From: Lacisediminihabitans profunda
Lineage (GTDB): Bacteria > Actinomycetota > Actinomycetes > Actinomycetales > Microbacteriaceae
DNA: 64,000 bases
Reading direction: 5' to 3'
Assembly: GCF_008040105.1 (NCBI RefSeq)
Contig: NZ_VRMG01000007.1
Coordinates: forward strand, 62,001-126,000
Both the position numbers and the translations under genes were made by a program. Shown here piece after piece: positions 1-64,000 of this stretch. Within the stretch, counting starts at the first letter, position 1, and each line of letters begins with the position of its first letter. The notes under the pieces were generated by a model. The model saw only the letters and a program-made list of their open reading frames with translations. It was not told the origin of the DNA and did no database searches.

Positions 1-615
1 CTTGGTGAAGACGATGTCATCGCTCACGAGCACGTCGTAGGCGTTGAGCTGGTCGTACGGAAGCACGTGCACGGACGGGATGTTGCGAACGCTCTTGTGG
101 CTCACGACGTCGTCGCGCTCCAGGACGATGAGCACGTGCTTGCTGGTCGAGATCGACTCGAGCAGGGCCACGATCGTCTTGGTCGACGGAACGTCTCCCA
201 CGGAGAGCGAGTCGATGACGTGAATGCGTCCACCGCGAGCCCGGTCGGAGAGTGCACCGCGAAGGGCGGCGGCAATCATCTTCTTGGGGGTGCGCTGGGC
301 ATAGTCGCGGGGGTGGGGTCCGTGGACGATTCCACCGCCGGTCATCTGGGGGGCGCGGATCGAGCCCTGACGAGCGCGACCGGTTCCCTTCTGCTTGAAC
401 GGCTTGCGACCGGCACCGGAAACTTCACCACGGCGGAGCGTGTTGTGTGTTCCCTGGCGAGCCGCTGCGCGCTGCGCAACGACCACCTGGTGGATCAGCG
501 GGATGTTGGTCTGAACGTCGAAGGTCTCGGCGGGCAGTTCGACGGTGCCGACCTTCTTGCCCTTGGCGTCGAGAACGTCGAGCGTGTTGTTAGTGGCGCC
601 AGCTTCGGTTGCCAT
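1..615 (-). CDS. rplD: 50S ribosomal protein L4 (partial, C-terminal end beyond window)
   Basis: L4 binds 23S rRNA in the large ribosomal subunit and, in some bacteria, represses its own S10 operon. The reverse strand from the ATG at 615 reads 205 codons without a stop. It contains the typical L4 core [20 protein letters not shown] followed by [10 protein letters not shown] and the [10 protein letters not shown] segment. L4 is usually about 210-220 residues, so only the last few residues should be missing. It follows rplC after 3 nt and belongs to the S10 operon. Confidence 0.96.
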
Positions 616-618
616 GCG

Positions 619-1269
619 TTACGCCCCCTTCACTGCGTTGCGAACGAATACGATCCGGCCGCGAGCACCGGGAACGGCGCCCTTGACGAGGATCAGGTTC
701 TTTTCGAGGTCTACCGAGTGAACGGTGAGGTTCATCGCGGTGACGCGGTCACCACCCATGCGGCCGGCCATGCGCATTCCCTTGAACACGCGCGAGGGCG
801 TGGAGGATGCACCGATCGAGCCGGGCTTGCGGTGGTTGCGGTGCGAACCGTGGCTGGACGAGACGCCCTTGAAGTTGTGGCGCTTCATGACTCCGGCGAA
901 GCCCTTGCCCTTGGAGGTACCGACGACGTCGACCTTCTGGCCGGCCTCGAAGATGTCGACCGCGATTTCCTGGCCGAGTGCGTACTCGGCGGCATCCGCG
1001 GTGCGAACCTCGGTGAGGTGGCGGCGAGGCGTGACGCCCGCCTTGTCGAAGTGACCCGTGGTCGGCTTGTTCACCTTGCGGGGGTCGATCTGGCCGTAGG
1101 CGATCTGCACGGCGCTGTAGCCGTCGATGTCCGGGGTGCGCAGCTGGGTGACGACGTTGGGGGTGATCTCAACGACGGTTACGGGGATGAGCTTGTTGTT
1201 CGCATCCCAGACCTGGGTCATGCCGAGCTTCTTGCCCAGCAGTCCCTTGCTTGTCTTAGTGGTTGCCAT
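619..1269 (-). CDS. rplC: 50S ribosomal protein L3
   Basis: L3 is a primary assembly protein of the 50S subunit near the peptidyl-transferase centre. The 216-residue product begins with [15 protein letters not shown] after a short N-terminal tail and carries the central loop [20 protein letters not shown], which is diagnostic of L3. The length is normal. It starts 8 nt after the rpsJ stop and ends 3 nt before rplD, so the three genes are co-transcribed. Confidence 0.98.
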
Positions 1270-1277
1270 GGGGTGTC

Positions 1278-1586
1278 CTAGAGCTTGATCTCGATGTTGA
1301 CGTCTGCGGGGAGGTCGAGTCGCATGAGCGAGTCGACGGCCTTCGGCGTCGGGTCAATGATGTCGATCAGGCGCTTGTGGGTGCGCTTCTCGAAGTGCTC
1401 GCGGCTGTCCTTGTACTTGTGAGGTGAACGGATCACGACGATCACGTTCTTCTCAGTCGGAAGCGGCACCGGGCCGACGACGGTCGCGCCGGCACGGGTC
1501 ACCGTGTCGACGATCTTGCGCGCCGAGCTGTCGATGACCTCGTGGTCATACGACTTAAGTCGGATGCGGATCTTCTGTCCCGCCAT
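1278..1586 (-). CDS. rpsJ: 30S ribosomal protein S10
   Basis: S10 is a 30S head protein and, as NusE, a subunit of the transcription antitermination complex. The product is 102 residues from [19 protein letters not shown], the family's usual length. The open frame continues upstream to 1709, but the added residues do not resemble S10 and the conserved N-terminus fixes the ATG at 1586. It is the first gene of the S10 operon visible here (rpsJ-rplC-rplD), preceded by a long non-coding leader. Confidence 0.97.
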
Positions 1587-2022
1587 GTGTGACTCATCTC
1601 TCTCTAATGCATCGTGGCCGCGAATGAACGCTGCTATTGGATGCTCGGTTTGCTCAGGTTCGTGCCTTGGAGCTGCACAGCCGCTGTCGCACCACTGTTG
1701 TTGTGTCAATTACTGCTTGGGTTTTACCGACCCCCGCGGTCGGGCGTGTTGCCCCGTCCGGACACACGCGTCACCGCTTGCATCGTGGGTTTCGATTAAG
1801 TCGTGTTCTGCTACCCGCGGCCTAGGCGGTGGCGGTCGCTTTCTCAAGCGGGTGCCTCACACCTATGCACAACCTGGCAGTGATCCCAGCGCAGAAGCCG
1901 GAAATGTTGAACTAGAAGAGTTTGCCACACTGCGGGGCATTGCTGCAACCCGGGCGTGTCACGTTGGGCGTGTCGCGGCGCCGGTAGCCGATCGGCGTCA
2001 CGCCGCGCGGCGTTCCGGCCGG
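1587..2022. other. Intergenic leader upstream of rpsJ
   Basis: This 436-bp stretch separates the DUF1275 gene from rpsJ and must hold the S10 operon promoter and 5' leader. On the minus strand a TTGACA hexamer lies at 1704-1709, but no acceptable -10 sits 16-18 nt downstream, so I do not call a promoter. The short open frames here show no codon structure or family resemblance. No Rho-independent terminator for the DUF1275 gene is obvious. Confidence 0.5.
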
Positions 2023-2700
2023 TCAGCGGCGACTCGCCGCCACCAGGGTGAACACGCCGGCGGTGAAGATGATGGCCGCGGCGAGGAGAGCCTCCGGGCC
2101 GCCGAACCAGCGCACCACGCCTGCGCCGATTGCGGCGCCGACTCCCATCGCGAGGATGGCGCCGAGCCGCGGGAGCCAGTGCTTTCCCTTTCCCCCGCCG
2201 AGCCTGCTCTCCCTCGCGAGGTTCGCGACGGTGTTGGTGACCACGATCGTCGTGATGTCGCTGTTGCCGACCGGCTTCACCGCGGCCACCTGCGCGCCCA
2301 TGACGGCGGCGAGGAGTGTCGTCACGGTGAGGAGCGCGGCCTGGGGCAGTGTGCCCACCACGAGCCAGAACACGGCGAGCCCGATGATGAGCACCACTCC
2401 TCCGCCGAGCACCCACATGCTCGACACCGGCAGCCCCTTCTCCGGGCTCTGGCCGATCGCGCGACCGCCGATGGCGGATCCGAGCATGAATCCCAGCAGC
2501 GCTATCGCGTTGTTGAACAGGGGGATGCCCGGCACGCCGACGAGCGCGAACCCCAGGAACAACACGTTGCCGGTCATGTTGCCGGTGAACACGTGATCGA
2601 GTGCGAGGTAGCTCACGGCGTCGATCGTGCCGGTGGACGCGGTGAGGATCAGCAACCCGACCGCGTAGTGATGAACGGGGGCGAGTCGGGGCACTGTCAT
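2023..2700 (-). CDS. DUF1275 (YoaK-like) membrane protein
   Basis: The 225-residue product is predicted to be an integral membrane protein of the DUF1275/YoaK family, whose function is unknown. The family signature is visible near the N-terminus: STGTIDAVSYLALDHVFTGN followed by MTGNVLFLG, at about residues 20-48. Six or so hydrophobic segments follow. The start at 2700 (MTVPRLAP) is chosen because the family N-terminus begins there; upstream residues in the longer open frame are shadow. It sits between the AbiEi-like gene and the S10 operon. Confidence 0.85.
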   Translation of the reverse strand: MTVPRLAPVHHYAVGLLILTASTGTIDAVSYLALDHVFTGNMTGNVLFLGFALVGVPGIPLFNNAIALLGFMLGSAIGGRAIGQSPEKGLPVSSMWVLGGGVVLIIGLAVFWLVVGTLPQAALLTVTTLLAAVMGAQVAAVKPVGNSDITTIVVTNTVANLARESRLGGGKGKHWLPRLGAILAMGVGAAIGAGVVRWFGGPEALLAAAIIFTAGVFTLVAASRR

Positions 2701-2849
2701 TCCCCACACGCTAGCGGATGATGAGACGCCGCGTTTCACTCCACACTCGACGACTCCGGAGCGCCCGCCGCCCGGCTTCCCGTGCCCGTTTGTCGTGATT
2801 GTGCCCAGTCGAAAGGGCTGACTGATGTCGAGGGGGCACAAACTCGGCC

Positions 2850-3803
2850 TCAGCGCCACCGAATCCCCATCGGAAGGCCGGCGGAGACGAGCCTGCGCCG
2901 CAGCGCGAGGGGGTCGATCGCGGTCGACCAACGCCAGCGGGCGAATCCCCGACCGAGGGCCCGCACCCGGTCCTCGCGCACCTTCTCGTCGAGAAGCACC
3001 TGCTCCACCGACCGGCCGCTTCGGAAGGCCTCGTCGAGGTACTTGCGGTCGCCGTCGGCCTCGCCGACGAGGCGGAACTCCGGCCAGTCGAAGTCGGTCT
3101 CGGCGATGAAGCCGTCCGCGTCGTGGAATGCGCTCTGGAGGAGTGGTCGCGGGCATCCGATCCTGCGCATGTTCACCCGACTCACCGACTCGAGCGGCGT
3201 CTGCGCGGCCGTCTCCCCGAAGTCGATGATGTCGCGCGAGCGGGCATGGCCGCGGAACGGCAGTTTCGACTCCCAGACTCCGACGAGTTGGTCCCTGGTC
3301 ACCAGCGGACCTCGACCGAATCGGTCGCGGTGCAGGGCGAAGTCCGCCATCGTCACGGCCGCCGGCGCTGGGGCCGATGCCGCCAGGTCCACCACCGTCC
3401 TGGCAATCGAGGTGACGAGCATTCCCTCGATCTCCACCAGGTCGTCGTCGTCCACGCGGAGCGAGTGCCGCACGACCCCGTTGCGACTCCTGGCGGCCTG
3501 CGTAGCGGATTGCGTGATGTGGACCTCGGTCGGCCAGGCGCCGACGATCGGAAGCCGGTGCACGGCGGCCGCCGACCAGTGCGAGATCACCGGTCGATTC
3601 CGCCGGGTCTCGGCGACGGCGCGCACTCGAAGCAGGTAGCGGGCCGTGGCATCCAGGCCATCCCACAGTTCCCGGCCGATGTAGGCGCCCCTGGCCACCC
3701 GAACCTCACGGTCGTGCGTCACGGCGTTGGCGTGCCGCTGCCGGGTGTCGGTGGGGTCGAGCAGGTCGTGGGCGAAGACGAGGGAACGCGCCGATTCGGT
3801 CAT
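2850..3803 (-). CDS. AbiEi-like N-terminal domain fused to PD-(D/E)XK (DUF559-like) nuclease fold, orphan
   Basis: The 317-residue protein resembles the large actinobacterial family annotated as type IV toxin-antitoxin AbiEi-like. An N-terminal winged-helix-like segment (about 1-60, with VRVARGAYIG) is followed by a middle domain. The C-terminus reads as a Vsr/DUF559-type fold: acidic residues D237/D239, then E248-A-D250-G-D-R-K254, matching the D...ExD..K catalytic pattern. The start at 3803 (MTESARS) is preferred; the longer frame upstream reads through a tandem repeat. No AbiEii toxin lies beside it, so antitoxin function is doubtful and the substrate is unknown. It interrupts tuf and rpsJ. 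Confidence 0.7.
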   Translation of the reverse strand: MTESARSLVFAHDLLDPTDTRQRHANAVTHDREVRVARGAYIGRELWDGLDATARYLLRVRAVAETRRNRPVISHWSAAAVHRLPIVGAWPTEVHITQSATQAARSRNGVVRHSLRVDDDDLVEIEGMLVTSIARTVVDLAASAPAPAAVTMADFALHRDRFGRGPLVTRDQLVGVWESKLPFRGHARSRDIIDFGETAAQTPLESVSRVNMRRIGCPRPLLQSAFHDADGFIAETDFDWPEFRLVGEADGDRKYLDEAFRSGRSVEQVLLDEKVREDRVRALGRGFARWRWSTAIDPLALRRRLVSAGLPMGIRWR

Positions 3804-3987
3804 GGCTCGAGCCTGCGGTGCTCGCACCGATCCGGCGGGCCCGATCAGGGATTCGCGCGGAAGGCCGGTTAACCCCCACGTGGGGGCGAGAGGAGAAGGG
3901 CGCCCTGCCGGCAGGTGGATGCGGCGGCGGAGTTCGCGTGACTGTGTCCGCTCGTTGCCGTTGTGCCAGTTCGACGAGGAACAAGCG

Positions 3988-4096
3988 CGACAAACGGGCA
4001 CGCACGCGCGAACGCTCCAACGACAAGCGGGCACCTGCGCGCGAACGCCCCAACGACAAACGGCCACGCGCGCGAGGACACCCCAACGACAAAAGG
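3988..4096. repeat. 33-bp tandem repeat, about 3.3 copies
   Basis: Three successive 33-bp units begin at 3988, 4021 and 4054, each opening with CGACAA(A/G)CGG and ending in CCAA. A fourth partial copy at 4087 runs into the tuf terminator stem. Units differ at several positions, mostly in the third. The unit length is a multiple of three, which produces repetitive spurious peptides in several frames. I infer slippage or recombination downstream of tuf; no coding role is supported. Confidence 0.85.
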
Positions 4097-4120
4097 CCGC
4101 ACCCGAGGGTGCGGCCTTTC
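4091..4120 (-). terminator. Rho-independent terminator of the str operon (after tuf)
   Basis: On the minus strand, 14 nt past the tuf stop, an AAGGCCGCACC arm pairs with GGTGCGGCCTT across a CTCG loop and is followed by a short T run. The stem is GC-rich and perfect, so this should end the rpsL-rpsG-fusA-tuf transcript and insulate it from the AbiEi-like gene. Confidence 0.88.
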
Positions 4121-4134
4121 GTGTGGAACAGGTG

Positions 4135-5328
4135 CTACTTGAGGATCTTCACAACCGTGCCGGCGCCGACGGTGCGGCCACCCTCGCGAATAGCGAAGCG
4201 GAGGCCCTCCTCCATGGCGATCGGCTGGATGAGGTTGACCGTCATCTCGGTGGTGTCACCAGGCATGACCATCTCAGTGCCCTCGGGCAGCGAGATGACG
4301 CCGGTGACGTCCGTGGTGCGGAAGTAGAACTGCGGGCGGTAGTTCGCGTAGAACGGGTTGTGACGTCCACCCTCATCCTTGGACAGGATGTAGGCGTTCG
4401 CCTCGAACTCGGTGTGCGGCGTGACCGAACCAGGCTTGACGACAACCTGGCCGCGCTCGACATCCTCGCGCTTGGTGCCGCGGAGCAGGAGTCCGACGTT
4501 CTCTCCGGCGCGGGCATCTTCGAGGGTCTTGCGGAACATCTCGATGGCCGTGACGGTGGTCTTGGAGGACTTCTCCTTGATACCGACGATCTCGACCTCG
4601 TCGTTCGGGTGGAGGATTCCACGCTCGACGCGGCCGGTGATGACGGTTCCACGACCGGTGATCGTGAAGACGTCCTCGACGGGCATGAGGAAGGGCTTCT
4701 CGGTCTCGCGGATGGGCTCCGGAACGAACTCGTCGACCTTGTCCATGAGGTCGGCAACGGTCGCCGCCCACACGGGGTCACCCTCGAGGGCCTTGAGCGC
4801 GGAGACGCGCACGACCGGTGCGTTGTCGCCGTCGAACTCCTGGCTCGAGAGCAACTCGCGAACCTCGATCTCGACGAGCTCGAGGATCTCCTCGTCGTCA
4901 ACGACGTCGGACTTGTTCAGTGCGACGACGATGTACGGCACGCCGACCTGGCGAGCGAGCAGCACGTGCTCACGCGTCTGGGGCATGGGGCCGTCGGTGG
5001 CCGCCACGACCAGGATCGCGCCGTCCATCTGCGCGGCACCCGTGATCATGTTCTTGATGTAGTCAGCGTGACCGGGGGCGTCTACGTGGGCGTAGTGGCG
5101 CTTCTCGGTCTGGTACTCAACGTGGGAGATGTTGATCGTGATTCCACGCTGCTTCTCCTCGGGGGAGTTGTCGATCTGGTCGAACGCGTAAGAAGCGTTC
5201 AACGTCGGGTACTTGTCGTGCAGCACCTTGGTAATTGCAGCCGTCAACGTGGTCTTACCGTGGTCGACGTGACCGATGGTACCGACGTTGACGTGTGGCT
5301 TAGTCCGCTCGAACTTTGCCTTCGCCAA
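4135..5328 (-). CDS. tuf: Translation elongation factor Tu
   Basis: EF-Tu delivers aminoacyl-tRNA to the ribosome as a GTP complex. The 397-residue product has the G1 loop [16 protein letters not shown]3 DAPGH and G4 NKSD, then the two beta-barrel domains. The start is TTG at 5326-5328 (read as [14 protein letters not shown]), supported by a GAGGAGG ribosome-binding site 5 nt upstream. It is the last gene of the str operon, 103 nt after fusA, and is followed by a strong terminator. Confidence 0.98.
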
Positions 5329-5412
5329 TGGGTCCTCCTCAGGACTTAGGTGTAGACGCTCACGATCGACGGTTTTCGACCGCTCGCGCTACGGGGTTGG
5401 GATGTTTTTATG

Positions 5413-5428
5413 TTACTCGGGCGAGTAA
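5413..5428 (-). promoter_or_regulatory. Intercistronic stem-loop between fusA and tuf
   Basis: TTACTCG and CGAGTAA form a perfect 7-bp stem with a 2-nt loop, 3 nt past the fusA stop codon. On the minus strand it is followed by an A-rich rather than T-rich stretch, so it is a poor terminator. It more plausibly protects the fusA 3' end or marks an mRNA processing site that lets tuf be expressed at a different level. Function is inferred. Confidence 0.5.
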
Positions 5429-5431
5429 GTG

Positions 5432-7549
5432 CTACTCGCCCTTGTTCTTCTGGATGATCTCTTCGGCCACCGCGCGCGGCACCTCTGAGTAGCTGTCGAA
5501 TGACATCGAATACACCGCGCGGCCAGAGGTCTTCGACCTCAGGTCGCCCACGTAGCCGAACATTTCCGACAGCGGGACATTGGCCCGAACAACCTTCACG
5601 CCTGTCGCGTCTTCCATGGACTGGATCTGCCCGCGACGGGAGTTGAGGTCGCCGATGACGTCGCCCATGTATTCCTCAGGGGTACGCACTTCAACGGCCA
5701 TCAGCGGCTCGAGGAGAACAGGGTCGGCCTTGCGGGCCGCTTCCTTGAACGCCATCGAACCGGCAATCTTGAACGCCATCTCGGAGGAGTCGACATCGTG
5801 CGACGCTCCGTCGAGAAGGATAGCCCGCACACCGACCATGGGATAACCAGCGAGCACGCCGACCTGCAGCGCGTCCTGGATTCCGTGGTCGACCGAGGGG
5901 ATGTATTCGCGAGGGATACGTCCACCGGTGACCTTGTTGAGGAACTCGTAGCTCTTCTCCGCGGTCACCTCCATCGGCTCAAGCGAGATCTGGATCTTGG
6001 CGAACTGGCCAGAACCACCGGTCTGCTTCTTGTGGGTGAAGTCGTGCTTCTCCACGACGCGACGAATCGTCTCGCGGTAGGCAACCTGCGGCTTGCCGAC
6101 GTTGGCTTCAACGCCGAACTCGCGCTTCATCCGGTCGACCAGGATGTCGAGGTGGAGCTCGCCCATTCCCTTGATCACGGTCTGGCCGGTGTCGATGTTC
6201 TGCTCGGTGCGGAAGGTCGGGTCCTCTTCAGCGAGCTTCTGGATCGCGAGACCCAGCTTCTCCTGGTCGGCCTTCGTCTTCGGCTCGATCGCGACCTCGA
6301 TCACGGGCTCCGGGAACGTCATCGACTCGAGAACAACCTGGTTGTTCGGGTCGGTGAGCGTGTCACCCGTGGTCGTGTCCTTGAGGCCGATGACCGCGTA
6401 GATGTGACCGGCGGTGACGGAGTCGACCGGGTTCTCCTTGTTCGCGTGCATCTGGAAGATCTTGCCGATGCGCTCTTTCTTGCCCTTGGTGGCATTGACG
6501 AGCTGGGCACCGGAGTCGACGTGACCCGAGTAGACGCGGATGTAGGTGAGACGACCGAAGAACGGGTGCACCGCGACCTTGAACGCGAGAGCAGCGAACG
6601 GCTCGGTCGCATCCGGGTGACGCAGGATGACCTTCTCCTCATCGCGCGGGTCGTGGGCCTCGATGGCCGGCACGTCGAGCGGGGTCGGCAGGTAGTCGAC
6701 GACCGCATCGAGCATCGGCTGCACGCCGCGGTTCTTGAACGCGGAACCACAGAGCACCGGGTAGATCTGGCTCGAGATGGTGAGCTTGCGGATCGCGGCC
6801 TTGATCTCAGCGACCGAGAAGTCGGTGTCACCCTCCATGAAGCGCTCGAGGAGCGCGTCATCGGTCTCGGCAACAACCTCGAGGAGGGCCGCACGGTACT
6901 CGTTGGCCTTCTCGACCAGGTCGGCCGGGATCTCTTCGATGTCGTACTTGGCGCCGAGCTCGACGTCACCCTTCGAGTCACCGCGCCAGGTGAGCGCGCG
7001 CATCTCGACGAGGTCGACGACACCCTCGAAGGTGTTCTCAAACCCGATCGGGAGCTGAATCACGAGGGGCTTCGCGCCGAGGCGCTTGATGATCGTGTCG
7101 ACCGTGTAGTAGAAGTCGGCGCCGAGCTTGTCCATCTTGTTGACGAAACAGATGCGCGGAACGTCGTACTTGTCGGCCTGGCGCCAGACGGTCTCCGACT
7201 GGGGCTCGACGCCCTCCTTGCCGTCGAAGACGGCGACGGCGCCATCGAGCACGCGCAGCGAGCGCTCTACCTCGACGGTGAAGTCGACGTGGCCCGGGGT
7301 GTCGATGATGTTGATCTGGTGCTTGTTCCAGAAACACGTGGTGGCCGCCGAGGTGATCGTGATGCCACGTTCCTGCTCCTGAGCCATCCAGTCCATCGTG
7401 GCTGCACCATCGTGCACCTCACCGATCTTGTGGGTGATTCCGGTGTAGTACAGGATGCGCTCGGTGGTGGTGGTCTTGCCGGCATCGATGTGAGCCATGA
7501 TGCCGATATTGCGGACCTTGTTCAGGTCGGTGAGCACGTCTTGTGCCAC
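5432..7549 (-). CDS. fusA: Translation elongation factor G
   Basis: EF-G is the GTPase that drives ribosomal translocation. The 705-residue product starts with GTG at 7549 and carries G1 ([19 protein letters not shown]), G3 (DTPGHVDF) and G4 (NKMD), followed by domains II-V at normal length. An AAGGA ribosome-binding site lies 6 nt before the GTG. It sits 94 nt after rpsG and 103 nt before tuf in the str operon. Confidence 0.98.
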
Positions 7550-7643
7550 GGAATGTCCTTACGAAAGTGGTGAAAAGAGGCAGTGGTCACCGGCCGGACC
7601 GGACGGGATCAGATCCCGACCGGGCCAACCCGGTGGAAGTGGT

Positions 7644-8114
7644 CTACCAGCGGTAGTGCGCGAAGGCCTTGTTGGCGTCAGCCATCTTGTGAGTGTCCTC
7701 GCGACGCTTCACCGCGGCACCGAGGCCGTTGGACGCGTCGAGGATCTCGTTGGTGAGACGCTCGGTCATGGTCTTCTCGCGACGAGCCTTGGCATAGGTG
7801 GTGAGCCAACGCAGGGCGAGGGTGTTGGCGCGGTGAGGCTTGACCTCGACCGGCACCTGGTAGGTGGAGCCACCGACGCGGCGGCTCTTGACCTCGATCG
7901 TCGGGCGCACGTTGTCGAGCGCCTTCTTGAGCGTGACTACGGCATCCGCACCGTTCTTGGTGGACACTCCGGAGAGCGCGTCATAGACGATCTTCTCGGC
8001 GAGGCCCTTCTTGCCATCAAGAAGGATCTTGTTGACGAGCTGGCTGACGATGGGTGCTCCATAGACCGGGTCCGCAACTACGGGACGCTTCGGTGCTGGT
8101 CCTTTACGAGGCAT
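7644..8114 (-). CDS. rpsG: 30S ribosomal protein S7
   Basis: S7 nucleates assembly of the 30S head and contacts tRNA in the exit site. The 156-residue product begins [19 protein letters not shown] and ends in the typical [15 protein letters not shown]. Its ATG directly abuts the rpsL stop codon (TAA at 8115-8117), indicating tight translational coupling. Confidence 0.98.
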
Positions 8115-8489
8115 TTACTTCTTGTCCTTTTTCGCTCCGTAGAGGCTGCGAGCCTGCTTACGATTCTTCACGGCCTGGGTGTCGAGCGCGCCGCGCACGA
8201 TCTTGTAACGAACGCCGGGCAGGTCCTTCACACGACCGCCGCGAACGAGCACCATCGAGTGCTCCTGCAGGTTGTGGCCCTCACCGGGGATGTACGCGGT
8301 GACCTCGGTACCGTTTGACAGCTTGACACGAGCGACCTTGCGAAGAGCCGAGTTCGGCTTCTTGGGGGTGGTCGTGTAGACGCGGGTGCAAACGCCGCGC
8401 TGCTGGGGGTTGCCCTTGAGGGCGGGCGCCTTGGTCTTGACGACCTTGGGGCTGCGACCCTTGCGGACCAACTGCTGAATGGTGGGCAC
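8115..8489 (-). CDS. rpsL: 30S ribosomal protein S12
   Basis: S12 helps decode in the 30S A site. The product is 124 residues, starting at GTG 8489 ([15 protein letters not shown]) with an AAGGAG site upstream; the frame extending to 8702 adds non-conserved residues. K43 in [13 protein letters not shown] and K88 in VKDLPGVRY are both wild type, so no classical streptomycin-resistance substitution is present. It is the first gene of the str operon. Confidence 0.97.
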
Positions 8490-8850
8490 TACGTACTCCT
8501 TGTATTTACTGCACGGTGACAGTTTGTTCTTTAGCATTCGATCCGAGCTGACGTGCGTTTCGGATCGTTGTGCACCACACGCGAACCTCACGGTTGAGAG
8601 ATCCTGAGTGGTATGCCGTGGGGGCTGTTCCCTCGGGAACAAACCCAGCTGTGTGCCGAAGGCGAAACGCCCGAGGTGACACGCCAGAACTTCGGCGGGC
8701 ACGGCTCAAGCGCACGACAGAGCGCACACCTCGTAAATACTAGCCCGGCGGGCGGTCCCGGTCAAATGATCGTGGGCGAGTTCGCGCTGGGCGCACGCAC
8801 TTCTGCCGGGGGCTGCCCTTCCCGGGCAAAAGTCCCATCCGGCCACCCTC
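8490..8850. other. Intergenic leader and promoter region upstream of rpsL
   Basis: This stretch holds the str operon promoter (separate entry) and an untranslated leader of about 240 nt between the predicted transcription start and the rpsL GTG. Open frames crossing it on either strand look like shadows. No terminator is visible for the membrane-protein gene that ends at 8947, apart from the palindromic element at 8851-8929. Confidence 0.5.
8737..8765 (-). promoter_or_regulatory. Sigma-70-type promoter of the str operon
   Basis: On the minus strand TTGACC (8760-8765) is separated by exactly 17 nt from TAGTAT (8737-8742). Both hexamers match the housekeeping consensus at 5 of 6 positions. It points at rpsL with a leader of about 240 nt. 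This is one of the two clearest promoters in the window. Confidence 0.8.
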
Positions 8851-8929
8851 GAAAACGCAGGAGAATCGGCCGGTGGCGCGCTCTCACCGGCCGGAAAGAG
8901 GGCAATGGCGACAATTGTCCTGCGTTTTC
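8851..8929. repeat. 79-bp palindromic intergenic element E1
   Basis: The ends GAAAACGCAGGA (8851-8862) and TCCTGCGTTTTC (8918-8929) are perfect 12-bp inverted repeats, extendable by AAT after one mismatch. Inside, CGGCCGGTG (8867-8875) and CACCGGCCG (8885-8893) form a second 9-bp hairpin. The element starts 18 bp beyond the stop codon of the gene ending at 8947. It has the same size and nested architecture as elements E2-E6 but its own repeat sequence. No target-site duplication is evident. Confidence 0.8.
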
Positions 8930-8946
8930 AGTCTGGGCGGACGTGC

Positions 8947-9456
8947 TCAGTCGCGTTCCTCGCGGTCACGGTCGTCGCGGTCCTCCCACGGCCAGCGCGG
9001 GGTTCGGCTGGCCCCGCCGCTCTGCCGGTAGGACATGAGGATGAGATAGAGCAGCGCGACGAGCGCCGCCAGCAGGCCGACGGCCGCCGCGAACGGGCCG
9101 ATCGCGTTCGCGGCAAGGAACAGGATGCCGCGCAGCGGCCGACCCGACCCGAGCGCGTAGATGATGGCACCGGACAGGAGAAAGGCGAGGTAGACCACCG
9201 CGCCGATCACCATCGCCCGGGCGACGCCGATCCCCCGCCGCCGGGGACTCGTGGCGGCCGCGACGAGTTGCGCGAAGAGCGCCGCCGTCGCGACCACGAA
9301 CATGATGGGCGCCACGAGCGGGCCGGCATCCGTCTCGGTGAGCACCTCGCGGTCGGCGAAGAGACTGATCAGGCCGCTCGCGGCGATCGCGAGCGCCGCG
9401 AACAGCACGCTCGCGAAGATCGCGACGATGCTCGCGTACCGACGGTCTACTGCCAT
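8947..9456 (-). CDS. Hypothetical four-helix membrane protein
   Basis: I do not recognise this 169-residue protein. It has four hydrophobic helices at about residues 8-31, 48-68, 80-101 and 117-140, separated by short basic loops, and a strongly charged C-terminal tail rich in Asp, Arg and Glu (RWPWEDRDDRDREERD). It starts 9 nt after the preceding gene's stop, so the two are probably co-transcribed. They follow the pilus genes in the same direction, but nothing links them to pili functionally. Confidence 0.75.
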   Translation of the reverse strand: MAVDRRYASIVAIFASVLFAALAIAASGLISLFADREVLTETDAGPLVAPIMFVVATAALFAQLVAAATSPRRRGIGVARAMVIGAVVYLAFLLSGAIIYALGSGRPLRGILFLAANAIGPFAAAVGLLAALVALLYLILMSYRQSGGASRTPRWPWEDRDDRDREERD

Positions 9457-9465
9457 GCCAGTGGT

Positions 9466-10293
9466 CTAGACGTAGTCGCGCGTGCCATTCGCTGCGTCGT
9501 ACTCCGCGCGTCGCTCGGCCGACTCGCGCTCGAAGGTCGCACGCGACTCGACGTTGCGCACCTTCACGCGGCGTCCGCGGGCGCTGATGCCCGCTCCCGC
9601 CCAGAGCGTGACCTCGCGAGCGAGCAGCGCCGCGGCGATCACGAGCGGGTTGGTCAGTGCCTGGCCGAAGAGGCGGGTCGCACCGGACGGCGTCTCCAGC
9701 ACGATTCCGCCCACCAACAGGCCGGTGCCGACCGTGCCGAAGTAGACGAGGAGCCCCACGAAGAGGCTGCCCAGGATGTAGGCCCACCAGTTGGCGCGGT
9801 TGGCGAGGAGCGCCAGGATGATGAACCCGAGCAGGAAAAACAGCGCGGGCACGTAGAACTCGATCGCGCCGAGGAAGTTGAACGACGACACACCGGTGCG
9901 CGCGGTCTCGATGAGCGCGACGATGAGCGCGTACAGCGCGGCGAAAATGATGGTGGACAGCAGCCCGATGAGCACGCCGAAGCCGCGGTTGCCCTTCTTG
10001 CGCGGCTCGACCGGGGCGGTCACGTAGATGGTCTGCGCCGGCGGCGTCCCGACGACCGTGGTCGGCTCTGGGGAGACCTCTGTGACGGGCTCCGCGGCGA
10101 CGGGCTCGGCGAGAACCTCCGCGGGCACCTCGCTCACGTGGCTCGTGGCGCGCACGGGCTCCACGAGCGGCTCGGGCTGCGGGTCGATCGCGTCTTCCTC
10201 CACGACATCCTCTTCCGGAACGACGATTTCGTCGTTCGGTGCAGCGACGTGCCGGTTTTCAACGCCCTCGGGCGCCGGTGTCTCGTTGCTCAT
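9466..10293 (-). CDS. Hypothetical membrane protein with long acidic Pro/Glu N-terminus
   Basis: The 275-residue protein has a low-complexity acidic N-terminal region (about residues 1-90, rich in E, P and V) predicted to be cytoplasmic and disordered. Basic residues EPRKKGNRG precede four hydrophobic helices between roughly 105 and 225. The C-terminal tail is charged. No family is recognised. It lies 64 nt downstream of pilO and 9 nt upstream of another membrane-protein gene. Membership of the pilus operon is possible but unproven. Confidence 0.75.
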   Translation of the reverse strand: MSNETPAPEGVENRHVAAPNDEIVVPEEDVVEEDAIDPQPEPLVEPVRATSHVSEVPAEVLAEPVAAEPVTEVSPEPTTVVGTPPAQTIYVTAPVEPRKKGNRGFGVLIGLLSTIIFAALYALIVALIETARTGVSSFNFLGAIEFYVPALFFLLGFIILALLANRANWWAYILGSLFVGLLVYFGTVGTGLLVGGIVLETPSGATRLFGQALTNPLVIAAALLAREVTLWAGAGISARGRRVKVRNVESRATFERESAERRAEYDAANGTRDYV

Positions 10294-10357
10294 GGTGTCG
10301 CTCCTTACGGGCCCCTAGGCCATCCCTAACGGTCAGGTCAGCCTAGCAATGCCCGTG

Positions 10358-11065
10358 CTATTTGGTGCCCGCCGTGCTGGTTCCCTGCGCGAGAAGCACG
10401 TAGACGAGTCCCTTAACGGTCGCTTCCACCCCCTGAGCGGTTTTGGTCGACGGAGGCGCAGTCGTCAGGTTCGTGACGAGGAAGAGCCGCTGGCCGGTCT
10501 GCAGGCCTTTGACGAAGTTGAGTACGTTCGAATACGGCCCGCTGATCGCCACATCGATCGGAATCGCGATGAAATTCGCCGCGGTGATCTTCGGGTTCGT
10601 GACGAGCGCCGGCGCCTCGGGAGCCACCGGACCGACGACCACGGGGGCAGCGCTCGCCGAGGGAGACGGCGTCGGGCTCGGCGTCGCTCCGGGAGCCGGA
10701 GCCACGACTGTCACGGGCGGCGTGTACGCCTTCGCGTCGGACACGGTAATCGTCTTCACCGCCACTCCATATTGGCTCGACAGCGAGTCGATTTCGGTCA
10801 CAAACGTCGACAGTTGCGCGCTCGACGGAACCGACTTTCGCAGGGAAGTCACCTTCTTCGTCAGTTCGCCCATTCCCTTGAAGTCGCTCTTCAGCGCGAC
10901 GAGCTGGCGCTCGCTCGCGGCGTTCTGCGACTTCACTGTCGTGAGGTTTTGACTCGCGGCGCTCGCGGCGTTCAGCTGGGGTTGGATTCCGAGAAACCAG
11001 CCCGCCACCACGACGACGAGCATCACGGCGACCGTTCCGATGATCCAGAGTCTGTTCCTGTCCAC
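10358..11065 (-). CDS. pilO: Type IV pilus inner-membrane alignment protein PilO-like
   Basis: PilO pairs with PilN to form the membrane alignment subcomplex that connects the PilM ring to the pilus. The 235-residue product has one N-terminal helix (about 8-27), then a coiled-coil region and a C-terminal ferredoxin-like domain. A Pro/Ser/Ala-rich linker (PSPTPSPSASA) interrupts the periplasmic-side domain, which is unusual. The GTG start at 11065 lies 1 nt after the pilN stop; the longer frame to 11182 overlaps pilN without support. It is the last recognisable pil gene. Confidence 0.85.
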   Translation of the reverse strand: MDRNRLWIIGTVAVMLVVVVAGWFLGIQPQLNAASAASQNLTTVKSQNAASERQLVALKSDFKGMGELTKKVTSLRKSVPSSAQLSTFVTEIDSLSSQYGVAVKTITVSDAKAYTPPVTVVAPAPGATPSPTPSPSASAAPVVVGPVAPEAPALVTNPKITAANFIAIPIDVAISGPYSNVLNFVKGLQTGQRLFLVTNLTTAPPSTKTAQGVEATVKGLVYVLLAQGTSTAGTK

Positions 11066-11066
11066 G

Positions 11067-11732
11067 TCACTTCCCCTTCGCTGCAAAGCGCTTTGTGAAG
11101 GCGGCCTCGCTGATGTGCATCGTGATGTTGACGGTGTAGGCCCCCGCGTCGCCCTCGCGAGTGACGTTCCCGGGGGAGGCATCCGTGTACCCCGGAAGCG
11201 TGGTGAGCGAGTCCAACCAGGCGGGGACCTCGGGCAGGGTCTCGCTTGTGGCGACGAAACTCAGCGTCGCGACGCGAGAACCCTGCAGTGGAACCGCCGA
11301 CTGAGTGAAGGACTGCAGCGGTGTACCCGCCTCGATCGTCACCGACGTCAGCGTCACGTTCGCCGGTAGGGTCGCCTGCACCTGGTTGAGATACGCCTGC
11401 CAGTCGATCTCGGTCGAGGTACCCACCTCCTGGGCCGCCTGCACCATTCCCACCTCATCCTGCACGGCTCGCACCTTGATGTACTTGCTCTGTTGCGCCA
11501 GAAGGGTCGACGTCGTCTGTTGTTCCGAGGCGAGGCTTAAATTCACCTGGAAGGCTTGGAGGGCGGCAAGACCCGTGCCCAAGATCACCAGAACCACCAG
11601 CACCGCGGTGGCCGCCCAGAGGCGGTGACGCGTCGCGAGGGCCTTGCGTTGCTGCCGGAGTTCCGGCGGCAACAGGTCTGCCCGGGCCTCCCCGCCGACT
11701 TCGAGCGCCTGGGACTTCGCCGTGCCGCTCAT
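11067..11732 (-). CDS. pilN: Type IV pilus assembly protein PilN-like
   Basis: PilN has a short cytoplasmic N-terminus that docks on PilM, one transmembrane helix and an extracytoplasmic domain that dimerises with PilO. The 221-residue product shows a basic cytoplasmic stretch, a helix at about 42-66 and a following heptad-like region, consistent with this family. Its ATG overlaps the pilM stop by 4 nt and its stop is 1 nt from the pilO GTG, as expected for subunits made together. Confidence 0.87.
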   Translation of the reverse strand: MSGTAKSQALEVGGEARADLLPPELRQQRKALATRHRLWAATAVLVVLVILGTGLAALQAFQVNLSLASEQQTTSTLLAQQSKYIKVRAVQDEVGMVQAAQEVGTSTEIDWQAYLNQVQATLPANVTLTSVTIEAGTPLQSFTQSAVPLQGSRVATLSFVATSETLPEVPAWLDSLTTLPGYTDASPGNVTREGDAGAYTVNITMHISEAAFTKRFAAKGK

Positions 11733-12775
11733 GCCATACCTCCCAGCGCGAGTCCGAGCGCGACGGTCAGCGAGGCGCCACTCTGATGCAATTCGTCCTT
11801 GTTGACAGCGCGGCCCACCGCGATCGTGGCGAACGGGTCGGCCTCGGCGACCGGAAGCTTCGTCATTTCGGCCAGCGCTTGCGGGAACCCGACGAGTTGC
11901 GCGCCCCCGCCAGTGAGCAGGATCGTGCTGATCGGTTCCTGGGGACGAAGATTCATGAAGTAGTTGATCGTGTTTCTGAGGCTTCCCAGCAGTTCGCCGG
12001 TCACCTCGTAGATGATCTCGACCGCGCTGCGCTCCTGTACTGTCGCGACCTGGGCAGCGAGGCCGAGTCTCCGTTTCAGGTCTTCGGCCTCGGCAGCATC
12101 GATCTCCAGCCTGACACTGAGCGCCTGCGTCAGGTCGTTCCCGCCTGCCGGAATGATGCGTACGAACTGGGGCACGCCGTCGACGGCGATCACGACACTG
12201 GCCGCGTTGGCGCCCACGTCGATCAACACGATTGTGCCCTTCAACTTCGGGCGCGTGATGAGTACACGGCTCAGCGCGAAGGGAATGAGGTCGACATCCA
12301 GCGGGTTGAGGCCGGCCTGCTGCACGGCCCTGACGTTTCCGAGCACGGCATCTTTGATGGCGGCGATAAGCAGACCGTGCGCGACGGGACCGCTCTCGGT
12401 CATCGACTCTGAGATGGGGTAGAAGTCGAGCAGCGCGTCGGCAACGGGCACGGGGAGCATGTCCTGCACCTGGAACGGAAGGGCCTCTCGAATGTGCGCG
12501 AGCGAGGCCTTGGGAACCGTGAGGTCACGCGCGAGCACGCGCTGGTTGCCCATGCCGAGCACCACGTTCTTACTCTTGAACCCGCCGGTCGACCAGATCC
12601 GCCTGATGACGGCGCCGACGGTGTGCGGTTCGATCACCTCGCCGCGGCTCACGGCCCCCTCTGGCAAAGGGATCTCGAGGAAACGGACGAGGGTCGGCTT
12701 CGACTTCGACGTGCTCACCTCGACGGCACGCACCGACGTGCTTCCGATGTCCACCCCAACTACGCTGCTTGCCAT
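11729..12775 (-). CDS. pilM: Type IV pilus assembly ATPase-fold protein PilM
   Basis: PilM is an actin-like (FtsA-fold) cytoplasmic protein that binds PilN and links it to the motor. The 348-residue product opens with VVGVDIGSTSVRAVEV, the first phosphate loop of this fold, and contains IVLIDVGANAASVVIAVDG and LLTGGGAQLVGF, the second phosphate and adenosine motifs. The start at 12775 (MASSVVG) is fixed by this motif. It lies 34 nt after pilD and overlaps pilN by 4 nt. Confidence 0.93.
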   Translation of the reverse strand: MASSVVGVDIGSTSVRAVEVSTSKSKPTLVRFLEIPLPEGAVSRGEVIEPHTVGAVIRRIWSTGGFKSKNVVLGMGNQRVLARDLTVPKASLAHIREALPFQVQDMLPVPVADALLDFYPISESMTESGPVAHGLLIAAIKDAVLGNVRAVQQAGLNPLDVDLIPFALSRVLITRPKLKGTIVLIDVGANAASVVIAVDGVPQFVRIIPAGGNDLTQALSVRLEIDAAEAEDLKRRLGLAAQVATVQERSAVEIIYEVTGELLGSLRNTINYFMNLRPQEPISTILLTGGGAQLVGFPQALAEMTKLPVAEADPFATIAVGRAVNKDELHQSGASLTVALGLALGGMA

Positions 12776-12809
12776 TTTTGCCCCATGTTCCCCCGCCCGC
12801 TGCTGCGGG

Positions 12810-13643
12810 CTACGCCAATCCGAATAATGCCAGATAACCGAGCGATATCGGCGCACCTACGAGCGCGCCGAGCCAAGCTCCGGCGAGCATCCACGGCCCG
12901 AACGGAATCCCGGTCTTGCGATTCGCTCGACGGAAGATCACGAGGCCCAGTGCGAACACACCCCCGATGATGAATGCGCCGAACGCGCCGACGACCAGCT
13001 GGCCCCAGCCGAGGTAGCCGAGGAAGAGCCCGAGCACCCCGGCAAGCTTGACATCGCCGAGCCCCATTCCGCCCGGGTAGGCGAACGCCATGGCCGCGTA
13101 GGCCAAGAAGAGGGCCGCCGACCCGATGGCGGCGCGAATGAGGGCACCGACGTCGGACCCCAGAACGGCCGCGGCACCCAGCAAGACGACGCCGACCAGG
13201 AAGCTCGGCAGCACGATGCGATTGGGCAGGGTGTGGGTGTCGATATCGATGAGGGCGAGCGCCACGCTCACTGCCGCGAGGTAGAGAAAGGCGGCGAACG
13301 CGAGGCCGGCGGCGACGGCGGCCGCCGTGCCCACGGACCCGCTGGCAGCGACGTTCGGCCAGAACCAGAGCGCGACGACGGTGAAGAACACCGCAGTGCC
13401 CGCCTCGACGAGCGGGTAACGCGCCGAAATGGGCGATTGACAGTCGCGGCACTTGCCGCGCAGCACCAGCCACGAGATGACGGGCATGTTGTCGTAGCCA
13501 CGGATGGGCGCGGAGCAGTGCGGGCACGCGCTCGGCGGCGACACGATGGAGAGCCTGAGCGGAACTCGATACGCCACCACGTTGAGGAAGGACCCGATGA
13601 GTGCGCCGAAGACGCCGACGAAAACTGCCACGCTAACCTGCAA
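12810..13643 (-). CDS. pilD: Prepilin peptidase / N-methyltransferase
   Basis: This polytopic membrane aspartyl protease cleaves type IV prepilins and N-methylates the new end. The 277-residue product carries an N-terminal zinc-type tetracysteine (C40, C43, C65, C68), associated with the methylase domain, and the two catalytic aspartates in LIDIDTHTLPN (D133/D135) and GMGLGDVKL (D197). It should process all six prepilin-like proteins encoded just upstream. It overlaps the preceding minor-pilin gene by 11 nt. Confidence 0.95.
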   Translation of the reverse strand: MQVSVAVFVGVFGALIGSFLNVVAYRVPLRLSIVSPPSACPHCSAPIRGYDNMPVISWLVLRGKCRDCQSPISARYPLVEAGTAVFFTVVALWFWPNVAASGSVGTAAAVAAGLAFAAFLYLAAVSVALALIDIDTHTLPNRIVLPSFLVGVVLLGAAAVLGSDVGALIRAAIGSAALFLAYAAMAFAYPGGMGLGDVKLAGVLGLFLGYLGWGQLVVGAFGAFIIGGVFALGLVIFRRANRKTGIPFGPWMLAGAWLGALVGAPISLGYLALFGLA

Positions 13644-15258
13644 GGGTCCGAATTAACATGCGCGATCCCACGGTGGCGATCGGCGGGGTGGGCGTCTCCC
13701 CGGCGTTGGTCCCCTTGAAGAAGTCCACCCCAGGAATTCCGATCGGGACATAGTCCAGCGTGAAGGCATTGGCGGTCTTGGTGGAACTCGAATAGATCTG
13801 GCCGCGCCAGACATCGGCCGAGTTGGTGATCGGGCAGGGCGAGTAGATCAGGGCGGCGACGTGGGCGCCGATGTCGACGTTGTTGGTCATCGTGAAGGCG
13901 CCGCCGCTGGGGCAGTCCGGCACGTGGTTGTTGGTGACGCCGCGGTCCGGAATGATGAACCACAGCTTGTGATCGACCGCCGGGTCGGACGATTCGAAGT
14001 CGTTGCCACCGAGCTTGAACGAATTGCCGATGATGACGAGATCGCTCTTCATGCTCTGCACCGAGCTCAGGGCTGTGAAGTCGAGCGCGCAGGAGACGGC
14101 GTTGAGCACGTGTGGCGTCGGGGACGCGAGCAGCGTGGTGATGGCGGTCGTGAAGCCTGACCCGCTGCAGCTGCTGCCCGAGATGGTCGTTTCTGTGAAT
14201 CCCGGCCAGTCGGTGATCGCGTACGGGTAGTCCACCCATCCCGGCACATAGGGCACCGTCGGAGCCACCATGCCGGTCTGGTTCTGGGTGATGGTGCCGG
14301 TGACGGCACCGCCGTTCGAGACTGTTCCGGCGACGACCACGGAGCCGCCAACGGTCGCGCCGTTGGAGATCACTGAGCCGCCTCCGGTGGGTCCCGCGAC
14401 GATGCCCCCTCCGATTGCCCCCTGGATCTTGACGGGCCCCGCGGCGAAGACGCTTCCGTCGACGATTGCAGAGTTGCTGAGCGAGACCGACGGATACGTT
14501 CCTGTCGACGCGCTCACGTTGCCGTTGACCCGCGAGTTTTGCAGGCTGATCGTGCCCGAGGCGTACAGGTCACCGTTGATGATGCATCCGCTCGCCAGGG
14601 ACGCCCCGCCAGACCCGAGGATGACGTTTCCCTTGATTGTGGAGCCCGAGGTGCAGGCGACGCTTCCCGACAGGTATTGGATCGTCGGCAGGATATTTCC
14701 CGCCTGAGTGAGCGTGAGGTTGTTCACCGTCGAGTCGGTCTGCGAGAAGGAGTAGATCGACGCCCCGGTCGCGGTCAGCCAGGGCGGTGCGGTGAGCGTG
14801 TACTGGTAGATCGCCTCGACCTGGCGGGTGTTTCCGGAGGAGTTGCCCGCGACTCCGGGTGAAGTCGCCGTTCCCGTGGCGACGAGCTTCAATCGCTGCA
14901 CCGCGGTGGTGGTCGGGCACCCGCTCACCCAGGAGGTGTCGATGTCACCGGGAGAGGTTACGAGGGTCGAGTAAGAGACAGCCACGCTGAAGACTGGTTC
15001 AGTCGTGCTCGAGTATTGGGGCTGGCAGACCGCTGCTGGGAGCCCGAGGCTGGCCGCCGCGAAGTCGACTCCGGCCTCCGCTGCCGCCTGCGCCTGCACT
15101 CCCGACCGCATGGAGGTGCTGTAGCCCACCGCGTAGAGGGAGGTCGAGGTCACGGTCACGGCGATGATCGCGGCCACCGCCGTCAGCCCTATTGCCGCAA
15201 GCAGCGCGGCCCCGCGTTCCTCGTTCGCTACCTCGCGGAATCTATCGGCTAGAAACAT
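13633..15258 (-). CDS. PilX-type minor pilin with bactofilin-like repeat region
   Basis: The 541-residue protein starts at 15258 with a PilX-N-like leader: 16 residues ending ...NEERG, then a hydrophobic helix AALLAAIGLTAVAA without the Glu at +5, as is usual for PilX. Residues about 201-325 form a run of short imperfect repeats (GNVILGSGG, INGDLYASGT, VNGNVSAS, VDGSVFAAG, VGGSVVVAGT) resembling the right-handed beta-helix of bactofilins. The C-terminal 200 residues are unrecognised. Tip adhesin or pilus-initiation roles are inferences. It overlaps pilD and the pilW-like gene. Confidence 0.8.
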   Translation of the reverse strand: MFLADRFREVANEERGAALLAAIGLTAVAAIIAVTVTSTSLYAVGYSTSMRSGVQAQAAAEAGVDFAAASLGLPAAVCQPQYSSTTEPVFSVAVSYSTLVTSPGDIDTSWVSGCPTTTAVQRLKLVATGTATSPGVAGNSSGNTRQVEAIYQYTLTAPPWLTATGASIYSFSQTDSTVNNLTLTQAGNILPTIQYLSGSVACTSGSTIKGNVILGSGGASLASGCIINGDLYASGTISLQNSRVNGNVSASTGTYPSVSLSNSAIVDGSVFAAGPVKIQGAIGGGIVAGPTGGGSVISNGATVGGSVVVAGTVSNGGAVTGTITQNQTGMVAPTVPYVPGWVDYPYAITDWPGFTETTISGSSCSGSGFTTAITTLLASPTPHVLNAVSCALDFTALSSVQSMKSDLVIIGNSFKLGGNDFESSDPAVDHKLWFIIPDRGVTNNHVPDCPSGGAFTMTNNVDIGAHVAALIYSPCPITNSADVWRGQIYSSSTKTANAFTLDYVPIGIPGVDFFKGTNAGETPTPPIATVGSRMLIRTLAG

Positions 15259-15842
15259 GGTGAACTCACCGTCGGTGTTTGAGGGGTGTAGGTGGTGGTC
15301 GTGATCTTGACGTAGGGGTGGGAATCGGCCGCAACATTGAAGGTGAGGTCTACGCGCGAGCCGGCAGGGGCAGTGAAGACATTCCCGGTGACGGCGATGG
15401 GGCTTACCCCGACGCCGAGAAGCGTCCAGACTCCCTGCGGCCCGCCGCTCGGCAGGGTGATCACCGAGGCGGGCGTCGTTCGCTTCGTATACACGGCGCC
15501 GCCGTTTGCGGGGGTGTAATACCATGCCTGGCAGGACGAGGCAGTGGAAGCCGGGTCGCTTCCAATGACGCGGGCGATTAGAAGTTGCGTGCCAGTCGTC
15601 GTGTTGCTGATCACGGTGACGGCGGACGCATTGCGGACGCCCGACTGTACCGACCTGACGATCTGTTGCGCCACCGTTGCGGCGCTCGTCACGCTCTTCA
15701 CCGTCTGCTGGGTCGACAGCCCGCTCACGAGCACTCCGCCGGCGATAAGGAGCACGACGAGGGAGAGCAGCATTGAAATGATCAGCTCGACAAGCGTGAA
15801 CCCGGCGTCCCCGCCTCCACTGGCACCCCGCTTCTGCGTCAT
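15249..15842 (-). CDS. PilW-type minor prepilin
   Basis: The 197-residue product has a 14-residue leader ending in GG-DAG, then the class III prepilin sequence FTLVELIISMLLSLVVLLIA with Glu at +5, followed by a globular domain with a C-terminal Cys. PilD should cleave after the Gly. The start at 15842 is chosen because its ATG overlaps the preceding gene by 4 nt and the extended frame lacks a leader. It probably belongs to a priming complex with the adjacent PilV- and PilX-like proteins. Confidence 0.85.
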   Translation of the reverse strand: MTQKRGASGGGDAGFTLVELIISMLLSLVVLLIAGGVLVSGLSTQQTVKSVTSAATVAQQIVRSVQSGVRNASAVTVISNTTTGTQLLIARVIGSDPASTASSCQAWYYTPANGGAVYTKRTTPASVITLPSGGPQGVWTLLGVGVSPIAVTGNVFTAPAGSRVDLTFNVAADSHPYVKITTTTYTPQTPTVSSPCF

Positions 15843-16282
15843 GGCGCCGTCACCAGAATCAGGGTTGTCGCGGAAGCGGTGGCGGCGGGGTAGCCCGGCT
15901 GGGTCACCGACACACGCACTTTCACGACGCCTGGGTAAATCAACGGGCACGTGATTGCGGTCCAGACCGGCTGCAGGGTGACCCCCCGGGGGTCAACCAC
16001 TGGCGCTGGGGTAATCGCAATGAAGCCCGCGATATCTGAGCACTTCGTTGCGGTCGACGACTGTGTGCTCACCGCACGAGCTGACTCGATCTGCTGGCTG
16101 ACAATCTGCGTGGCGGTGGCGATCGTCGTATTCCGGGCACTGAGCTTGATTGTGTTGACGAGCACCGGAGCGAAGGAAAGGAGAAGAAGGGCCAGGAGCA
16201 GCATTGCGACGACAATCTCGATGATTCCCACGCCCTGCTCATTACCACCGTCAACATCGCGGAGACTTCGGGTCTCTCTCAT
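15839..16282 (-). CDS. PilV-type minor prepilin
   Basis: The 147-residue product has a 17-residue leader ending NEQG, then VGIIEIVVAMLLLALLLLSF, a prepilin helix with Glu at +5. The remaining 95 residues form a small head domain with two cysteines, likely disulfide-bonded. It is the first of three minor-pilin genes whose ends overlap (PilV-, PilW- and PilX-like), a common order in type IV pilus loci. Confidence 0.85.
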   Translation of the reverse strand: MRETRSLRDVDGGNEQGVGIIEIVVAMLLLALLLLSFAPVLVNTIKLSARNTTIATATQIVSQQIESARAVSTQSSTATKCSDIAGFIAITPAPVVDPRGVTLQPVWTAITCPLIYPGVVKVRVSVTQPGYPAATASATTLILVTAP

Positions 16283-16331
16283 GGCTCCCCTTGCTCAAGC
16301 TCGAGTGGCGAAGATTTGCCTGTCGCCGTGG

Positions 16332-16371
16332 CCTGCGACTCGAGTAGCTGCGAGGCTGCCCGAGTCGCAGG
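16332..16371 (-). promoter_or_regulatory. Stem-loop after the second major pilin gene
   Basis: CCTGCGACTCG and CGAGTCGCAGG form a perfect 11-bp stem with an 18-nt loop, 10 nt past the stop codon of the pilin gene at 16382. No T run follows on the minus strand. It likely blocks 3' exonucleases or partly terminates, keeping pilin mRNA above minor-pilin mRNA. Function is inferred. Confidence 0.65.
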
Positions 16372-16381
16372 ACGGTGACTA

Positions 16382-16858
16382 TTACGGGATCAAGACCCCG
16401 GCGGCCGTGCAGCCGGCCGTCGCACTGGATACGACGCCCGAGAGGTCGCTTGCGGCAACCAGCGTCCCGGTCACACTCTTGGCGGAAACGCAGAAGGCCC
16501 CGGCGGCGCCCACCGTGAGGACCGGGATGGAACCGGGCGCTGCGTAGTTGCCGGTAGCCGCCGGAGCGACGTAACCATACTTGGGCAGCAGGTTGGCGGC
16601 CGTCAGGTCGGTAGGAATCGTGCCGTTGTTGTCCGTCGCAGAAGCCACGACTGCGGTCTTCGCGTTCGAGACGTCCGACTTCACGGCGCTGTCCTTGGCG
16701 TTGTTCTGGATGCCCAGGTACACCGGGATGGCGATCGCCGCGAGAATGCCGATGATGATGACGACGACGAGAAGCTCGATCAGGGTAAAGCCCTGGCTCT
16801 CGCCCTCGCGCAGTGCCTTCAGACGTGCGTCCAATGCACGGTTAATACGAGTGTTCAT
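16382..16858 (-). CDS. Type IV major-type prepilin, copy 2
   Basis: The 158-residue prepilin has a 23-residue leader ending ESQG, then FTLIELLVVVIIIGILAAIA with Glu at +5 (E28). The head domain ends with a pair of cysteines (FCVSAKS and TAGC) that should close a D-loop. It is almost identical to the pilin at 16969-17439 after the cleavage site; differences cluster in the leader and at a few alanine/threonine positions. Two near-identical tandem pilins suggest recent duplication with gene conversion. Confidence 0.93.
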   Translation of the reverse strand: MNTRINRALDARLKALREGESQGFTLIELLVVVIIIGILAAIAIPVYLGIQNNAKDSAVKSDVSNAKTAVVASATDNNGTIPTDLTAANLLPKYGYVAPAATGNYAAPGSIPVLTVGAAGAFCVSAKSVTGTLVAASDLSGVVSSATAGCTAAGVLIP

Positions 16859-16920
16859 GAAACCGCCCCTTTCGGGAGAAAGATGGATGGATGTATGTCA
16901 ACAAGGTGGATCGGGTTGAA

Positions 16921-16958
16921 TTGGGCTTGGGCGGTCAAGTGCACCGTCCCAAGCCCAA
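16921..16958 (-). promoter_or_regulatory. Stem-loop after the first major pilin gene
   Basis: TTGGGCTTGGG-CGGT pairs with ACCG-TCCCAAGCCCAA, an about 15-bp stem with one bulged base and a 7-nt loop. It begins 10 nt past the stop of the pilin at 16969, the same distance as the different hairpin after copy 2. No T run follows. An mRNA-stabilising or attenuating role is inferred. Confidence 0.65.
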
Positions 16959-16968
16959 GACGTGGTTA

Positions 16969-17439
16969 TTACGGGATCAAGACCCCGGCGGCCGTGCAGC
17001 CGGCCGTCGCACTGGATACGACGCCCGAGAGGTCGCTTGCGGCAACCAGCGTCCCGGTCACACTCTTGGCGGAAACGCAGAAGGCCCCCGAGGCACCGAC
17101 CGTGATGACGGGGATGGAACCGGGCGCTGCGTAGTTGCCGGTAGCCGCCGGAGCGACGTAACCATACTTGGGCAGCAGGGCGGCGGCCGTCAGGGCGGCA
17201 GGAATCGTGCCGTTGTTGTCCGTCGCAGAAGCCACGACTGCGGTCTTCGCGTTCGAGACGTCCGACTTCACGGCGCTGTCCTTGGCGTTGTTCTGGATGC
17301 CCAGGTACACCGGGATGGCGATCGCCGCGAGAATGCCGATAATGATGACGACGACGAGAAGCTCGATCAGGGTAAAGCCCTCATCGTTCTTGCGCAGCGC
17401 CAGGCGTGCGTTGAGGGCACGATTGATGCGAGTAATCAT
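16969..17439 (-). CDS. Type IV major-type prepilin, copy 1
   Basis: The 156-residue prepilin has a 21-residue leader ending KNDEG, then FTLIELLVVVIIIGILAAIA with Glu at +5. The head domain carries the FCVSAKS...TAGC cysteine pair. An AAGGAC ribosome-binding site precedes the ATG at 17439, and a 163-bp structured leader precedes the gene, suggesting separate regulation from pilBTC. It is probably the main pilus subunit, either alone or mixed with copy 2. Confidence 0.93.
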   Translation of the reverse strand: MITRINRALNARLALRKNDEGFTLIELLVVVIIIGILAAIAIPVYLGIQNNAKDSAVKSDVSNAKTAVVASATDNNGTIPAALTAAALLPKYGYVAPAATGNYAAPGSIPVITVGASGAFCVSAKSVTGTLVAASDLSGVVSSATAGCTAAGVLIP

Positions 17440-17602
17440 GTGATTTGTCCTTTTCTATCGGGAATGGTTGATTCGGGATAGAAGGTCGGCTTCTCATCCC
17501 CCCAGTAGCGATGGTATTGATTGTGCTGGCGATAGACACACCCCCGATGAGGGGGATATATCGCTTTTTGCGCCCCCAGTTGGAGGCACGTAGAAGCGGC
17601 CG
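17440..17602 (-). promoter_or_regulatory. Structured leader upstream of the major pilin genes
   Basis: Two hairpins are visible in this 163-bp gap. At 17529-17564 an outer GCGATA/TATCGC stem encloses a CCCCC/GGGGG stem. At 17453-17483 TTCTATC pairs with GATAGAA and ends right against the AAGGAC ribosome-binding site. Neither a convincing sigma-70 promoter nor a known riboswitch (I looked for the c-di-GMP-I core) was recognised. It may control pilin translation or carry its own promoter. Confidence 0.45.
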
Positions 17603-18028
17603 TTAGCAGCCTGCCGGAGCGACATTTTCGGCGCCGACCCCGAGCACGTCGGTCGCATAGAACTTGTTGCCGGTCGAGCTCGTCGCTACGAGGCAGAATG
17701 ACGTACCCGTGGAGGGGGCCAGCGATGTGCTCCAATCGACCGTGGTCGAGGTGTAGCCATAACGCCCCAACGTCGCCCCGTCGATTGCGGTCGGGAATGC
17801 ACGCTTGTCCGTCTCGTAACCGATGACCGCGGTCTTCGCTCCGGCTAGATCGGACTTGGCAGCACTGTCTCTGGCGTTCCCTTGAAGACTCATGTACACC
17901 GGCAGGGCAACGGCAGCGAGAATGCCGATGATCAGGACGACAACAAGAAGCTCAATCAGGGTGAACCCCTGGCTTCCCTCCCGGAGAGTCCTGCGTCGCG
18001 CAGCAGGCGCGCATTTCAGACAGGACAT
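17603..18028 (-). CDS. Type IV prepilin, divergent third copy
   Basis: The 141-residue prepilin has a 21-residue leader ending GSQG, then FTLIELLVVVLIIGILAAVA with Glu at +5. The head is shorter and divergent from the tandem pair but keeps a Cys pair (SFCLVATSS and the C-terminal APAGC). It starts 11 nt after the pilC stop, so it is expressed with the motor genes, unlike the two major copies. It may be a minor or alternative pilin. Confidence 0.9.
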   Translation of the reverse strand: MSCLKCAPAARRRTLREGSQGFTLIELLVVVLIIGILAAVALPVYMSLQGNARDSAAKSDLAGAKTAVIGYETDKRAFPTAIDGATLGRYGYTSTTVDWSTSLAPSTGTSFCLVATSSTGNKFYATDVLGVGAENVAPAGC

Positions 18029-18039
18029 CGTGAATTCTC

Positions 18040-19269
18040 CTACTTGATCAGCGTCGCGATGTTGAAGATCGGCAGGTAGAGCGCCACGATCATGCCACCG
18101 ACCACCACGCCGAGAAAGGCCACCATGAGGGGCTCGATCATGGCGGTGAGCTGCTCGGTGGCCGCCTCCACCTCCTGGTCGTAGAAGTCGGCGATCTTGT
18201 CGAGCATCATCTCGAGCGAGCCGGCGTCCTCGCCCACCGCGATCATCTGGGTGACCATGGCCGGAAACACCGGCTGCTCGGCGAGCGGCGCGGCGATGGA
18301 GCGACCCTGACGCACCGACTCGGCGACCTCCCTGAGTGACGACTCGATCACCCAGTTGCCGGAGGTCTCCCCCACGATGTTGAGCGCTTGGAGGATGGGA
18401 ACGCCGGCGCTGATCATGTTCGAGAAGTTACGACTGAATCGTGCCACCGCGATCTTCTTCAGAAGTGGTCCGAACACCGGTAGCTTGAGTTTGATCGGGT
18501 CGAGAACCTTACGCACTCGTTCGGTGTTCTTGTTGCGCGGCCACCAGATGGCGAAGGCGATGCCGCTCACCGCGAGGATCGGGATGACGTAGACCATCGA
18601 TTGCGACAGGTAGACGAGCATCATCGTGGGGAGTGGCAGCTTGCCTCCCAGGCTCTCGAACATCGTCTTGAAGACTGGAACGATGAACACGAGCATCGCG
18701 ATGACCGCGAGGATCGCCATGATCAAAACGATCACGGGATAGGTCATCGCCGACTTGATGGTGCCGCGGAGCTTGACCTCCTTCTCGAAGTTTGTCGCAA
18801 TCGACCCGAGTGCGCCCTCGAGAAAGCCGCCGGTCTCGCCCGCGCGGATCATGTTGACCATGAGCGGCGGGAAGGCATCGCTGTGCCGGGCGAACGCGTC
18901 GGAGGTGGAGATGCCCGTCTGCACGTCGTCTCGCACCCTCTCCAGGATCTTCGTGAGCGGCTTGCTCTCGGTCTGCTCGGCGAGGATCGTGAGCGTGCGC
19001 AATAGGGACAGACCCGACCCGATCATGGTCGCCATCTGACGGGACATGATCGCGAGGTCCTTCAAAGTGACCTGTTTGGTGAAGCCGGGAATCACGATGT
19101 CACGCTGAAGACCGGTGCCCCCCGCCGACTCCGTGATGGTGACCGGCGACACCCCCATCCCGCGAAGCCGCGACGCGACCGCGGCCTCGTTCGGCGCATC
19201 CAGCCGTCCCTTGACGAGCTTTCCCGCGGTGTTGCGGCCGGTGTAGGCAAAGGCCTGTGCGTTCGACAT
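18040..19269 (-). CDS. pilC: Type IV pilus inner-membrane platform protein
   Basis: PilC (GspF family) is the polytopic platform on which the PilB and PilT ATPases act. The 409-residue product has the two repeated T2SSF domains: LAIMSRQMATMIGSGLSLLR near residue 70 and the corresponding FSRNFSNMISAGVPILQAL near 275, plus three membrane helices. Its start overlaps the pilT stop by 1 nt. The length is normal. Confidence 0.96.
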   Translation of the reverse strand: MSNAQAFAYTGRNTAGKLVKGRLDAPNEAAVASRLRGMGVSPVTITESAGGTGLQRDIVIPGFTKQVTLKDLAIMSRQMATMIGSGLSLLRTLTILAEQTESKPLTKILERVRDDVQTGISTSDAFARHSDAFPPLMVNMIRAGETGGFLEGALGSIATNFEKEVKLRGTIKSAMTYPVIVLIMAILAVIAMLVFIVPVFKTMFESLGGKLPLPTMMLVYLSQSMVYVIPILAVSGIAFAIWWPRNKNTERVRKVLDPIKLKLPVFGPLLKKIAVARFSRNFSNMISAGVPILQALNIVGETSGNWVIESSLREVAESVRQGRSIAAPLAEQPVFPAMVTQMIAVGEDAGSLEMMLDKIADFYDQEVEAATEQLTAMIEPLMVAFLGVVVGGMIVALYLPIFNIATLIK

Positions 19270-20861
19270 CAGCGAGCCTCCCCTGAGAATGAGTCGCCGA
19301 AGTCGATGCCGCCGGACGCGAGCGCGCGGCCCGACGCTTCGGTGGGTGACTCGACGCGCTGGATGAGCCGGTTGATGCCGTCTCGGTCGTGGGCCTTCTC
19401 CAGCGCCGCCTGATGGGTGATGATGCCGGAGTTCACCAGATCGGCAAGGTGCTGGTCCATCGTGTGCATTCCGAGTTCGCGTCCCGCCTGCATGGCCGAC
19501 GGGATCTGGTAGGTCTTGCCCTCGCGGATGAGGTTGGCGATGGCCGGCGTGGCCATCATCACCTCCGTGGCGACCGCCCGACCGGATCCGGATGCGCGCT
19601 TGACGAGCGTCTGGCAGACGACCCCGTTGAGGGTCGCGGCAAGCTGAGCCCGCACCTGCCCCTGCTGGTGGGGCGGGAAGACGTCGATCACGCGGTCGAT
19701 GGTCTGCGACGCGTCCTGGGTGTGCAGGGTCGCGAACACGAGGTGGCCGGTCTCCGCGGCGGTGAGCGCCACCGAGATGGTCTCGAGGTCGCGGAGCTCG
19801 CCGATGAGGATCACGTCGGGGTCCTGCCGCAGCACGTGCTTGAGGGCGTTCGCGAAGCTGTGGGTGTCCGACCCGACCTCGCGCTGGTTGATCACCGACT
19901 TCTGGTGCTTGTGCATGAACTCGATGGGGTCTTCGACGGTGACGATGTGGTCGGCCCGGTTGCGGTTGACCAGATCGATGAGCGCCGCGAGGGTCGTCGA
20001 CTTGCCAGAACCCGTGGGGCCGGTGACGAGCACGAGCCCACGAGCCAGATCCGCGAACCTCGAGACGACCTCGGGGATGCCGAGCTCCTTGAGGGACTTG
20101 ACGACCGTGGGGATGAGGCGGAAGGCGGCGCCGATGGCCCCGCGCTGCTGGTAGACGTTGACCCGGAATCGTGCGTTGGCCGAGATCGTGTACGCGAGGT
20201 CGAGCTCGAGTTCCGTCTCGAACTTCTCCTGTTGCTGCGGGGTCAGGAGCGTCATGATCGCGTTGGCGACTCGCTCGCGGCCCCAGACGGGCGCGTCTTC
20301 GATGGGCCGCAGCCCACCGTCGATCCTGATCATGGGCGGGGCGTTGCTCGTGAGATGGAGGTCGGACGCACCCAGAAGCACGACCTGCTGCAGCGCATAG
20401 ACCAGGTCGGGATCCGCGTTCTCGCGGGGAGCGTGCGAGCTGCTGCCCCCCGGCGAATAGTCCTCGGGGGGCGCGGTGTACTCGGGCGGCGGCAGCTGGG
20501 CGAGCACCTCCTCGGCAAGCGATTCCAGCGTGTCGGCCGGCGAGATGTAGGGCGGAAGCGTCGGAGGCGTGTAGGCGCGAGCCTCGGGTGCGGGCGGCGG
20601 AAAGGCCTGGCTCGGCGGCGGGTAGGTCGCGGCAGCGGGCGGCGGGTAGGTCACCGGCGCGGGCGGCGCGTAAGCGTGCGCCGGGGGCTGCTGCGGGGGG
20701 GCGGATGCCGACTGGGGCTCCGTGAGGCGGAACGAGTGAGCCCCCGGCGGCGGGTAGTCGACCGGCGATGACTTCGGCGGCACGATCGGCTCGCCGCCCG
20801 GGCCGATCACCGGAATCTCGTAGATAGGCTTGTCCACCCTGTTCTCCCCCTCGGTACTCAC
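19269..20861 (-). CDS. pilT: Pilus retraction ATPase PilT with Pro-rich N-terminal extension
   Basis: PilT is the hexameric ATPase that powers pilus retraction. The catalytic part has LVTGPTGSGKSTTLA (Walker A, about residue 283), GELRDLET (Walker B), the HLVFATLHTQDASQ His box and AIANLIREGKTYQ, a variant of the PilT AIRNLIRE motif. The product is 530 residues, against roughly 350 for typical PilT, because about 150 N-terminal residues are Pro/Ala/Tyr-rich repeats such as TYPPPAAATYPPP. The start is GTG at 20861; a GTG nine codons in (VDKPIYEI) is an alternative. It lies 22 nt after pilB. Confidence 0.93.
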   Translation of the reverse strand: MSTEGENRVDKPIYEIPVIGPGGEPIVPPKSSPVDYPPPGAHSFRLTEPQSASAPPQQPPAHAYAPPAPVTYPPPAAATYPPPSQAFPPPAPEARAYTPPTLPPYISPADTLESLAEEVLAQLPPPEYTAPPEDYSPGGSSSHAPRENADPDLVYALQQVVLLGASDLHLTSNAPPMIRIDGGLRPIEDAPVWGRERVANAIMTLLTPQQQEKFETELELDLAYTISANARFRVNVYQQRGAIGAAFRLIPTVVKSLKELGIPEVVSRFADLARGLVLVTGPTGSGKSTTLAALIDLVNRNRADHIVTVEDPIEFMHKHQKSVINQREVGSDTHSFANALKHVLRQDPDVILIGELRDLETISVALTAAETGHLVFATLHTQDASQTIDRVIDVFPPHQQGQVRAQLAATLNGVVCQTLVKRASGSGRAVATEVMMATPAIANLIREGKTYQIPSAMQAGRELGMHTMDQHLADLVNSGIITHQAALEKAHDRDGINRLIQRVESPTEASGRALASGGIDFGDSFSGEAR

Positions 20862-20883
20862 TTCGTTGACCGTCGTCTCGCCA

Positions 20884-22554
20884 CTAGGCCACGACGCGCA
20901 GGATCTCTTCGATGGACGTGAGCCCCATCTGCGCCTTGGCCCAGCCGTCCTGGCGCAGAGTGAGCATTCCCTCGGCCATCGCGACCTTCTTGATCTCCGC
21001 GCTCGACGCGCGTCTCACCGCGAGGCGTTCGATTTCCTCGCTCACGGCCATGATCTCGTGGATGGCGATCCGGCCGCGGTAGCCGGTGTTGGAACAGACC
21101 TGGCAGCCGATCGGCTGGTAGAGCAGCGGGACCGGCTGGTCCGGGTCGATCCAGAACCCGAGGGCCGCGATCTCCGTCGCCACCGGCGTGTACGACTCCT
21201 TGCAGCGATCGCAGAGTCGGCGGGCGAGTCGCTGGGCCACTACGGAATCGAGCGCCGAGCCGACGAGGAACGGTTCGATGTCCATCTCGGTCAGTCGCGT
21301 GACGGCGCTCGGGGCGTCGTTCGTGTGCAGGGTCGACAGCACGAGGTGGCCGGTCAGCGAGGCCTCGATCGCGATCTGCGCGGTCTCGTGGTCTCGGATC
21401 TCGCCGAGAAGCACCACATCCGGGTCCGATCGCAGAATGGAGCGCAGGGCGCTCGCGAACGTGAGGCCGGCCTTCGGGTTCACCTGAACCTGGTTGATGC
21501 CGGCCATCCGGTACTCCACCGGGTCCTCGACGGTGATCACATTGATCTCGGGCTTCGCCACGGTGTTGAGCGTCGTGTAGAGCGTCGTCGACTTGCCAGA
21601 ACCGGTCGGACCGGTGACGAGGATCATTCCGTAGGGCTTGGTGTAGGACTTCTTGTAGACGTCGAAGTTGTGCTGCAACAGCCCGAGGTCGTCGAGGTTC
21701 AGGCTCGAACTCGAGTTGTCGAGGATTCGCATGACCACCTTCTCGCCCCACACGGTGGGGAGGGTGGCAACCCGGAGGTCCACCTTGCGGCCACCGTGGA
21801 TCACCGAGAGCCGGCCGTCCTGCGGCTTGCGTCGCTCGGCGATGTCGATGTCGCTCATGATCTTGAGGCGGGAGGTCACGCCGTTTTGGATCTGCTTCGG
21901 CGCGCGCTGCATCTCGTGCAGCACCCCGTCGATGCGGTAGCGCACCCGAACCTCGTGTTCGCCCGGCTCGATGTGGATGTCCGACGCTCGGTCCTGGATG
22001 GCCTGGCTGATGAGCAGGTTGACGAATCGCACGATCGGCGCGTCGTCTTCGAGGGCCTCGTTGGTCACCTGCACCATCTCGGCGGATGGCCTGTTCTCCT
22101 CCTCCAGCACCGACTGGAGGTCGCTCAGTTCGCCGTCGGCCCGCAGCAGCCGGTTCATGGCGTTGCGCAGGTCCTGGCGTTCGGCGACCACGGCGGAGAC
22201 CCGCATGCGCGTCGCGGCCCTGATGTCATCGAGGGCGAAGACGTCGCCCGGGTCGGCCATCGCCACGACTATCGAGTCGCCCTGGAGCGTGAGCGGCAAG
22301 ATATCGTGACGCCGGCAGAGGGCGGCGGAGACCATCGCCACCGCGGTGCGATCGATCGGGTAGTCGACGAGTTCGACGAACGGCAGCCCTGCATGGGCCG
22401 CCCGGGCCGACGCCACCTGAACGTCGGTGAGCACGCCCTGGCTGATCAGCTCTGAGATTTGGAGATCATCCCGCGCCTGATCGCCGCTGATCGCGTCGAG
22501 GCTCTCGATGGGCATGAGGCCGCGGATGATCAGAATTTCTGCAACTGAGGACAT
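20884..22554 (-). CDS. pilB: Pilus extension ATPase PilB
   Basis: PilB powers pilus polymerisation. The 556-residue product has an N-terminal MshEN-like domain, then LVTGPTGSGKSTTLYTTLN (Walker A, about residue 317), LLGEIRDHETAQIA (Walker B) and a zinc tetracysteine (LCDRCKESY and GCQVCSNTGYRGR) seen in extension ATPases but not in PilT. It is the first gene of the pilus operon, followed at short spacing by pilT and pilC. I could not identify its promoter. Confidence 0.96.
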   Translation of the reverse strand: MSSVAEILIIRGLMPIESLDAISGDQARDDLQISELISQGVLTDVQVASARAAHAGLPFVELVDYPIDRTAVAMVSAALCRRHDILPLTLQGDSIVVAMADPGDVFALDDIRAATRMRVSAVVAERQDLRNAMNRLLRADGELSDLQSVLEEENRPSAEMVQVTNEALEDDAPIVRFVNLLISQAIQDRASDIHIEPGEHEVRVRYRIDGVLHEMQRAPKQIQNGVTSRLKIMSDIDIAERRKPQDGRLSVIHGGRKVDLRVATLPTVWGEKVVMRILDNSSSSLNLDDLGLLQHNFDVYKKSYTKPYGMILVTGPTGSGKSTTLYTTLNTVAKPEINVITVEDPVEYRMAGINQVQVNPKAGLTFASALRSILRSDPDVVLLGEIRDHETAQIAIEASLTGHLVLSTLHTNDAPSAVTRLTEMDIEPFLVGSALDSVVAQRLARRLCDRCKESYTPVATEIAALGFWIDPDQPVPLLYQPIGCQVCSNTGYRGRIAIHEIMAVSEEIERLAVRRASSAEIKKVAMAEGMLTLRQDGWAKAQMGLTSIEEILRVVA

Positions 22555-22764
22555 TCCCGCGCCCTTCCCAATCTGCTGGACGGGATATCAAACGACAACC
22601 GTTTCCCCCGGAAGGTCAACGCTATCCGGGTGTCGCTGGCCCGAACAGTCCCGCGATAGGGGGGCAGCAGTGCGCCGGGCCGCGTCCGGAGAGGCGTCCA
22701 TCCTGTCCTAGCCCGCGCATCCGGGCACCCTGTTTCGCCGGCTCATCAGGGCGCCCTCACCAGC

Positions 22765-22885
22765 TCGCGGCGGGAATACCGCATCGCGGAGGGAGTCCCG
22801 CCCCCCTCCGCCACGCAGTTTCCCCGCCGCGCGGCGCCGCAACTCCCTCCGCGAGGCTGCGGCCGCGAGGAAACGCGACGGGGAG
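22765..22885. repeat. GC-rich intergenic repeat module A
   Basis: This block shares several 15-25 bp words with two other intergenic regions (30885-31045 and 57706-57960). Shared words are GCGGCGGGRATACCGCATCGC (21 positions, stated here as GCGGCGGGR then ATACCGCATCGC), GCAGTTTCCCCGCC, and AACTCCCTCCGCGAG. The words occur in either orientation. It lies between the rpoC terminator and pilB. The repeat has no coding potential that I can support. Confidence 0.7.
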
Positions 22886-22906
22886 GGATGCCGGGGCCGT
22901 TAACCA

Positions 22907-22941
22907 CGGATGGCCCCCCACCGAGGTGAGGGGCCATCCGC
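22907..22941 (-). terminator. Rho-independent-type terminator after rpoC
   Basis: On the minus strand GCGGATGGCCCC-TCACC pairs with TGGGGGGCCATCCG across a short TCGG-type loop, 8 nt past the rpoC stop codon. The stem is strong and GC-rich, although no long T run follows, which is common in actinobacteria. It should separate rpoBC from the pilus operon. Confidence 0.75.
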
Positions 22942-22949
22942 GTTGCTAC

Positions 22950-26831
<3,882 letters not shown>

Positions 26832-26903
26832 TTTATCTCCTGAGTTTCTAACAGGTACAGCTAAAAATGAGTCGATGTCGGCGCGTTGCGCGCGGGGCCG
26901 GGC

Positions 26904-29900
26904 CTAGATCTCGTCGATCGACGAGTTCTCGAACCTGGTGGAGATGTTGATTCCGAGCTCTTCCGCAGCACGGAAGACCTCGTCGTCCGTGTCGCGCAGG
27001 CTCACGGCCGTCCCATCCGCCGAGAGCACCTCGACGTTCAGGCACAGCGACTGCATTTCCTTGATGAGCACCTTGAAGGATTCCGGAATTCCGGGCTCCT
27101 GGATGTTCTCTCCCTTGACGATCGCCTCGTACACCTTGACTCGGCCGAGGATGTCGTCCGACTTGATGGTCAGAAGCTCCTGCAGCGCGTAAGCGGCGCC
27201 ATAGGCCTCGAGGGCCCAGACCTCCATCTCACCGAATCGCTGTCCACCGAACTGCGCCTTACCACCCAGCGGCTGCTGCGTGATCATCGAGTACGGGCCC
27301 GTCGAACGCGCGTGGATCTTGTCGTCGACGAGGTGGTGCAGCTTGAGGATGTACATGTAGCCGACCGAGACGGGCAGCGGGAACGGCTCGCCAGAGCGGC
27401 CGTCGAAGAGCTGGGTCTTTCCGGTCGAGTCGATCAGGCGGTCGCCGTCGCGAGTCGGGGTGGTGGAGTCGAGGAGACCCTCGATCTCCGCCTCGAGCGC
27501 GCCGTCGAACACCGGGGTCGCAACCTTGGTGCCCGGGGCGGCCGACTTGGCCTCATCCGAGATCTTGGCGGCCCACTTCGGGTTGCCCTTGATCTCCCAG
27601 CCCTGCTTCGCCACCCAACCGAGGTGGGTTTCGAGCACCTGGCCGAAGTTCATTCGACCGGGGATACCGAGCGGGTTGAGGATGATGTCGACCGGGGTTC
27701 CATCGGCGAGGAACGGCATGTCCTCCACCGGCAGGATCCTGGAGATGACGCCCTTGTTGCCGTGGCGGCCGGCGAGCTTGTCGCCCTCGGTGATCTTGCG
27801 CTTCTGGGCGATGAACACGACAACGCGCTGGTTGACGCCCGAGCCGAGCTCGTCGTCGCCGTCCTGCGAGTCGAACACCTTGACGCCGATGATCGTTCCG
27901 GCTTCACCGTGGGGAACCTTGAGCGAGGTGTCACGCACCTCGCGGCTCTTCTCGTTGAAGATGGCGCGCAGCAGGCGCTCCTCGGCGGAAAGCTCGGTCT
28001 CGCCCTTCGGCGTGACCTTTCCGACCAGGATGTCGCCGGGGCGAACCTCGGCACCGATGCGGATGATGCCGCGCTCGTCGAGATCGGCGAGCAGCTCCGG
28101 GCTCACGTTGGGCAGGTCGCGAGTGATCTCTTCCTTGCCCAGCTTGGTGTCGCGCGCGTCGACCTCGTACTCCTCGATGTGAATCGAGGAGAGCGTGTCG
28201 TCCTTCACCAGGTTCTGGCTCAGGATCATCGCGTCTTCGAAGTTGTAGCCCTCCCACGGCATGAACGCCACGAGGAGGTTCTTGCCGAGCGCGAGCTCGC
28301 CATTCTCCGTCGCCGGTCCATCCGCGAGAACCTGGCCGACCTCGATGCGCTCGCCGGCGCTGACGATGACACGGTTGTTGTACGACGTGCCCTGGTTGGA
28401 GCGGTCGAACTTGCGCAGGTAGTAGTCCTGCGTGCCACCGGCATCGAGCTGGATGGTGACGACATCGGCCGACACCTCGGAGACGACACCCGCAGCATCC
28501 GCGGTGATCACGTCTCCGGCGTCGATGGCCGCGTAGCCCTCCATGCCGGTTCCGACGAGCGGCGACTCGCTGCGCAGCAGCGGGACGGCCTGGCGCTGCA
28601 TGTTCGCACCCATGAGGGCGCGGTTGGCATCGTCGTGCTCGAGGAACGGGATGAGCGAGGTCGCGACCGACACCATCTGGCGCGGCGAGACATCCATGTA
28701 GCCGATCTCGTCGATGAGGAAGAGGTCGACCTCTCCACCCTTCTTACGAGCGAGCACACGGGGCTCGGCGAAGCGGGCGTCGGCGGTGAGCGGCGCGTTG
28801 GCCTGGGCCACCACGTACTCGTCCTCTTCGCTCGCGGTGAGGTAGTCGATGGTCTCGGAGACGACACCGTTGATGACGCGACGGTAGGGGGTCTCGATGA
28901 AACCGAAGGAGTTGATGCGCGCGAACGATGCGAGCGAACCGATCAGACCGATGTTCGGGCCTTCCGGGGTCTCGATCGGACACATGCGTCCGTAGTGCGA
29001 GGGGTGAACGTCTCGCACCTCGACGCCGGCGCGCTCACGGGACAGACCACCCGGGCCAAGCGCCGAGAGGCGGCGCTTGTGGGTGAGACCCGCGAGCGGG
29101 TTGTTCTGGTCCATGAACTGCGAGAGCTGCGAGGTGCCGAAGAACTCCTTGATCGCGGCGACGACGGGGCGCACGTTGATCAGGGTCTGCGGGGTGATCG
29201 CCTCGATGTCCTGCGTGGTCATGCGCTCGCGAACGACGCGCTCCATGCGGGAGAGCCCGGTGCGAACCTGGTTCTGGATGAGCTCGCCGACCGCGCGGAT
29301 GCGACGGTTGCCGAAGTGGTCGATGTCGTCCACGTCGAGGCGCAACTCGACGGGCTTGCCGTCGCGCACACCGTCGAGCGTCTTGCGCTCGTCGTGCAGG
29401 GCCACCAGGTACTTGATGGTCGCCAGGATGTCCTGCTGGCTGAGCACCGAGTTCGACAGCTGCGCGTCGATGCCGAGCTTGCGGTTGATCTTGTAACGAC
29501 CAACCTTCGCGAGGTCATAGCGCTTCGAGTTGAAGTAGAAGTTGTCGAGGAGCGCGCGGGCGGCCTCGGCGGCGACCTGCTCTCCCGGGCGGAGCTTGCG
29601 GTAGATATCCTTGAGCGCCTCATCCTTGGTCAGGATGTTGTCCTTCTCGAGGGTGAGCTCGATCGAGGCATAACCCTTGAACTCCTCGAGGATCTCCTCG
29701 CTCGTGAGTCCGAGCGCCTTGAGGAACACGGTCACCGACTGCTTGCGCTTACGATCGATGCGCACGCCGACCTGGTCGCGCTTGTCGATCTCGAACTCGA
29801 GCCACGCACCGCGGCTCGGGATGATGCGGGCGGAGTAGATGTCCTTGTCGGAGGTCTTCTCCTGCTGGCGCTCGAAGTAGACACCGGGGGAACGGACGAG

Positions 29901-30413
29901 CTGCGACACGACGACGCGCTCGGTTCCGTTGATGACGAAGGTGCCCTTGGGGGTCATCAGGGGGAAGTCGCCCATGAACACCGTCTGGGTCTTGATCTCG
30001 CCCGTGAGGTGGTTCATGAACTCGGCCTCGACATAGAGAGGAGCGGAGTAGGTCTTGCCCTTCTCCTTGCACTCGTCGATCGAGTACTTCTTCTCTTCGA
30101 GGAAGGGATTGGTGAAGGACAGCTGCATCGTCTCGCCGAGGTCCTCGATGGGGGAGATCTCCTCGAAGATCTCCTCGAGGCCGGTGAGCGACGGAAGGTC
30201 CTGGCGGCCGGAGGCTTTGGCCTCTGCAGCGCGTTCCTTCCAGATGTCGTTTCCGACAAGCCAGTCGAAGCTCTCGGTCTGCAAAGCGAGCAGATCGGGA
30301 ACCGTCAGGGTGTCCGTGATCTTCGCGAACGAGAGACGCTCAGCTGAGCGACCGTTCTTGGGAGATCCGTTTTTCGATGAGTTCGAGGTGGATGCGTTGC
30401 GCGCAACAGCCAA
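26904..30413 (-). CDS. rpoB: RNA polymerase beta subunit
   Basis: The beta subunit contains most of the rifampicin pocket. The 1169-residue product starts at a TTG (30411-30413, [11 protein letters not shown]), supported by a GGAGG site 8 nt upstream. The rifampicin cluster near residues 425-455 reads [20 protein letters not shown] and [12 protein letters not shown]; Asp, His and Ser at the main resistance positions are wild type. The Ala in NNPLAGL replaces the more common Ser. It is transcribed from a promoter about 140 nt upstream. Confidence 0.97.
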
Positions 30414-30554
30414 GGAAATAACCTCCGGTGGCCTTACAGGGGCCAGTTACAGTCGGTGATGGATCGCCCCAGAGAACCCGAAAGGGCTTGAGCCTCGGGC
30501 ACGCGCAGCCGACCGCAATATGAAGGCAGAGAAATTCTGGGAGCGCAAAGAACA

Positions 30555-30584
30555 ACTATAGTACGCTCCTCGGCAAAAAGTCCA
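30555..30584 (-). promoter_or_regulatory. Probable rpoB promoter
   Basis: On the minus strand TGGACT (30579-30584) and TATAGT (30555-30560) are separated by 18 nt. The -10 matches consensus at 5 of 6 positions and the -35 at 4 of 6. Its predicted start lies about 135 nt before the rpoB TTG. It is back-to-back with a plus-strand promoter whose -35 begins only 9 nt away. Confidence 0.55.
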
Positions 30585-30592
30585 CTATGTTC

Positions 30593-30621
30593 TTGACCAG
30601 TTTCGAAATTTCCTGTATAAC
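30593..30621 (+). promoter_or_regulatory. Strong orphan promoter divergent from rpoB
   Basis: TTGACC (30593-30598), a 17-nt spacer and TATAAC (30616-30621) match the sigma-70 consensus at 5 of 6 positions in both hexamers. It reads away from rpoB into roughly 450 bp without a recognisable gene and then antisense to the truncated hemoglobin gene. A small RNA or an antisense transcript is possible. Confidence 0.6.
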
Positions 30622-31078
30622 CGGCGATTTCGGGCCGGGAGCGCCCCGGAGTCACGCGCGTAACCGGCCCGGTAGCTGTCGTCGCGCCCGCTCGTTGGCT
30701 CCGCCTGCCCGGTGGCTCGCCGCGGTCGCGCGGTGGCGCGGTGGCGCGGCGGGGCGGTGGCGCGGCGGGGCGGAGCGGCGCGGCGCGGCGCGAACCGGGC
30801 GTCTGCGGCCAATCGGGGCCGGCGTGCTGGCCCCGGTTGTCCGCGTTGGCCCCGGTTGAGCGCGGGGCGGGGCGCGGCATGCTGCCGCCCTCGCGGAGGG
30901 AGTTGTGTCCCTCGATGGCGGGGAAACTGCACGGCGGAGGGAGGCGTTACCCCCGCCGCGATGCGGTATCCCCGCCGCCAGGGTGAGACGCGAGTCGGGC
31001 CGGGGGTGCAACTCCCGCCGCGACGGCGCAACCCCCGCCGCGAGCGAGCACCGACGAGTTCCGTTCGCGTGGGCGGGC
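30622..31078. repeat. Low-complexity GC tract and repeat module B
   Basis: Positions about 30710-30800 are simple GCG/GGCGCGGT repeats. Positions about 30885-31045 contain the same words as modules A and C: CTCGCGGAGGGAGTTG, GGCGGGGAAACTGC, and CGATGCGGTATCCCCGCCGC. Long open frames occur on both strands but consist of Arg/Pro/Ala-rich low-complexity sequence with no start or family support. The region lies downstream of the orphan plus-strand promoter and beyond the 3' end of the hemoglobin gene. Confidence 0.7.
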
Positions 31079-31441
31079 CTAGCTCCCCGGGGGCGTGACC
31101 ACGATGGCGCGCAGGGAGCGAAGCTCCCTGGTCACCTTTCGGGCCACATCGGGATCGGCCTCCACCGCGACCAGCGCGGCGGAAAGATGATCGATCACCG
31201 TGTCGAACGCCGCCCGCGAGATACCCATGTCCCCGTGCACCGTGCGCAGGTCGCCGCCTCGGTACTCCTCCGGGCCACCGAGCGAGACCGCGAAATACGC
31301 TCGAAGCTGGGCGCGGTACCTGGTGTGGTCGGCGCGGGCGAACCATTGGTCGAGCCCGGGATCGGAGCTGATGCGGGCATAGAAGTCAGCGACAAGCCGC
31401 CCGATCCCGGGCTTGCCGCCGAGCTGGTCGTACAAACTCAT
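31079..31441 (-). CDS. Truncated hemoglobin, group I type
   Basis: The 120-residue protein is a short 2-on-2 globin that binds heme and O2 or NO. It begins MSLYDQLGGKPGIGRLVADF, with the B-helix FY pair at residues 20-21 (Tyr B10) and the proximal His at residue 69 in RTVHGDMGIS. The gene is monocistronic, with its own promoter upstream. NO detoxification or O2 handling is inferred from the family; hmp at the window's end would provide a second NO-active globin. Confidence 0.85.
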   Translation of the reverse strand: MSLYDQLGGKPGIGRLVADFYARISSDPGLDQWFARADHTRYRAQLRAYFAVSLGGPEEYRGGDLRTVHGDMGISRAAFDTVIDHLSAALVAVEADPDVARKVTRELRSLRAIVVTPPGS

Positions 31442-31478
31442 CTCGCCCCCGCGAACCCATAATTTTTCCTCAGCGTCG

Positions 31479-31507
31479 ATTGTGCCCCAAGGGGTGTTTT
31501 ATGACAA
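31479..31507 (-). promoter_or_regulatory. Promoter of the truncated hemoglobin gene
   Basis: On the minus strand TTGTCA (31502-31507) and CACAAT (31479-31484) are spaced by exactly 17 nt, about 35 nt before the ATG at 31441. The hexamers match consensus at 5 and 4 of 6 positions. Confidence 0.55.
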
Positions 31508-31571
31508 ATCCCCACTAAAGGGGCCACCCGTCCGGGGTGCCGGGCCGGGAGTTCTGTGGCAGGGTCGAAGG

Positions 31572-32438
31572 GTGACAGAACCGGCATCCGTGATCCTCGC
31601 TCTCAGCGGCTATCGCGCGGTCATCGAGGCCGACCGCTGGGTGCCCGGCAGCTACACCCTCGTCGTGGACGGTACACCTCAATCCCACGTGAACCTCGAC
31701 GACCCGACCCAACTCTTCTTCGAATACATCCAGCGCATCGGTCACGTGATCGACCAGCTGGGGATGCCCGGCGAGCCGATCACCGCGGTGCACCTCGGAG
31801 CGGGCGCCTTCACGCTGCCGCGCTACATCGAGGCGACACGCCCCGGTTCGCGCCAGCAGGTGATCGAGATCGAGACGGATCTCGTCGACCTCGTTCGCGA
31901 GACGCTGCCGCTGCCCCGCGGCGCATCGATCCGCGTGCGCCACGGCGACGCGCGCGAGGTGCTCGGGCGCCTGCCCGGCGGCCTGCGCGGCCAGGTCGAT
32001 CTCGTGGTGGTCGACGTGTTCAGCGGCGCCCGAACCCCGGCCCACGTGACGAGCCTGGAGTTCTACCGGGAGGCCGTCTCTCTGCTCACACCGGGCGGCG
32101 TGATCGTCGTCAACGTCGCCGACGGCCCGGGGCTCGCGTTCGCCCGCGGCCAGGCGGCCACCGTGCTCGCCGCGACCGGACACGCCGCCGCGCTCGCGGA
32201 GACGCAGATCCTCAAGGGCCGGCGATTCGGCAACGTGGTGCTGGTGGGATCGCGTGAGAGTCTCCCCCTCGAGTGGATGCCGCGCCTGCTCGCCGGCGGG
32301 CCGCATCCCTCCAAGGTGGTCGAGGGGTCGGAGCTGCGCAACTGGATCGCCGGCGCGGCCATCGTGACCGACGACACGGCCGTGCAGTCCCCGCCACCGT
32401 CGAAGAACATCTTCCAGGTCGGCACCCGCGGGGACTAG
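31572..32438 (+). CDS. Spermidine-synthase-like SAM-dependent methyltransferase-fold protein
   Basis: The 288-residue product has the Rossmann fold shared by spermidine synthases and SAM methyltransferases: VHLGAGAFTLPRYI (motif I), VIEIETDLVDLVRE, HGDAREVL and LVVVDVFSGARTP. It lacks a clear polyamine-binding DTTDP-type signature, so the substrate is unknown; actinobacteria have many such proteins named spermidine synthase by homology. The start is GTG at 31572 (MTEPASVIL). The sugar dehydrogenase gene follows after 3 nt, so they are co-transcribed. Confidence 0.8.
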   Translation: MTEPASVILALSGYRAVIEADRWVPGSYTLVVDGTPQSHVNLDDPTQLFFEYIQRIGHVIDQLGMPGEPITAVHLGAGAFTLPRYIEATRPGSRQQVIEIETDLVDLVRETLPLPRGASIRVRHGDAREVLGRLPGGLRGQVDLVVVDVFSGARTPAHVTSLEFYREAVSLLTPGGVIVVNVADGPGLAFARGQAATVLAATGHAAALAETQILKGRRFGNVVLVGSRESLPLEWMPRLLAGGPHPSKVVEGSELRNWIAGAAIVTDDTAVQSPPPSKNIFQVGTRGD

Positions 32439-32441
32439 CCG

Positions 32442-33569
32442 ATGAGTCGCGGAATGCCCCTGCTGGCCGCCGCGGCTGCCGGATGCCTCGCGCTCACTGC
32501 CTGCACGGCCCCGTCCCCCTCGCCGACTCCCCTGCCGCCCGCCCCCACGGCCACGAGCAGCGCCCAGGCGGGCCCTGTGCAGCCGGTCGGGGAACCGCGG
32601 ATCCTCGCCCAGGGGCTCGCCGCTCCGTGGTCGATCCTGAGACTCGGGGACTCCGATTCCACCCTGATCAGCGAGCGGGACAGCGGCACGGTGAGGGAAC
32701 TCACCGCCGCGGGCGAACTGCGCGAGGTCGGGGTCGTGGCCGGGGTGGTCCATCAGGGCGAGGGCGGCCTGCTCGGGCTCGAGATGTTGCGCAGCTCCGA
32801 CCGCACCTGGCTCTACGCGTACCTCACCACGGCATCCGACAACCGCATCGAGAGGATGCCGCTGATCGGCTCGCCCGGGGCGTATTCGCTGGGCAGCCCA
32901 CAGACCGTGCTCGATGGGCTCGCCAAGGCCGGCAACCACGACGGCGGGCGAATCAAGTTCGGGCCGGACTCCATGCTCTACGCCACGGTCGGAGACGCCG
33001 GACAACCGTCGCGCGCGCAGGATCCGTCGTCGCTGAACGGCAAGATCCTGCGGATGACGGCGACCGGCGGGGTGCCGGCCGACAATCCCACCCGCGGTTC
33101 ACTCGTGTATTCGATGGGGCACCGCAATCCTCAGGGCCTCGCCTGGGATGCCACCGGGCAGCTCTGGGCGGCCGAGTTCGGCCAGAACACCTGGGACGAA
33201 CTCAACCGCATCGAGCCAGGAGCCAACTACGGCTGGCCCATCGTGGAGGGCATCGGCGGCAAGTCGGGCTTCGTGGATCCGCTCTACCAGTGGCCGACCT
33301 CCGACGCGAGCCCGAGCGGACTCGCCTTCGTCGACGGCACATTCTTTCTGGCCGCGCTGCGCGGCGAGCGGCTCTGGGCGGTCTCCCCCGCCACCTCGGC
33401 GCCGCCCGTCGCCTTCCTGGGCGGCACCTTCGGTCGACTGCGGGACGTCGTGCCAGGACCGAACGGCACGCTCTGGCTACTCACCAACAACACCGACGGC
33501 CGGGGAACTCCCCACCAGGGTGACGACAAGCTCATCGAGCTGCGCCTCGCACCCGTGTCCTCGGGTTAA
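32442..33569 (+). CDS. PQQ-dependent sugar dehydrogenase-type lipoprotein
   Basis: The 375-residue protein is a predicted lipoprotein: a short basic start, hydrophobic core and lipobox LTAC with Cys at residue 21, followed by a Pro/Ser/Thr linker. The rest is a six-bladed beta-propeller of the soluble glucose/sorbosone dehydrogenase family, with GNHDGGRIKFGPDSMLY, GHRNPQGLAWD and ELNRIEPGANYGWP. Members oxidise aldoses at the cell surface with PQQ; whether PQQ is available here cannot be judged. The gene follows the methyltransferase after 3 nt. Confidence 0.88.
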   Translation: MSRGMPLLAAAAAGCLALTACTAPSPSPTPLPPAPTATSSAQAGPVQPVGEPRILAQGLAAPWSILRLGDSDSTLISERDSGTVRELTAAGELREVGVVAGVVHQGEGGLLGLEMLRSSDRTWLYAYLTTASDNRIERMPLIGSPGAYSLGSPQTVLDGLAKAGNHDGGRIKFGPDSMLYATVGDAGQPSRAQDPSSLNGKILRMTATGGVPADNPTRGSLVYSMGHRNPQGLAWDATGQLWAAEFGQNTWDELNRIEPGANYGWPIVEGIGGKSGFVDPLYQWPTSDASPSGLAFVDGTFFLAALRGERLWAVSPATSAPPVAFLGGTFGRLRDVVPGPNGTLWLLTNNTDGRGTPHQGDDKLIELRLAPVSSG

Positions 33570-33579
33570 CCTCGAAGGG

Positions 33580-34092
33580 ATGATCACCCCCTTTGACCCA
33601 GAGACCCTCCGCGAGAACGTGGACGAAAATGCCGCGCTCGCGCGGCTGAGCGAACTCGGCGACAGCCGCAGCACCGCCGCGCTGGGCGAGAAGGCCGAGC
33701 TCTACCGCATGCTGGGCCGGCTCGACGAGGCGCTCCAGGCCGCCGAGCAGTGCTTTCGGCTCGCCCACTTCACCGGCGACCGGGAACAACTCACCCGGGC
33801 CAGGCTGCGCCGGGCCATCGTGTTCCAGTACCGCGGCGACCTCGACCGGGCGCTCGCAGAGATGGCATCCTGCCGCGCCTCCTCGCGCATCGAGAGCTGG
33901 GATGCGCTCGAGGCGACGGCCGCGCAGCACGAGGGTACGGTGCTGTTCGAGCTGGGCCGCTACGAAGAGGCCAAGGACTCCGTGGCGCACGCCCTCGACA
34001 TCCGGCAGCGCACCGAGGCCCCGCGGGACCAGATCGAGGCCTCTCGTTTCGCCGTCGAGGTGATCATGCGCCGGAGCCTCAAGAATGGCTGA
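33580..34092 (+). CDS. Tetratricopeptide-repeat protein
   Basis: The 170-residue soluble protein contains TPR-like helical pairs, for example AELYRMLGRLDEALQAAEQC (about 46-65) and GTVLFELGRYEEAKDSVAHA (about 123-142), with the periodic G/Y/A pattern of TPR units. It starts with ATG at 33580, 10 nt after the dehydrogenase stop, and overlaps the SprT-like gene by 8 nt. The role is unknown; TPR proteins scaffold protein complexes. Confidence 0.8.
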   Translation: MITPFDPETLRENVDENAALARLSELGDSRSTAALGEKAELYRMLGRLDEALQAAEQCFRLAHFTGDREQLTRARLRRAIVFQYRGDLDRALAEMASCRASSRIESWDALEATAAQHEGTVLFELGRYEEAKDSVAHALDIRQRTEAPRDQIEASRFAVEVIMRRSLKNG

Positions 34093-34558
34093 TCTGGCCA
34101 GGGTGCGCACCTGGGCGAACGCCCTCATCGCCCTGCATCTCGACTCGAGCTGGTCGTTCGCCTTCGACTCGGCCAAGACGCGGGCCGGACTCTGCAACTA
34201 CACCTCGAAGACCATCTCGGTGTCGCGCTACCTCGCGTCGCGGTACGACGACGACGAGGTGCACCAGGTGCTGCTGCACGAGGTTGCGCACGCCATGGCC
34301 GGAACGCGTGCCGGTCACGGACCCCGCTGGAAGGCGGTCGCCGCCGACCTCGGCTACGAGGGCAAGCGGCTGCACGACGGGGAGATCGCCAACGAACTCG
34401 CGCCCTGGGTCGGCGAGTGCCCGGCGGGACACCTGCACTACCGGTACCGCAAGCCCACCCGGGCGCTCGCCTGCGGCAGGTGCTCGCGGCGGTTCGACCC
34501 GGCCAACGCCATCAGCTGGACGCAGCGGGCGGTTGCCCGGCAGCGCCGGGCGGGGTAG
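34085..34558 (+). CDS. SprT-like zinc metallopeptidase-fold protein
   Basis: The 157-residue protein has the HEVAH zinc site (residues 65-69) with a downstream His in GHGPRW as likely third ligand, and a C-terminal zinc ribbon built on CPAGH...CGRCSRRF. This matches the SprT/Spartan-type family. Proteolysis of DNA-protein crosslinks is known for eukaryotic relatives; the bacterial role is not established. It overlaps the TPR gene by 8 nt and ends the plus-strand operon. Confidence 0.85.
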   Translation: MADLARVRTWANALIALHLDSSWSFAFDSAKTRAGLCNYTSKTISVSRYLASRYDDDEVHQVLLHEVAHAMAGTRAGHGPRWKAVAADLGYEGKRLHDGEIANELAPWVGECPAGHLHYRYRKPTRALACGRCSRRFDPANAISWTQRAVARQRRAG

Positions 34559-34568
34559 GCCGCGCCGC

Positions 34569-35003
34569 TCAGGACAGGGTGGACGACTTCACGAACGGCG
34601 CCGTCAGCTGCCAGATCACGTTCTTCCAGTGGCCGAGCATCATGCGACGCTCGTCGCGGTCGGCCAGCTGTTCGTGATGGATGCCGATGGTGGTTCCGGT
34701 GGCCGCCTCCCGCACCGTCAGCTGCAGCGTGGTGTCGTGCGGCCAGTCGTCGGGGCGCCAGGTGAGACGGATCTTCGCGTTCGGCGTGTACGACCGCACC
34801 TCGCCGACCACGGCATCCCGCGTCTCGTACCGCGCACCCTTCTCGAGAGTGAGCGTCGTCTCGCCGAGCCAGACCGCGAGCCCATCACCGAGCAGGTAGT
34901 CCCAGACGACCGCGAGGGGTGCGGTGACGGTCTCCCGAACGCCCACCTCCCAGCCGGCATCCTTCGTCTTGCCGGTCGAGTTCGTGCCCTTGTCGCCTGT
35001 CAT
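34569..35003 (-). CDS. SRPBCC (AHSA1-type) domain protein
   Basis: The 144-residue protein has the START-like fold pattern: WEVGVRETVTAPLAVVWDYL at the N-terminus, a central RLTWRPDDWPHDTTLQLTV strand pair and a C-terminal helix MMLGHWKNVIWQL. AHSA1-type members bind hydrophobic ligands or Hsp90-like partners; no ligand can be inferred. It is convergent with the SprT-like gene, 10 nt apart. Confidence 0.8.
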   Translation of the reverse strand: MTGDKGTNSTGKTKDAGWEVGVRETVTAPLAVVWDYLLGDGLAVWLGETTLTLEKGARYETRDAVVGEVRSYTPNAKIRLTWRPDDWPHDTTLQLTVREAATGTTIGIHHEQLADRDERRMMLGHWKNVIWQLTAPFVKSSTLS

Positions 35004-35090
35004 GCCTCAAGCCTCTCGCACATTGCGCGCCCCGGTCGTCGGTACGGGCAGAATTCGCTGGCGAGGGTGTCTAGGCGCCTCCTGCGGCCT

Positions 35091-35149
35091 CCCGGCTCCC
35101 GGCTCCCGGCTCCCGGCTCTCGGCTCCCGGCTCCCGGCTCCCGGCTCCC
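35091..35149. repeat. Heptanucleotide tandem repeat (CCCGGCT), about 8 copies
   Basis: The unit CCCGGCT repeats about eight times with one variant copy (CTCTCGG) near the middle. It ends about 28 bp before the CGNR gene start and covers where the -35 of that gene's promoter should lie. Because the unit is not a multiple of three and lies outside coding sequence, length changes would alter promoter geometry rather than reading frame. Confidence 0.85.
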
Positions 35150-35155
35150 GCGGGG

Positions 35156-35176
35156 GTAACCGACTATGTTGGTTAC
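35156..35176 (+). promoter_or_regulatory. Leaderless promoter and inverted-repeat operator of the CGNR gene
   Basis: GTAACC (35156-35161) and GGTTAC (35171-35176) are perfect inverted repeats around the -10-like TATGTT (35165-35170). The GTG start follows 6 nt after the -10, exactly where transcription should begin, so the mRNA is probably leaderless. The repeat overlapping the -10 suggests repression, perhaps by the CGNR protein itself. Inference from spacing only. Confidence 0.5.
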
Positions 35177-35767
35177 GTGAATACTGGTCAATGGTTTCTC
35201 TCGACGGACGGAACCCGGTGGTGGTTCGACTCCGGATCGCTCAGTCTCGACTTCGCGTATACCGGATCGATGGGCGCCAACCCCGAGTGGGAGAAGTTCC
35301 GGGCGCCCGGCGACCTCGGCGACTGGCTCGCCGGCCGGTTCGACCGGGTCACGGCCGCGGCGACCGAGGGCGACCTGGTCGACGCGCTCGCCCTCCGCTC
35401 CGCCATCGCCAACCTCGCGCACTCGGTGAGCGACGGGCGGTCGCCGAGCAGCGACGACATCGACACGGTCAATCTCTACGCGGCCACGCCCAACATCCCC
35501 CCGGCACTCGCGGGGGGCAACCGACAGGCCGGCCGCAGCTCGGTGCGCGTCGGACAGGCGCTGTCGAGCATTGCCCGCGACTCCGTCGAACTGTTCGGGG
35601 AGGCCGTCCACGAGCGCATTCGGCTGTGCGCGGCCGACGACTGCGGGTTGATCTTCTTCGACGAGTCGAGATCCAACAATCGCCGCTGGTGTTCGATGCA
35701 GCGCTGCGGCAACCGCTCGAAGGTGCGCGCGCACCGGGCGCGGGCGGCGGCCGGCGACTACTCGTAG
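35177..35767 (+). CDS. CGNR zinc-finger (ABATE-type) putative transcriptional regulator
   Basis: The 196-residue protein has an N-terminal ABATE-like domain beginning WWFDSGSLSLDFAYTG, and a C-terminal CGNR zinc finger: IRLCAADDCGLIFFD then RWCSMQRCGNRSKVRAHR. CGNR proteins are treated as stress-response DNA-binding regulators. The GTG start at 35177 sits immediately after a -10-like element. The stop overlaps the convergent gene by 10 nt. Confidence 0.88.
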   Translation: MNTGQWFLSTDGTRWWFDSGSLSLDFAYTGSMGANPEWEKFRAPGDLGDWLAGRFDRVTAAATEGDLVDALALRSAIANLAHSVSDGRSPSSDDIDTVNLYAATPNIPPALAGGNRQAGRSSVRVGQALSSIARDSVELFGEAVHERIRLCAADDCGLIFFDESRSNNRRWCSMQRCGNRSKVRAHRARAAAGDYS

Positions 35768-36018
35768 ACGCGGATCAGCCGCCAGACGCGGGACTCGGCG
35801 TCGAGCCGCACGTCGAACACGAGGGTAGCGCCCGTGTCGTCGGACCCCTGGAAACGCCAGCCGTCGAGCGAGGGCGGCGGATGGGTGAGGGCGGAATAGT
35901 CCGGCTCCAGCCGCGTCGGGGTGTCGGTGACGCGATACCGGGTGCCGTTCCAGACCACGCGTTGCGGGACTCCGCGTGGCGTGGTCCAGACGGCCACCTC
36001 CTGAACGGTGGATGCCAT
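35758..36018 (-). CDS. Small conserved protein, possibly DUF6504
   Basis: The 86-residue protein is Trp- and Arg-rich (VWTTPRGVPQRVVWNGTRYRV, cut here at VWTTPRGV, then VVWNGTRYRV) and ends VWRLIRVYE. It resembles small actinobacterial DUF6504-type proteins, but I am not certain. No signal or membrane segment is present. It overlaps the CGNR gene's 3' end by 10 nt. Function is unknown. Confidence 0.65.
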   Translation of the reverse strand: MASTVQEVAVWTTPRGVPQRVVWNGTRYRVTDTPTRLEPDYSALTHPPPSLDGWRFQGSDDTGATLVFDVRLDAESRVWRLIRVYE

Positions 36019-36147
36019 GGTCGCCTCCTCAGACCTTCGAATCTTTGTTCGAATAATCTAACGCCGGAGACGGCGACACGCCAAGAGCCCTGTCACCGCA
36101 TCCCTCCCCCATCCCGAAACCGCCGCGGCGGGAGGGACGGTCGAGGG

Positions 36148-36450
36148 CTACTCGGTGACCTGTACTTCTTTCCAGAACGCCACGTAGCTGCTGTAGTCCT
36201 TGCCGACGCGCTCGAACGAGGTCGGGTACGGGGTCGGGTAGCTCCAGGCGCGGTCCTGCAGCACGGTGTCGCCAGACTTCACGCTGAAGTACTGGCACTC
36301 GCCCTTCCACGGGCAGGTGTACGGAGTGGCGCTCTCCACGAGGTACTCGCTCTTCACGCTCTGCGGCGGAAAATACCAGTTGCCCTCGATCTTGATCAGA
36401 TCGTCCTGGGCCGCTTCGGCGATGACGATGTCTCCCAGTACTGCCTTCAT
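36148..36450 (-). CDS. DUF427 family protein
   Basis: The 100-residue product matches DUF427: MKAVLGDIVIAEAAQDDLIK, then GNWYFPPQSVKSEYL, TPYTCPWKGECQYFSV and AWSYPTPYPTSFERVGKDY. DUF427 forms a small beta-tent fold with a conserved cysteine, of unknown function. The start at 36450 is fixed by the family N-terminus; the open frame extends much further without support. It is divergent from the SRPBCC-like gene at 36556. Confidence 0.9.
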   Translation of the reverse strand: MKAVLGDIVIAEAAQDDLIKIEGNWYFPPQSVKSEYLVESATPYTCPWKGECQYFSVKSGDTVLQDRAWSYPTPYPTSFERVGKDYSSYVAFWKEVQVTE

Positions 36451-36555
36451 GTGGTCCTCCAGTTGTGCGAACTCTTGCCGACTGTTCACAACGCGCGCCG
36501 GCGAATCCGCATTCCCGTGGCCCTGGATGTCCCCGGGCGATGACAGACTGCCGCG

Positions 36556-37023
36556 ATGAGAGTGCTCCTCAAACTCGTTCTCGACTGCCCACCGGATGCC
36601 GCCTGGGCGGCCATCAGAAGCCCGCGCGTGTTGCGCGACGTGTCTGCCCCGTTCACCACCTTCGAGTCGCTGGAGGCGGACGGATTCCCGGACGCCTGGG
36701 AGGCGGGTGACCACCCGGTGCTCGTCAAGGCGTTCGGGCTCCTGCCGATCGGCGAGCAGATCATCGGGATCTCGTTTCCGGAACGCGAGGACGGGGTTCG
36801 GATGATGCGCGATACCGGCCGCGGCCTCAGCGGACCGCTCGCCCTCGTCACCTCGTGGCAGCATTCCATCGCGATCGCCCCGACCGCCGACGGCCGAACC
36901 CTGTACCGCGACCAACTCGTCTTCAGCGCCGGCCCGGTCACCCCGCTGCTGTGGGTCGCGTACTGGGCGTTCTGGCAGTGGCGTGCCTTCGGCCTGCGCC
37001 GATTCGCCCCCACCTGGAGGTGA
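36556..37023 (+). CDS. Hypothetical SRPBCC-like protein
   Basis: The 155-residue protein starts MRVLLKLVLDCPPDAAWAAI, a typical first strand and helix of a START/SRPBCC fold, and has an aromatic C-terminal segment LLWVAYWAFWQWRAFGLRRF that could lie on or in the membrane. No closer family is recognised. It is followed after 61 nt by an SDR gene on the same strand. Confidence 0.7.
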   Translation: MRVLLKLVLDCPPDAAWAAIRSPRVLRDVSAPFTTFESLEADGFPDAWEAGDHPVLVKAFGLLPIGEQIIGISFPEREDGVRMMRDTGRGLSGPLALVTSWQHSIAIAPTADGRTLYRDQLVFSAGPVTPLLWVAYWAFWQWRAFGLRRFAPTWR

Positions 37024-37084
37024 GAGCGCTGGACCCGAATACCGCGGGGTCGCGCCGTCCATCGCGCGGGGATATTCTCCGGGG

Positions 37085-37921
37085 ATGACAATCACACTCA
37101 TCACGGGAACGTCCACGGGCATCGGCCTGCAGGTTGCCGTCCAGGCCGCCGCGGCCGGCCACACGGTGGTCGCGACGATGCGCGACCTCGGCAAGGCCGA
37201 CGCGCTGCGTTCCGCGGCGTCCGATGCGGGCGTGACCGTCGACATCCGCCAGCTGGATGTGACGGATGCCGCCTCGATCGCCGCCTGTATCGAGGCGACG
37301 GTCGCCGCGCACGGGGCGATCGACGCCCTGATCAACAACGCCGGATCCGGTCATCTCGGCACCATCGAGCAGGAGGGCCTCGACGCCGTGCGGGACGTGA
37401 TGGAGGTCAACTTCTTCGGCGTCGTCGCCACGACCCGGGCAGCGATGCCCCACCTGCGCGCGTCGAAGGGGCGCGTGCTCACGGTGAGCAGCGTCGGCGG
37501 CATCGTCGGGCAGCCGTTCAACGAGGCATACTGCGCCGCCAAGTTCGCCGTCGAGGGGTTCATGGAGGCGCTCGCCCCCGTTGCCGCGACCGTCGGCGTG
37601 CGGGTGAGCCTCGTGGAGCCGGGCGCCGTGAGCAGCGACTTCGTCGCCAACGTCGGTGCGGACGTGCCGGCGATGGTCGCCGCGGCGGGGGCCTACGGTC
37701 CGGCCCTGGCCGGCTACATCGCGCGCACGACCGCCGCCTTCTCCCCGGCAGCCGCCCAGACACCCGCCGGTGCCGCGGCCGCCATCGTGGAGCTTCTGTT
37801 GGCCGAGACTCCGGCCGTACGCATCCAGACCTCGGATGCGGCGCGCGCGTTCGTCGCCCGCAAGCTCGCCGACCTCGACGGCTCGGCCGTGTTCACCGAG
37901 ACGATCGGCTGGGTGTCGTGA
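37085..37921 (+). CDS. Short-chain dehydrogenase/reductase
   Basis: The 278-residue product is a classical SDR with TGTSTGIG (residues about 6-13) for NAD(P) binding, NNAG, the catalytic Ser in VSSVGG and YCAAK (Tyr-x3-Lys). The AT-MRDL segment after the second strand suggests NADP(H). The substrate is unknown. The start at 37085 is chosen by the family N-terminus. Its stop overlaps the GTG of the DUF1684 gene by 4 nt, implying coupled translation. Confidence 0.9.
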   Translation: MTITLITGTSTGIGLQVAVQAAAAGHTVVATMRDLGKADALRSAASDAGVTVDIRQLDVTDAASIAACIEATVAAHGAIDALINNAGSGHLGTIEQEGLDAVRDVMEVNFFGVVATTRAAMPHLRASKGRVLTVSSVGGIVGQPFNEAYCAAKFAVEGFMEALAPVAATVGVRVSLVEPGAVSSDFVANVGADVPAMVAAAGAYGPALAGYIARTTAAFSPAAAQTPAGAAAAIVELLLAETPAVRIQTSDAARAFVARKLADLDGSAVFTETIGWVS

Positions 37922-38532
37922 CCCCCTTCGACATCGCCGACTGGCGCCGACGGATCTTCGCGCTCTACGCCGAGGTGCGTGCCTCCACCGACCTGTTCGC
38001 CGCCCACGACCTGTGGCGCCGGGAGCGCGACCGGATGTTCGCCGAGCATCCGGCCTCCCCGCTGCTGCCGGAAGACCTCGCCGAATTCACGGGTCTTCCG
38101 GTGACCCCGTACGACCCGGCCTGGCGGTTCGAGGTGGAGGTGCGCCCGGCGGAGCCCAAGCACATGGACTTCGAGACGGGAACCGACGGCATCGTGCCGT
38201 TCGACCTCATCGGCATCGCCGACGTGCCGGGCGTCGGACCCCTCGACGTCTGGAAGCTCGGCAGCTACGGCGGCGGGATCTTCCTGCCGGTGAAGGACGC
38301 CCTCGCGGGCACGGCCGGCGGAACCTACGGCGGCGGCCGCTACCTCATCGACACGATCAAGGGAGCGGACCTCGGTCGCGGCGGCACCCCGGACTCGCTC
38401 GTGCTCGACTTCAACTTCGCCTACAACCCGAGCTGCGCCTACGACCCGGAGTGGGCCTGCCCGCTGGCCCAGGCCGGCAACCGCGTGTCCGTGGAGATCC
38501 CGGCCGGCGAGCGCTACAGCGGCAAGTATTAG
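37918..38532 (+). CDS. DUF1684 family protein
   Basis: The 204-residue product begins with GTG at 37918 and carries the DUF1684 signature: LWRRERDRMFAEHPASPL near the N-terminus, GTYGGGRYLIDTIKGAD, and LDFNFAYNPSCAYDPEWACP near the C-terminus with likely metal- or flavin-site residues. The biochemical role is unknown. It is coupled to the upstream SDR. Confidence 0.9.
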   Translation: MTPFDIADWRRRIFALYAEVRASTDLFAAHDLWRRERDRMFAEHPASPLLPEDLAEFTGLPVTPYDPAWRFEVEVRPAEPKHMDFETGTDGIVPFDLIGIADVPGVGPLDVWKLGSYGGGIFLPVKDALAGTAGGTYGGGRYLIDTIKGADLGRGGTPDSLVLDFNFAYNPSCAYDPEWACPLAQAGNRVSVEIPAGERYSGKY

Positions 38533-38573
38533 CCTCGCGACGGCGCCTTGGAGGCCCGAAATCGCGTGGGTGC

Positions 38574-38780
38574 TATGCTGGAGTTACCTGTGAAACCATG
38601 ACGGTTTCCCTGCGTCGTTGAACGCTCCCTCTTCTCGTCCGCCTCGGCGGACTCGTAGATACTTCTCCGGCGAACGGATGTGGCCATCGCCACCTTCGCC
38701 ATTCACACCGATTCCCCGTGTCAATCGACACGACGGAATCCCGGTGTGCACCGATGCCCGAAAGGCACCACACCATCATC
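38574..38780 (+). promoter_or_regulatory. Extended -10 promoter and structured leader of the RNA helicase gene
   Basis: TGC-TATGCT (38571-38579) is an extended -10. A leader of about 195 nt follows with three hairpins: GAAACC/GGTTTC (38592-38608), GTCCGCC/GGCGGAC (38637-38652), and a long composite stem at 38704-38748 built from CACACCG/CGGTGTG, ATTCC/GGAAT and CGTGTC/GACACG. The last ends about 30 nt before the ATG. Long structured leaders are typical of cold-shock RNA helicase genes; regulation here is inferred. Confidence 0.55.
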
Positions 38781-40298
38781 ATGTCTGAAACCATCACCTC
38801 CTTCGGCGCGCTCGGCGTGCCGCAGCCGCTCGTCGCGAAGCTCGCGGCGGCCGGAATCGAGTCCCCGTTCCCCATCCAGGTCGACACCCTCCCCGACACG
38901 CTCGCCGGTCGCGACGTGCTCGGCCGCGGCAAGACCGGCTCGGGCAAGACCCTCGCCTTCGCCCTGCCGATGATCGCCCGCCTCGGCGGAAAGCTCGCCG
39001 GCGGCCAGCGCCGCCCGGGCCGTCCGCTCGGCCTCATCCTGGCGCCGACCCGCGAACTCGCCACCCAGATCACCACGGCCATGGAGCCGCTCGCCTCGGC
39101 GTACGGCCTCAAGCTCACCACGATCTTCGGCGGCGTCTCGCAGCAGCGCCAGGTCGCGGCGCTCAAGGGTGGCATCGACATCGTCGTGGCCTGCCCCGGT
39201 CGCCTGGAAGACCTCATGAAGCAGGGGTTCGTGTCGCTCGACGCGATCGAGATCACCGTGCTCGACGAGGCGGACCACATGGCCGACCTCGGCTTCCTGC
39301 CGGTCGTCACGCGCATCATGGACAAGACCCCGAACAGCGGGCAGCGGATGCTGTTCAGCGCCACGCTGGACAACGGCGTCGACCGCCTCGTGAAGAAGTA
39401 CCTCCACAACGAGGTGCTGCACTCCGTGGACGAGGCCACCTCCCACGTCTCCGCGATGACCCATCACGTGTTCGAGGTCGACTCGGTGGAGGCCAAGCGC
39501 CTGCTCATCGAGAAGCTCGCCTCGGGTACCGGCCGCCGCATCCTCTTCATGCGCACCAAGCACCACGCCAAGAAGCTGGCCAAGCAGCTGACCGATGCCG
39601 GCATCCCGGCCGTCGACCTGCACGGCAACCTCTCGCAGGTGCAGCGCGACCGCAACCTCGCCGCCTTCTCCGCCGGCACCTCTCGCGTGCTCGTGGCCAC
39701 GGATGTCGCCGCGCGCGGCGTGCACGTGGACGACATCGAGCTCGTGATCCACGTCGACCCGCCGGCCGAGCACAAGGCGTACCTGCACCGCTCCGGCCGC
39801 ACCGCGCGCGCCGGCAAGGAGGGCGAGGTCGTCACGATCGTGCTGCCCACCCAGCGCAAGGACACCGCCGCCCTGCTTCGCAAGGCCGAGATCACCGTGA
39901 CCCCGCAGCACGTCACCGCCGATTCGGCGGCAGTCGCCGCCCTCGTGGGCGACGTGGCGGCCTGGGTCAAGCCCGCCCCGCGTGCTGCCGTGCAGCCGCA
40001 GGGCCAGCCGCGCCAGTCGCAGGGTGGACGCTCGCAGGGCCAGGGCCGCTCGCAGGGCGCGAACGCCCAGCGCAAGCGTGCCAACCGGGACGGATCATCG
40101 GCAGCCCCGCGCTCCGACCGCGCCACGGGCGGCTCGCGCAACTTCTACAGCACCGGCAGCGGTGACGCGCCGTCCAGCGCGCCCCGCTCCGGCGGCAGCG
40201 GAGCGGGCGCTGGCCGCGCCGGTTCCGGCGGCGGACTCGTCGGGATGTCGCAGGGCGGTGGCGGCGGACGTCGTCGCAGCGGTGGCGGCGGCCGCTAG
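38781..40298 (+). CDS. DEAD-box ATP-dependent RNA helicase
   Basis: The 505-residue protein unwinds structured RNA. It has a Q motif (GIESPFPIQ), motif I GKTGSGKT (Gly-Lys instead of the usual Ala-x), DEAD in VLDEADHMADLGF, SAT in FSATLDNG, and motif VI HRSGRTARAG. About 120 C-terminal residues are low-complexity Gly/Gln/Ser/Arg with RGG-like patches, ending RRRSGGGGR, for RNA binding. The start is taken as ATG 38781; an in-frame ATG at 38754 is an alternative. It is followed by a terminator. Confidence 0.93.
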   Translation: MSETITSFGALGVPQPLVAKLAAAGIESPFPIQVDTLPDTLAGRDVLGRGKTGSGKTLAFALPMIARLGGKLAGGQRRPGRPLGLILAPTRELATQITTAMEPLASAYGLKLTTIFGGVSQQRQVAALKGGIDIVVACPGRLEDLMKQGFVSLDAIEITVLDEADHMADLGFLPVVTRIMDKTPNSGQRMLFSATLDNGVDRLVKKYLHNEVLHSVDEATSHVSAMTHHVFEVDSVEAKRLLIEKLASGTGRRILFMRTKHHAKKLAKQLTDAGIPAVDLHGNLSQVQRDRNLAAFSAGTSRVLVATDVAARGVHVDDIELVIHVDPPAEHKAYLHRSGRTARAGKEGEVVTIVLPTQRKDTAALLRKAEITVTPQHVTADSAAVAALVGDVAAWVKPAPRAAVQPQGQPRQSQGGRSQGQGRSQGANAQRKRANRDGSSAAPRSDRATGGSRNFYSTGSGDAPSSAPRSGGSGAGAGRAGSGGGLVGMSQGGGGGRRRSGGGGR

Positions 40299-40315
40299 CC
40301 AGCAGCACTCGAAAG

Positions 40316-40347
40316 AAGGGCCCTCGCACTCGTGCGGGGGCCCTTTT
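40316..40347 (+). terminator. Rho-independent terminator T1 after the RNA helicase
   Basis: GGGCCCTCGCAC pairs with GTGCGGGGGCCC (one G-T pair) around a 2-nt loop, followed by TTTT, 20 nt past the stop codon. This is a textbook plus-strand terminator. A diverged copy of the same segment occurs at 40750. Confidence 0.9.
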
Positions 40348-40359
40348 CGTACCCCCGCC

Positions 40360-40448
40360 GCGTGCATAACTCCGGCAATACTCCGGCCAGGGGTCGAATA
40401 CCCGCCGTTCTGGCGTCCGGAGCGGCAGATTGCCGGAGTTATGCACGC
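40360..40448. repeat. 89-bp palindromic intergenic element E2
   Basis: GCGTGCATAACTCCGGCAAT (40360-40379) and its exact reverse complement (40429-40448) form a perfect 20-bp terminal inverted repeat. Inside, CTCCGG/CCGGAG, CCAG/CTGG and GGGT/ACCC can nest into further stems. The arms match E3 and E4 except for CGGCA versus TGCA at the inner end. It begins 12 bp after terminator T1. Confidence 0.88.
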
Positions 40449-40482
40449 CGGGCCACGCGGAGCCATGCGTGGCCGCCGCGCC

Positions 40483-40518
40483 GTGCTCTATCGCCGCGCG
40501 GTGCTCTATCGCCGCGCG
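40483..40518. repeat. 18-bp direct repeat, two copies, in GC-rich filler
   Basis: GTGCTCTATCGCCGCGCG occurs twice in immediate succession (40483-40500 and 40501-40518), inside low-complexity GCC-rich sequence between E2 and E3. No gene is supported in 40449-40571. Confidence 0.75.
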
Positions 40519-40571
40519 GTGCCGCCGCGCCCTGGTGCCGCCGCGCCGTGTCATGCCGCGCGGCGGCAGCA

Positions 40572-40655
40572 TGCATAACTCCTGCATGTCGAGGCCGAGA
40601 CGCCCGAATCGGGGCAGTCTCGGGACAGAGGTGGGCGATTTGCAGGAGTTATGCA
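40572..40655. repeat. 84-bp palindromic intergenic element E3
   Basis: TGCATAACTCCTGCA (40572-40586) and TGCAGGAGTTATGCA (40641-40655) are perfect 15-bp inverted repeats. The interior nests CCGAGAC/GTCTCGG and CCCG-AAT-CGGG. The interior is about 90 percent identical to E4, so E3 and E4 are clear copies of one another. Confidence 0.88.
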
Positions 40656-40749
40656 CGCTGGCACGGGGTGCCGGCGCGGCGGGCACGGCCGGCGCGGCGC
40701 GGCGCGGCGGGCACGGCGCGGCGCGAAGACGCTAACCAGCAGCACTAAG

Positions 40750-40784
40750 AAAAGGGCCATCGCACTCGTGCGGGCGGCCCTTTT
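40750..40784 (+). terminator. Terminator copy T2
   Basis: AAAAGGGCC...GGCCCTTTT with an inner CGCAC/GTGCG stem repeats T1 with its flanks: both have AGCAGCACT before and TTTTCGTACCCCCGC after. No gene ends here, so it is a duplicated segment and not the terminator of a gene. Confidence 0.8.
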
Positions 40785-40828
40785 CGTACCCCCGCTCGGG
40801 CCTGGGGGCTTTTCTGCGCCATGCCCGT

Positions 40829-40913
40829 GTGCATAACTCCTGCACGTCGACGCCGAGACGCCCGAATCGGGCAGGCTCGGGACAGAGGTGGGCGATTTGC
40901 AGGAGTTATGCAC
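40829..40913. repeat. 85-bp palindromic intergenic element E4
   Basis: GTGCATAACTCCTGCA (40829-40844) and TGCAGGAGTTATGCAC (40898-40913) are perfect 16-bp inverted repeats enclosing the same nested-hairpin interior as E3. It lies about 45 bp after terminator copy T2, mirroring the T1-E2 arrangement. Confidence 0.88.
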
Positions 40914-40977
40914 GCAGGCACGCAGGCACACAGGCACACAGGCACGCAGGCACGGAGGCACGGAGGCACGGAGGGCA
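40914..40977. repeat. 8-bp tandem repeat (GCAGGCAC type), about 8 copies
   Basis: The octamer GCAGGCAC and variants (ACAGGCAC, GGAGGCAC) repeat about eight times directly from the right end of E4. The first unit overlaps the sequence just outside the E4 arm. It ends about 75 bp before the stop of the NUDIX-like gene. No coding frame is supported. Confidence 0.8.
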
Positions 40978-41050
40978 CGGTGGATGGAGGGGCGGCGGGG
41001 CGCTGGGCGGCGGCGCCGAGTGGCCCGCGCTAGTACGCCGATGACTCGCG

Positions 41051-41590
41051 CTAGTAGAGGGCGCCGAGCGACGCTAGTGCCGCCCGCACGAGGGAGCCGC
41101 GGCCGCCCTCCATCTCGGCGGAGACGGTGTCCGACGCGGCCTCGGAGGGCGTCATCCAGGTGAGTTCGAGGGCGTCCTGGCGCGGGTCGCAGGTGCCGGT
41201 CACCGGCACCACGTAGGCGAGGGAGACGGCGTGCTGGCGGTAGTCGGTGAACTGGGAGCCGGGGAACGGAAAGTACTCCGCGACCGAGAACGGCACCGGG
41301 CTCGCCGGCAGCAGGGGGAAGGCCATCGGGCCGAGATCCTTCTCGAGGTGCCGGAACAACGCGGTGCGCAGCCTCTCTCCATACATCACGCGTCCGGAGA
41401 CGAGGGTGCGGGTGATCGCACCGGCCGAATTGGCGCGAAGCAGGATGCCGACCTCGGTGACCTGGCCGACACCATCCACGCGCACCGGCACGGCCTCCAC
41501 GTAGAGCAGGGGCAGGCGCCGCCGGGTCTCGGCGAGCTCCTCATCGGACAACCAGCCGGAGTTCGGATCGGGCGTGCCTACGGAGCTCAT
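41051..41590 (-). CDS. DUF4916 / NUDIX-like protein
   Basis: The 179-residue protein resembles the actinobacterial DUF4916 group of NUDIX-related proteins: SGWLSDEELAETRRRLPLLY at the N-terminus and VEVGILLR-type strand TEVGILLRAN with SGRVMYGERLRTALFRHLEK in the place of the NUDIX helix. The canonical GX5EX7REUXEEXGU box is not intact, so hydrolase activity is uncertain. It is isolated; its 3' end faces the repeat cluster. Confidence 0.75.
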   Translation of the reverse strand: MSSVGTPDPNSGWLSDEELAETRRRLPLLYVEAVPVRVDGVGQVTEVGILLRANSAGAITRTLVSGRVMYGERLRTALFRHLEKDLGPMAFPLLPASPVPFSVAEYFPFPGSQFTDYRQHAVSLAYVVPVTGTCDPRQDALELTWMTPSEAASDTVSAEMEGGRGSLVRAALASLGALY

Positions 41591-41651
41591 GCTCCATTCT
41601 CACTTAAAGCCAGCACGTGACGCGCACCGGCGACCTGTGCCACGATCAGCC

Positions 41652-41828
41652 ATGGATTACTCACAATTTCAGGGCCTCGGCATCGCTGCCATCATCATCG
41701 GCGTCGTCGTCTACGCGCTGGTTATCGCGCTCGGCATCTTCATCAGCTACCTCGTGATCCGGGCCGGGGTGCGGCGCGGGATGCGGGACCACTACGAGTG
41801 GGTGCAGCGCCAGAACCGTCCGCTGTAA
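41652..41828 (+). CDS. Small single-span membrane protein (58 aa)
   Basis: The 58-residue product has one hydrophobic helix (about residues 9-38, IAAIIIGVVVYALVIALGIF then ISYLVIRAG) followed by a basic RRGMRD tail and YEWVQRQNRPL. It starts at ATG 41652. No family is recognised. It lies 74 nt upstream of lhr on the same strand. Confidence 0.65.
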   Translation: MDYSQFQGLGIAAIIIGVVVYALVIALGIFISYLVIRAGVRRGMRDHYEWVQRQNRPL

Positions 41829-41902
41829 TCGGCGGCCGGACGGGAGGGACGCTGTCAGCGAAGTGCGGCGGAAATGTCGGCCCGCCGGGGCAGGATAGAC
41901 GG

Positions 41903-44900
41903 ATGAGCACCGTGCTCGAGCGTTTCTCGCCGGCCACCCGCGAGTGGTTCGCCGGCGCCTTCAGCGCGCCGACCCCGGCCCAGCTCGGCGCCTGGGAGGC
42001 CATCACCGGCGGCTCGAACACGCTCGTCGTCGCGCCGACCGGCTCGGGCAAGACGCTCGCCGCGTTCCTCTGGGCCATCGACCGCCTCGCAACCACGCCG
42101 GCCCCCGACGACCCGAACCACCGCACCCGCGTGCTCTACATCTCCCCGCTCAAGGCCCTCGCGGTGGACGTGGAACGCAACCTGCGTTCCCCGCTGGTCG
42201 GCGTCGTGCAGACCGCGAAACGGCTCGGGATGACGCCCCCCGAGGTGACCGTCGGCGTGCGTTCGGGTGACACCACCTCCTCTGACCGGCGGCTGTTGCA
42301 GCGTCGCCCGCCGGACATCCTGATCACCACCCCGGAGTCGCTCTACCTCATGCTCACGGCGTCGGCGCGGGACACCCTGCGTGGCGTGACGACGGTGATC
42401 GTGGACGAGGTGCACGCGGTCGCGTCGACCAAGCGCGGCGCCCACCTGGCCCTCTCGCTCGAACGGCTCGACCTGCTGCTCGACCGGCCGGCCCAGCGGA
42501 TCGGCCTCTCGGCCACCGTGCGGCCGAAGGAGGAGGTGGCGCGTTTTCTCTCCGGCGACGCACCGGTGACGATCGTCTCCCCGAAGTCGACGAAGAAGTT
42601 CGACCTCACCGTGGTCGTGCCGGTGGAGGACATGACCGAGCTCGGCACCTCCGCGGTGTCCGAGGGCTCCGCGGCGCGGGCGACGACGACCCAGGGCTCG
42701 ATCTGGCCGCACGTGGAGGAGCAGATCGTCGACCGCATCCTCGAGCACCGGTCCACCATCGTCTTCGCCAACTCCCGTCGGCTCGCCGAACGGCTCACGG
42801 CGCGACTCAACGAGATCTATGCCGACCGGCTCGCCGAGGCGGACACCCGGCAACTCGTGGCGGCAGGCGGCGTGGCGCCGGGGGCACACGCGCCCGTTCC
42901 TCCGCCGGCCCAGCTGATGGCTCAGGCCGGCCAGACCTCGGGGGCCGCCCCGTTGCTCGCCCGCGCCCACCACGGCTCGGTGTCCAAGGACCAGCGGGCC
43001 CTCATCGAGGACGACCTGAAGTCCGGTCGGCTGCGCTGCGTCGTGGCCACCAGCTCGCTCGAGCTCGGCATCGACATGGGCGCGGTCGACCTGGTGATCC
43101 AGGTCGAGTCTCCGCCGTCCGTGGCGAGCGGCCTGCAGCGGGTGGGACGGGCCGGCCACCAGGTGGGAGAGGTGTCGCGGGGAATCATCTTCCCCAAGCA
43201 TCGCGCCGACCTCATCCACTCCGCCGTGGCGAGCGAACGGATGTCCGCGGGGCTGATCGAGGCGATGCGGATCCCGCAGAACCCCCTCGACGTGCTCGCC
43301 CAGCAGACCGTTGCCGCGGTGGCGCTCGACTCGATCGACGTCGACGACTGGTTCGAGACCGTGCGGCGCAGCGCGCCGTTCGCGACTCTTCCCCGCTCGG
43401 CCTACGACGCGACGCTCGACCTCCTGAGCGGGCTCTACCCGTCGGACGAGTTCGCCGAGCTGCGGCCGCGCATCGTCTGGGACCGGGTGGGCGGCCGACT
43501 CACCGGGCGACCGGGCGCACAGCGTCTCGCCGTGACCTCGGGCGGCACGATCCCCGACCGCGGCCTCTTCGGCGTGTTCATGGTCGGGTCGGCGCCCGAC
43601 GGCGCGGCGCGGGGGTCGGGCACCGAGTCCAAACGGGTGGGCGAGCTCGACGAGGAGATGGTCTACGAGTCGCGCGTCGGCGACGTCTTCGCGCTCGGGG
43701 CCACGAGCTGGCGCATCGAGGACATCACCCACGATCGGGTGATCGTCTCCCCCGCCTTCGGGCAGCCCGGCAAGGTGCCGTTCTGGAAGGGCGATGGAAT
43801 CGGGCGACCGGCCGAACTCGGCAGGGCCATCGGCGAGTTCACCCGGGAGATCTCGTCCGCGACGGATGAAGTGGCCAGGGCACGCGCCCTCACCGGCGGT
43901 CTCGACCCGCGGGCGGTCAACAACCTGGTGGCCTTCATCGACGACCAGCGCACGGCCACCGGCCACGTGCCCACCGATCGTACGCTCGTGGTCGAGCGCT
44001 TCCGCGATGAGCTCGGCGACTGGCGGGTGGTGCTTCATTCCCCGTACGGCATGCAGGTGCACGCGCCCTGGGCGCTCGCCGTGGGCGCCCGCATCCGGGA
44101 GCGGTTCGGGCTCGACGGCGCCGCGATCGCAAGCGACGACGGTGTCATCCTGCGCATCCCGGACACCGAGAGCGAGCCGCCGGGCGCGGACCTCTTCGTC
44201 TTCGACCCGGCCGAACTGCGCGACATCGTCACCGAGGAGGTGGGCGGTTCCGCCCTGTTCGCGTCGCGTTTCCGGGAGTGCGCGGCGCGGGCGCTGCTGC
44301 TGCCGCGCTACAATCCGGGCCGCCGTTCACCCCTCTGGCAGCAACGCCAGCGGGCGTCGCAGCTGCTGGATGTCGCCCGCAAGTACCCGAGCTTCCCGAT
44401 CGTGCTCGAGGCGGTGCGGGAGGTTCTGCAGGACGTCTACGACCTGCCGGCCCTCACGGCGCTGGCCGAAGAGATCGAGAACCGCCGCATCCGCATCGTG
44501 GAGACCCAGACCGAGCAGGCGAGTCCCTTCGCCCGCTCCCTGCTGTTCGGCTATGTCGCCGCGTTCATGTACGAGGGCGACTTGCCGCTGGCCGAGCGCC
44601 GCGCCGCGGCGCTCTCGCTCGACCCGACCCTGCTCGCCGAGCTGCTCGGCCGCGCCGAGTTGCGCGAACTGCTCGATCCGGCGGTGATCGAACAGACCGA
44701 ACTCGAGCTGCAGCGCCTTGCGCCGGACCGCCGAGCCCGCGGGCTGGAGGGGGTCGTCGACCTGCTTCGCCTGCTCGGGCCGCTCTCGCTGCCGGAGATC
44801 GTGGAGAGACTGGAGCCGGCGGCAGACGTCGTCGCCGGGGGGACCCTCGACGCCGGACTGCGCGAGCTCGAACGGGCCAACCGGATCTGGCGGGCCGGCG

Positions 44901-46507
44901 GCGAGCGCTGGGCGATCATCGAAGACGCCGCTCGGCTGCGGGACGCCCTCGGCACCCCGCTGCCGATCGGCATCCCCACCCCCTTCGTCGAACCGGTGGA
45001 GGACCCGCTCGGCGATCTGGTGAGCCGTTTCGCCCGCACCCACGCGCCGTTCACCGTCGCCGCGGTGGCCGAACGATTCGGCCTCGGCACGGCGGTGGTG
45101 CAGGACGCCCTGCGTCGGCTCGCCGCCCAGCGGCGGGTCGTGGAGGGCGAGTTCCGCCCGGGCAGCACCGGGATCGAGTGGTGCGACGTGGAGGTACTGC
45201 GCCGCCTGCGCAGCCGATCCCTCGCCGCGCTCCGGCACGAGGTGGAGCCGGTGGATGCGGCGACCCTCGCCCGGTTCCTGCCCGCCTGGCAGCACGTCGA
45301 CGAGCCGCTGCGCGGAGTCGACGGCCTCGCCACGGTCATCGACCAGCTCGCCGGGGTCGCTCTGCCGGCATCCGCCTGGGAGACGCTCGTGCTTCCGTCC
45401 CGCGTGCAGGGCTACTCCCCCGTGATGCTCGACGAGCTGACCGCGAGCGGCGAGGTGATCTGGTCGGGCGGCGGGGCGCTGGCCGGCAACGACGGCTGGA
45501 TGAGCCTGCACCTCGCCGAGACGGCGGCGCTCACCCTGCCGGAACCGACCGGTGCCGAGACCACCGAACTCCAGCGCAGCATCCTCGCGAATCTCGCGGG
45601 CGGCGGAGCCTACTTCTTCCGGCAGTTGTCCAATGCGGTCGGGAGCACCGACGACGGCGAACTCGTCGCCGCGCTCTGGGATCTCGTCTGGTCCGGGCTC
45701 GTGACCAACGACACGCTTGCACCGCTGCGCGCCTACCTCGGAGCGACGACCACCCGGCCGAGGGCGGTGCCGCGGTCCCGCGCCTATCGCGGGCGGGCGC
45801 GGGCTGCGCTGCCGAGCCAGGCCGGGCCGCCGAGCGCGGCGGGGCGCTGGTCGCTCCTGCCCCTCGCCGAGCCGGACGCGACGGTGCGCGGGGTCGCGAC
45901 CGCGGAGCAGCTGCTCGAACGGTACGGCGTCGTCACCAGGGGATCGGTCGTGAGCGAGGGTCTGCGGGGCGGCTTCGCGCTCGCCTATCGCGTGCTCAGC
46001 GGATTCGAGCAGACCGGTCGTGCCCGCCGTGGCTACTTCGTGGAGGGTCTCGGCGCCGCGCAGTTCGCGACCGGGGCCACGGTCGACCGGCTGCGCGCGT
46101 TCTCCCGCGAACCGGACCCGGACCGCCCGCTCGCCGCGCTGACGCTCGCCGCGACCGACCCGGCGAACGCCTACGGCGCCGCCCTGCCCTGGCCCGCGAG
46201 CCCCCCGTCCGACGACGACCGGCGCGGACACCGGCCCGGGCGCAAGGCCGGCGCCCTCGTCGTGCTCGTGGATGGCGAACTCGCCCTCTACGTGGAGCGC
46301 GGCGGCAAGACCATGCTCACCTTCGGGGTATCGGAGCCGGCCATCGCCGCCGCCGCCGAGTCGTTGGCGCGCACCGTGCTGCGCTCGCGTGGTCGACTCA
46401 AGGTGGAGCGAGTCGACGGCAGTTTCGTGATCGGAACCCCGGTCGGCGTGGCGCTCACCGCCGCCGGGTTCAGCGCCACACCGCAGGGACTGCGGCTGCG
46501 TGCCTGA
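41903..46507 (+). CDS. lhr: Lhr-type large helicase-related ATPase
   Basis: Lhr is a 3'-5' superfamily 2 DNA/RNA-hybrid helicase linked to DNA repair. The 1534-residue product has APTGSGKTLAAFLWAIDRL (motif I), VDEVHAV (motif II), LSATVRP (motif III) and SGLQRVGRAGHQ (motif VI), then the winged-helix and long C-terminal domains typical of full-length Lhr. The start is ATG 41903. Its end overlaps the nei-type glycosylase gene by 8 nt, a pairing that fits a repair function. Confidence 0.95.
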   Translation: MSTVLERFSPATREWFAGAFSAPTPAQLGAWEAITGGSNTLVVAPTGSGKTLAAFLWAIDRLATTPAPDDPNHRTRVLYISPLKALAVDVERNLRSPLVGVVQTAKRLGMTPPEVTVGVRSGDTTSSDRRLLQRRPPDILITTPESLYLMLTASARDTLRGVTTVIVDEVHAVASTKRGAHLALSLERLDLLLDRPAQRIGLSATVRPKEEVARFLSGDAPVTIVSPKSTKKFDLTVVVPVEDMTELGTSAVSEGSAARATTTQGSIWPHVEEQIVDRILEHRSTIVFANSRRLAERLTARLNEIYADRLAEADTRQLVAAGGVAPGAHAPVPPPAQLMAQAGQTSGAAPLLARAHHGSVSKDQRALIEDDLKSGRLRCVVATSSLELGIDMGAVDLVIQVESPPSVASGLQRVGRAGHQVGEVSRGIIFPKHRADLIHSAVASERMSAGLIEAMRIPQNPLDVLAQQTVAAVALDSIDVDDWFETVRRSAPFATLPRSAYDATLDLLSGLYPSDEFAELRPRIVWDRVGGRLTGRPGAQRLAVTSGGTIPDRGLFGVFMVGSAPDGAARGSGTESKRVGELDEEMVYESRVGDVFALGATSWRIEDITHDRVIVSPAFGQPGKVPFWKGDGIGRPAELGRAIGEFTREISSATDEVARARALTGGLDPRAVNNLVAFIDDQRTATGHVPTDRTLVVERFRDELGDWRVVLHSPYGMQVHAPWALAVGARIRERFGLDGAAIASDDGVILRIPDTESEPPGADLFVFDPAELRDIVTEEVGGSALFASRFRECAARALLLPRYNPGRRSPLWQQRQRASQLLDVARKYPSFPIVLEAVREVLQDVYDLPALTALAEEIENRRIRIVETQTEQASPFARSLLFGYVAAFMYEGDLPLAERRAAALSLDPTLLAELLGRAELRELLDPAVIEQTELELQRLAPDRRARGLEGVVDLLRLLGPLSLPEIVERLEPAADVVAGGTLDAGLRELERANRIWRAGGERWAIIEDAARLRDALGTPLPIGIPTPFVEPVEDPLGDLVSRFARTHAPFTVAAVAERFGLGTAVVQDALRRLAAQRRVVEGEFRPGSTGIEWCDVEVLRRLRSRSLAALRHEVEPVDAATLARFLPAWQHVDEPLRGVDGLATVIDQLAGVALPASAWETLVLPSRVQGYSPVMLDELTASGEVIWSGGGALAGNDGWMSLHLAETAALTLPEPTGAETTELQRSILANLAGGGAYFFRQLSNAVGSTDDGELVAALWDLVWSGLVTNDTLAPLRAYLGATTTRPRAVPRSRAYRGRARAALPSQAGPPSAAGRWSLLPLAEPDATVRGVATAEQLLERYGVVTRGSVVSEGLRGGFALAYRVLSGFEQTGRARRGYFVEGLGAAQFATGATVDRLRAFSREPDPDRPLAALTLAATDPANAYGAALPWPASPPSDDDRRGHRPGRKAGALVVLVDGELALYVERGGKTMLTFGVSEPAIAAAAESLARTVLRSRGRLKVERVDGSFVIGTPVGVALTAAGFSATPQGLRLRA

Positions 46508-47276
46508 GGGCGACACCGTCTACCGCACGGCGAAGAACCTCGACGCCGCACTGCGCGGAGACACGCTCACCCGGTGCGAGATCCGGGTGCCCGCGTTCGC
46601 GACGATGGATCTCACCGGCGACACCGTGGAGGGCGTGGCCAGCCGTGGCAAGCACCTGCTGATCCGCGTCGGCGAGCACAGCATCCACAGCCACCTCAAG
46701 ATGGAGGGGTCCTGGCACCTCTACCGGCACGGCTCGAAGTGGCGTCGCCCGGCGTGGCAGGCGCGCGCGATCCTCGGCACCGACGACTGGGTCGCCGTCG
46801 GCTTCGAGTTCGGCGTGCTCGACGTCGTGGCGCGGGACGACGAGTCGAGCGTTGTCGGGTACCTCGGACCGGATCTGCTCGGGCCGGATTGGGATCAGGG
46901 CGAGGCCCTGCTTCGCCTCACCGCCGACCCGGGCCGCGCGGTCGGTCTTGCGCTGCTCGACCAGCGGGTGATGGCCGGCCTGGGCAATGTCTACCGCAAC
47001 GAGCTCTGTTTTCTGCGCGGCATCCTGCCCACCCGTCCGGTCGGTGGCGTCGACCAGCCGGAGCGACTCGTGGAGCTCGCCCATCGGCTCATCGACGCCA
47101 ACAAGGACCGGGTGCAACGCACGACGACCGGCTCGCTGCGTGGAGAGACCGCCTGGGTCTACCGCCGGGAGGGCAGGCCGTGTCTGCGCTGCGGAACCCG
47201 CATCGAACACGGTGAACTGGGCGACACGGCGCTGGAGCTACGGGACGCCTATTGGTGTCCCCGGTGCCAAAGCTGA
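46500..47276 (+). CDS. Endonuclease VIII-type DNA glycosylase (Nei2 group)
   Basis: Fpg/Nei enzymes excise oxidised bases and nick the abasic site. The 258-residue product starts at GTG 46500 and reads MPEGDTVYRTA: Pro2 is the catalytic Schiff-base nucleophile and Glu3 its partner. The H2TH region (MAGLGNVYRNELCF) and a C-terminal zinc finger (CLRCGTRIEHG...CPRCQ) are intact. It overlaps lhr by 8 nt, so both repair proteins are co-translated. Confidence 0.93.
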   Translation: MPEGDTVYRTAKNLDAALRGDTLTRCEIRVPAFATMDLTGDTVEGVASRGKHLLIRVGEHSIHSHLKMEGSWHLYRHGSKWRRPAWQARAILGTDDWVAVGFEFGVLDVVARDDESSVVGYLGPDLLGPDWDQGEALLRLTADPGRAVGLALLDQRVMAGLGNVYRNELCFLRGILPTRPVGGVDQPERLVELAHRLIDANKDRVQRTTTGSLRGETAWVYRREGRPCLRCGTRIEHGELGDTALELRDAYWCPRCQS

Positions 47277-47280
47277 TATT

Positions 47281-47313
47281 CCCTCCGCCGGAGGGCTATG
47301 GTGTGGATCACAC
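47281..47313. promoter_or_regulatory. Two small inverted repeats between nei2 and membrane-protein gene
   Basis: CCCTCC-GCC-GGAGGG (47281-47295) lies 4 nt after the nei2 stop and could be a weak terminator. GTGTG-GAT-CACAC (47301-47313) follows, 21 nt before the next GTG start, and could be an operator. Neither matches a site I recognise. Confidence 0.35.
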
Positions 47314-47334
47314 AAAGTCTTGGGGGAAATTTCT

Positions 47335-47889
47335 GTGACCACGCCTGCCCTGCCCGAATCGACACAACCGGCCGTGCTGGAGAACGTCGTGCGGGGCACC
47401 ATCTTCGCCCTGCTCGCCGTGCCCGTCGGGGTGATCCTCTGGGTCGTGATCTGGAACCTCGGTGTCGTCTCGGCGATCGTCGCCTTCGTCGTCGCGGCCG
47501 CGGCCGCCTGGCTCTACCGCAAGGGTTCCGGCGGACGGGTCAGCTTCACCGGCGCCCTCGTCATCTCCGGGGTCGTTCTCGCGACGCTCCTGCTGAGCTT
47601 CTACTTCGGCCTCGTCTCCGACTGGGTTCGGGCGGTGGTCGAACAGACCCGCCTGAACCCGATCCAGGCTCTCACGGACCCCGGCTTCTGGCCTTCCTTC
47701 AACTCAGTGTTCGGCGAACTGCTCAAGTCCGAGCTGCCGAGCCTCGGGCTCGCGCTCCTCTTCGGACTGCTCGGCGCATTCACGGTGCTGCGCCGCGCGT
47801 TCGCGTCGGCCCGTGCGCAGTCGACTCCGGTGCCCCTCGAACCGCTCTTCCCCCGCCCCGAACCGCCGAGGGCCGATCCCGAAGGCTAG
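47335..47889 (+). CDS. Hypothetical four-helix membrane protein
   Basis: The 184-residue protein starts at GTG 47335, preceded by GGGGG, and has four hydrophobic helices at about residues 20-40, 43-60, 68-92 and 140-158, then a Pro-rich C-terminal tail (PLEPLFPRPEPPRADPEG). No family is recognised. Its stop overlaps the stop of the convergent gene by 4 nt. Confidence 0.75.
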   Translation: MTTPALPESTQPAVLENVVRGTIFALLAVPVGVILWVVIWNLGVVSAIVAFVVAAAAAWLYRKGSGGRVSFTGALVISGVVLATLLLSFYFGLVSDWVRAVVEQTRLNPIQALTDPGFWPSFNSVFGELLKSELPSLGLALLFGLLGAFTVLRRAFASARAQSTPVPLEPLFPRPEPPRADPEG

Positions 47890-48353
47890 CGTCCGCCGCG
47901 CTGCGACCGCGCCGCAAAGAGGAACAGCGTGCCCGTCGCCGTGGCGAGACCGAGGACGATGAGCATCGGCGCAGCCATGGTGTACGCCTGCAGCAGGTAG
48001 TAGTCGGAGCTGCCCCCGCCGCCGGACGTGTTGAGGCTGTCCAGGCGGTCGCTGATGAAGCGCAGCAGGTAGAGACCGGTACCGATGAAGACCGCGCTGA
48101 GCGCCCAGAGGGCGACGACAAACACATTCGGCCGACGAGAGGTGGTCTCGGGCTCTGCGGCGGCGGCCGACTCCTCCTCGACGGCGATCGGCTGCCCGGG
48201 CTCGACGAGCGGCGCGGTCCGAACGCTCCGGTCGACGTTCGACTCCACGGGAGGCCTCTGCTCGCGCCCGTGCAGCGTCGGGTCGTAGCCGGGCTGGAAC
48301 GCCGGGTCGAATCGCGGATCGAAGCCCGGCTCATCCCTCGACGCGCCGGTCAT
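47886..48353 (-). CDS. Hypothetical two-helix membrane protein
   Basis: The 155-residue protein has an acidic N-terminal half with FDPRFDPAFQPGYDPTLHG, then helices at about 77-98 and 123-148 separated by a Gly/Ser-rich loop NTSGGGGSSDYY. It starts at ATG 48353, which overlaps the upstream gene's stop by 4 nt. It is probably co-translated with the 75-residue protein; function unknown. Confidence 0.7.
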   Translation of the reverse strand: MTGASRDEPGFDPRFDPAFQPGYDPTLHGREQRPPVESNVDRSVRTAPLVEPGQPIAVEEESAAAAEPETTSRRPNVFVVALWALSAVFIGTGLYLLRFISDRLDSLNTSGGGGSSDYYLLQAYTMAAPMLIVLGLATATGTLFLFAARSQRGGR

Positions 48354-48577
48354 GGGCTCTCCGCCGCGACGTCGCTCGAGGTCTCGAACCGGATGCGAAG
48401 CGACGTGGTCCAGGACTGGAGCCACGCGAAGAGGAAGTAGGCGCCGGAAACCGCGAGCGAGACCACGGCGATGATGTTCGACTCGACCGTGTAGTAGAGG
48501 TACTGGGCGAGGAGGCCGGCAAGGCCGAGGGCCGCGAAGAAGAACCGGTAGACGCCGAGGCCCTGTTGTCTGCTCAT
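48350..48577 (-). CDS. Small two-helix membrane protein (75 aa)
   Basis: The 75-residue protein (MSRQQGLGVYRFFFAALGLA start) has two hydrophobic helices at about 10-30 and 35-55 and a polar C-terminus. It overlaps the next gene by 4 nt, forming a two-gene unit divergent from the oxygenase-like gene at 48801. No family is recognised. Confidence 0.7.
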   Translation of the reverse strand: MSRQQGLGVYRFFFAALGLAGLLAQYLYYTVESNIIAVVSLAVSGAYFLFAWLQSWTTSLRIRFETSSDVAAESP

Positions 48578-48639
48578 GGGCTGATCCTATTGTCCGCACG
48601 AGACTTTGTCAGGCCGCCACGGGACCTTCGACCCGGCGC

Positions 48640-48671
48640 CCTCGAGCGGCGCAGCCTAGGGTCGCTCGAGG
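48640..48671. promoter_or_regulatory. Stem-loop in the divergent region at 48.6 kb
   Basis: CCTCGAGCG (48640-48648) and CGCTCGAGG (48663-48671) form a perfect 9-bp stem with a 14-nt loop. It lies in the 223-bp gap between two divergent genes, so it is not a terminator of either. Its role is unknown. Confidence 0.4.
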
Positions 48672-48739
48672 TGCCCAGCGCGCCGAATTCGAAACCCCGA
48701 CCGCCTCGGAATCCCCACGAGAATCGCGGAACCGTGCTG

Positions 48740-48758
48740 TTAGGGTTGCCTAAGTTGG
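48740..48758 (+). promoter_or_regulatory. Possible DtxR/IdeR iron box
   Basis: TTAGG-GTTG-CCTAA (48740-48753) is an inverted repeat. Over 19 positions the site agrees with the IdeR consensus TTAGGTTAGGCTAACCTAA at about 12. It lies 42-61 nt before the start of an Fe(II)-oxygenase-like gene, which makes iron-dependent control plausible. A second feature is the direct repeat GCTAGTT just downstream. Confidence 0.4.
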
Positions 48759-48800
48759 GCTAGTTAAAACGTGCTAGTTCTCTTACCTGAAAGGGCTCAC

Positions 48801-49577
48801 ATGAGCTACGTCAAATCCGCCCTGCTCGAAGAGAAGGGCTTCGTGATCCTGGACCGCTACGACCAGGGCGCCGACCCCCAGGAGTGGCTCGACCTCGAGT
48901 ACGTGGAGTGGAAGTCATCCGGCGACACGCGGTTCGCCCCTCTCGCCAGCGCCTTCGGCGAGATCGAGGTGAACGGATTCTGGAACCACACCCCGCCCCG
49001 CACCGACAAGGACGGCGTGTGGATCGACTCCCAGGTCGCCAAGGCGCCGCACCTCGTGCAGCGAGCCATGGAGCCCGGCGCGAACGTGGGCCGATGCCGC
49101 GTGATCGAGCTGCAGCCCAACGACTATGCCAACACTCTCTACAACCTGCACCAGGACGACAACAACCGGCTCAACCCGGACGGCAGCGGCTGGATCGTGC
49201 GCGGCTTCTTCAACCTCACGGATGACGCCGAGTCGTTCCTGACGCTGCGCGAAGACCGCTTCAACCCGTCATCCGAGATCCGCATCCCGCTTCCGGCGGG
49301 CGCCCAGATCATCGTGGACACCCAACGCTTCTGGCACGCCGTCTGGCACAAGGGCCCCGCGCCCCGCTACTGCCTCATCACGTCCTGGGAATCCGGACCC
49401 GAGCTCGATGCCTACATCGAGAAGCACCACGGCACGAACCTGCACGAGAACCCGTACCTCGACCCCCAGGTGATCGCGGATGCCCAGGCCGATGTGCAGC
49501 GCCGTCTCGCCGAGCGCTCGGCCTCACTCGCGTCCCGCGGCCGGCCAGACGATCACCCGGTCGATCCCGAGGCCTAG
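48801..49577 (+). CDS. Putative 2-oxoglutarate/Fe(II)-dependent oxygenase-fold protein
   Basis: The 258-residue protein is not in a family I can name. The sequence carries HQD at residues 117-119, a downstream QRFWHAVWH (H179/H183) and PRYCLITSW with Arg189. This HxD...H...R order is that of non-heme Fe(II)/2OG oxygenases, and the surrounding GGFFNL-type strand GFFNLTDDAESFL and AGAQIIVD fit the jelly roll. ATG 48801 follows a GAAAGGG site. It is followed 3 nt later by a DedA gene. Confidence 0.65.
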   Translation: MSYVKSALLEEKGFVILDRYDQGADPQEWLDLEYVEWKSSGDTRFAPLASAFGEIEVNGFWNHTPPRTDKDGVWIDSQVAKAPHLVQRAMEPGANVGRCRVIELQPNDYANTLYNLHQDDNNRLNPDGSGWIVRGFFNLTDDAESFLTLREDRFNPSSEIRIPLPAGAQIIVDTQRFWHAVWHKGPAPRYCLITSWESGPELDAYIEKHHGTNLHENPYLDPQVIADAQADVQRRLAERSASLASRGRPDDHPVDPEA

Positions 49578-49580
49578 CCC

Positions 49581-50213
49581 ATGCCCGTTCACGCGGCCGC
49601 GCTCGACGGCCAGGTGTCGAGCTGGCTCACGACCTTCGGGCCGCTCCTCTTCTACGCCATCGTCTTCGGCCTCGTCTTCGCCGGGACCGGACTCTTCATC
49701 GGCGTGTTCATCCCGTTCGTCACCGGCGACTCGCTGCTGTTCGCCGCCGGCCTGCTCGCCGCCGGCACGGACGCCCTCAACATCTGGGTGCTCGCCATCG
49801 GCGTCGGGGTGGCCGCGTTCCTCGGCGACCAGGTCGGCTTCCTGCTCGGCCGGCACTACGGCCGCCCCTACCTCGATCGGCGCAGCGGGGCGTGGGTGCG
49901 CCGCGGCGTGGTGCGCGCGGAGAGGTTCTACACCGACCTCGGCTGGTGGGCCGTCGTGGTCGCCCGCTTCATCCCGTGGGGCCGAGTGCTCGTGCCGCCG
50001 GTCGCCGGCATCGCCCGCATGGACTACCTCAGGTTCGTCGCCGCGAACCTGGTCGGCGCGCTCGCCTGGGGTGTGCTGCTCGTGGTCACCGGGTACTTCG
50101 CGGCCAGCATCCCCGCCGTCAAGTCCGCCGCCTATGCGGTGGGCGGGTTCTTCATCCTCGCCTCGATCGTCGCGGGCGTCGTCGCGTGGAGGCGCAACCG
50201 CGCCTCGGCCTGA
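49581..50213 (+). CDS. DedA family membrane protein
   Basis: The 210-residue protein belongs to the DedA/SNARE-associated family, implicated in lipid-carrier flipping and membrane homeostasis. Visible family motifs are PFVTGDSLLFAAGLLA, GDQVGFLLGRHYGRPYLD, and VVVARFIPWGRVLVPPVAGI (re-entrant loop with the essential Arg). It begins 3 nt after the oxygenase-like gene, so the two are co-expressed. Confidence 0.92.
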   Translation: MPVHAAALDGQVSSWLTTFGPLLFYAIVFGLVFAGTGLFIGVFIPFVTGDSLLFAAGLLAAGTDALNIWVLAIGVGVAAFLGDQVGFLLGRHYGRPYLDRRSGAWVRRGVVRAERFYTDLGWWAVVVARFIPWGRVLVPPVAGIARMDYLRFVAANLVGALAWGVLLVVTGYFAASIPAVKSAAYAVGGFFILASIVAGVVAWRRNRASA

Positions 50214-50257
50214 CCGGAGCGCCGTTCCCCTCCCGCTCGCAGCAGCCGGGTACCTAA

Positions 50258-50343
50258 TTCCGAAATCCATGCATTTCTTCGGCACACTCGGCGTGTCTGT
50301 ATCGCTGAGCGGCGTGTCGGGCAGGAATGCATGGATTTCGGAA
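50258..50343. repeat. 86-bp palindromic intergenic element E5
   Basis: TTCCGAAATCCATGCATT (50258-50275) and its exact reverse complement (50326-50343) form a perfect 18-bp inverted repeat. The interior contains GCACAC/GTGTCT-type stems. It starts 45 bp after the dedA stop codon. Interior and arms are close to E6. Confidence 0.88.
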
Positions 50344-50430
50344 GGGGCGGGGGGACGGATGCCCCGGCTGAACGGCCACTTCGGAGCGGCACCTTGTCGC
50401 CCGTCACCGCCTCGGTGGGTCACGCTTCCG

Positions 50431-50518
50431 CTTCCGAAATCCATGCAATTCGTCGGCACACTCGGCGTGTCTGCATCCCCGAGCGGCGTGTCGGCAAGGA
50501 ATGCATGGATTTCGGAAG
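50431..50518. repeat. 88-bp palindromic intergenic element E6
   Basis: CTTCCGAAATCCATGCA (50431-50447) and TGCATGGATTTCGGAAG (50502-50518) are perfect 17-bp inverted repeats. The interior is roughly 88 percent identical to E5 in the same orientation. It lies in the convergent gap between dedA and the LysR-effector gene, 110 bp from the latter's stop. Confidence 0.88.
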
Positions 50519-50627
50519 TGGCGGAAGTGGCGGCAGGATGCTGCTGCTCAGGATGAAGGGGCGCTGAGATGCAGGAGCGGCGAGACGCCGGGGATGAAAA
50601 GGCAGCGGGGCGACGGGACGCCGAGGC

Positions 50628-51299
50628 TCAGCGGCCCGAGCGGCGCCGGCGGTTCGCGGCCGCGCGGGCCTGGGTCTGGGACTGCTGTTTGGGGCGCGGC
50701 TTGGCCAGGCTGCGCGGCGGCTTCGACTCGGCCGGCGGCGTCGGTGTCGCCCGGGAGCTCGCGGCGGTGCGGCCGCGCACGATTCCCACGAACTCCTCGA
50801 TTCGGTCCGTCGTGTCGGCCTCCAGCCAGGCGATCGCGATTCGCGTCTCCGGGGCGTCGACCACGGGGCGGGCGACGACGTCCTTGCGACCGTGCATCCG
50901 CGCGATCGATTGGGGCAGGATGACGACACCGCCGCCGGCCGCAACGAGCTCCACCGCGTCGCCGGGCGACAGGGTCGACGGCGTGATCGTCTCCTCCGCG
51001 AGGTCGGCGAGGGTCACGGTCTCGAACAGCGCGACGGGGTGGTCCTTCGGCACGACGACGACGGCCACCTCGGAGTAGAGGGGAATCACGCTCAGGTCGG
51101 TGCCGTCCACCGGAAACCGCACGAAGCTCACGTCGGCCCGGCCATCGTGCAGAACCGCTGTCTGCTCGGCGGTTCCCCCGGGGAGGAAGGCGAGCGGGAT
51201 GCCCGGCTGGCGGGCTTCCCACGCCGACGTCCAGCGGGTGAGAGTGACCCCGGCGACGAAGGCGATCGTGAACGGCGCGACATCCTCGTTCACGGTCAT
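50628..51299 (-). CDS. LysR-type effector-binding domain protein without HTH
   Basis: The 223-residue product reads directly as a LysR substrate-binding (type 2 periplasmic-fold) domain: FTIAFVAGVTLTRWTSAWEA, then RADVSFVRFPVDGTDLSVIPL and VVVVPKDHPVA. No N-terminal winged helix is present. The C-terminal 45 residues are Pro/Lys/Arg-rich (ANRRRRSGR end), which may contact nucleic acid. ATG 51299 is chosen; GTG 51329 is possible. It is divergent from a DUF5997 gene, a pairing I recall as conserved in actinobacteria. Confidence 0.8.
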   Translation of the reverse strand: MTVNEDVAPFTIAFVAGVTLTRWTSAWEARQPGIPLAFLPGGTAEQTAVLHDGRADVSFVRFPVDGTDLSVIPLYSEVAVVVVPKDHPVALFETVTLADLAEETITPSTLSPGDAVELVAAGGGVVILPQSIARMHGRKDVVARPVVDAPETRIAIAWLEADTTDRIEEFVGIVRGRTAASSRATPTPPAESKPPRSLAKPRPKQQSQTQARAAANRRRRSGR

Positions 51300-51357
51300 C
51301 CCCTCGCTGAGTCCACGCGCTGATGGCACGGGAGGCCTCTCAGGCTACGCTGACCTG

Positions 51358-51816
51358 ATGACCTCCGCGCAATCCAACCAGACCATGAAGCCGGCCACGG
51401 CGGCCCAGAAGCTGGGCATCTACCTTCCCGCGACGCCCGAGTCGTTCCAGCAGTCGACCGTGTCGCGGGCCGAATTGAACGAGCTGATCGCGAATCCGCC
51501 CGCCTGGCTCGTCGAGCTGCGCAAGACCGGCCCGCACCCGCGGCCCGAGGTCGCCCGCAAACTCGGCGTGTCGATCGCCGGGCTCGCCCGCGGCGAGGTG
51601 ACCGAACCGCTGACGACCGAGGAGATCAGCGCCCTCCTCAAGCAGCCGCCGGCCTGGCTCGTGCGGGAGCGCGCCGTGCACGCCGAGGTGCAGGACGAGA
51701 ATGCCCGGGTGAAGTCGCTCCACGCGCACCAGCGACTGCTCGCCGAGAACCGGAGCGCGGCGGAGAAGAAGGACGCGAAGTCCCAGGACGGATCGCGCGA
51801 CAAGCGCACCCGCTAA
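51358..51816 (+). CDS. DUF5997 family protein
   Basis: The 152-residue protein begins MTSAQSNQTMKPATAAQKLG and contains two similar segments, NPPAWLVELRKTGPHPRPEV (about 46-65) and QPPAWLVRERAVHAEVQ (about 98-114), separated by a helix-turn-helix-like KLGVSIAGLARG. The C-terminus is charged. DUF5997 has no known function. It is divergent from the LysR-effector protein and convergent with a membrane protein (4-nt overlap of stops). Confidence 0.85.
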   Translation: MTSAQSNQTMKPATAAQKLGIYLPATPESFQQSTVSRAELNELIANPPAWLVELRKTGPHPRPEVARKLGVSIAGLARGEVTEPLTTEEISALLKQPPAWLVRERAVHAEVQDENARVKSLHAHQRLLAENRSAAEKKDAKSQDGSRDKRTR

Positions 51817-52211
51817 CGACGGGCAGTCGGGCCTTCCGCCTCGTTCAGGTTCTGGATGAGACGCCCGTGCCGCCACCACAGCGCCGGGAACACGAGCACG
51901 GCGGGCAGCGCCGTGAGCACGCCGATTCCCGGCAGGAACGCGAGTGCCACTGAGTACAGCGCGAGCACGACGGCGAGCGGCCAGTAGCGTCCGAGCGTCG
52001 CGATGACGCCGGCGAGCAGGAAGAAGCCGACGACGACGCAGGCGTTGACGATCATCCCCTGCTCGGTAGTCGGCGACGGGCCACCGATCGACAGCAGGAG
52101 CAAGAACACCCACACCTCGAGCCCGTGGCCCACGACCACGAGGGCCATCGCGAGGTTCACGACGAGCCTGCTCGTTCGTCGTTCGTCCGTGGTGAGAGTG
52201 TTCAACGGCAT
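51813..52211 (-). CDS. Hypothetical four-helix membrane protein
   Basis: The 132-residue protein has four hydrophobic helices at about residues 16-43, 54-70, 74-91 and 95-112, ending in a polar tail. The start is ATG 52211 (MPLNTLTTDERRTSRL); the longer open frame to 52559 is a shadow. A 25-codon frame upstream ends on this start codon (see findings). No family is recognised. Confidence 0.7.
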   Translation of the reverse strand: MPLNTLTTDERRTSRLVVNLAMALVVVGHGLEVWVFLLLLSIGGPSPTTEQGMIVNACVVVGFFLLAGVIATLGRYWPLAVVLALYSVALAFLPGIGVLTALPAVLVFPALWWRHGRLIQNLNEAEGPTARR

Positions 52212-52281
52212 GGGGCAGGCCCCGCGTCCGGGACATCCGGCGCGCGGCACGGCGACCCGCAATCTCCGTCGATGCCCATGA

Positions 52282-52301
52282 GAGAAACCTGACAGGTTCT
52301 C
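52282..52301. promoter_or_regulatory. Near-palindrome upstream of membrane-protein gene
   Basis: GAGAAACCTG-ACAGGTTCTC is an almost perfect palindrome with one extra A. It is about 70 nt upstream of the gene starting at 52211 and within the 160-bp gap after the sugar operon. It may be an operator or a weak terminator; no factor is recognised. Confidence 0.35.
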
Positions 52302-52371
52302 GCGCGCAACGATAGACCCCCGTGGAAGGGGAGCGCCCCGGCCCCTCCCTCGAGGTTGCCGCGTGCGCGGC

Positions 52372-53400
52372 TCAGTCCTGGTTGCTGAATGCGGCGTCGA
52401 AGGATGCCGTCGGCAGCTCCCAGAGCAGCGACCGGATGAAGCCGATCGCCTCCTTCGCGCCGTGCAGGCGGTCCATGCCGGCGTCCTCCCACTCGATCGA
52501 GATCGGGCCGGTGTAGCCGATCGACTCGAGGGCTCGGAAGGCGTCCTCCCATGGCACATCCCCGTGCCCGGTGGAGACGAAGTCCCAGCCGCGTCGCGGG
52601 TCGCCCCAGGGCAGGTGCGAGCCGAGCACCCCGGCCCGGCCGTTCTTCGGGCGGAGCCGGGTGTCCTTGCAGTCCACGTGGTAGATGCGGTCCTTGAAGT
52701 CGACGATGAAGCCGACCGGGTCGATGTCCTGCCACATCATGTGGGACGGGTCCCAGTTGATGCCGAACGCCTCCCGGTGCCCGATCGCCTCGAACGACCG
52801 CACCGTTGACCAGTAGTCGTAGGCGATCTCCGAGGGGTGCACCTCGTGTGCGAATCGCACGCCCTCATCGTCGAACACGTCGAGGATCGGGTTCCACCGG
52901 TCGGCGAAGTCCCGGTACCCCGCGTCGATCACCGAGGCCGGCACCGGCGGGAACTGGGCGACGTACGGCCAGATCTTCGAGCCGGTGAACCCCACCACCG
53001 TGTCCACGCCGAGCTTGCGGGCAACCGTCGCCGTGAGCTTCAGCTCCTCCGCGGCGCGCTGCCGCACGCCCTCCGCCTCGCCGTCGCCCCACACGCGGGA
53101 GCCGACGATCGCCTGGTGCCGGAAGTCGATCGGGTCGTCGCACACGGCCTGCCCCTTGAGGTGGTTCGAGATCGCGAACACCTTCAGCCCGTAGCGGTCG
53201 AGCAGGTCGAGCCGGCCCTGCAGGTAGGCCGGGTCTTCGGCCGCCCGCCAGACGTCCAGATGCTCACCGGAACAGGCGATCTCGAGGCCGTCGTAGCCCC
53301 AGCCGGAGGCGAGCTTCGCCACCTCTTCGAGCGGCAGGTCGGCCCACTGGCCGGTGAACAGTGTCACCGGATGCGTTGAAGATGCTGGAGTTTCGGTCAT
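52372..53400 (-). CDS. Sugar phosphate isomerase/epimerase-type TIM barrel
   Basis: The 342-residue protein is an AP-endonuclease-2-like TIM barrel: YDGLEIACSGEHLDVW early, GINWDPSHMMWQDIDP and YHVDCKDTRLRPKNG in the middle, and SIEWEDAGMDR near the end, providing the metal-binding Glu/Asp/His set. Such enzymes epimerise or isomerise sugars and keto-inositols. It overlaps the upstream dehydrogenase gene by 4 nt and is the last gene of a four-gene operon. Confidence 0.87.
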   Translation of the reverse strand: MTETPASSTHPVTLFTGQWADLPLEEVAKLASGWGYDGLEIACSGEHLDVWRAAEDPAYLQGRLDLLDRYGLKVFAISNHLKGQAVCDDPIDFRHQAIVGSRVWGDGEAEGVRQRAAEELKLTATVARKLGVDTVVGFTGSKIWPYVAQFPPVPASVIDAGYRDFADRWNPILDVFDDEGVRFAHEVHPSEIAYDYWSTVRSFEAIGHREAFGINWDPSHMMWQDIDPVGFIVDFKDRIYHVDCKDTRLRPKNGRAGVLGSHLPWGDPRRGWDFVSTGHGDVPWEDAFRALESIGYTGPISIEWEDAGMDRLHGAKEAIGFIRSLLWELPTASFDAAFSNQD

Positions 53401-54494
53401 GGGTTCGTTCCTTCGATGTCGATCCAGGTGGAGGTGCGTGCCGACTCGAGCACGGCATCCGTGAGCGTGACCGCTCGGAGGCCGTCCTCGAAGGTGGGGA
53501 GGCCGTCGCGCGACTCCCCGCCGATCGCGGCGTAGGTGTCGGCGACGAATGCCGAGAAGGCGTCCTGGTAACCGAGCGGATGCCCGGGCGGCAGCACGGC
53601 GAGGCGCTCGGCGTCCGCGCTCAGCCCCGGCTGGCGGGTGAGCAACTGCGACCCGGTCTGCCGGCCGATCCACAACACCTCGGGGTTCTCCTGGTCGAAC
53701 GCGATCGACTCCTCGCTGCCGTGGAACTCCACGTGGAGGCGGTTCTTGCGGCCGGGGGCGACCTGGGAGACCAGGAGGGTGCCGACGGCACCCGCCCGGG
53801 TCGTGAAGAGCACCGCGGCGAGATCCTCGGTGGTCACCGGGCGCGACGACCGCTCGTCGAACACGGTGCGGGTGACCGACTGCAGGCGAGCGATCCGGTC
53901 ACCGGTGACGAACTCGACGAGGTCGCAGAGGTGCGATCCGATGTCGGCGAACGCGCGGGAGGCGCCGCCGAGGGCGCCGTCGACCCGCCAGTTGTCGTCG
54001 CTCGCCGCCAGCAGCCAGTCCTGCAGATAGGAGCCCTGGATGCTGAGCAGGCTGCCTGCCTCGCCCGCGGCGACACGGGCGCGCGCCTCACGCACCATCG
54101 GATGGAATCGGTAGACGAAGGGCACCGTGGCCGTCACCCCGGCCTCCTCGGCCGCCTCCGTGAGGAGCGCGGCGTGCGCCGTGGAGGTGGTGAGCGGCTT
54201 CTCGCACACGACGTGTTTGCCCTCACGCAGCGCGGCCAGGGCGAGGTCGAAGTGGGTGGCGTTCGGCGTGACGATGTGCACCACGTCGATCGTCGCGTCG
54301 GCCAGCAGGACCTCGGCCGACGGATAGGCGGACTCGAAGCCGAGCAGGTCGGCCGCCCTCGCCGACGAGGCGGCGCTGGATGACACGATGCCGACGAGCG
54401 AGGCACGGGCCGCCCGCGCCGCGCGGCTGTGCACGGCGGCCATGAAGCCGCCGCCGACGAAGCCGACGCGGAGCGGGGCGGACGCGGAGGTCAC
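53397..54494 (-). CDS. Gfo/Idh/MocA family oxidoreductase (second in operon)
   Basis: The 365-residue product has the N-terminal NAD(P)-binding motif VGFVGGGFMAAVHSRA, the catalytic-site segment CEKPLTTSTAHAALL (EKP) and the C-terminal alpha/beta domain, normal length. GTG start at 54494, 10 nt after the preceding gene. Together with a TIM-barrel partner it likely oxidises a sugar or cyclitol; the substrate cannot be read from sequence. Confidence 0.9.
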   Translation of the reverse strand: MTSASAPLRVGFVGGGFMAAVHSRAARAARASLVGIVSSSAASSARAADLLGFESAYPSAEVLLADATIDVVHIVTPNATHFDLALAALREGKHVVCEKPLTTSTAHAALLTEAAEEAGVTATVPFVYRFHPMVREARARVAAGEAGSLLSIQGSYLQDWLLAASDDNWRVDGALGGASRAFADIGSHLCDLVEFVTGDRIARLQSVTRTVFDERSSRPVTTEDLAAVLFTTRAGAVGTLLVSQVAPGRKNRLHVEFHGSEESIAFDQENPEVLWIGRQTGSQLLTRQPGLSADAERLAVLPPGHPLGYQDAFSAFVADTYAAIGGESRDGLPTFEDGLRAVTLTDAVLESARTSTWIDIEGTNP

Positions 54495-54504
54495 TGGCGA
54501 TCGC

Positions 54505-55611
54505 TCACAGGGTGGCGACCGTCGGGTTCCAGTCGGCCGGCACGAGCGAGGCCTTCTCGAAGCTGCTCTCCACGCTCACCGTCTCTCCGCGCTCGGCGGA
54601 CTCGGCGATGGACACCATGACGTCGAGCACGTGGAACCCCTGCGCTCCCGACGCGCGCTCGGGACCGCCGGAGCGGATGGCCTGCGCGAGTTCGGCGACG
54701 CCGGTGCCACGCGTGGCGAAGGAACCGGTGGCCGCGACGGCGCGGCCATCGTCATCCGTGCCATCGAAGATGACGGAGTCGCCGTCGAAGGTGTTCGGAT
54801 CCGGAAACTGGAGAGTCGCCTTGGTGCCGGAGACCTCGACGAATCCCGCCCGCTTGCGGTGCGATTCGAAGCTGAAGATCGTCTGCGCGGAGGCGCCGTT
54901 CTCGAATTCAATGAGCGCGCCGTGGTGGGACGGCACGGTGACGGGGAATTCGGTGCCGGCGCGCGGCCCGGAGCCGATCACGCGCACGGGACGCGAGGTG
55001 GAACCCACCGCGGTGACGCGGCGCACCGGCCCGAAGACCTGCACGAGGGTCGTGATGTAGTACGGGCCGATGTCGAAGAGCGGGCCGCCACCCGTCTGGA
55101 AGAGGAACTCCGGGTTCGGATGCCACGACTCCGGCCCCGGGGACTGCATGAGGGCGAGGGCAGTGAGCGGTGTTCCGACCGAGCCATCCGCGATGAGGCG
55201 AAGGGCGCTCTGCAGCCCGGCCCCGAGGAAGGTGTCCGGCGCGGTCGCGACGCGAAGGCCGAGCCGCTCTGCCTCGTCGAGAAGCCGACGGCCGCTCTCC
55301 CGGTCGAGGGCGAACGGCTTCTCGGTCCAGACGTTCTTGCCGGCGGCGAGCGCGGCGAGAGCCACATCCACGTGGTTGGCGGGAAGGGTGAGGTTGACGA
55401 CGATCTCGATGTCGGGGTGGGCGAGCAACTCGGCTACCGTGCCGCTGGCCGCCACGCCGTACTTCTCCGCCTGCGCCCTGGCCCGGTCGAGGTCGATGTC
55501 CGCGACGAACAGCACCTCGAGGTCGGGGAAGGTGGTGAGGTTGTCGAGGTATTCGCGGCTGATGACGCCGGCGCCGATCACGCCGACGCCGACGCGGCCC
55601 GTACGGGTCAT
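54505..55611 (-). CDS. Gfo/Idh/MocA family oxidoreductase (first in operon)
   Basis: The 368-residue product starts MTRTGRVGVGVIGAGVISRE, with the Rossmann GxGxxxxxE-like loop, and carries TEKPFALDRESGRRL (EKP) and GGGPLFDIGPYYITTL, the family's His/Tyr-region signature. ATG 55611 overlaps the upstream isomerase stop by 4 nt. It is distinct from the second dehydrogenase, so the operon carries two different redox steps or two substrates. Confidence 0.9.
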   Translation of the reverse strand: MTRTGRVGVGVIGAGVISREYLDNLTTFPDLEVLFVADIDLDRARAQAEKYGVAASGTVAELLAHPDIEIVVNLTLPANHVDVALAALAAGKNVWTEKPFALDRESGRRLLDEAERLGLRVATAPDTFLGAGLQSALRLIADGSVGTPLTALALMQSPGPESWHPNPEFLFQTGGGPLFDIGPYYITTLVQVFGPVRRVTAVGSTSRPVRVIGSGPRAGTEFPVTVPSHHGALIEFENGASAQTIFSFESHRKRAGFVEVSGTKATLQFPDPNTFDGDSVIFDGTDDDGRAVAATGSFATRGTGVAELAQAIRSGGPERASGAQGFHVLDVMVSIAESAERGETVSVESSFEKASLVPADWNPTVATL

Positions 55612-56354
55612 GCCTGCACCCCGTTCGCGGTGAGGTAGGCGAAGCTGTCGCGCAGAGCGTCGAAGACGTCGCCGGCGAAGCCGTCGAGCTCCACGACCCG
55701 CAGCGCCTGCGGAGCCGCGGCGAGGATCGCCGGAATGTCGAGGCGGCCCGAGCCGACCGCGACCTGCTCCTGGTCGTCCTGGGTGACCGCGCCATCCTTC
55801 ACGTGGATCAGCTGCACGCGATCGCCGAGCCTGGTGAGCAGCTCGGCGGCGGAGACTCCGCCGACCTCCGCCCAGTAGGTGTCGACCTCGAGGATCACGG
55901 CCGGGTCGAGCAGGTCCGCGAACACCTCGAGAGCCGGGGTGCCGTCGATCCGGTTCTCGGTCTCCCACCAGTGGTTGTGATAGCCGATGGTGAGGCCGTG
56001 GTCCGCGCCCTTGAGCGCGATCGAGTTGAGCTGGGTTGCCGACGCGGTGACGTCCTCACGATTGCTCCACAGGCTGCGGTCGATGTGCGGGTCGATGAGC
56101 GTCGTCACGCCGATCTTCGTGGCGGCGGCGAAGACGGCATCGAGGTTCGCACCGAGCAGGCTGCCGTGGGCGGAGGGGGCGCTGAGGCCCGCCGCGGGCA
56201 GGAGCTCGCTGTACTGGTCGGCCAGGCCGACGAACCCGAAGAGCTCGACGTTGGTGTAGCCGAGGTCGGCGACGCGGCGAAGCGTGCCGGGGAGATCCGC
56301 GGCGAGGGCATCGCGCACGGTGTAGAGCTGCACGGACAGTTGGCTTGTAGACAC
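55608..56354 (-). CDS. Sugar phosphate isomerase/epimerase-type TIM barrel (operon leader gene)
   Basis: The 248-residue TIM barrel has YTVRDALAADLPGTLRRVAD near the start, TIGYHNHWWE, ILEVDTYWAEVGG and QLIHVKDG, supplying the metal-site residues. The GTG start at 56354 has GAGGAG upstream. It is the first gene of the operon and is transcribed from the promoter at 56422-56451, divergent from the ROK gene. Confidence 0.87.
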   Translation of the reverse strand: MSTSQLSVQLYTVRDALAADLPGTLRRVADLGYTNVELFGFVGLADQYSELLPAAGLSAPSAHGSLLGANLDAVFAAATKIGVTTLIDPHIDRSLWSNREDVTASATQLNSIALKGADHGLTIGYHNHWWETENRIDGTPALEVFADLLDPAVILEVDTYWAEVGGVSAAELLTRLGDRVQLIHVKDGAVTQDDQEQVAVGSGRLDIPAILAAAPQALRVVELDGFAGDVFDALRDSFAYLTANGVQA

Positions 56355-56421
56355 GTGGTCTCCTCGTTGAGTTCATTCGGCTCGCGGTGCGCGGCTGGGT
56401 ACGCCCTGAGTACGCCTGTCG

Positions 56422-56469
56422 AGTGTACGGCCGACTTGTGTCGAATATCAAACAAAAGTCGGATGTTTG
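56422..56469. promoter_or_regulatory. Sugar-operon promoter with overlapping ROK-type operators
   Basis: On the minus strand TTGATA (56446-56451), 18 nt and TACACT (56422-56427) form the operon promoter. Two inverted repeats overlap its -35: CCGACTT/AAGTCGG (56431-56437 and 56456-56462) and CAAACA-N9-TGTTTG (56449-56454 and 56464-56469). The position suits repression by the divergent ROK protein until the inducing sugar binds. Confidence 0.6.
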
Positions 56470-56517
56470 TCAGTCGTATCCATTCTGTCCATCGACGGGG
56501 TGTGGTTTACTTGCGAA

Positions 56518-57705
56518 ATGGTCGCCCCGAAGAAGCCAGGACCCCCCGGGCTGTCCGGGGCGAGCGAACTCTTCCAGCTTCTGCGCGACGGCAGGCCGAG
56601 AACACGGGCGGAACTGGCCGACACCACCGGCCTCGCTCGCTCGACCATCGGCCTGCGCCTGGACGCCCTGCTGGAACTCGGCCTGATCCGCCCGATCGGC
56701 GAGGGCGCGTCGAGTGGCGGGCGCCCGCCCTCCCAGTTCGCCCTCGATCCCGCCGCCCGGGTCGTGGTCGGCGCCGACCTCGGTGCCACCCACGCGACCA
56801 TCGCCGTTGCCGACCTGAGCGGCGCCATCCTGCTCACCCATCGCGAGGCGCTCGCCATCGCCGACGGGCCGGAGCGGGTGCTCACCTGGGTCGTCGACGA
56901 GACCCGAAGCCTGCTCGTCGAGGCGGGCCGATCATCCGCCGACCTCCTCGCCGTGGGAGTGGGCCTGCCCGGGCCGGTCGAGCACGACACCGGCCGACCG
57001 GTGAACCCGCCGATCATGCCCGGCTGGGACGGCTTCGACGTGCCGGGGTGGATCTTCGACGCGCTCGGCGTGCCGGCGCTCGTCGACAACGACGTCAACA
57101 TCATGGCGATCGGGGAGCAGTCCCGGTCGTTCCCCGAGGTCTCCGACCTGCTCTTCGTCAAGGTCGCGACGGGAATCGGATCCGGCATCATCTCCGGCGG
57201 TCTCCTCCAGCGCGGCGCCCAGGGCTCCGCCGGAGACATCGGCCACGTGCGGATCGAGCGAGGCAAGGGCGTGGCCTGTGACTGCGGAAACTTCGGCTGC
57301 CTCGAGGCCATGGCGTCCGGGCCCGCCATCGCCAGACAGCTCCGCGCCGAGGGGGCGGACGTCGAGACCATGTCGGACGTGATCGAGCTGGTGCGTCGCA
57401 ACGACCTGCGCGCGATCCGCGCGGTGCGGCAGGCCGGGCGCGACATCGGCGAGGTGCTCACCACCTGCGTGAGCCTCGTCAACCCCTCCGTGATCGTTCT
57501 CGGCGGTTCGGTCACGCGGGCGGGCGAACATCTGCTCGCCGGCGTGCGCGAGGTCGTCTACCAGAGCTCCACCCCGCTCGCCACGGAACACCTCTCGATC
57601 GTGCAGTCCCGCACGGCGGAGAACGCCGCCGTGATCGGAGCGTGCATCCTCGCGCTGCAATACGCGCTCTCGCCCCAGGCCATCGAGCGGATGTCCGCGC
57701 GCTGA
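56518..57705 (+). CDS. ROK family transcriptional regulator
   Basis: The 395-residue protein has an N-terminal winged helix (TRAELADTTGLARSTIGLRL) and a ROK sugar-kinase-like domain: VGADLGATHATIAVADL, VDNDVNIMAIGE, KVATGIGSGII and the zinc motif CDCGNFGCLEAMASG. The start at 56518 lacks a ribosome-binding site but lies 7 nt after a GTTTAC -10-like element, compatible with a leaderless mRNA; an ATG at 56467 is the alternative. It likely represses the divergent sugar operon. Confidence 0.88.
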   Translation: MVAPKKPGPPGLSGASELFQLLRDGRPRTRAELADTTGLARSTIGLRLDALLELGLIRPIGEGASSGGRPPSQFALDPAARVVVGADLGATHATIAVADLSGAILLTHREALAIADGPERVLTWVVDETRSLLVEAGRSSADLLAVGVGLPGPVEHDTGRPVNPPIMPGWDGFDVPGWIFDALGVPALVDNDVNIMAIGEQSRSFPEVSDLLFVKVATGIGSGIISGGLLQRGAQGSAGDIGHVRIERGKGVACDCGNFGCLEAMASGPAIARQLRAEGADVETMSDVIELVRRNDLRAIRAVRQAGRDIGEVLTTCVSLVNPSVIVLGGSVTRAGEHLLAGVREVVYQSSTPLATEHLSIVQSRTAENAAVIGACILALQYALSPQAIERMSAR

Positions 57706-57990
57706 GGTTCTCGCCGCGGCGGGACGGGGAGTTGCTCGCGGCGGTACGGGGAACTGGTCGCGGCGGTTCGGGGAGTTGCTCGCGGCGGGAGACGCTACCT
57801 CGCGGACGGAGACGTTCGCGGACCGGCCGGCTCGCGGACGGAGAAGTCGCCTCGCGGCGGGAGGCACGCCTCCCTCCGCGACGCAGTATCCCCGCCGCGA
57901 TGCGCGATACCCCCCGCCGCGACACCACGGATGCGCGATACCCCCCGCCGCAAGACCCCGCCGCTTGACCGCGCGGCGGAACGGGGACCG
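57706..57990. repeat. GC-rich intergenic repeat module C
   Basis: This 285-bp convergent gap contains short tandem-like words (CGGGGAGTTGCTCGCGGCGG, cut to 20, repeated with variation three times) and then CTCCCTCCGCGACGCAGTAT plus CCCCGCCGCGATGCG, the words shared with modules A and B. GATGCGCGATACCCCC occurs twice near the end. No gene or clear terminator for either flanking gene is visible. Confidence 0.7.
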
Positions 57991-59205
57991 CTACCCGAAG
58001 GTGTCGTCGAGCGCGGCCGACAGGTCGGCGATGAGGTCGTCCACGTCCTCGAGCCCCACCGAGAAGCGCAGGTGGCCGAACTCGCGGAACTCGGCCGGGT
58101 AGGCGGGCACTCGCGGGCCGGAGTTGTCGACGTGCACGATCAGGGACTCGTCGTGGCCGAGCGACACGGCGGAGGTGATCACGCGCAGCTTCGAGACGAA
58201 CCGGTTCTGGGCGGCCTTGTCACCCTTCACGGCGAAGGCCATCATGCCGCCGAATCCGTTCGGCAACTGCCTCACCGCGGTGTCGTGCTGGGGATGCGAC
58301 GCCAAACCCGGGTAGGCGACGTACGCCACTCGGTCGTCGCCGGCCAGGAACTCGGCGATCGCGAGGGCCGACTCGCAGTGCTGCCGCATCCGCAGCGGGA
58401 GGGTGACCGAGCCACGCATGATGAGCCACGCGTTGAACGGGCTGATGACACCGCCGACGTCGACCATGGCGTCCAGTTTGATGCGCCGGATGAGCTCCGC
58501 ACTGCCGATCACGGCCCCGCCGATCGCATCCCCGTGGCCGTTGATGTACTTGGTGAGCGAGTGCACCACGAGGTCCGCGCCGTGCTCGAGCGGTCGGAAC
58601 AGCGGCGGCGGGGTGAAGGTGTTGTCGATCGAGACGAGTGCGCCCGCCTCGTGGGCGATGCGCGCGACAGCGGCGACATCCGTGACCTTCGTGGTGGGGT
58701 TGGCGACCGTCTCGATGTGCACGAGCCTGGTTTCCGGTCTCACCGCGGCGCGCACCGCATCGAGGTCCGCGGCGTCGACGAAGGTGGTGCGGATGCCGTA
58801 CTTCTGCGGCAGCAACTCGTTGAAGAGGCGGAAGACGGCCTCGTAGGTGACATCGGCCACCACGACGTGGTCTCCGGCCTTGAGCACGGTGAAGAAGATG
58901 GCGTGCAGGGCGGCCACTCCACTCGCGAGCGCCATGGCATCCTCCCCGCGCTCCAGCGCCGCGAGCTTGCGCTGCAGCCCGAGCTGGTTGGTGCCGCTGT
59001 TGCGGGTGTAGAGCGGAACGTCCGTGCCCGACCAGCTGAGCGTGGACGGGTCCTCGGGCAACGCATACGAGTTGGCCATGACGATCGGGGTGCGCAGGGC
59101 ACCGCTGCCCGCGTCGATCTCGTTGCCGGCGTGCACCGACTGGGTAGCGAAGGCAAGGGAGGCCGGGTCGTGCTTGTCCGGGCGGGGGCGGTGGTTCAGG
59201 CTCAT
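57991..59205 (-). CDS. Cys/Met metabolism PLP-dependent enzyme
   Basis: The 404-residue product is a cystathionine gamma-synthase/beta-lyase/methionine gamma-lyase family member. The N-terminus has TQSVHAGNEIDAGSGA and Y-TRNSGTNQ (family Tyr), AL-ASGVAALHAIF, and SIDNTFTPPP; the PLP lysine is in HSLTKYINGHGD. Which reaction it performs (synthase, lyase or desulfurase) cannot be decided by eye. It is monocistronic and convergent with the ROK gene. Confidence 0.88.
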   Translation of the reverse strand: MSLNHRPRPDKHDPASLAFATQSVHAGNEIDAGSGALRTPIVMANSYALPEDPSTLSWSGTDVPLYTRNSGTNQLGLQRKLAALERGEDAMALASGVAALHAIFFTVLKAGDHVVVADVTYEAVFRLFNELLPQKYGIRTTFVDAADLDAVRAAVRPETRLVHIETVANPTTKVTDVAAVARIAHEAGALVSIDNTFTPPPLFRPLEHGADLVVHSLTKYINGHGDAIGGAVIGSAELIRRIKLDAMVDVGGVISPFNAWLIMRGSVTLPLRMRQHCESALAIAEFLAGDDRVAYVAYPGLASHPQHDTAVRQLPNGFGGMMAFAVKGDKAAQNRFVSKLRVITSAVSLGHDESLIVHVDNSGPRVPAYPAEFREFGHLRFSVGLEDVDDLIADLSAALDDTFG

Positions 59206-59252
59206 GCCTCCAATCTATTCCGCGGGGCACCCCGGCGCGCCTCTGTGACGGG

Positions 59253-59732
59253 CTACCGTTCGTCGAGGCGAGCGGCGACGTCCGCCGGGAAGCCGCCGGT
59301 GCAGATCGGGCTCCACCGGGTGGGGGTGATGCGGATCAGCGACTTGTCCTGGAGGGCCATCGCCTCGCGGTACTCCTGCCAGTCCGGATGCTCGCCGGCA
59401 ATGCAGCGGAAGTAGTCGACGAGGCCGTCGGCGGCCTCGGGCATGTGCAGCACCTCGGCGTCGCCGTCCACCTGGATCCAGCCGCCGTCCCAGTCGTCGG
59501 AGAGCACGAGGACCGAGGCCCGGATGTCCCGCTCGGCGTTGCGCGTCTTCGCCCTGGCCGGGTAGGACGAGATGACGACTCGACCCTCGGAGTCGACTCC
59601 CCCGGAGACCGGCGAGATCTGCGGCCGACCGTCCGTGCGGGTGGTCGCGAGCAGCATCCGGTGCCGGGGGCGCACGAAATCGAGCATTCCGCCGCGGTCG
59701 ACGATGGTGTTGGTTGCGATGCTTCTGGCCAT
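59253..59732 (-). CDS. PPOX-class, probable F420-dependent, flavin-fold protein
   Basis: The 159-residue protein has the split beta-barrel fold of pyridoxamine-oxidase-like F420-dependent enzymes: RHRMLLATTRTDGRPQISPV then RVVISSYPARAKTRNAERDI, and a C-terminal LIRITPTRWSPI. F420 use is inferred from family resemblance. ATG 59732 is chosen by the family start. It is divergent from lhgO. Confidence 0.82.
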   Translation of the reverse strand: MARSIATNTIVDRGGMLDFVRPRHRMLLATTRTDGRPQISPVSGGVDSEGRVVISSYPARAKTRNAERDIRASVLVLSDDWDGGWIQVDGDAEVLHMPEAADGLVDYFRCIAGEHPDWQEYREAMALQDKSLIRITPTRWSPICTGGFPADVAARLDER

Positions 59733-59798
59733 GCGCCTCAGGCTAGGCGAGCCGGCTGGCAACGAACGGATGGGAATCCGCTACCCTCAACCGGCGAT

Positions 59799-59823
59799 CT
59801 CGTGTGAAAATCTCAATCACGAG
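59799..59823. promoter_or_regulatory. Inverted repeat upstream of lhgO
   Basis: CTCGTG (59799-59804) and CACGAG (59818-59823) are perfect inverted repeats 13 nt apart, 46 nt before the lhgO GTG, in the divergent gap of 136 bp. It may bind a repressor for one or both genes; no factor is encoded adjacent. Confidence 0.4.
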
Positions 59824-59868
59824 CTGCGACACCCGAAGCGCGGCGCGAGTGATCGAGACGAGGCTTTC

Positions 59869-61104
59869 GTGAACGACAACGCAACCCAGCCCGAGCCCTC
59901 CGAGCGCGTCGACGTCGTCGTCGTCGGTGGCGGCATCATCGGACTCGCGACGGCGTGGCAGATGCTCACCCGGCAACCGGGGTTGCAGTTGGTGGTGGTG
60001 GATGCCGAGCCCACGATCGCCGCCCACCAGACGAGCCACAATTCCGGCGTCGTGCACGCCGGGATCTACTACGCGCCCGGCTCCCTCAAGGCGAGCCTGT
60101 GCAGCCGCGGCCGCGGCCTGCTCAAAGAGTTCTGTGCGGAGCACGGCATTCCGATCGAGTACAACGGAAAGCTGGTGGTGGCCAAGTCGGAGAGCGAGCT
60201 GGCCGGCCTCGCGACCCTCTTCGATCGGGCCTCGCAGAACGGCGTGCCCGGGTTGCGGCGGGTCGATCGGGCCGAGTTGCGGCGCATTGAGCCGGTCGCC
60301 GACGGGGTGGCCGCCATCCATTCGCCAGACACCGCCGTCGTGAATTTCGCCGAGGTCGCGCGAAAGCTGGCGACGGAGATCCAGCGGCTCGGCGGCAGCA
60401 TCCGCACCTCCTGGCCGGTGAGCCGGGTGCGCAGCGTGGCCGACGGCAGCATCGTCGACGGTCCGGACGGGCAGACCATCCAGGGTCGAATCACCATCGT
60501 GTGCGGCGGGCTGCAGGCCGATCGCCTCGCGGGCGACGTGGCACGCGACGTGCGGATCCTGCCGTTCCGGGGCACCTGGTACCGCGTCACCGGGGAGATC
60601 GCCGACGGGGTGCGCGGAAGCATCTACCCGGTGCCGGACCCGAGCCTGCCGTTCCTCGGCGTTCACGTCACGCGGCGGATCGACGGGGAGGTGTGGGCCG
60701 GCCCGAACGCCTTCCTGGCCTTCAGCCGGCACGACTACAAACAGTGGGCCGTCGACCCGAGGGATGCCGTCTCCTCCCTCGGCTACGCCGGCTTCTGGAA
60801 GTTCGCGGTCAAGAACCTGCCGACGGCCTGGACGGAGTTCTCGCACGAGGTGTCGGCACGGGCGTACGCGGCCTCGCTCAAGGAGTACGTGCCAGACGTG
60901 CTCCCGGGCAACCTCGAGCGCGGGCCGATGGGCATCCGAGCGCAGGCGATGAACGCGCAGGGCACGCTTATCGACGACTTCCTCGTGCGCGAGGCGGACA
61001 ACGTGTTGCACGTGCTCAACGCGCCGTCACCGGCCGCGACCTCCTCGTTCGCCATCGGTGAGTTCCTTGCCGATGCCGTAGACCGGATGCGAACCACGAC
61101 ATGA
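59869..61104 (+). CDS. lhgO: L-2-hydroxyglutarate oxidase-type FAD oxidoreductase
   Basis: LhgO oxidises L-2-hydroxyglutarate to 2-oxoglutarate, passing electrons to the quinone pool. The 411-residue product has VVVVGGGIIGLATAWQM (FAD site), HNSGVVHAGIYYAPGSLKA, LPFRGTWYRVTGEI and the C-terminal SPAATSSFAIGEFLAD, the LhgO pattern. The start is GTG 59869 (VNDNATQPEP). Its stop overlaps the MBL gene by 4 nt. Confidence 0.88.
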   Translation: MNDNATQPEPSERVDVVVVGGGIIGLATAWQMLTRQPGLQLVVVDAEPTIAAHQTSHNSGVVHAGIYYAPGSLKASLCSRGRGLLKEFCAEHGIPIEYNGKLVVAKSESELAGLATLFDRASQNGVPGLRRVDRAELRRIEPVADGVAAIHSPDTAVVNFAEVARKLATEIQRLGGSIRTSWPVSRVRSVADGSIVDGPDGQTIQGRITIVCGGLQADRLAGDVARDVRILPFRGTWYRVTGEIADGVRGSIYPVPDPSLPFLGVHVTRRIDGEVWAGPNAFLAFSRHDYKQWAVDPRDAVSSLGYAGFWKFAVKNLPTAWTEFSHEVSARAYAASLKEYVPDVLPGNLERGPMGIRAQAMNAQGTLIDDFLVREADNVLHVLNAPSPAATSSFAIGEFLADAVDRMRTTT

Positions 61105-61925
61105 CCCAGTGGATCTGCTCGACCTGCGCCGTCGAGTATCCGGACACCGAGGCACCTCCAGCCGTGTGCGCGATCTGCACGGACGAACGGCAGTTCGTGC
61201 CCCGCACCGGGCAGGCCTGGACCTCGCTGGAGGAGATGACCGACTCCGGCTTCCGGCTCGAGGTGCACCCGGTGGAGCCCGACCTGTACGGCATTCGGTC
61301 CGCTCCGCCGATCGGCCTGGGTCAGCAGTCGCTGCTCCTCTGCACCGAGGAGGGCAACCTGCTCTGGGACCCGACCGGATTCGTCGACGAGGCGAGCGCG
61401 CAACTCGTGCGCGACCTGGGCGGCGCGTCCATCATCGTGGCCAGTCATCCGCACATGTACGGCGCCCAGGTCGCGTGGTCGCGCGCCCTCGGCGACGTGC
61501 CGGTCATGGTGGCCGAAGCGGATCGGGCCTGGGTACAACGGCCCGACCCGTCGATCATCCACTTCTCCGGAGATCTCGAGGTGCTGCCCGGGGTCACGAT
61601 CAGCACGGTGGGAGGGCACTTCCCCGGCAGTCTCGTCGCGCGCTGGACGCGCGGGGCGAGCGGTCGCGGCGTCGTACTCGCCGGCGACACGATCTTCCCC
61701 GGCCCGGACGGCAACTGGGTCACCTTCATGCGCAGCTTCGCCAACACGATCCCGCTCTCGGCGGCGGTCGTGGACCGTGTCGCGAAGGCGGTGAACCGCG
61801 TTCCGTTCGACCGCCTGTACGGCAACTTCGGCGGGGTGATCCCGGCCGGTGCGAGCGAGGTCGTGCGCCGCTCGGCCGACCGCTACATGGGGTGGGTGAG
61901 CGGCGACTTCGACCACCTCACCTGA
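61101..61925 (+). CDS. MBL-fold protein with N-terminal zinc ribbon
   Basis: The 274-residue protein starts with a zinc ribbon, CSTCAVEYP...CAIC (residues about 6-24), followed by a metallo-beta-lactamase fold. The usual HxHxDH is reduced to SHPHMYG, with later GGHFPGSLVARW and LAGDTIFPG. Metal sites are incomplete for a standard hydrolase, so activity is uncertain. It overlaps lhgO by 4 nt, so a functional link to 2-hydroxyglutarate or electron transfer is possible. Confidence 0.8.
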   Translation: MTQWICSTCAVEYPDTEAPPAVCAICTDERQFVPRTGQAWTSLEEMTDSGFRLEVHPVEPDLYGIRSAPPIGLGQQSLLLCTEEGNLLWDPTGFVDEASAQLVRDLGGASIIVASHPHMYGAQVAWSRALGDVPVMVAEADRAWVQRPDPSIIHFSGDLEVLPGVTISTVGGHFPGSLVARWTRGASGRGVVLAGDTIFPGPDGNWVTFMRSFANTIPLSAAVVDRVAKAVNRVPFDRLYGNFGGVIPAGASEVVRRSADRYMGWVSGDFDHLT

Positions 61926-61933
61926 GGTCCGGC

Positions 61934-62581
61934 CTACGGCTGCAGGCGCTCGAGGGTCCAGCCGTCCGCGGCCCCCGTGCTCGCCACGGTGAAGCGAAGC
62001 CGGTCGTGGAATCGCGCGCTGCGGCCCTGCCAGAACTCGATGCTGCGCGGCATGACGCGGAAGGCGCCCCACTTCTCCGGGCGCGGGATCTCGCTGCCCT
62101 CCGGATACCGCTCGAGCAGCTCGCGCATCCGCTGCTCGAGCAGGTCGCGCGAGGCGATCGGCTCCGACTGGTCGCTCGCGATCGAGGCCAGCTTCGACTC
62201 GCGCGGCCTCGCCTCGAAGTAGGCGTCTGACTCACCGGGCTCGACGGGGTGCGCGTCGCCCGAGACGATCACCTGGCGCCTCAGCGAGTACCACGGGAAC
62301 AGCAGCGAAACGGCCGGGTTGGCGAGCAACGCGCGACCCTTGCTCGACCGGTAGTTGGTGACGAAGTCGAAGCCTTTCGCGCCGAATCCCTTGAGCAGCA
62401 CAGTCCGGCTGCTGGGCCGCTCACCCTCGACCGTGCTCACCACCATCGCGTTGGGTTCGTAGACCTCGGCCTTCTCGGCCGCGAGAAGCCAGTCGCCGAA
62501 CACGGCGATCGGGTCAGAGCCGAGGTCCGCCTCGGTGAGCGGGGTCGAGCCGTAGTCCGTATGGCGCTCGAGCGATGACAT
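61934..62581 (-). CDS. pdxH: Pyridoxamine 5'-phosphate oxidase
   Basis: PdxH makes pyridoxal phosphate from pyridoxine or pyridoxamine phosphate with FMN. The 215-residue product has PNAMVVSTV, SSRTVLLKGFGAKGFDFVTN, NYRSSKGRALLANP, SLLFPWYSLRRQVIVSG and SIEFWQGRSARFHDRLRF, all conserved in PdxH. A GGAGG site precedes the ATG at 62581. It is convergent with the MBL gene. Confidence 0.95.
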   Translation of the reverse strand: MSSLERHTDYGSTPLTEADLGSDPIAVFGDWLLAAEKAEVYEPNAMVVSTVEGERPSSRTVLLKGFGAKGFDFVTNYRSSKGRALLANPAVSLLFPWYSLRRQVIVSGDAHPVEPGESDAYFEARPRESKLASIASDQSEPIASRDLLEQRMRELLERYPEGSEIPRPEKWGAFRVMPRSIEFWQGRSARFHDRLRFTVASTGAADGWTLERLQP

Positions 62582-62660
62582 GGCGTTCCTCCTGGCCAGA
62601 CGGATGCGTGCCGCCAGTCTTTCACGCGAACCAGGGTCGGCGCGGCCCTACTCTTGACGC

Positions 62661-63086
62661 ATGAGGATCAACGCGTTTTCGGACGTCTGCCTGCGCGTGG
62701 TCATGCTGCTCGCGGCATCGCCCGAGGGCGCGCTGATGACCTCGCGGGCCATATCCGAGGCCATCGCCACGCCGTACAACCACGTGAGTAAGGCCGTGCT
62801 CCGACTGCGCGAGCTCGGACTCGTGGAGGTGGCCCGGGGACGGGCTGGCGGGGTGCGGATCAGCGCGGCAGGACGAGTGGCCAGCATCGGCTGGCTCCTG
62901 CGGAAGCTGGACACCCGCCTGGACCTCGCCGCCTGCGAGACCCCCGCCGGACCGTGTCCGTTGCTCGACGGCTGCGGGGTGCGTGGCGCACTTCGGCGGG
63001 CCAGGGAGGCGTTCTACTCGGAGTTGGACGGCATCGTGATCTCCAGCCAGCCGCACAACCAACCGGCCACGCGGGTCTTCTACTAG
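62661..63086 (+). CDS. nsrR: Rrf2-family NO-responsive regulator NsrR
   Basis: NsrR is a [4Fe-4S] repressor inactivated by nitric oxide. The 141-residue product has an N-terminal winged helix (TSRAISEAIATPYNHVSKAV) and three cluster cysteines C92, C99 and C105 in ACETPAGPCPLLDGCG, the same spacing zone as Streptomyces NsrR (93, 99, 105). It lies just upstream of hmp with an NsrR box between them, which fixes its identity over other Rrf2 proteins. Confidence 0.92.
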   Translation: MRINAFSDVCLRVVMLLAASPEGALMTSRAISEAIATPYNHVSKAVLRLRELGLVEVARGRAGGVRISAAGRVASIGWLLRKLDTRLDLAACETPAGPCPLLDGCGVRGALRRAREAFYSELDGIVISSQPHNQPATRVFY

Positions 63087-63097
63087 CCCCGTAATTT

Positions 63098-63120
63098 AAC
63101 TTGCATTTGAAATGCTAGTT
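63098..63120. promoter_or_regulatory. NsrR operator before hmp
   Basis: A 23-bp inverted repeat AAC-TTGCATTT-G-AAATGC...GTT contains the perfect core GCATTT-G-AAATGC, the known NsrR consensus core. It overlaps an extended -10-like TGC-TAGTTT (63113-63121) and ends 34 nt before the hmp ATG, which fits repression of hmp relieved by NO. Confidence 0.88.
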
Positions 63121-63154
63121 TGGAGAGATCACTCGGCGTCACTAAGGAGTCAGC

Positions 63155-64000
63155 ATGCTCTCGACCCAATCCCTCCCCATCATCGAAGCCACCCTCCCCC
63201 TGGTCGGGGAGCGCATGCCCGCCATCGCGCGCAGCTTCTACGGCCGAATGTTCGCCGCCCACCCTGAGCTGTTCGACGGTCTGTTCAGCCGCTCCAATCA
63301 AAAGAACGGCTCCCAACAGCAGGCCCTCGCCGGCAGCATCGCCGCCTTCGCGACGCACCTGGTGAACAACCCGGACACGACCCCCGAGGCCATGCTCTCC
63401 CGCATCGCCCACAAGCACGTCTCGCTCGACATACGACCCGAGCAGTACGACATCGTCTACCGGTATCTCTTCGAGGCCATCGCCGAGGAACTCAGCGACG
63501 TGATAACCGCGGAGATCGCCGCCGCCTGGACCGAGGTCTACTGGCTCATGGCGCACGCGCTGATCAAGCTCGAGAATGGTCTGTACTCGGCGGCGGCAAG
63601 CGAGCATCCCTTGGCGCTCTGGACCGTGGTGGGCAAGGATGCCGCGGGGTCAGACTCCGTGACCTTCACCCTCGAGCCGGCCGACGAGACCCCGGTTTCG
63701 CCGTCGCTGCCCGGCCAGTACGTCAGCGTCACGGTGCGCATGCCCGACGGCATCCGCCAGGTTCGCCAGTACTCGCTGTCGGCCGGCACCGGATCGAGCA
63801 CTCGCGTGTTCACGACGAGGCTAGATGCCGATGGCGAGGTCTCCCCCGCGCTGCACCGTGACGTGCAGATCGGCGACCAGCTCATGCTCTCCAATCCCTG
63901 CGGGGACATCACCCTGAGCGCGGGAGATCACCCCCTCGTGCTGGCCTCCGCGGGCATCGGGTGCACGCCGAGTGCCTCCATCCTCCGATCCCTTGCCGAT
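63155..64000 (+). CDS. hmp: Flavohemoprotein nitric oxide dioxygenase (partial, 3' end beyond window)
   Basis: Hmp converts NO and O2 to nitrate using NAD(P)H. The 282 visible residues contain the N-terminal globin domain (AIARSFYGRMFAAHPELFDG, FATHLVNN, proximal-side HKHVSLDI) and the start of the FAD domain with RQYSLSAG and the NAD-domain ASAGIGCTP. The full protein should be about 390-400 residues, so roughly the last quarter is missing. AAGGAG precedes the ATG. It is controlled by NsrR, encoded just upstream. Confidence 0.95.
   Translation, partial: MLSTQSLPIIEATLPLVGERMPAIARSFYGRMFAAHPELFDGLFSRSNQKNGSQQQALAGSIAAFATHLVNNPDTTPEAMLSRIAHKHVSLDIRPEQYDIVYRYLFEAIAEELSDVITAEIAAAWTEVYWLMAHALIKLENGLYSAAASEHPLALWTVVGKDAAGSDSVTFTLEPADETPVSPSLPGQYVSVTVRMPDGIRQVRQYSLSAGTGSSTRVFTTRLDADGEVSPALHRDVQIGDQLMLSNPCGDITLSAGDHPLVLASAGIGCTPSASILRSLAD

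What the first reader, a model, noticed from the sequence alone, without database searches (positions are those of the whole stretch)
8851..50518. Six structured 79-89 bp palindromic elements in three families, all beyond gene 3' ends
E1 (8851-8929), E2 (40360-40448), E3 (40572-40655), E4 (40829-40913), E5 (50258-50343) and E6 (50431-50518) share one design: length 79-89 bp, terminal inverted repeats of 12-20 bp, and nested hairpins in the interior. The repeat sequences differ by locus (GAAAACGCAGGA; GCATAACTCC-KGCA; CCGAAATCCATGCA), so architecture is conserved while the arms are not. All lie downstream of gene stop codons and none is in a coding region. No target-site duplication or transposase is visible. 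Possible roles are bidirectional terminators, mRNA 3'-end stabilisers, or non-autonomous mobile hairpins.
Basis: partly seen in the sequence, partly recalled or inferred. Interest (0 to 1): 0.78.

Follow-up and report, generated by a model that had tools for sequence, protein, structure and literature searches.

The report
RAYT-less, REPIN-like paired-arm palindromes
Six palindromes in this bacterial chromosome belong to scattered families of short elements whose two ends stay the same, at spacings that differ by about one turn of DNA, while the middle drifts, which points to an unidentified protein that grips both ends.

Summary
The six palindromes are real and beyond chance. They belong to three of at least four families in this genome: exact-arm copies A 10, B 36, C 12, D 29. 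Each copy has two inverted 15-17 bp arms around a variable interior; unpaired arms are rare. Within families lengths fall into classes about one helical turn apart: A 83/94, D 82/92/103, F 92/102 plus single copies at 114 and 124. At orthologous family-A sites arms are 95-97% identical while interiors and flanks are 52-76%. The arms therefore look like paired duplex protein sites kept in place, not terminators: a T-run follows in 3 of 156 copies, both strands counted. They resemble REPINs, but 0 of 32 genomes have a Y1/RAYT transposase, GTAG tags are lacking and singlets are rare. No target duplication or parent transposon was found. The 3'-end bias is real but partial. Most likely: RAYT-less REPIN-like elements whose arms are bridged by an unknown DNA-binding protein. 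The protein, the bridging and any mobility are unproven.

The parts
8849..8931 (.). E1, family C element, 83 bp; arms of the CCGAAAACGCAGGAGAT type with 2 and 3 mismatches to the 17-bp family arm
   Evidence: 12 exact 11-bp-arm copies in G000
40363..40445 (.). E2, family A element, 83 bp (perfect pairing extends to 40360-40448); arms TGCATAACTCCGGCA on both sides
40572..40655 (.). E3, family A element, 84 bp; arms TGCATAACTCCTGCA
40830..40912 (.). E4, family A element, 83 bp; 95-96% identical to E3 over the matched parts, a local duplicate
50258..50343 (.). E5, family B element, 86 bp; arms TTCCGAAATCCATGCA
   Evidence: 36 exact-arm copies in G000
50432..50517 (.). E6, family B element, 86 bp; 91% identical to E5, a local duplicate
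40316..40347 (+). intrinsic-terminator-like hairpin followed by TTTT, after the DEAD-box helicase gene and before E2; a second copy lies at 40752-40783 before E4, so these elements are not the only candidate terminators here
   Evidence: read from the sequence
38718..40298 (+). DEAD-box RNA helicase gene whose 3' end precedes E2-E4
41051..41590 (-). DUF4916/NUDIX gene convergent on E2-E4
49581..50213 (+). VTT-domain membrane protein gene whose 3' end precedes E5-E6

Best explanation
The six palindromes are copies of three lineage-specific families of dispersed, REPIN-like paired-site DNA elements found in several Microbacteriaceae. The working parts are the two inverted 15-17 bp arms. Shown: arms occur mostly as pairs, at family-specific spacings that differ by about one B-DNA turn, with interiors that drift in sequence while keeping length; and in family A the arms stay intact at orthologous positions in different species. 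Inferred: an unidentified DNA-binding protein, one protomer per arm, bridges the two arms across a bent 80-105 bp segment, which is why both arms must lie on the same face of the helix and why mainly the length of the middle matters. Also inferred: that protein, or a partner, is responsible for the spread of each family, and the arms are kept by continuing use of the paired site. The function of the bridged complex is not known.
For: Exact-arm pairs in G000, backward-pattern control 0: A 10, B 36, C 12, D 29. A permissive search of 800 kb of G000 and 400 kb of G005 finds pairs, none in Markov-shuffled sequence. Paired arms outnumber orphans: in G000 orphans with at most 2 mismatches are A 1, B 0, C 1, D 5 against 24, 24, 27 and 37 paired arms; in the Cryobacterium-type loci A 2 against 150. 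Length classes: A 25 at mean 83.1 and 77 at 94.5 of 105; D 5/18/3 at 82.0, 92.3, 103.3 of 28; F 7/7/1/1 at 92.6, 102.4, 114, 124 of 17; C 35 at 82.8 and 1 at 104 of 36. The seven steps fit 10.5 best of the periods tried, rms 0.65, with 11 nearly as good at 0.75. Orthologous pairs, aligned columns only: A 45 pairs arms 97.4%, interior 76.1%, flanks 76.2%; C 9 pairs 91/75/79%; B 2 pairs 98/86/90%. At the locus reached through its neighbouring methyltransferase gene, 8 A elements give arms 95.4%, interior 61.8% (shuffled 51.0%), flanks 52.3%; the two copies there in Glaciihabitans are 84 bp against 94-96 bp in Cryobacterium, a one-turn difference at one locus.
Against: No cognate protein was found: no Y1/RAYT transposase in 32 genomes, and no sign that DUF222-HNH genes carry such elements (0 of 29 downstream, 1 of 29 upstream, one gene from each of 29 genomes out of 346 matches; too few to exclude the 6-8% background). 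No binding, looping or movement was observed. The 114, 124 and 104 bp classes are single copies, and the number of turns per step was assigned by me. A looser family-A list has one copy each at 74, 80 and 88 bp (the last two in a chlamydial and a gammaproteobacterial bin). Family A loci were found by exact 11-bp arms, so their arm identity is inflated; the locus is one locus, in genomes chosen for holding family A. Family C arms are less uniform: 11 of 14 G000 copies have a mismatch to the arm pair and orthologous arms are 91% identical. Family A arms co-vary and interiors fold slightly better than shuffles, which leaves room for a hairpin or cruciform role. One A copy at the methyltransferase locus has decayed arms (5 mismatches) and was left out of the average.
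Confidence: 0.5

Rival explanations
1. Miniature transposons (MITEs) of a cut-and-paste IS: the arms are terminal inverted repeats used by a transposase elsewhere in the genome. Very short transposons would need ends in helical phase (recalled: Goryshin, Kil and Reznikoff 1994 on IS50), which would explain the length classes.
For: Inverted ends with a free interior, species-specific expansions (B 36 copies in G000, 5 each in G004 and G010, 0 in the other 10 congeners), local duplicates, length classes.
Against: No clear target-site duplication: matches of 4 or more bases at offsets 0-3 in at most 2% of copies of families A-D, with only small excesses at k 2-3. No transposase between arms was seen in the sampled 1.2 Mb, and orphan arms are few. 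Family A arms stay 95-97% identical at orthologous sites while interiors drift, not expected of dead copies. No match to the A or C pattern in viral contigs or of one 901-base window stretch in phages and plasmids.
Confidence: 0.2
2. Host chromosome-organising or insulating sites: the arms bind a nucleoid-type protein that pinches DNA near the ends of core genes, and the sites serve the cell rather than themselves.
For: Family A arms conserved in place; neighbours of the clusters looked at are ordinary genes such as pgm, clpC, glmU and aroB (named from the sequences by recall); convergent regions enriched; genes next to an element in Cryobacterium-type loci are more often next to one in G000, 5 of 15 against 1 of 25, p 0.02.
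Against: Strong turnover between congeners: by exact arms B is in 2 and D in 3 of the 12 other species of the genus, and G006, G009, G011 and G012 have no exact A, B, C or D pair. Four or more arm sequences in one genome need several specificities. The same orthologue test against G005 gave 0 of 4 against 1 of 18.
Confidence: 0.17
3. Transcription terminators or mRNA 3'-end stabilisers acting as RNA hairpins.
For: Strong folds on both strands; enrichment in convergent regions, not corrected for region length: G000 9 of 29 against 31 of 219, p 0.03; G005 5 of 15 against 7 of 118, p 0.005; Cryobacterium-type loci 22 of 38 against 40 of 148, p 0.0005; co-variation in family A arms; by my scan few genes have another intrinsic terminator before the element (G000 4 of 49, against 6 of 167 in elementless regions), so E2 and E4, which do, are not typical.
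Against: A T-run follows in 3 of 156 copies, both strands counted; interiors of about 50-65 nt are unlike terminator loops; copies lie in divergent regions too (8 of 69 in G000); none of the tested C, B and D arm positions shows significant linkage; length classes near 10.5 bp have no RNA reason.
Confidence: 0.08

Closest known systems
REPINs (REP doublets forming hairpins) with RAYT transposases (PMC3116915 and PMC8049555, passages seen)
   Same: Two nearly invariant inverted ~16-bp ends, diverse spacer whose length seems to matter, several families per genome, intergenic, local clusters, lineage-specific populations.
   Different: No Y1/RAYT gene in 32 genomes; no GTAG tag (1 of 156); by eye the arms have at most small self-complementarity (CTCCGGAG in D, TGCA...TGCA in A); singlets few where the paper calls REP singlets common; length classes about one helical turn apart, not mentioned in the passages seen.
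Bacterial MITEs (e.g. Correia, RUP, NEMIS elements; recalled)
   Same: Short, non-coding, terminal inverted repeats, intergenic, high copy.
   Different: No clear target-site duplication, no parental IS seen, interiors differ between copies, family A arms conserved at orthologous positions.
Intrinsic terminators
   Same: Inverted repeats, enriched at gene 3' ends.
   Different: T-run in 3 of 156, long loop, also in divergent regions, sequence-specific arms.

Membership tests
REPIN/RAYT | paired inverted ~16-bp conserved ends with a diverse spacer of set length | tested here: met
REPIN/RAYT | RAYT (Y1_Tnp, PF01797) gene in the genome | tested here: not met
   0 of 32 genomes at E 0.001, G005 (100% complete) included; several of the others are incomplete; the model rings in 5 of 14 control genomes
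REPIN/RAYT | GTAG or CGTC tag at the foot of the repeat | tested here: not met
   GTAG/CTAC within 8 nt of the arms in 1 of 156; CGTC/GACG in 22 of 156, no shuffled control was run
REPIN/RAYT | REP singlets common, as decaying remnants | tested here: not met
   orphans of at most 2 mismatches: 7 against 112 paired arms in 800 kb of G000; a Markov control alone gives 8 such D matches and none for A-C
MITE | terminal inverted repeats | tested here: met
MITE | target-site duplication | tested here: not met
   families A-D, k 2-8, offsets 0-3: at most 2% of copies match for k of 4 or more; small excesses at k 2-3, e.g. A 0.27 against 0.21 and D 0.14 against 0.05 at k 2
MITE | autonomous parent element with the same ends | tested here: inconclusive
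   none seen around the orphan arms of the 1.2 Mb sampled; the rest of the genome was not read
MITE | empty sites in close relatives | tested here: inconclusive
   the G004/G010 matches did not overlap an element; some orthologous loci lack it but are too diverged to align
Intrinsic terminator | GC stem, short loop, T-tract | tested here: not met
   T-run in 1 of 156 on the given strand and 2 of 156 on the other; interiors about 50-65 nt
Rfam families | match at gathering score | tested here: not met
   0 matches in the window

The most novel reading that the evidence does not exclude
An unrecognised class of paired-site elements in Microbacteriaceae, served by a fast-evolving DNA-bridging or transposase-like protein unrelated to RAYT. 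Element lengths are quantised by the DNA helix, and whole sets of sites change arm sequence between species, so that arm families replace one another at the same gene ends.
Probability: 0.3. Interest if true: 0.82.

Novelty: new variant of a known kind. Interest (0 to 1): 0.62.

Why it matters
In the papers seen, REPINs are tied to RAYT transposases. A large REPIN-like population without a detectable RAYT, with arms in helical register and (in family A) kept at orthologous sites, would separate the paired site from that enzyme. The length classes predict a protein that bridges both ends on double-stranded DNA, which can be tested with purified DNA. Finding the protein would show whether these are selfish elements or chromosome-shaping sites near the ends of core genes.

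Tried and rejected
RNA-family or tRNA-like element: Rfam 0 matches at gathering score, ARAGORN 0 genes. Intrinsic terminator: hardly any T-run. Base-paired interior under compensatory selection: interior complementarity in register is at most slightly above swapped halves (A 0.43 against 0.37, C 0.50 against 0.43, B and D not above); a central palindrome exceeds shuffles clearly in A only (5.57 against 4.91 of 9; C 5.18 against 4.98; B and D about equal). RAYT: not found. DUF222-HNH proteins as cognates: 0 of 29 downstream and 1 of 29 upstream, against 16 and 16 of 200 control genes in G000 and 12 and 12 of 200 in G005; no support, but a weak test. Phage or plasmid carriage: no match for two arm patterns in viral contigs and for one window stretch in phages and plasmids. 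Autonomous parent: the exact orphan C arm at L138 is a half element between ordinary genes. Family switching at homologous loci: suggestive only. At two loci searched through a gene, inverted repeats were found in 13 of 20 and 9 of 20 genomes (Markov control 0.3 and 0.2 per 460 bp), but several are of other kinds, one region (L227) was cut wrongly, and the loci were chosen because they switch. Close-relative empty-site test with G004/G010: no usable overlap. Literature: searches listed no paper that I recognised as describing such elements in Microbacteriaceae (24 returned none), and 64 none that I recognised on helical phasing of short transposons; most subscription papers are not held. Papers: PMC3116915, PMC8049555 and PMC12306157 seen as passages; PMC3733652 only in listings with the start of its abstract; Goryshin et al. 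1994 recalled, not seen.
Full report
Observation. The window holds 10 inverted pairs with arms of at least 12 bp and spans of 60-140 bp; 30 Markov-1 simulations average 1.0, maximum 3. All six fold strongly on both strands. Rfam and ARAGORN find nothing in the window.

Families. Searches of the window's own genome (G000, 4.02 Mb, 171 contigs) with gapped arm patterns, whose backward controls gave 0, find 10 exact-arm copies of family A (E2-E4), 36 of B (E5, E6), 12 of C (E1) and 29 of a fourth family D, arm GCGTTTCTCCGGAGG, whose exact core is not in the window. D came from a de novo scan of G000 stretches. In 800 kb of G000 a permissive search finds 11 A, 12 B, 14 C and 18 D pairs (the D list includes alternative registers of one element) and none in Markov-shuffled sequence. 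A fifth, GC-rich mosaic type (GGCGGGGAAAC and relatives) is also there.

Distribution. By exact arms, A is in 2 of 149 genomes searched, B in 3 of 119, C in 11 of 119, D in 4 of 89, G000 counted each time. A scan of the genome collection for A gave 61 stretches: 52 Cryobacterium, 4 Glaciihabitans, 1 Rhodoglobus, 1 Microbacterium, and 3 outside the family (Paenibacillus, a gammaproteobacterial and a chlamydial bin), which may be chance. G011 has other arms of the same build (TCCGAAATGCAGGC, 84 bp). Of 18 other genera seen through one 20-kb stretch each, 5 show an inverted pair with arms of at least 13 bp and 13 show none; G038 has an 83-bp one, G018 and G033 short ones of 56-58 bp, and those of G045 and G047 may be chance. 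In 200 kb of G012 there is one. Other arm types are F (GGCTAACTCAGGAGAT) in Cryobacterium and J (CGTTCATAACTCAG) in Glaciihabitans.

Anatomy. The two arms are far more constant than the interiors, which differ from copy to copy but keep their length. The spans fall into classes about one B-DNA turn apart: A 25 copies at mean 83.1 and 77 at 94.5, 3 of 105 elsewhere; D 82.0, 92.3, 103.3 (5, 18, 3; 2 of 28 elsewhere); F 92.6, 102.4, 114, 124 (7, 7, 1, 1; 1 of 17 elsewhere); C 82.8 and 104 (35 and 1); B 85.75 only (24). A looser A list adds single copies at 74, 80 and 88. The seven steps between classes fit 10.5 best among periods 9 to 12 tried, rms 0.65; 11 gives 0.75. The exact-pattern list for D, 27 of 34 matches shown, has 6 at 78, 18 at 87-90 and 3 at 99-100 and nothing between; it shares copies, and 78 was the shortest span that pattern could find. 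One longer F copy contains tandem 11-base units, a possible way to add a turn (L210). At one locus Glaciihabitans carries 84-bp A elements where Cryobacterium carries 94-96 bp ones. A hairpin of RNA or single-stranded DNA gives no reason for such steps; two protein sites on one face of a duplex do. This is inference from length alone.

Pairing. Orphan arms are few: with at most 2 mismatches G000 has A 1, B 0, C 1, D 5 against 24, 24, 27, 37 paired arms; G005 has 1 (C, at a stretch edge); the Cryobacterium-type loci have A 2 against 150, C 1 and D 1. Three of the D orphans are tandem extra arms of one element. Left-right co-variation is significant in A (positions 5 and 12-16, not position 1) and at none of the C, B and D positions tested. 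Interior complementarity in register is hardly above a control that pairs halves of different copies. Interiors fold somewhat better than their dinucleotide shuffles, most in B. So a hairpin component cannot be excluded, but the arms are what is kept.

Selection in place. Of 62 orthologue-like pairs, 56 are of one family: arms 97.4% identical in A against 76.1% interior and 76.2% flanks (45 pairs; pairs share species and are not independent, gaps not counted), 91/75/79% in C (9 pairs), 98/86/90% in B (2 pairs); 6 pairs of different families were left out. The A loci outside G000 and G005 had been found by exact 11-bp arms, which inflates the first figure. A locus reached through the neighbouring RNA methyltransferase gene in 18 genomes has an A element in 10 of them, one decayed, other arm types in some and none in others; one genome is cut by a contig end. 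Eight intact A elements there give arms 95.4%, interior 61.8% (shuffled 51.0%), flanks 52.3%; the decayed copy (5 mismatches) and the 84-bp Glaciihabitans copies were left out of this average.

Context. In the G000 sample 52 elements were placed, 2 overlapping predicted coding sequence by more than 40 bp; G005 16 and 1; Cryobacterium-type loci 72 and 0. They occur in 9 of 29 convergent, 23 of 150 tandem and 8 of 69 divergent intergenic regions of at least 100 bp; G005: 5 of 15, 4 of 76, 3 of 42; Cryobacterium-type loci (chosen for holding A): 22 of 38, 29 of 89, 11 of 59 (Fisher p 0.03, 0.005, 0.0005 for convergent against the rest, not corrected for region length). Genes were called with a simple codon model of my own, so edges are approximate. 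An intrinsic terminator before the element was found for 4 of 49 gene ends in G000 against 6 of 167 in elementless regions. Neighbours looked at are ordinary genes (names beyond one search are recalled). Element-adjacent orthologues are more often element-adjacent elsewhere: Cryobacterium-type against G000 5 of 15 against 1 of 25, p 0.02, with a different arm family in 4 of the 5; G005 against G000 2 of 2 against 10 of 80, p 0.02; Cryobacterium-type against G005 0 of 4 against 1 of 18.

Mechanism. I take the elements to be paired protein sites on duplex DNA, REPIN-like in build. The spacing classes, the pairing and the family A arm conservation are shown; the protein, the bridging and the spread by that protein are inferred. 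The REPIN paper describes two invariant 16-bp ends, common spacings of 71 and 110 bp, and length as a critical feature of the spacer (passages). But a Y1 transposase, which defines the RAYT system, is in 0 of 32 genomes here, with the model working in 5 of 14 controls; the GTAG tag is absent; and singlets are few. So it works like, but is not shown to be, a REPIN. A MITE reading lacks clear target duplications and a parent; a terminator reading lacks T-tracts.

Verdict. The kind is known in outline; the missing transposase, the helical length classes and the possible arm turnover at homologous gene ends make it a new variant worth a bench test.

Noticed in passing
window 22784-22854 and about 30894-31020: Further GC-rich palindromic sequence (CGGAGGGAGT / GGCGGGGAAA mosaic type) past the rpoC end and upstream of rpoB (gene names by recall), of a fifth type that forms nested and tandem arrays with about 20-21-bp steps elsewhere in the genome.
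   Followed up: partly
window 40293-40358 and 40730-40795: A gene 3' end scrap with its intrinsic terminator is repeated 437 bp downstream, so the E2-E4 cluster grew by local duplication.
   Followed up: partly
window 40910-40981: Eight-base tandem repeats (GGCACGCA-like) directly after E4.
   Followed up: no
G011 L296 18263 and L301 13586; G018 L308 19387; G033 L317 19606: A second kind of palindrome, 56-62 bp with 19-24-bp perfect arms and a short loop, in other genomes of the family.
   Followed up: no
L138 16936 (G000 C106): A half C element: one perfect arm without its mate, between a thioesterase-like gene and a response regulator.
   Followed up: partly
30 genomes: DUF222 (13E12-type) genes occur in all 30 genomes with 2-29 matches, most in Cryobacterium cryoconiti; the 29 looked at show no such palindromes downstream.
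   Followed up: partly
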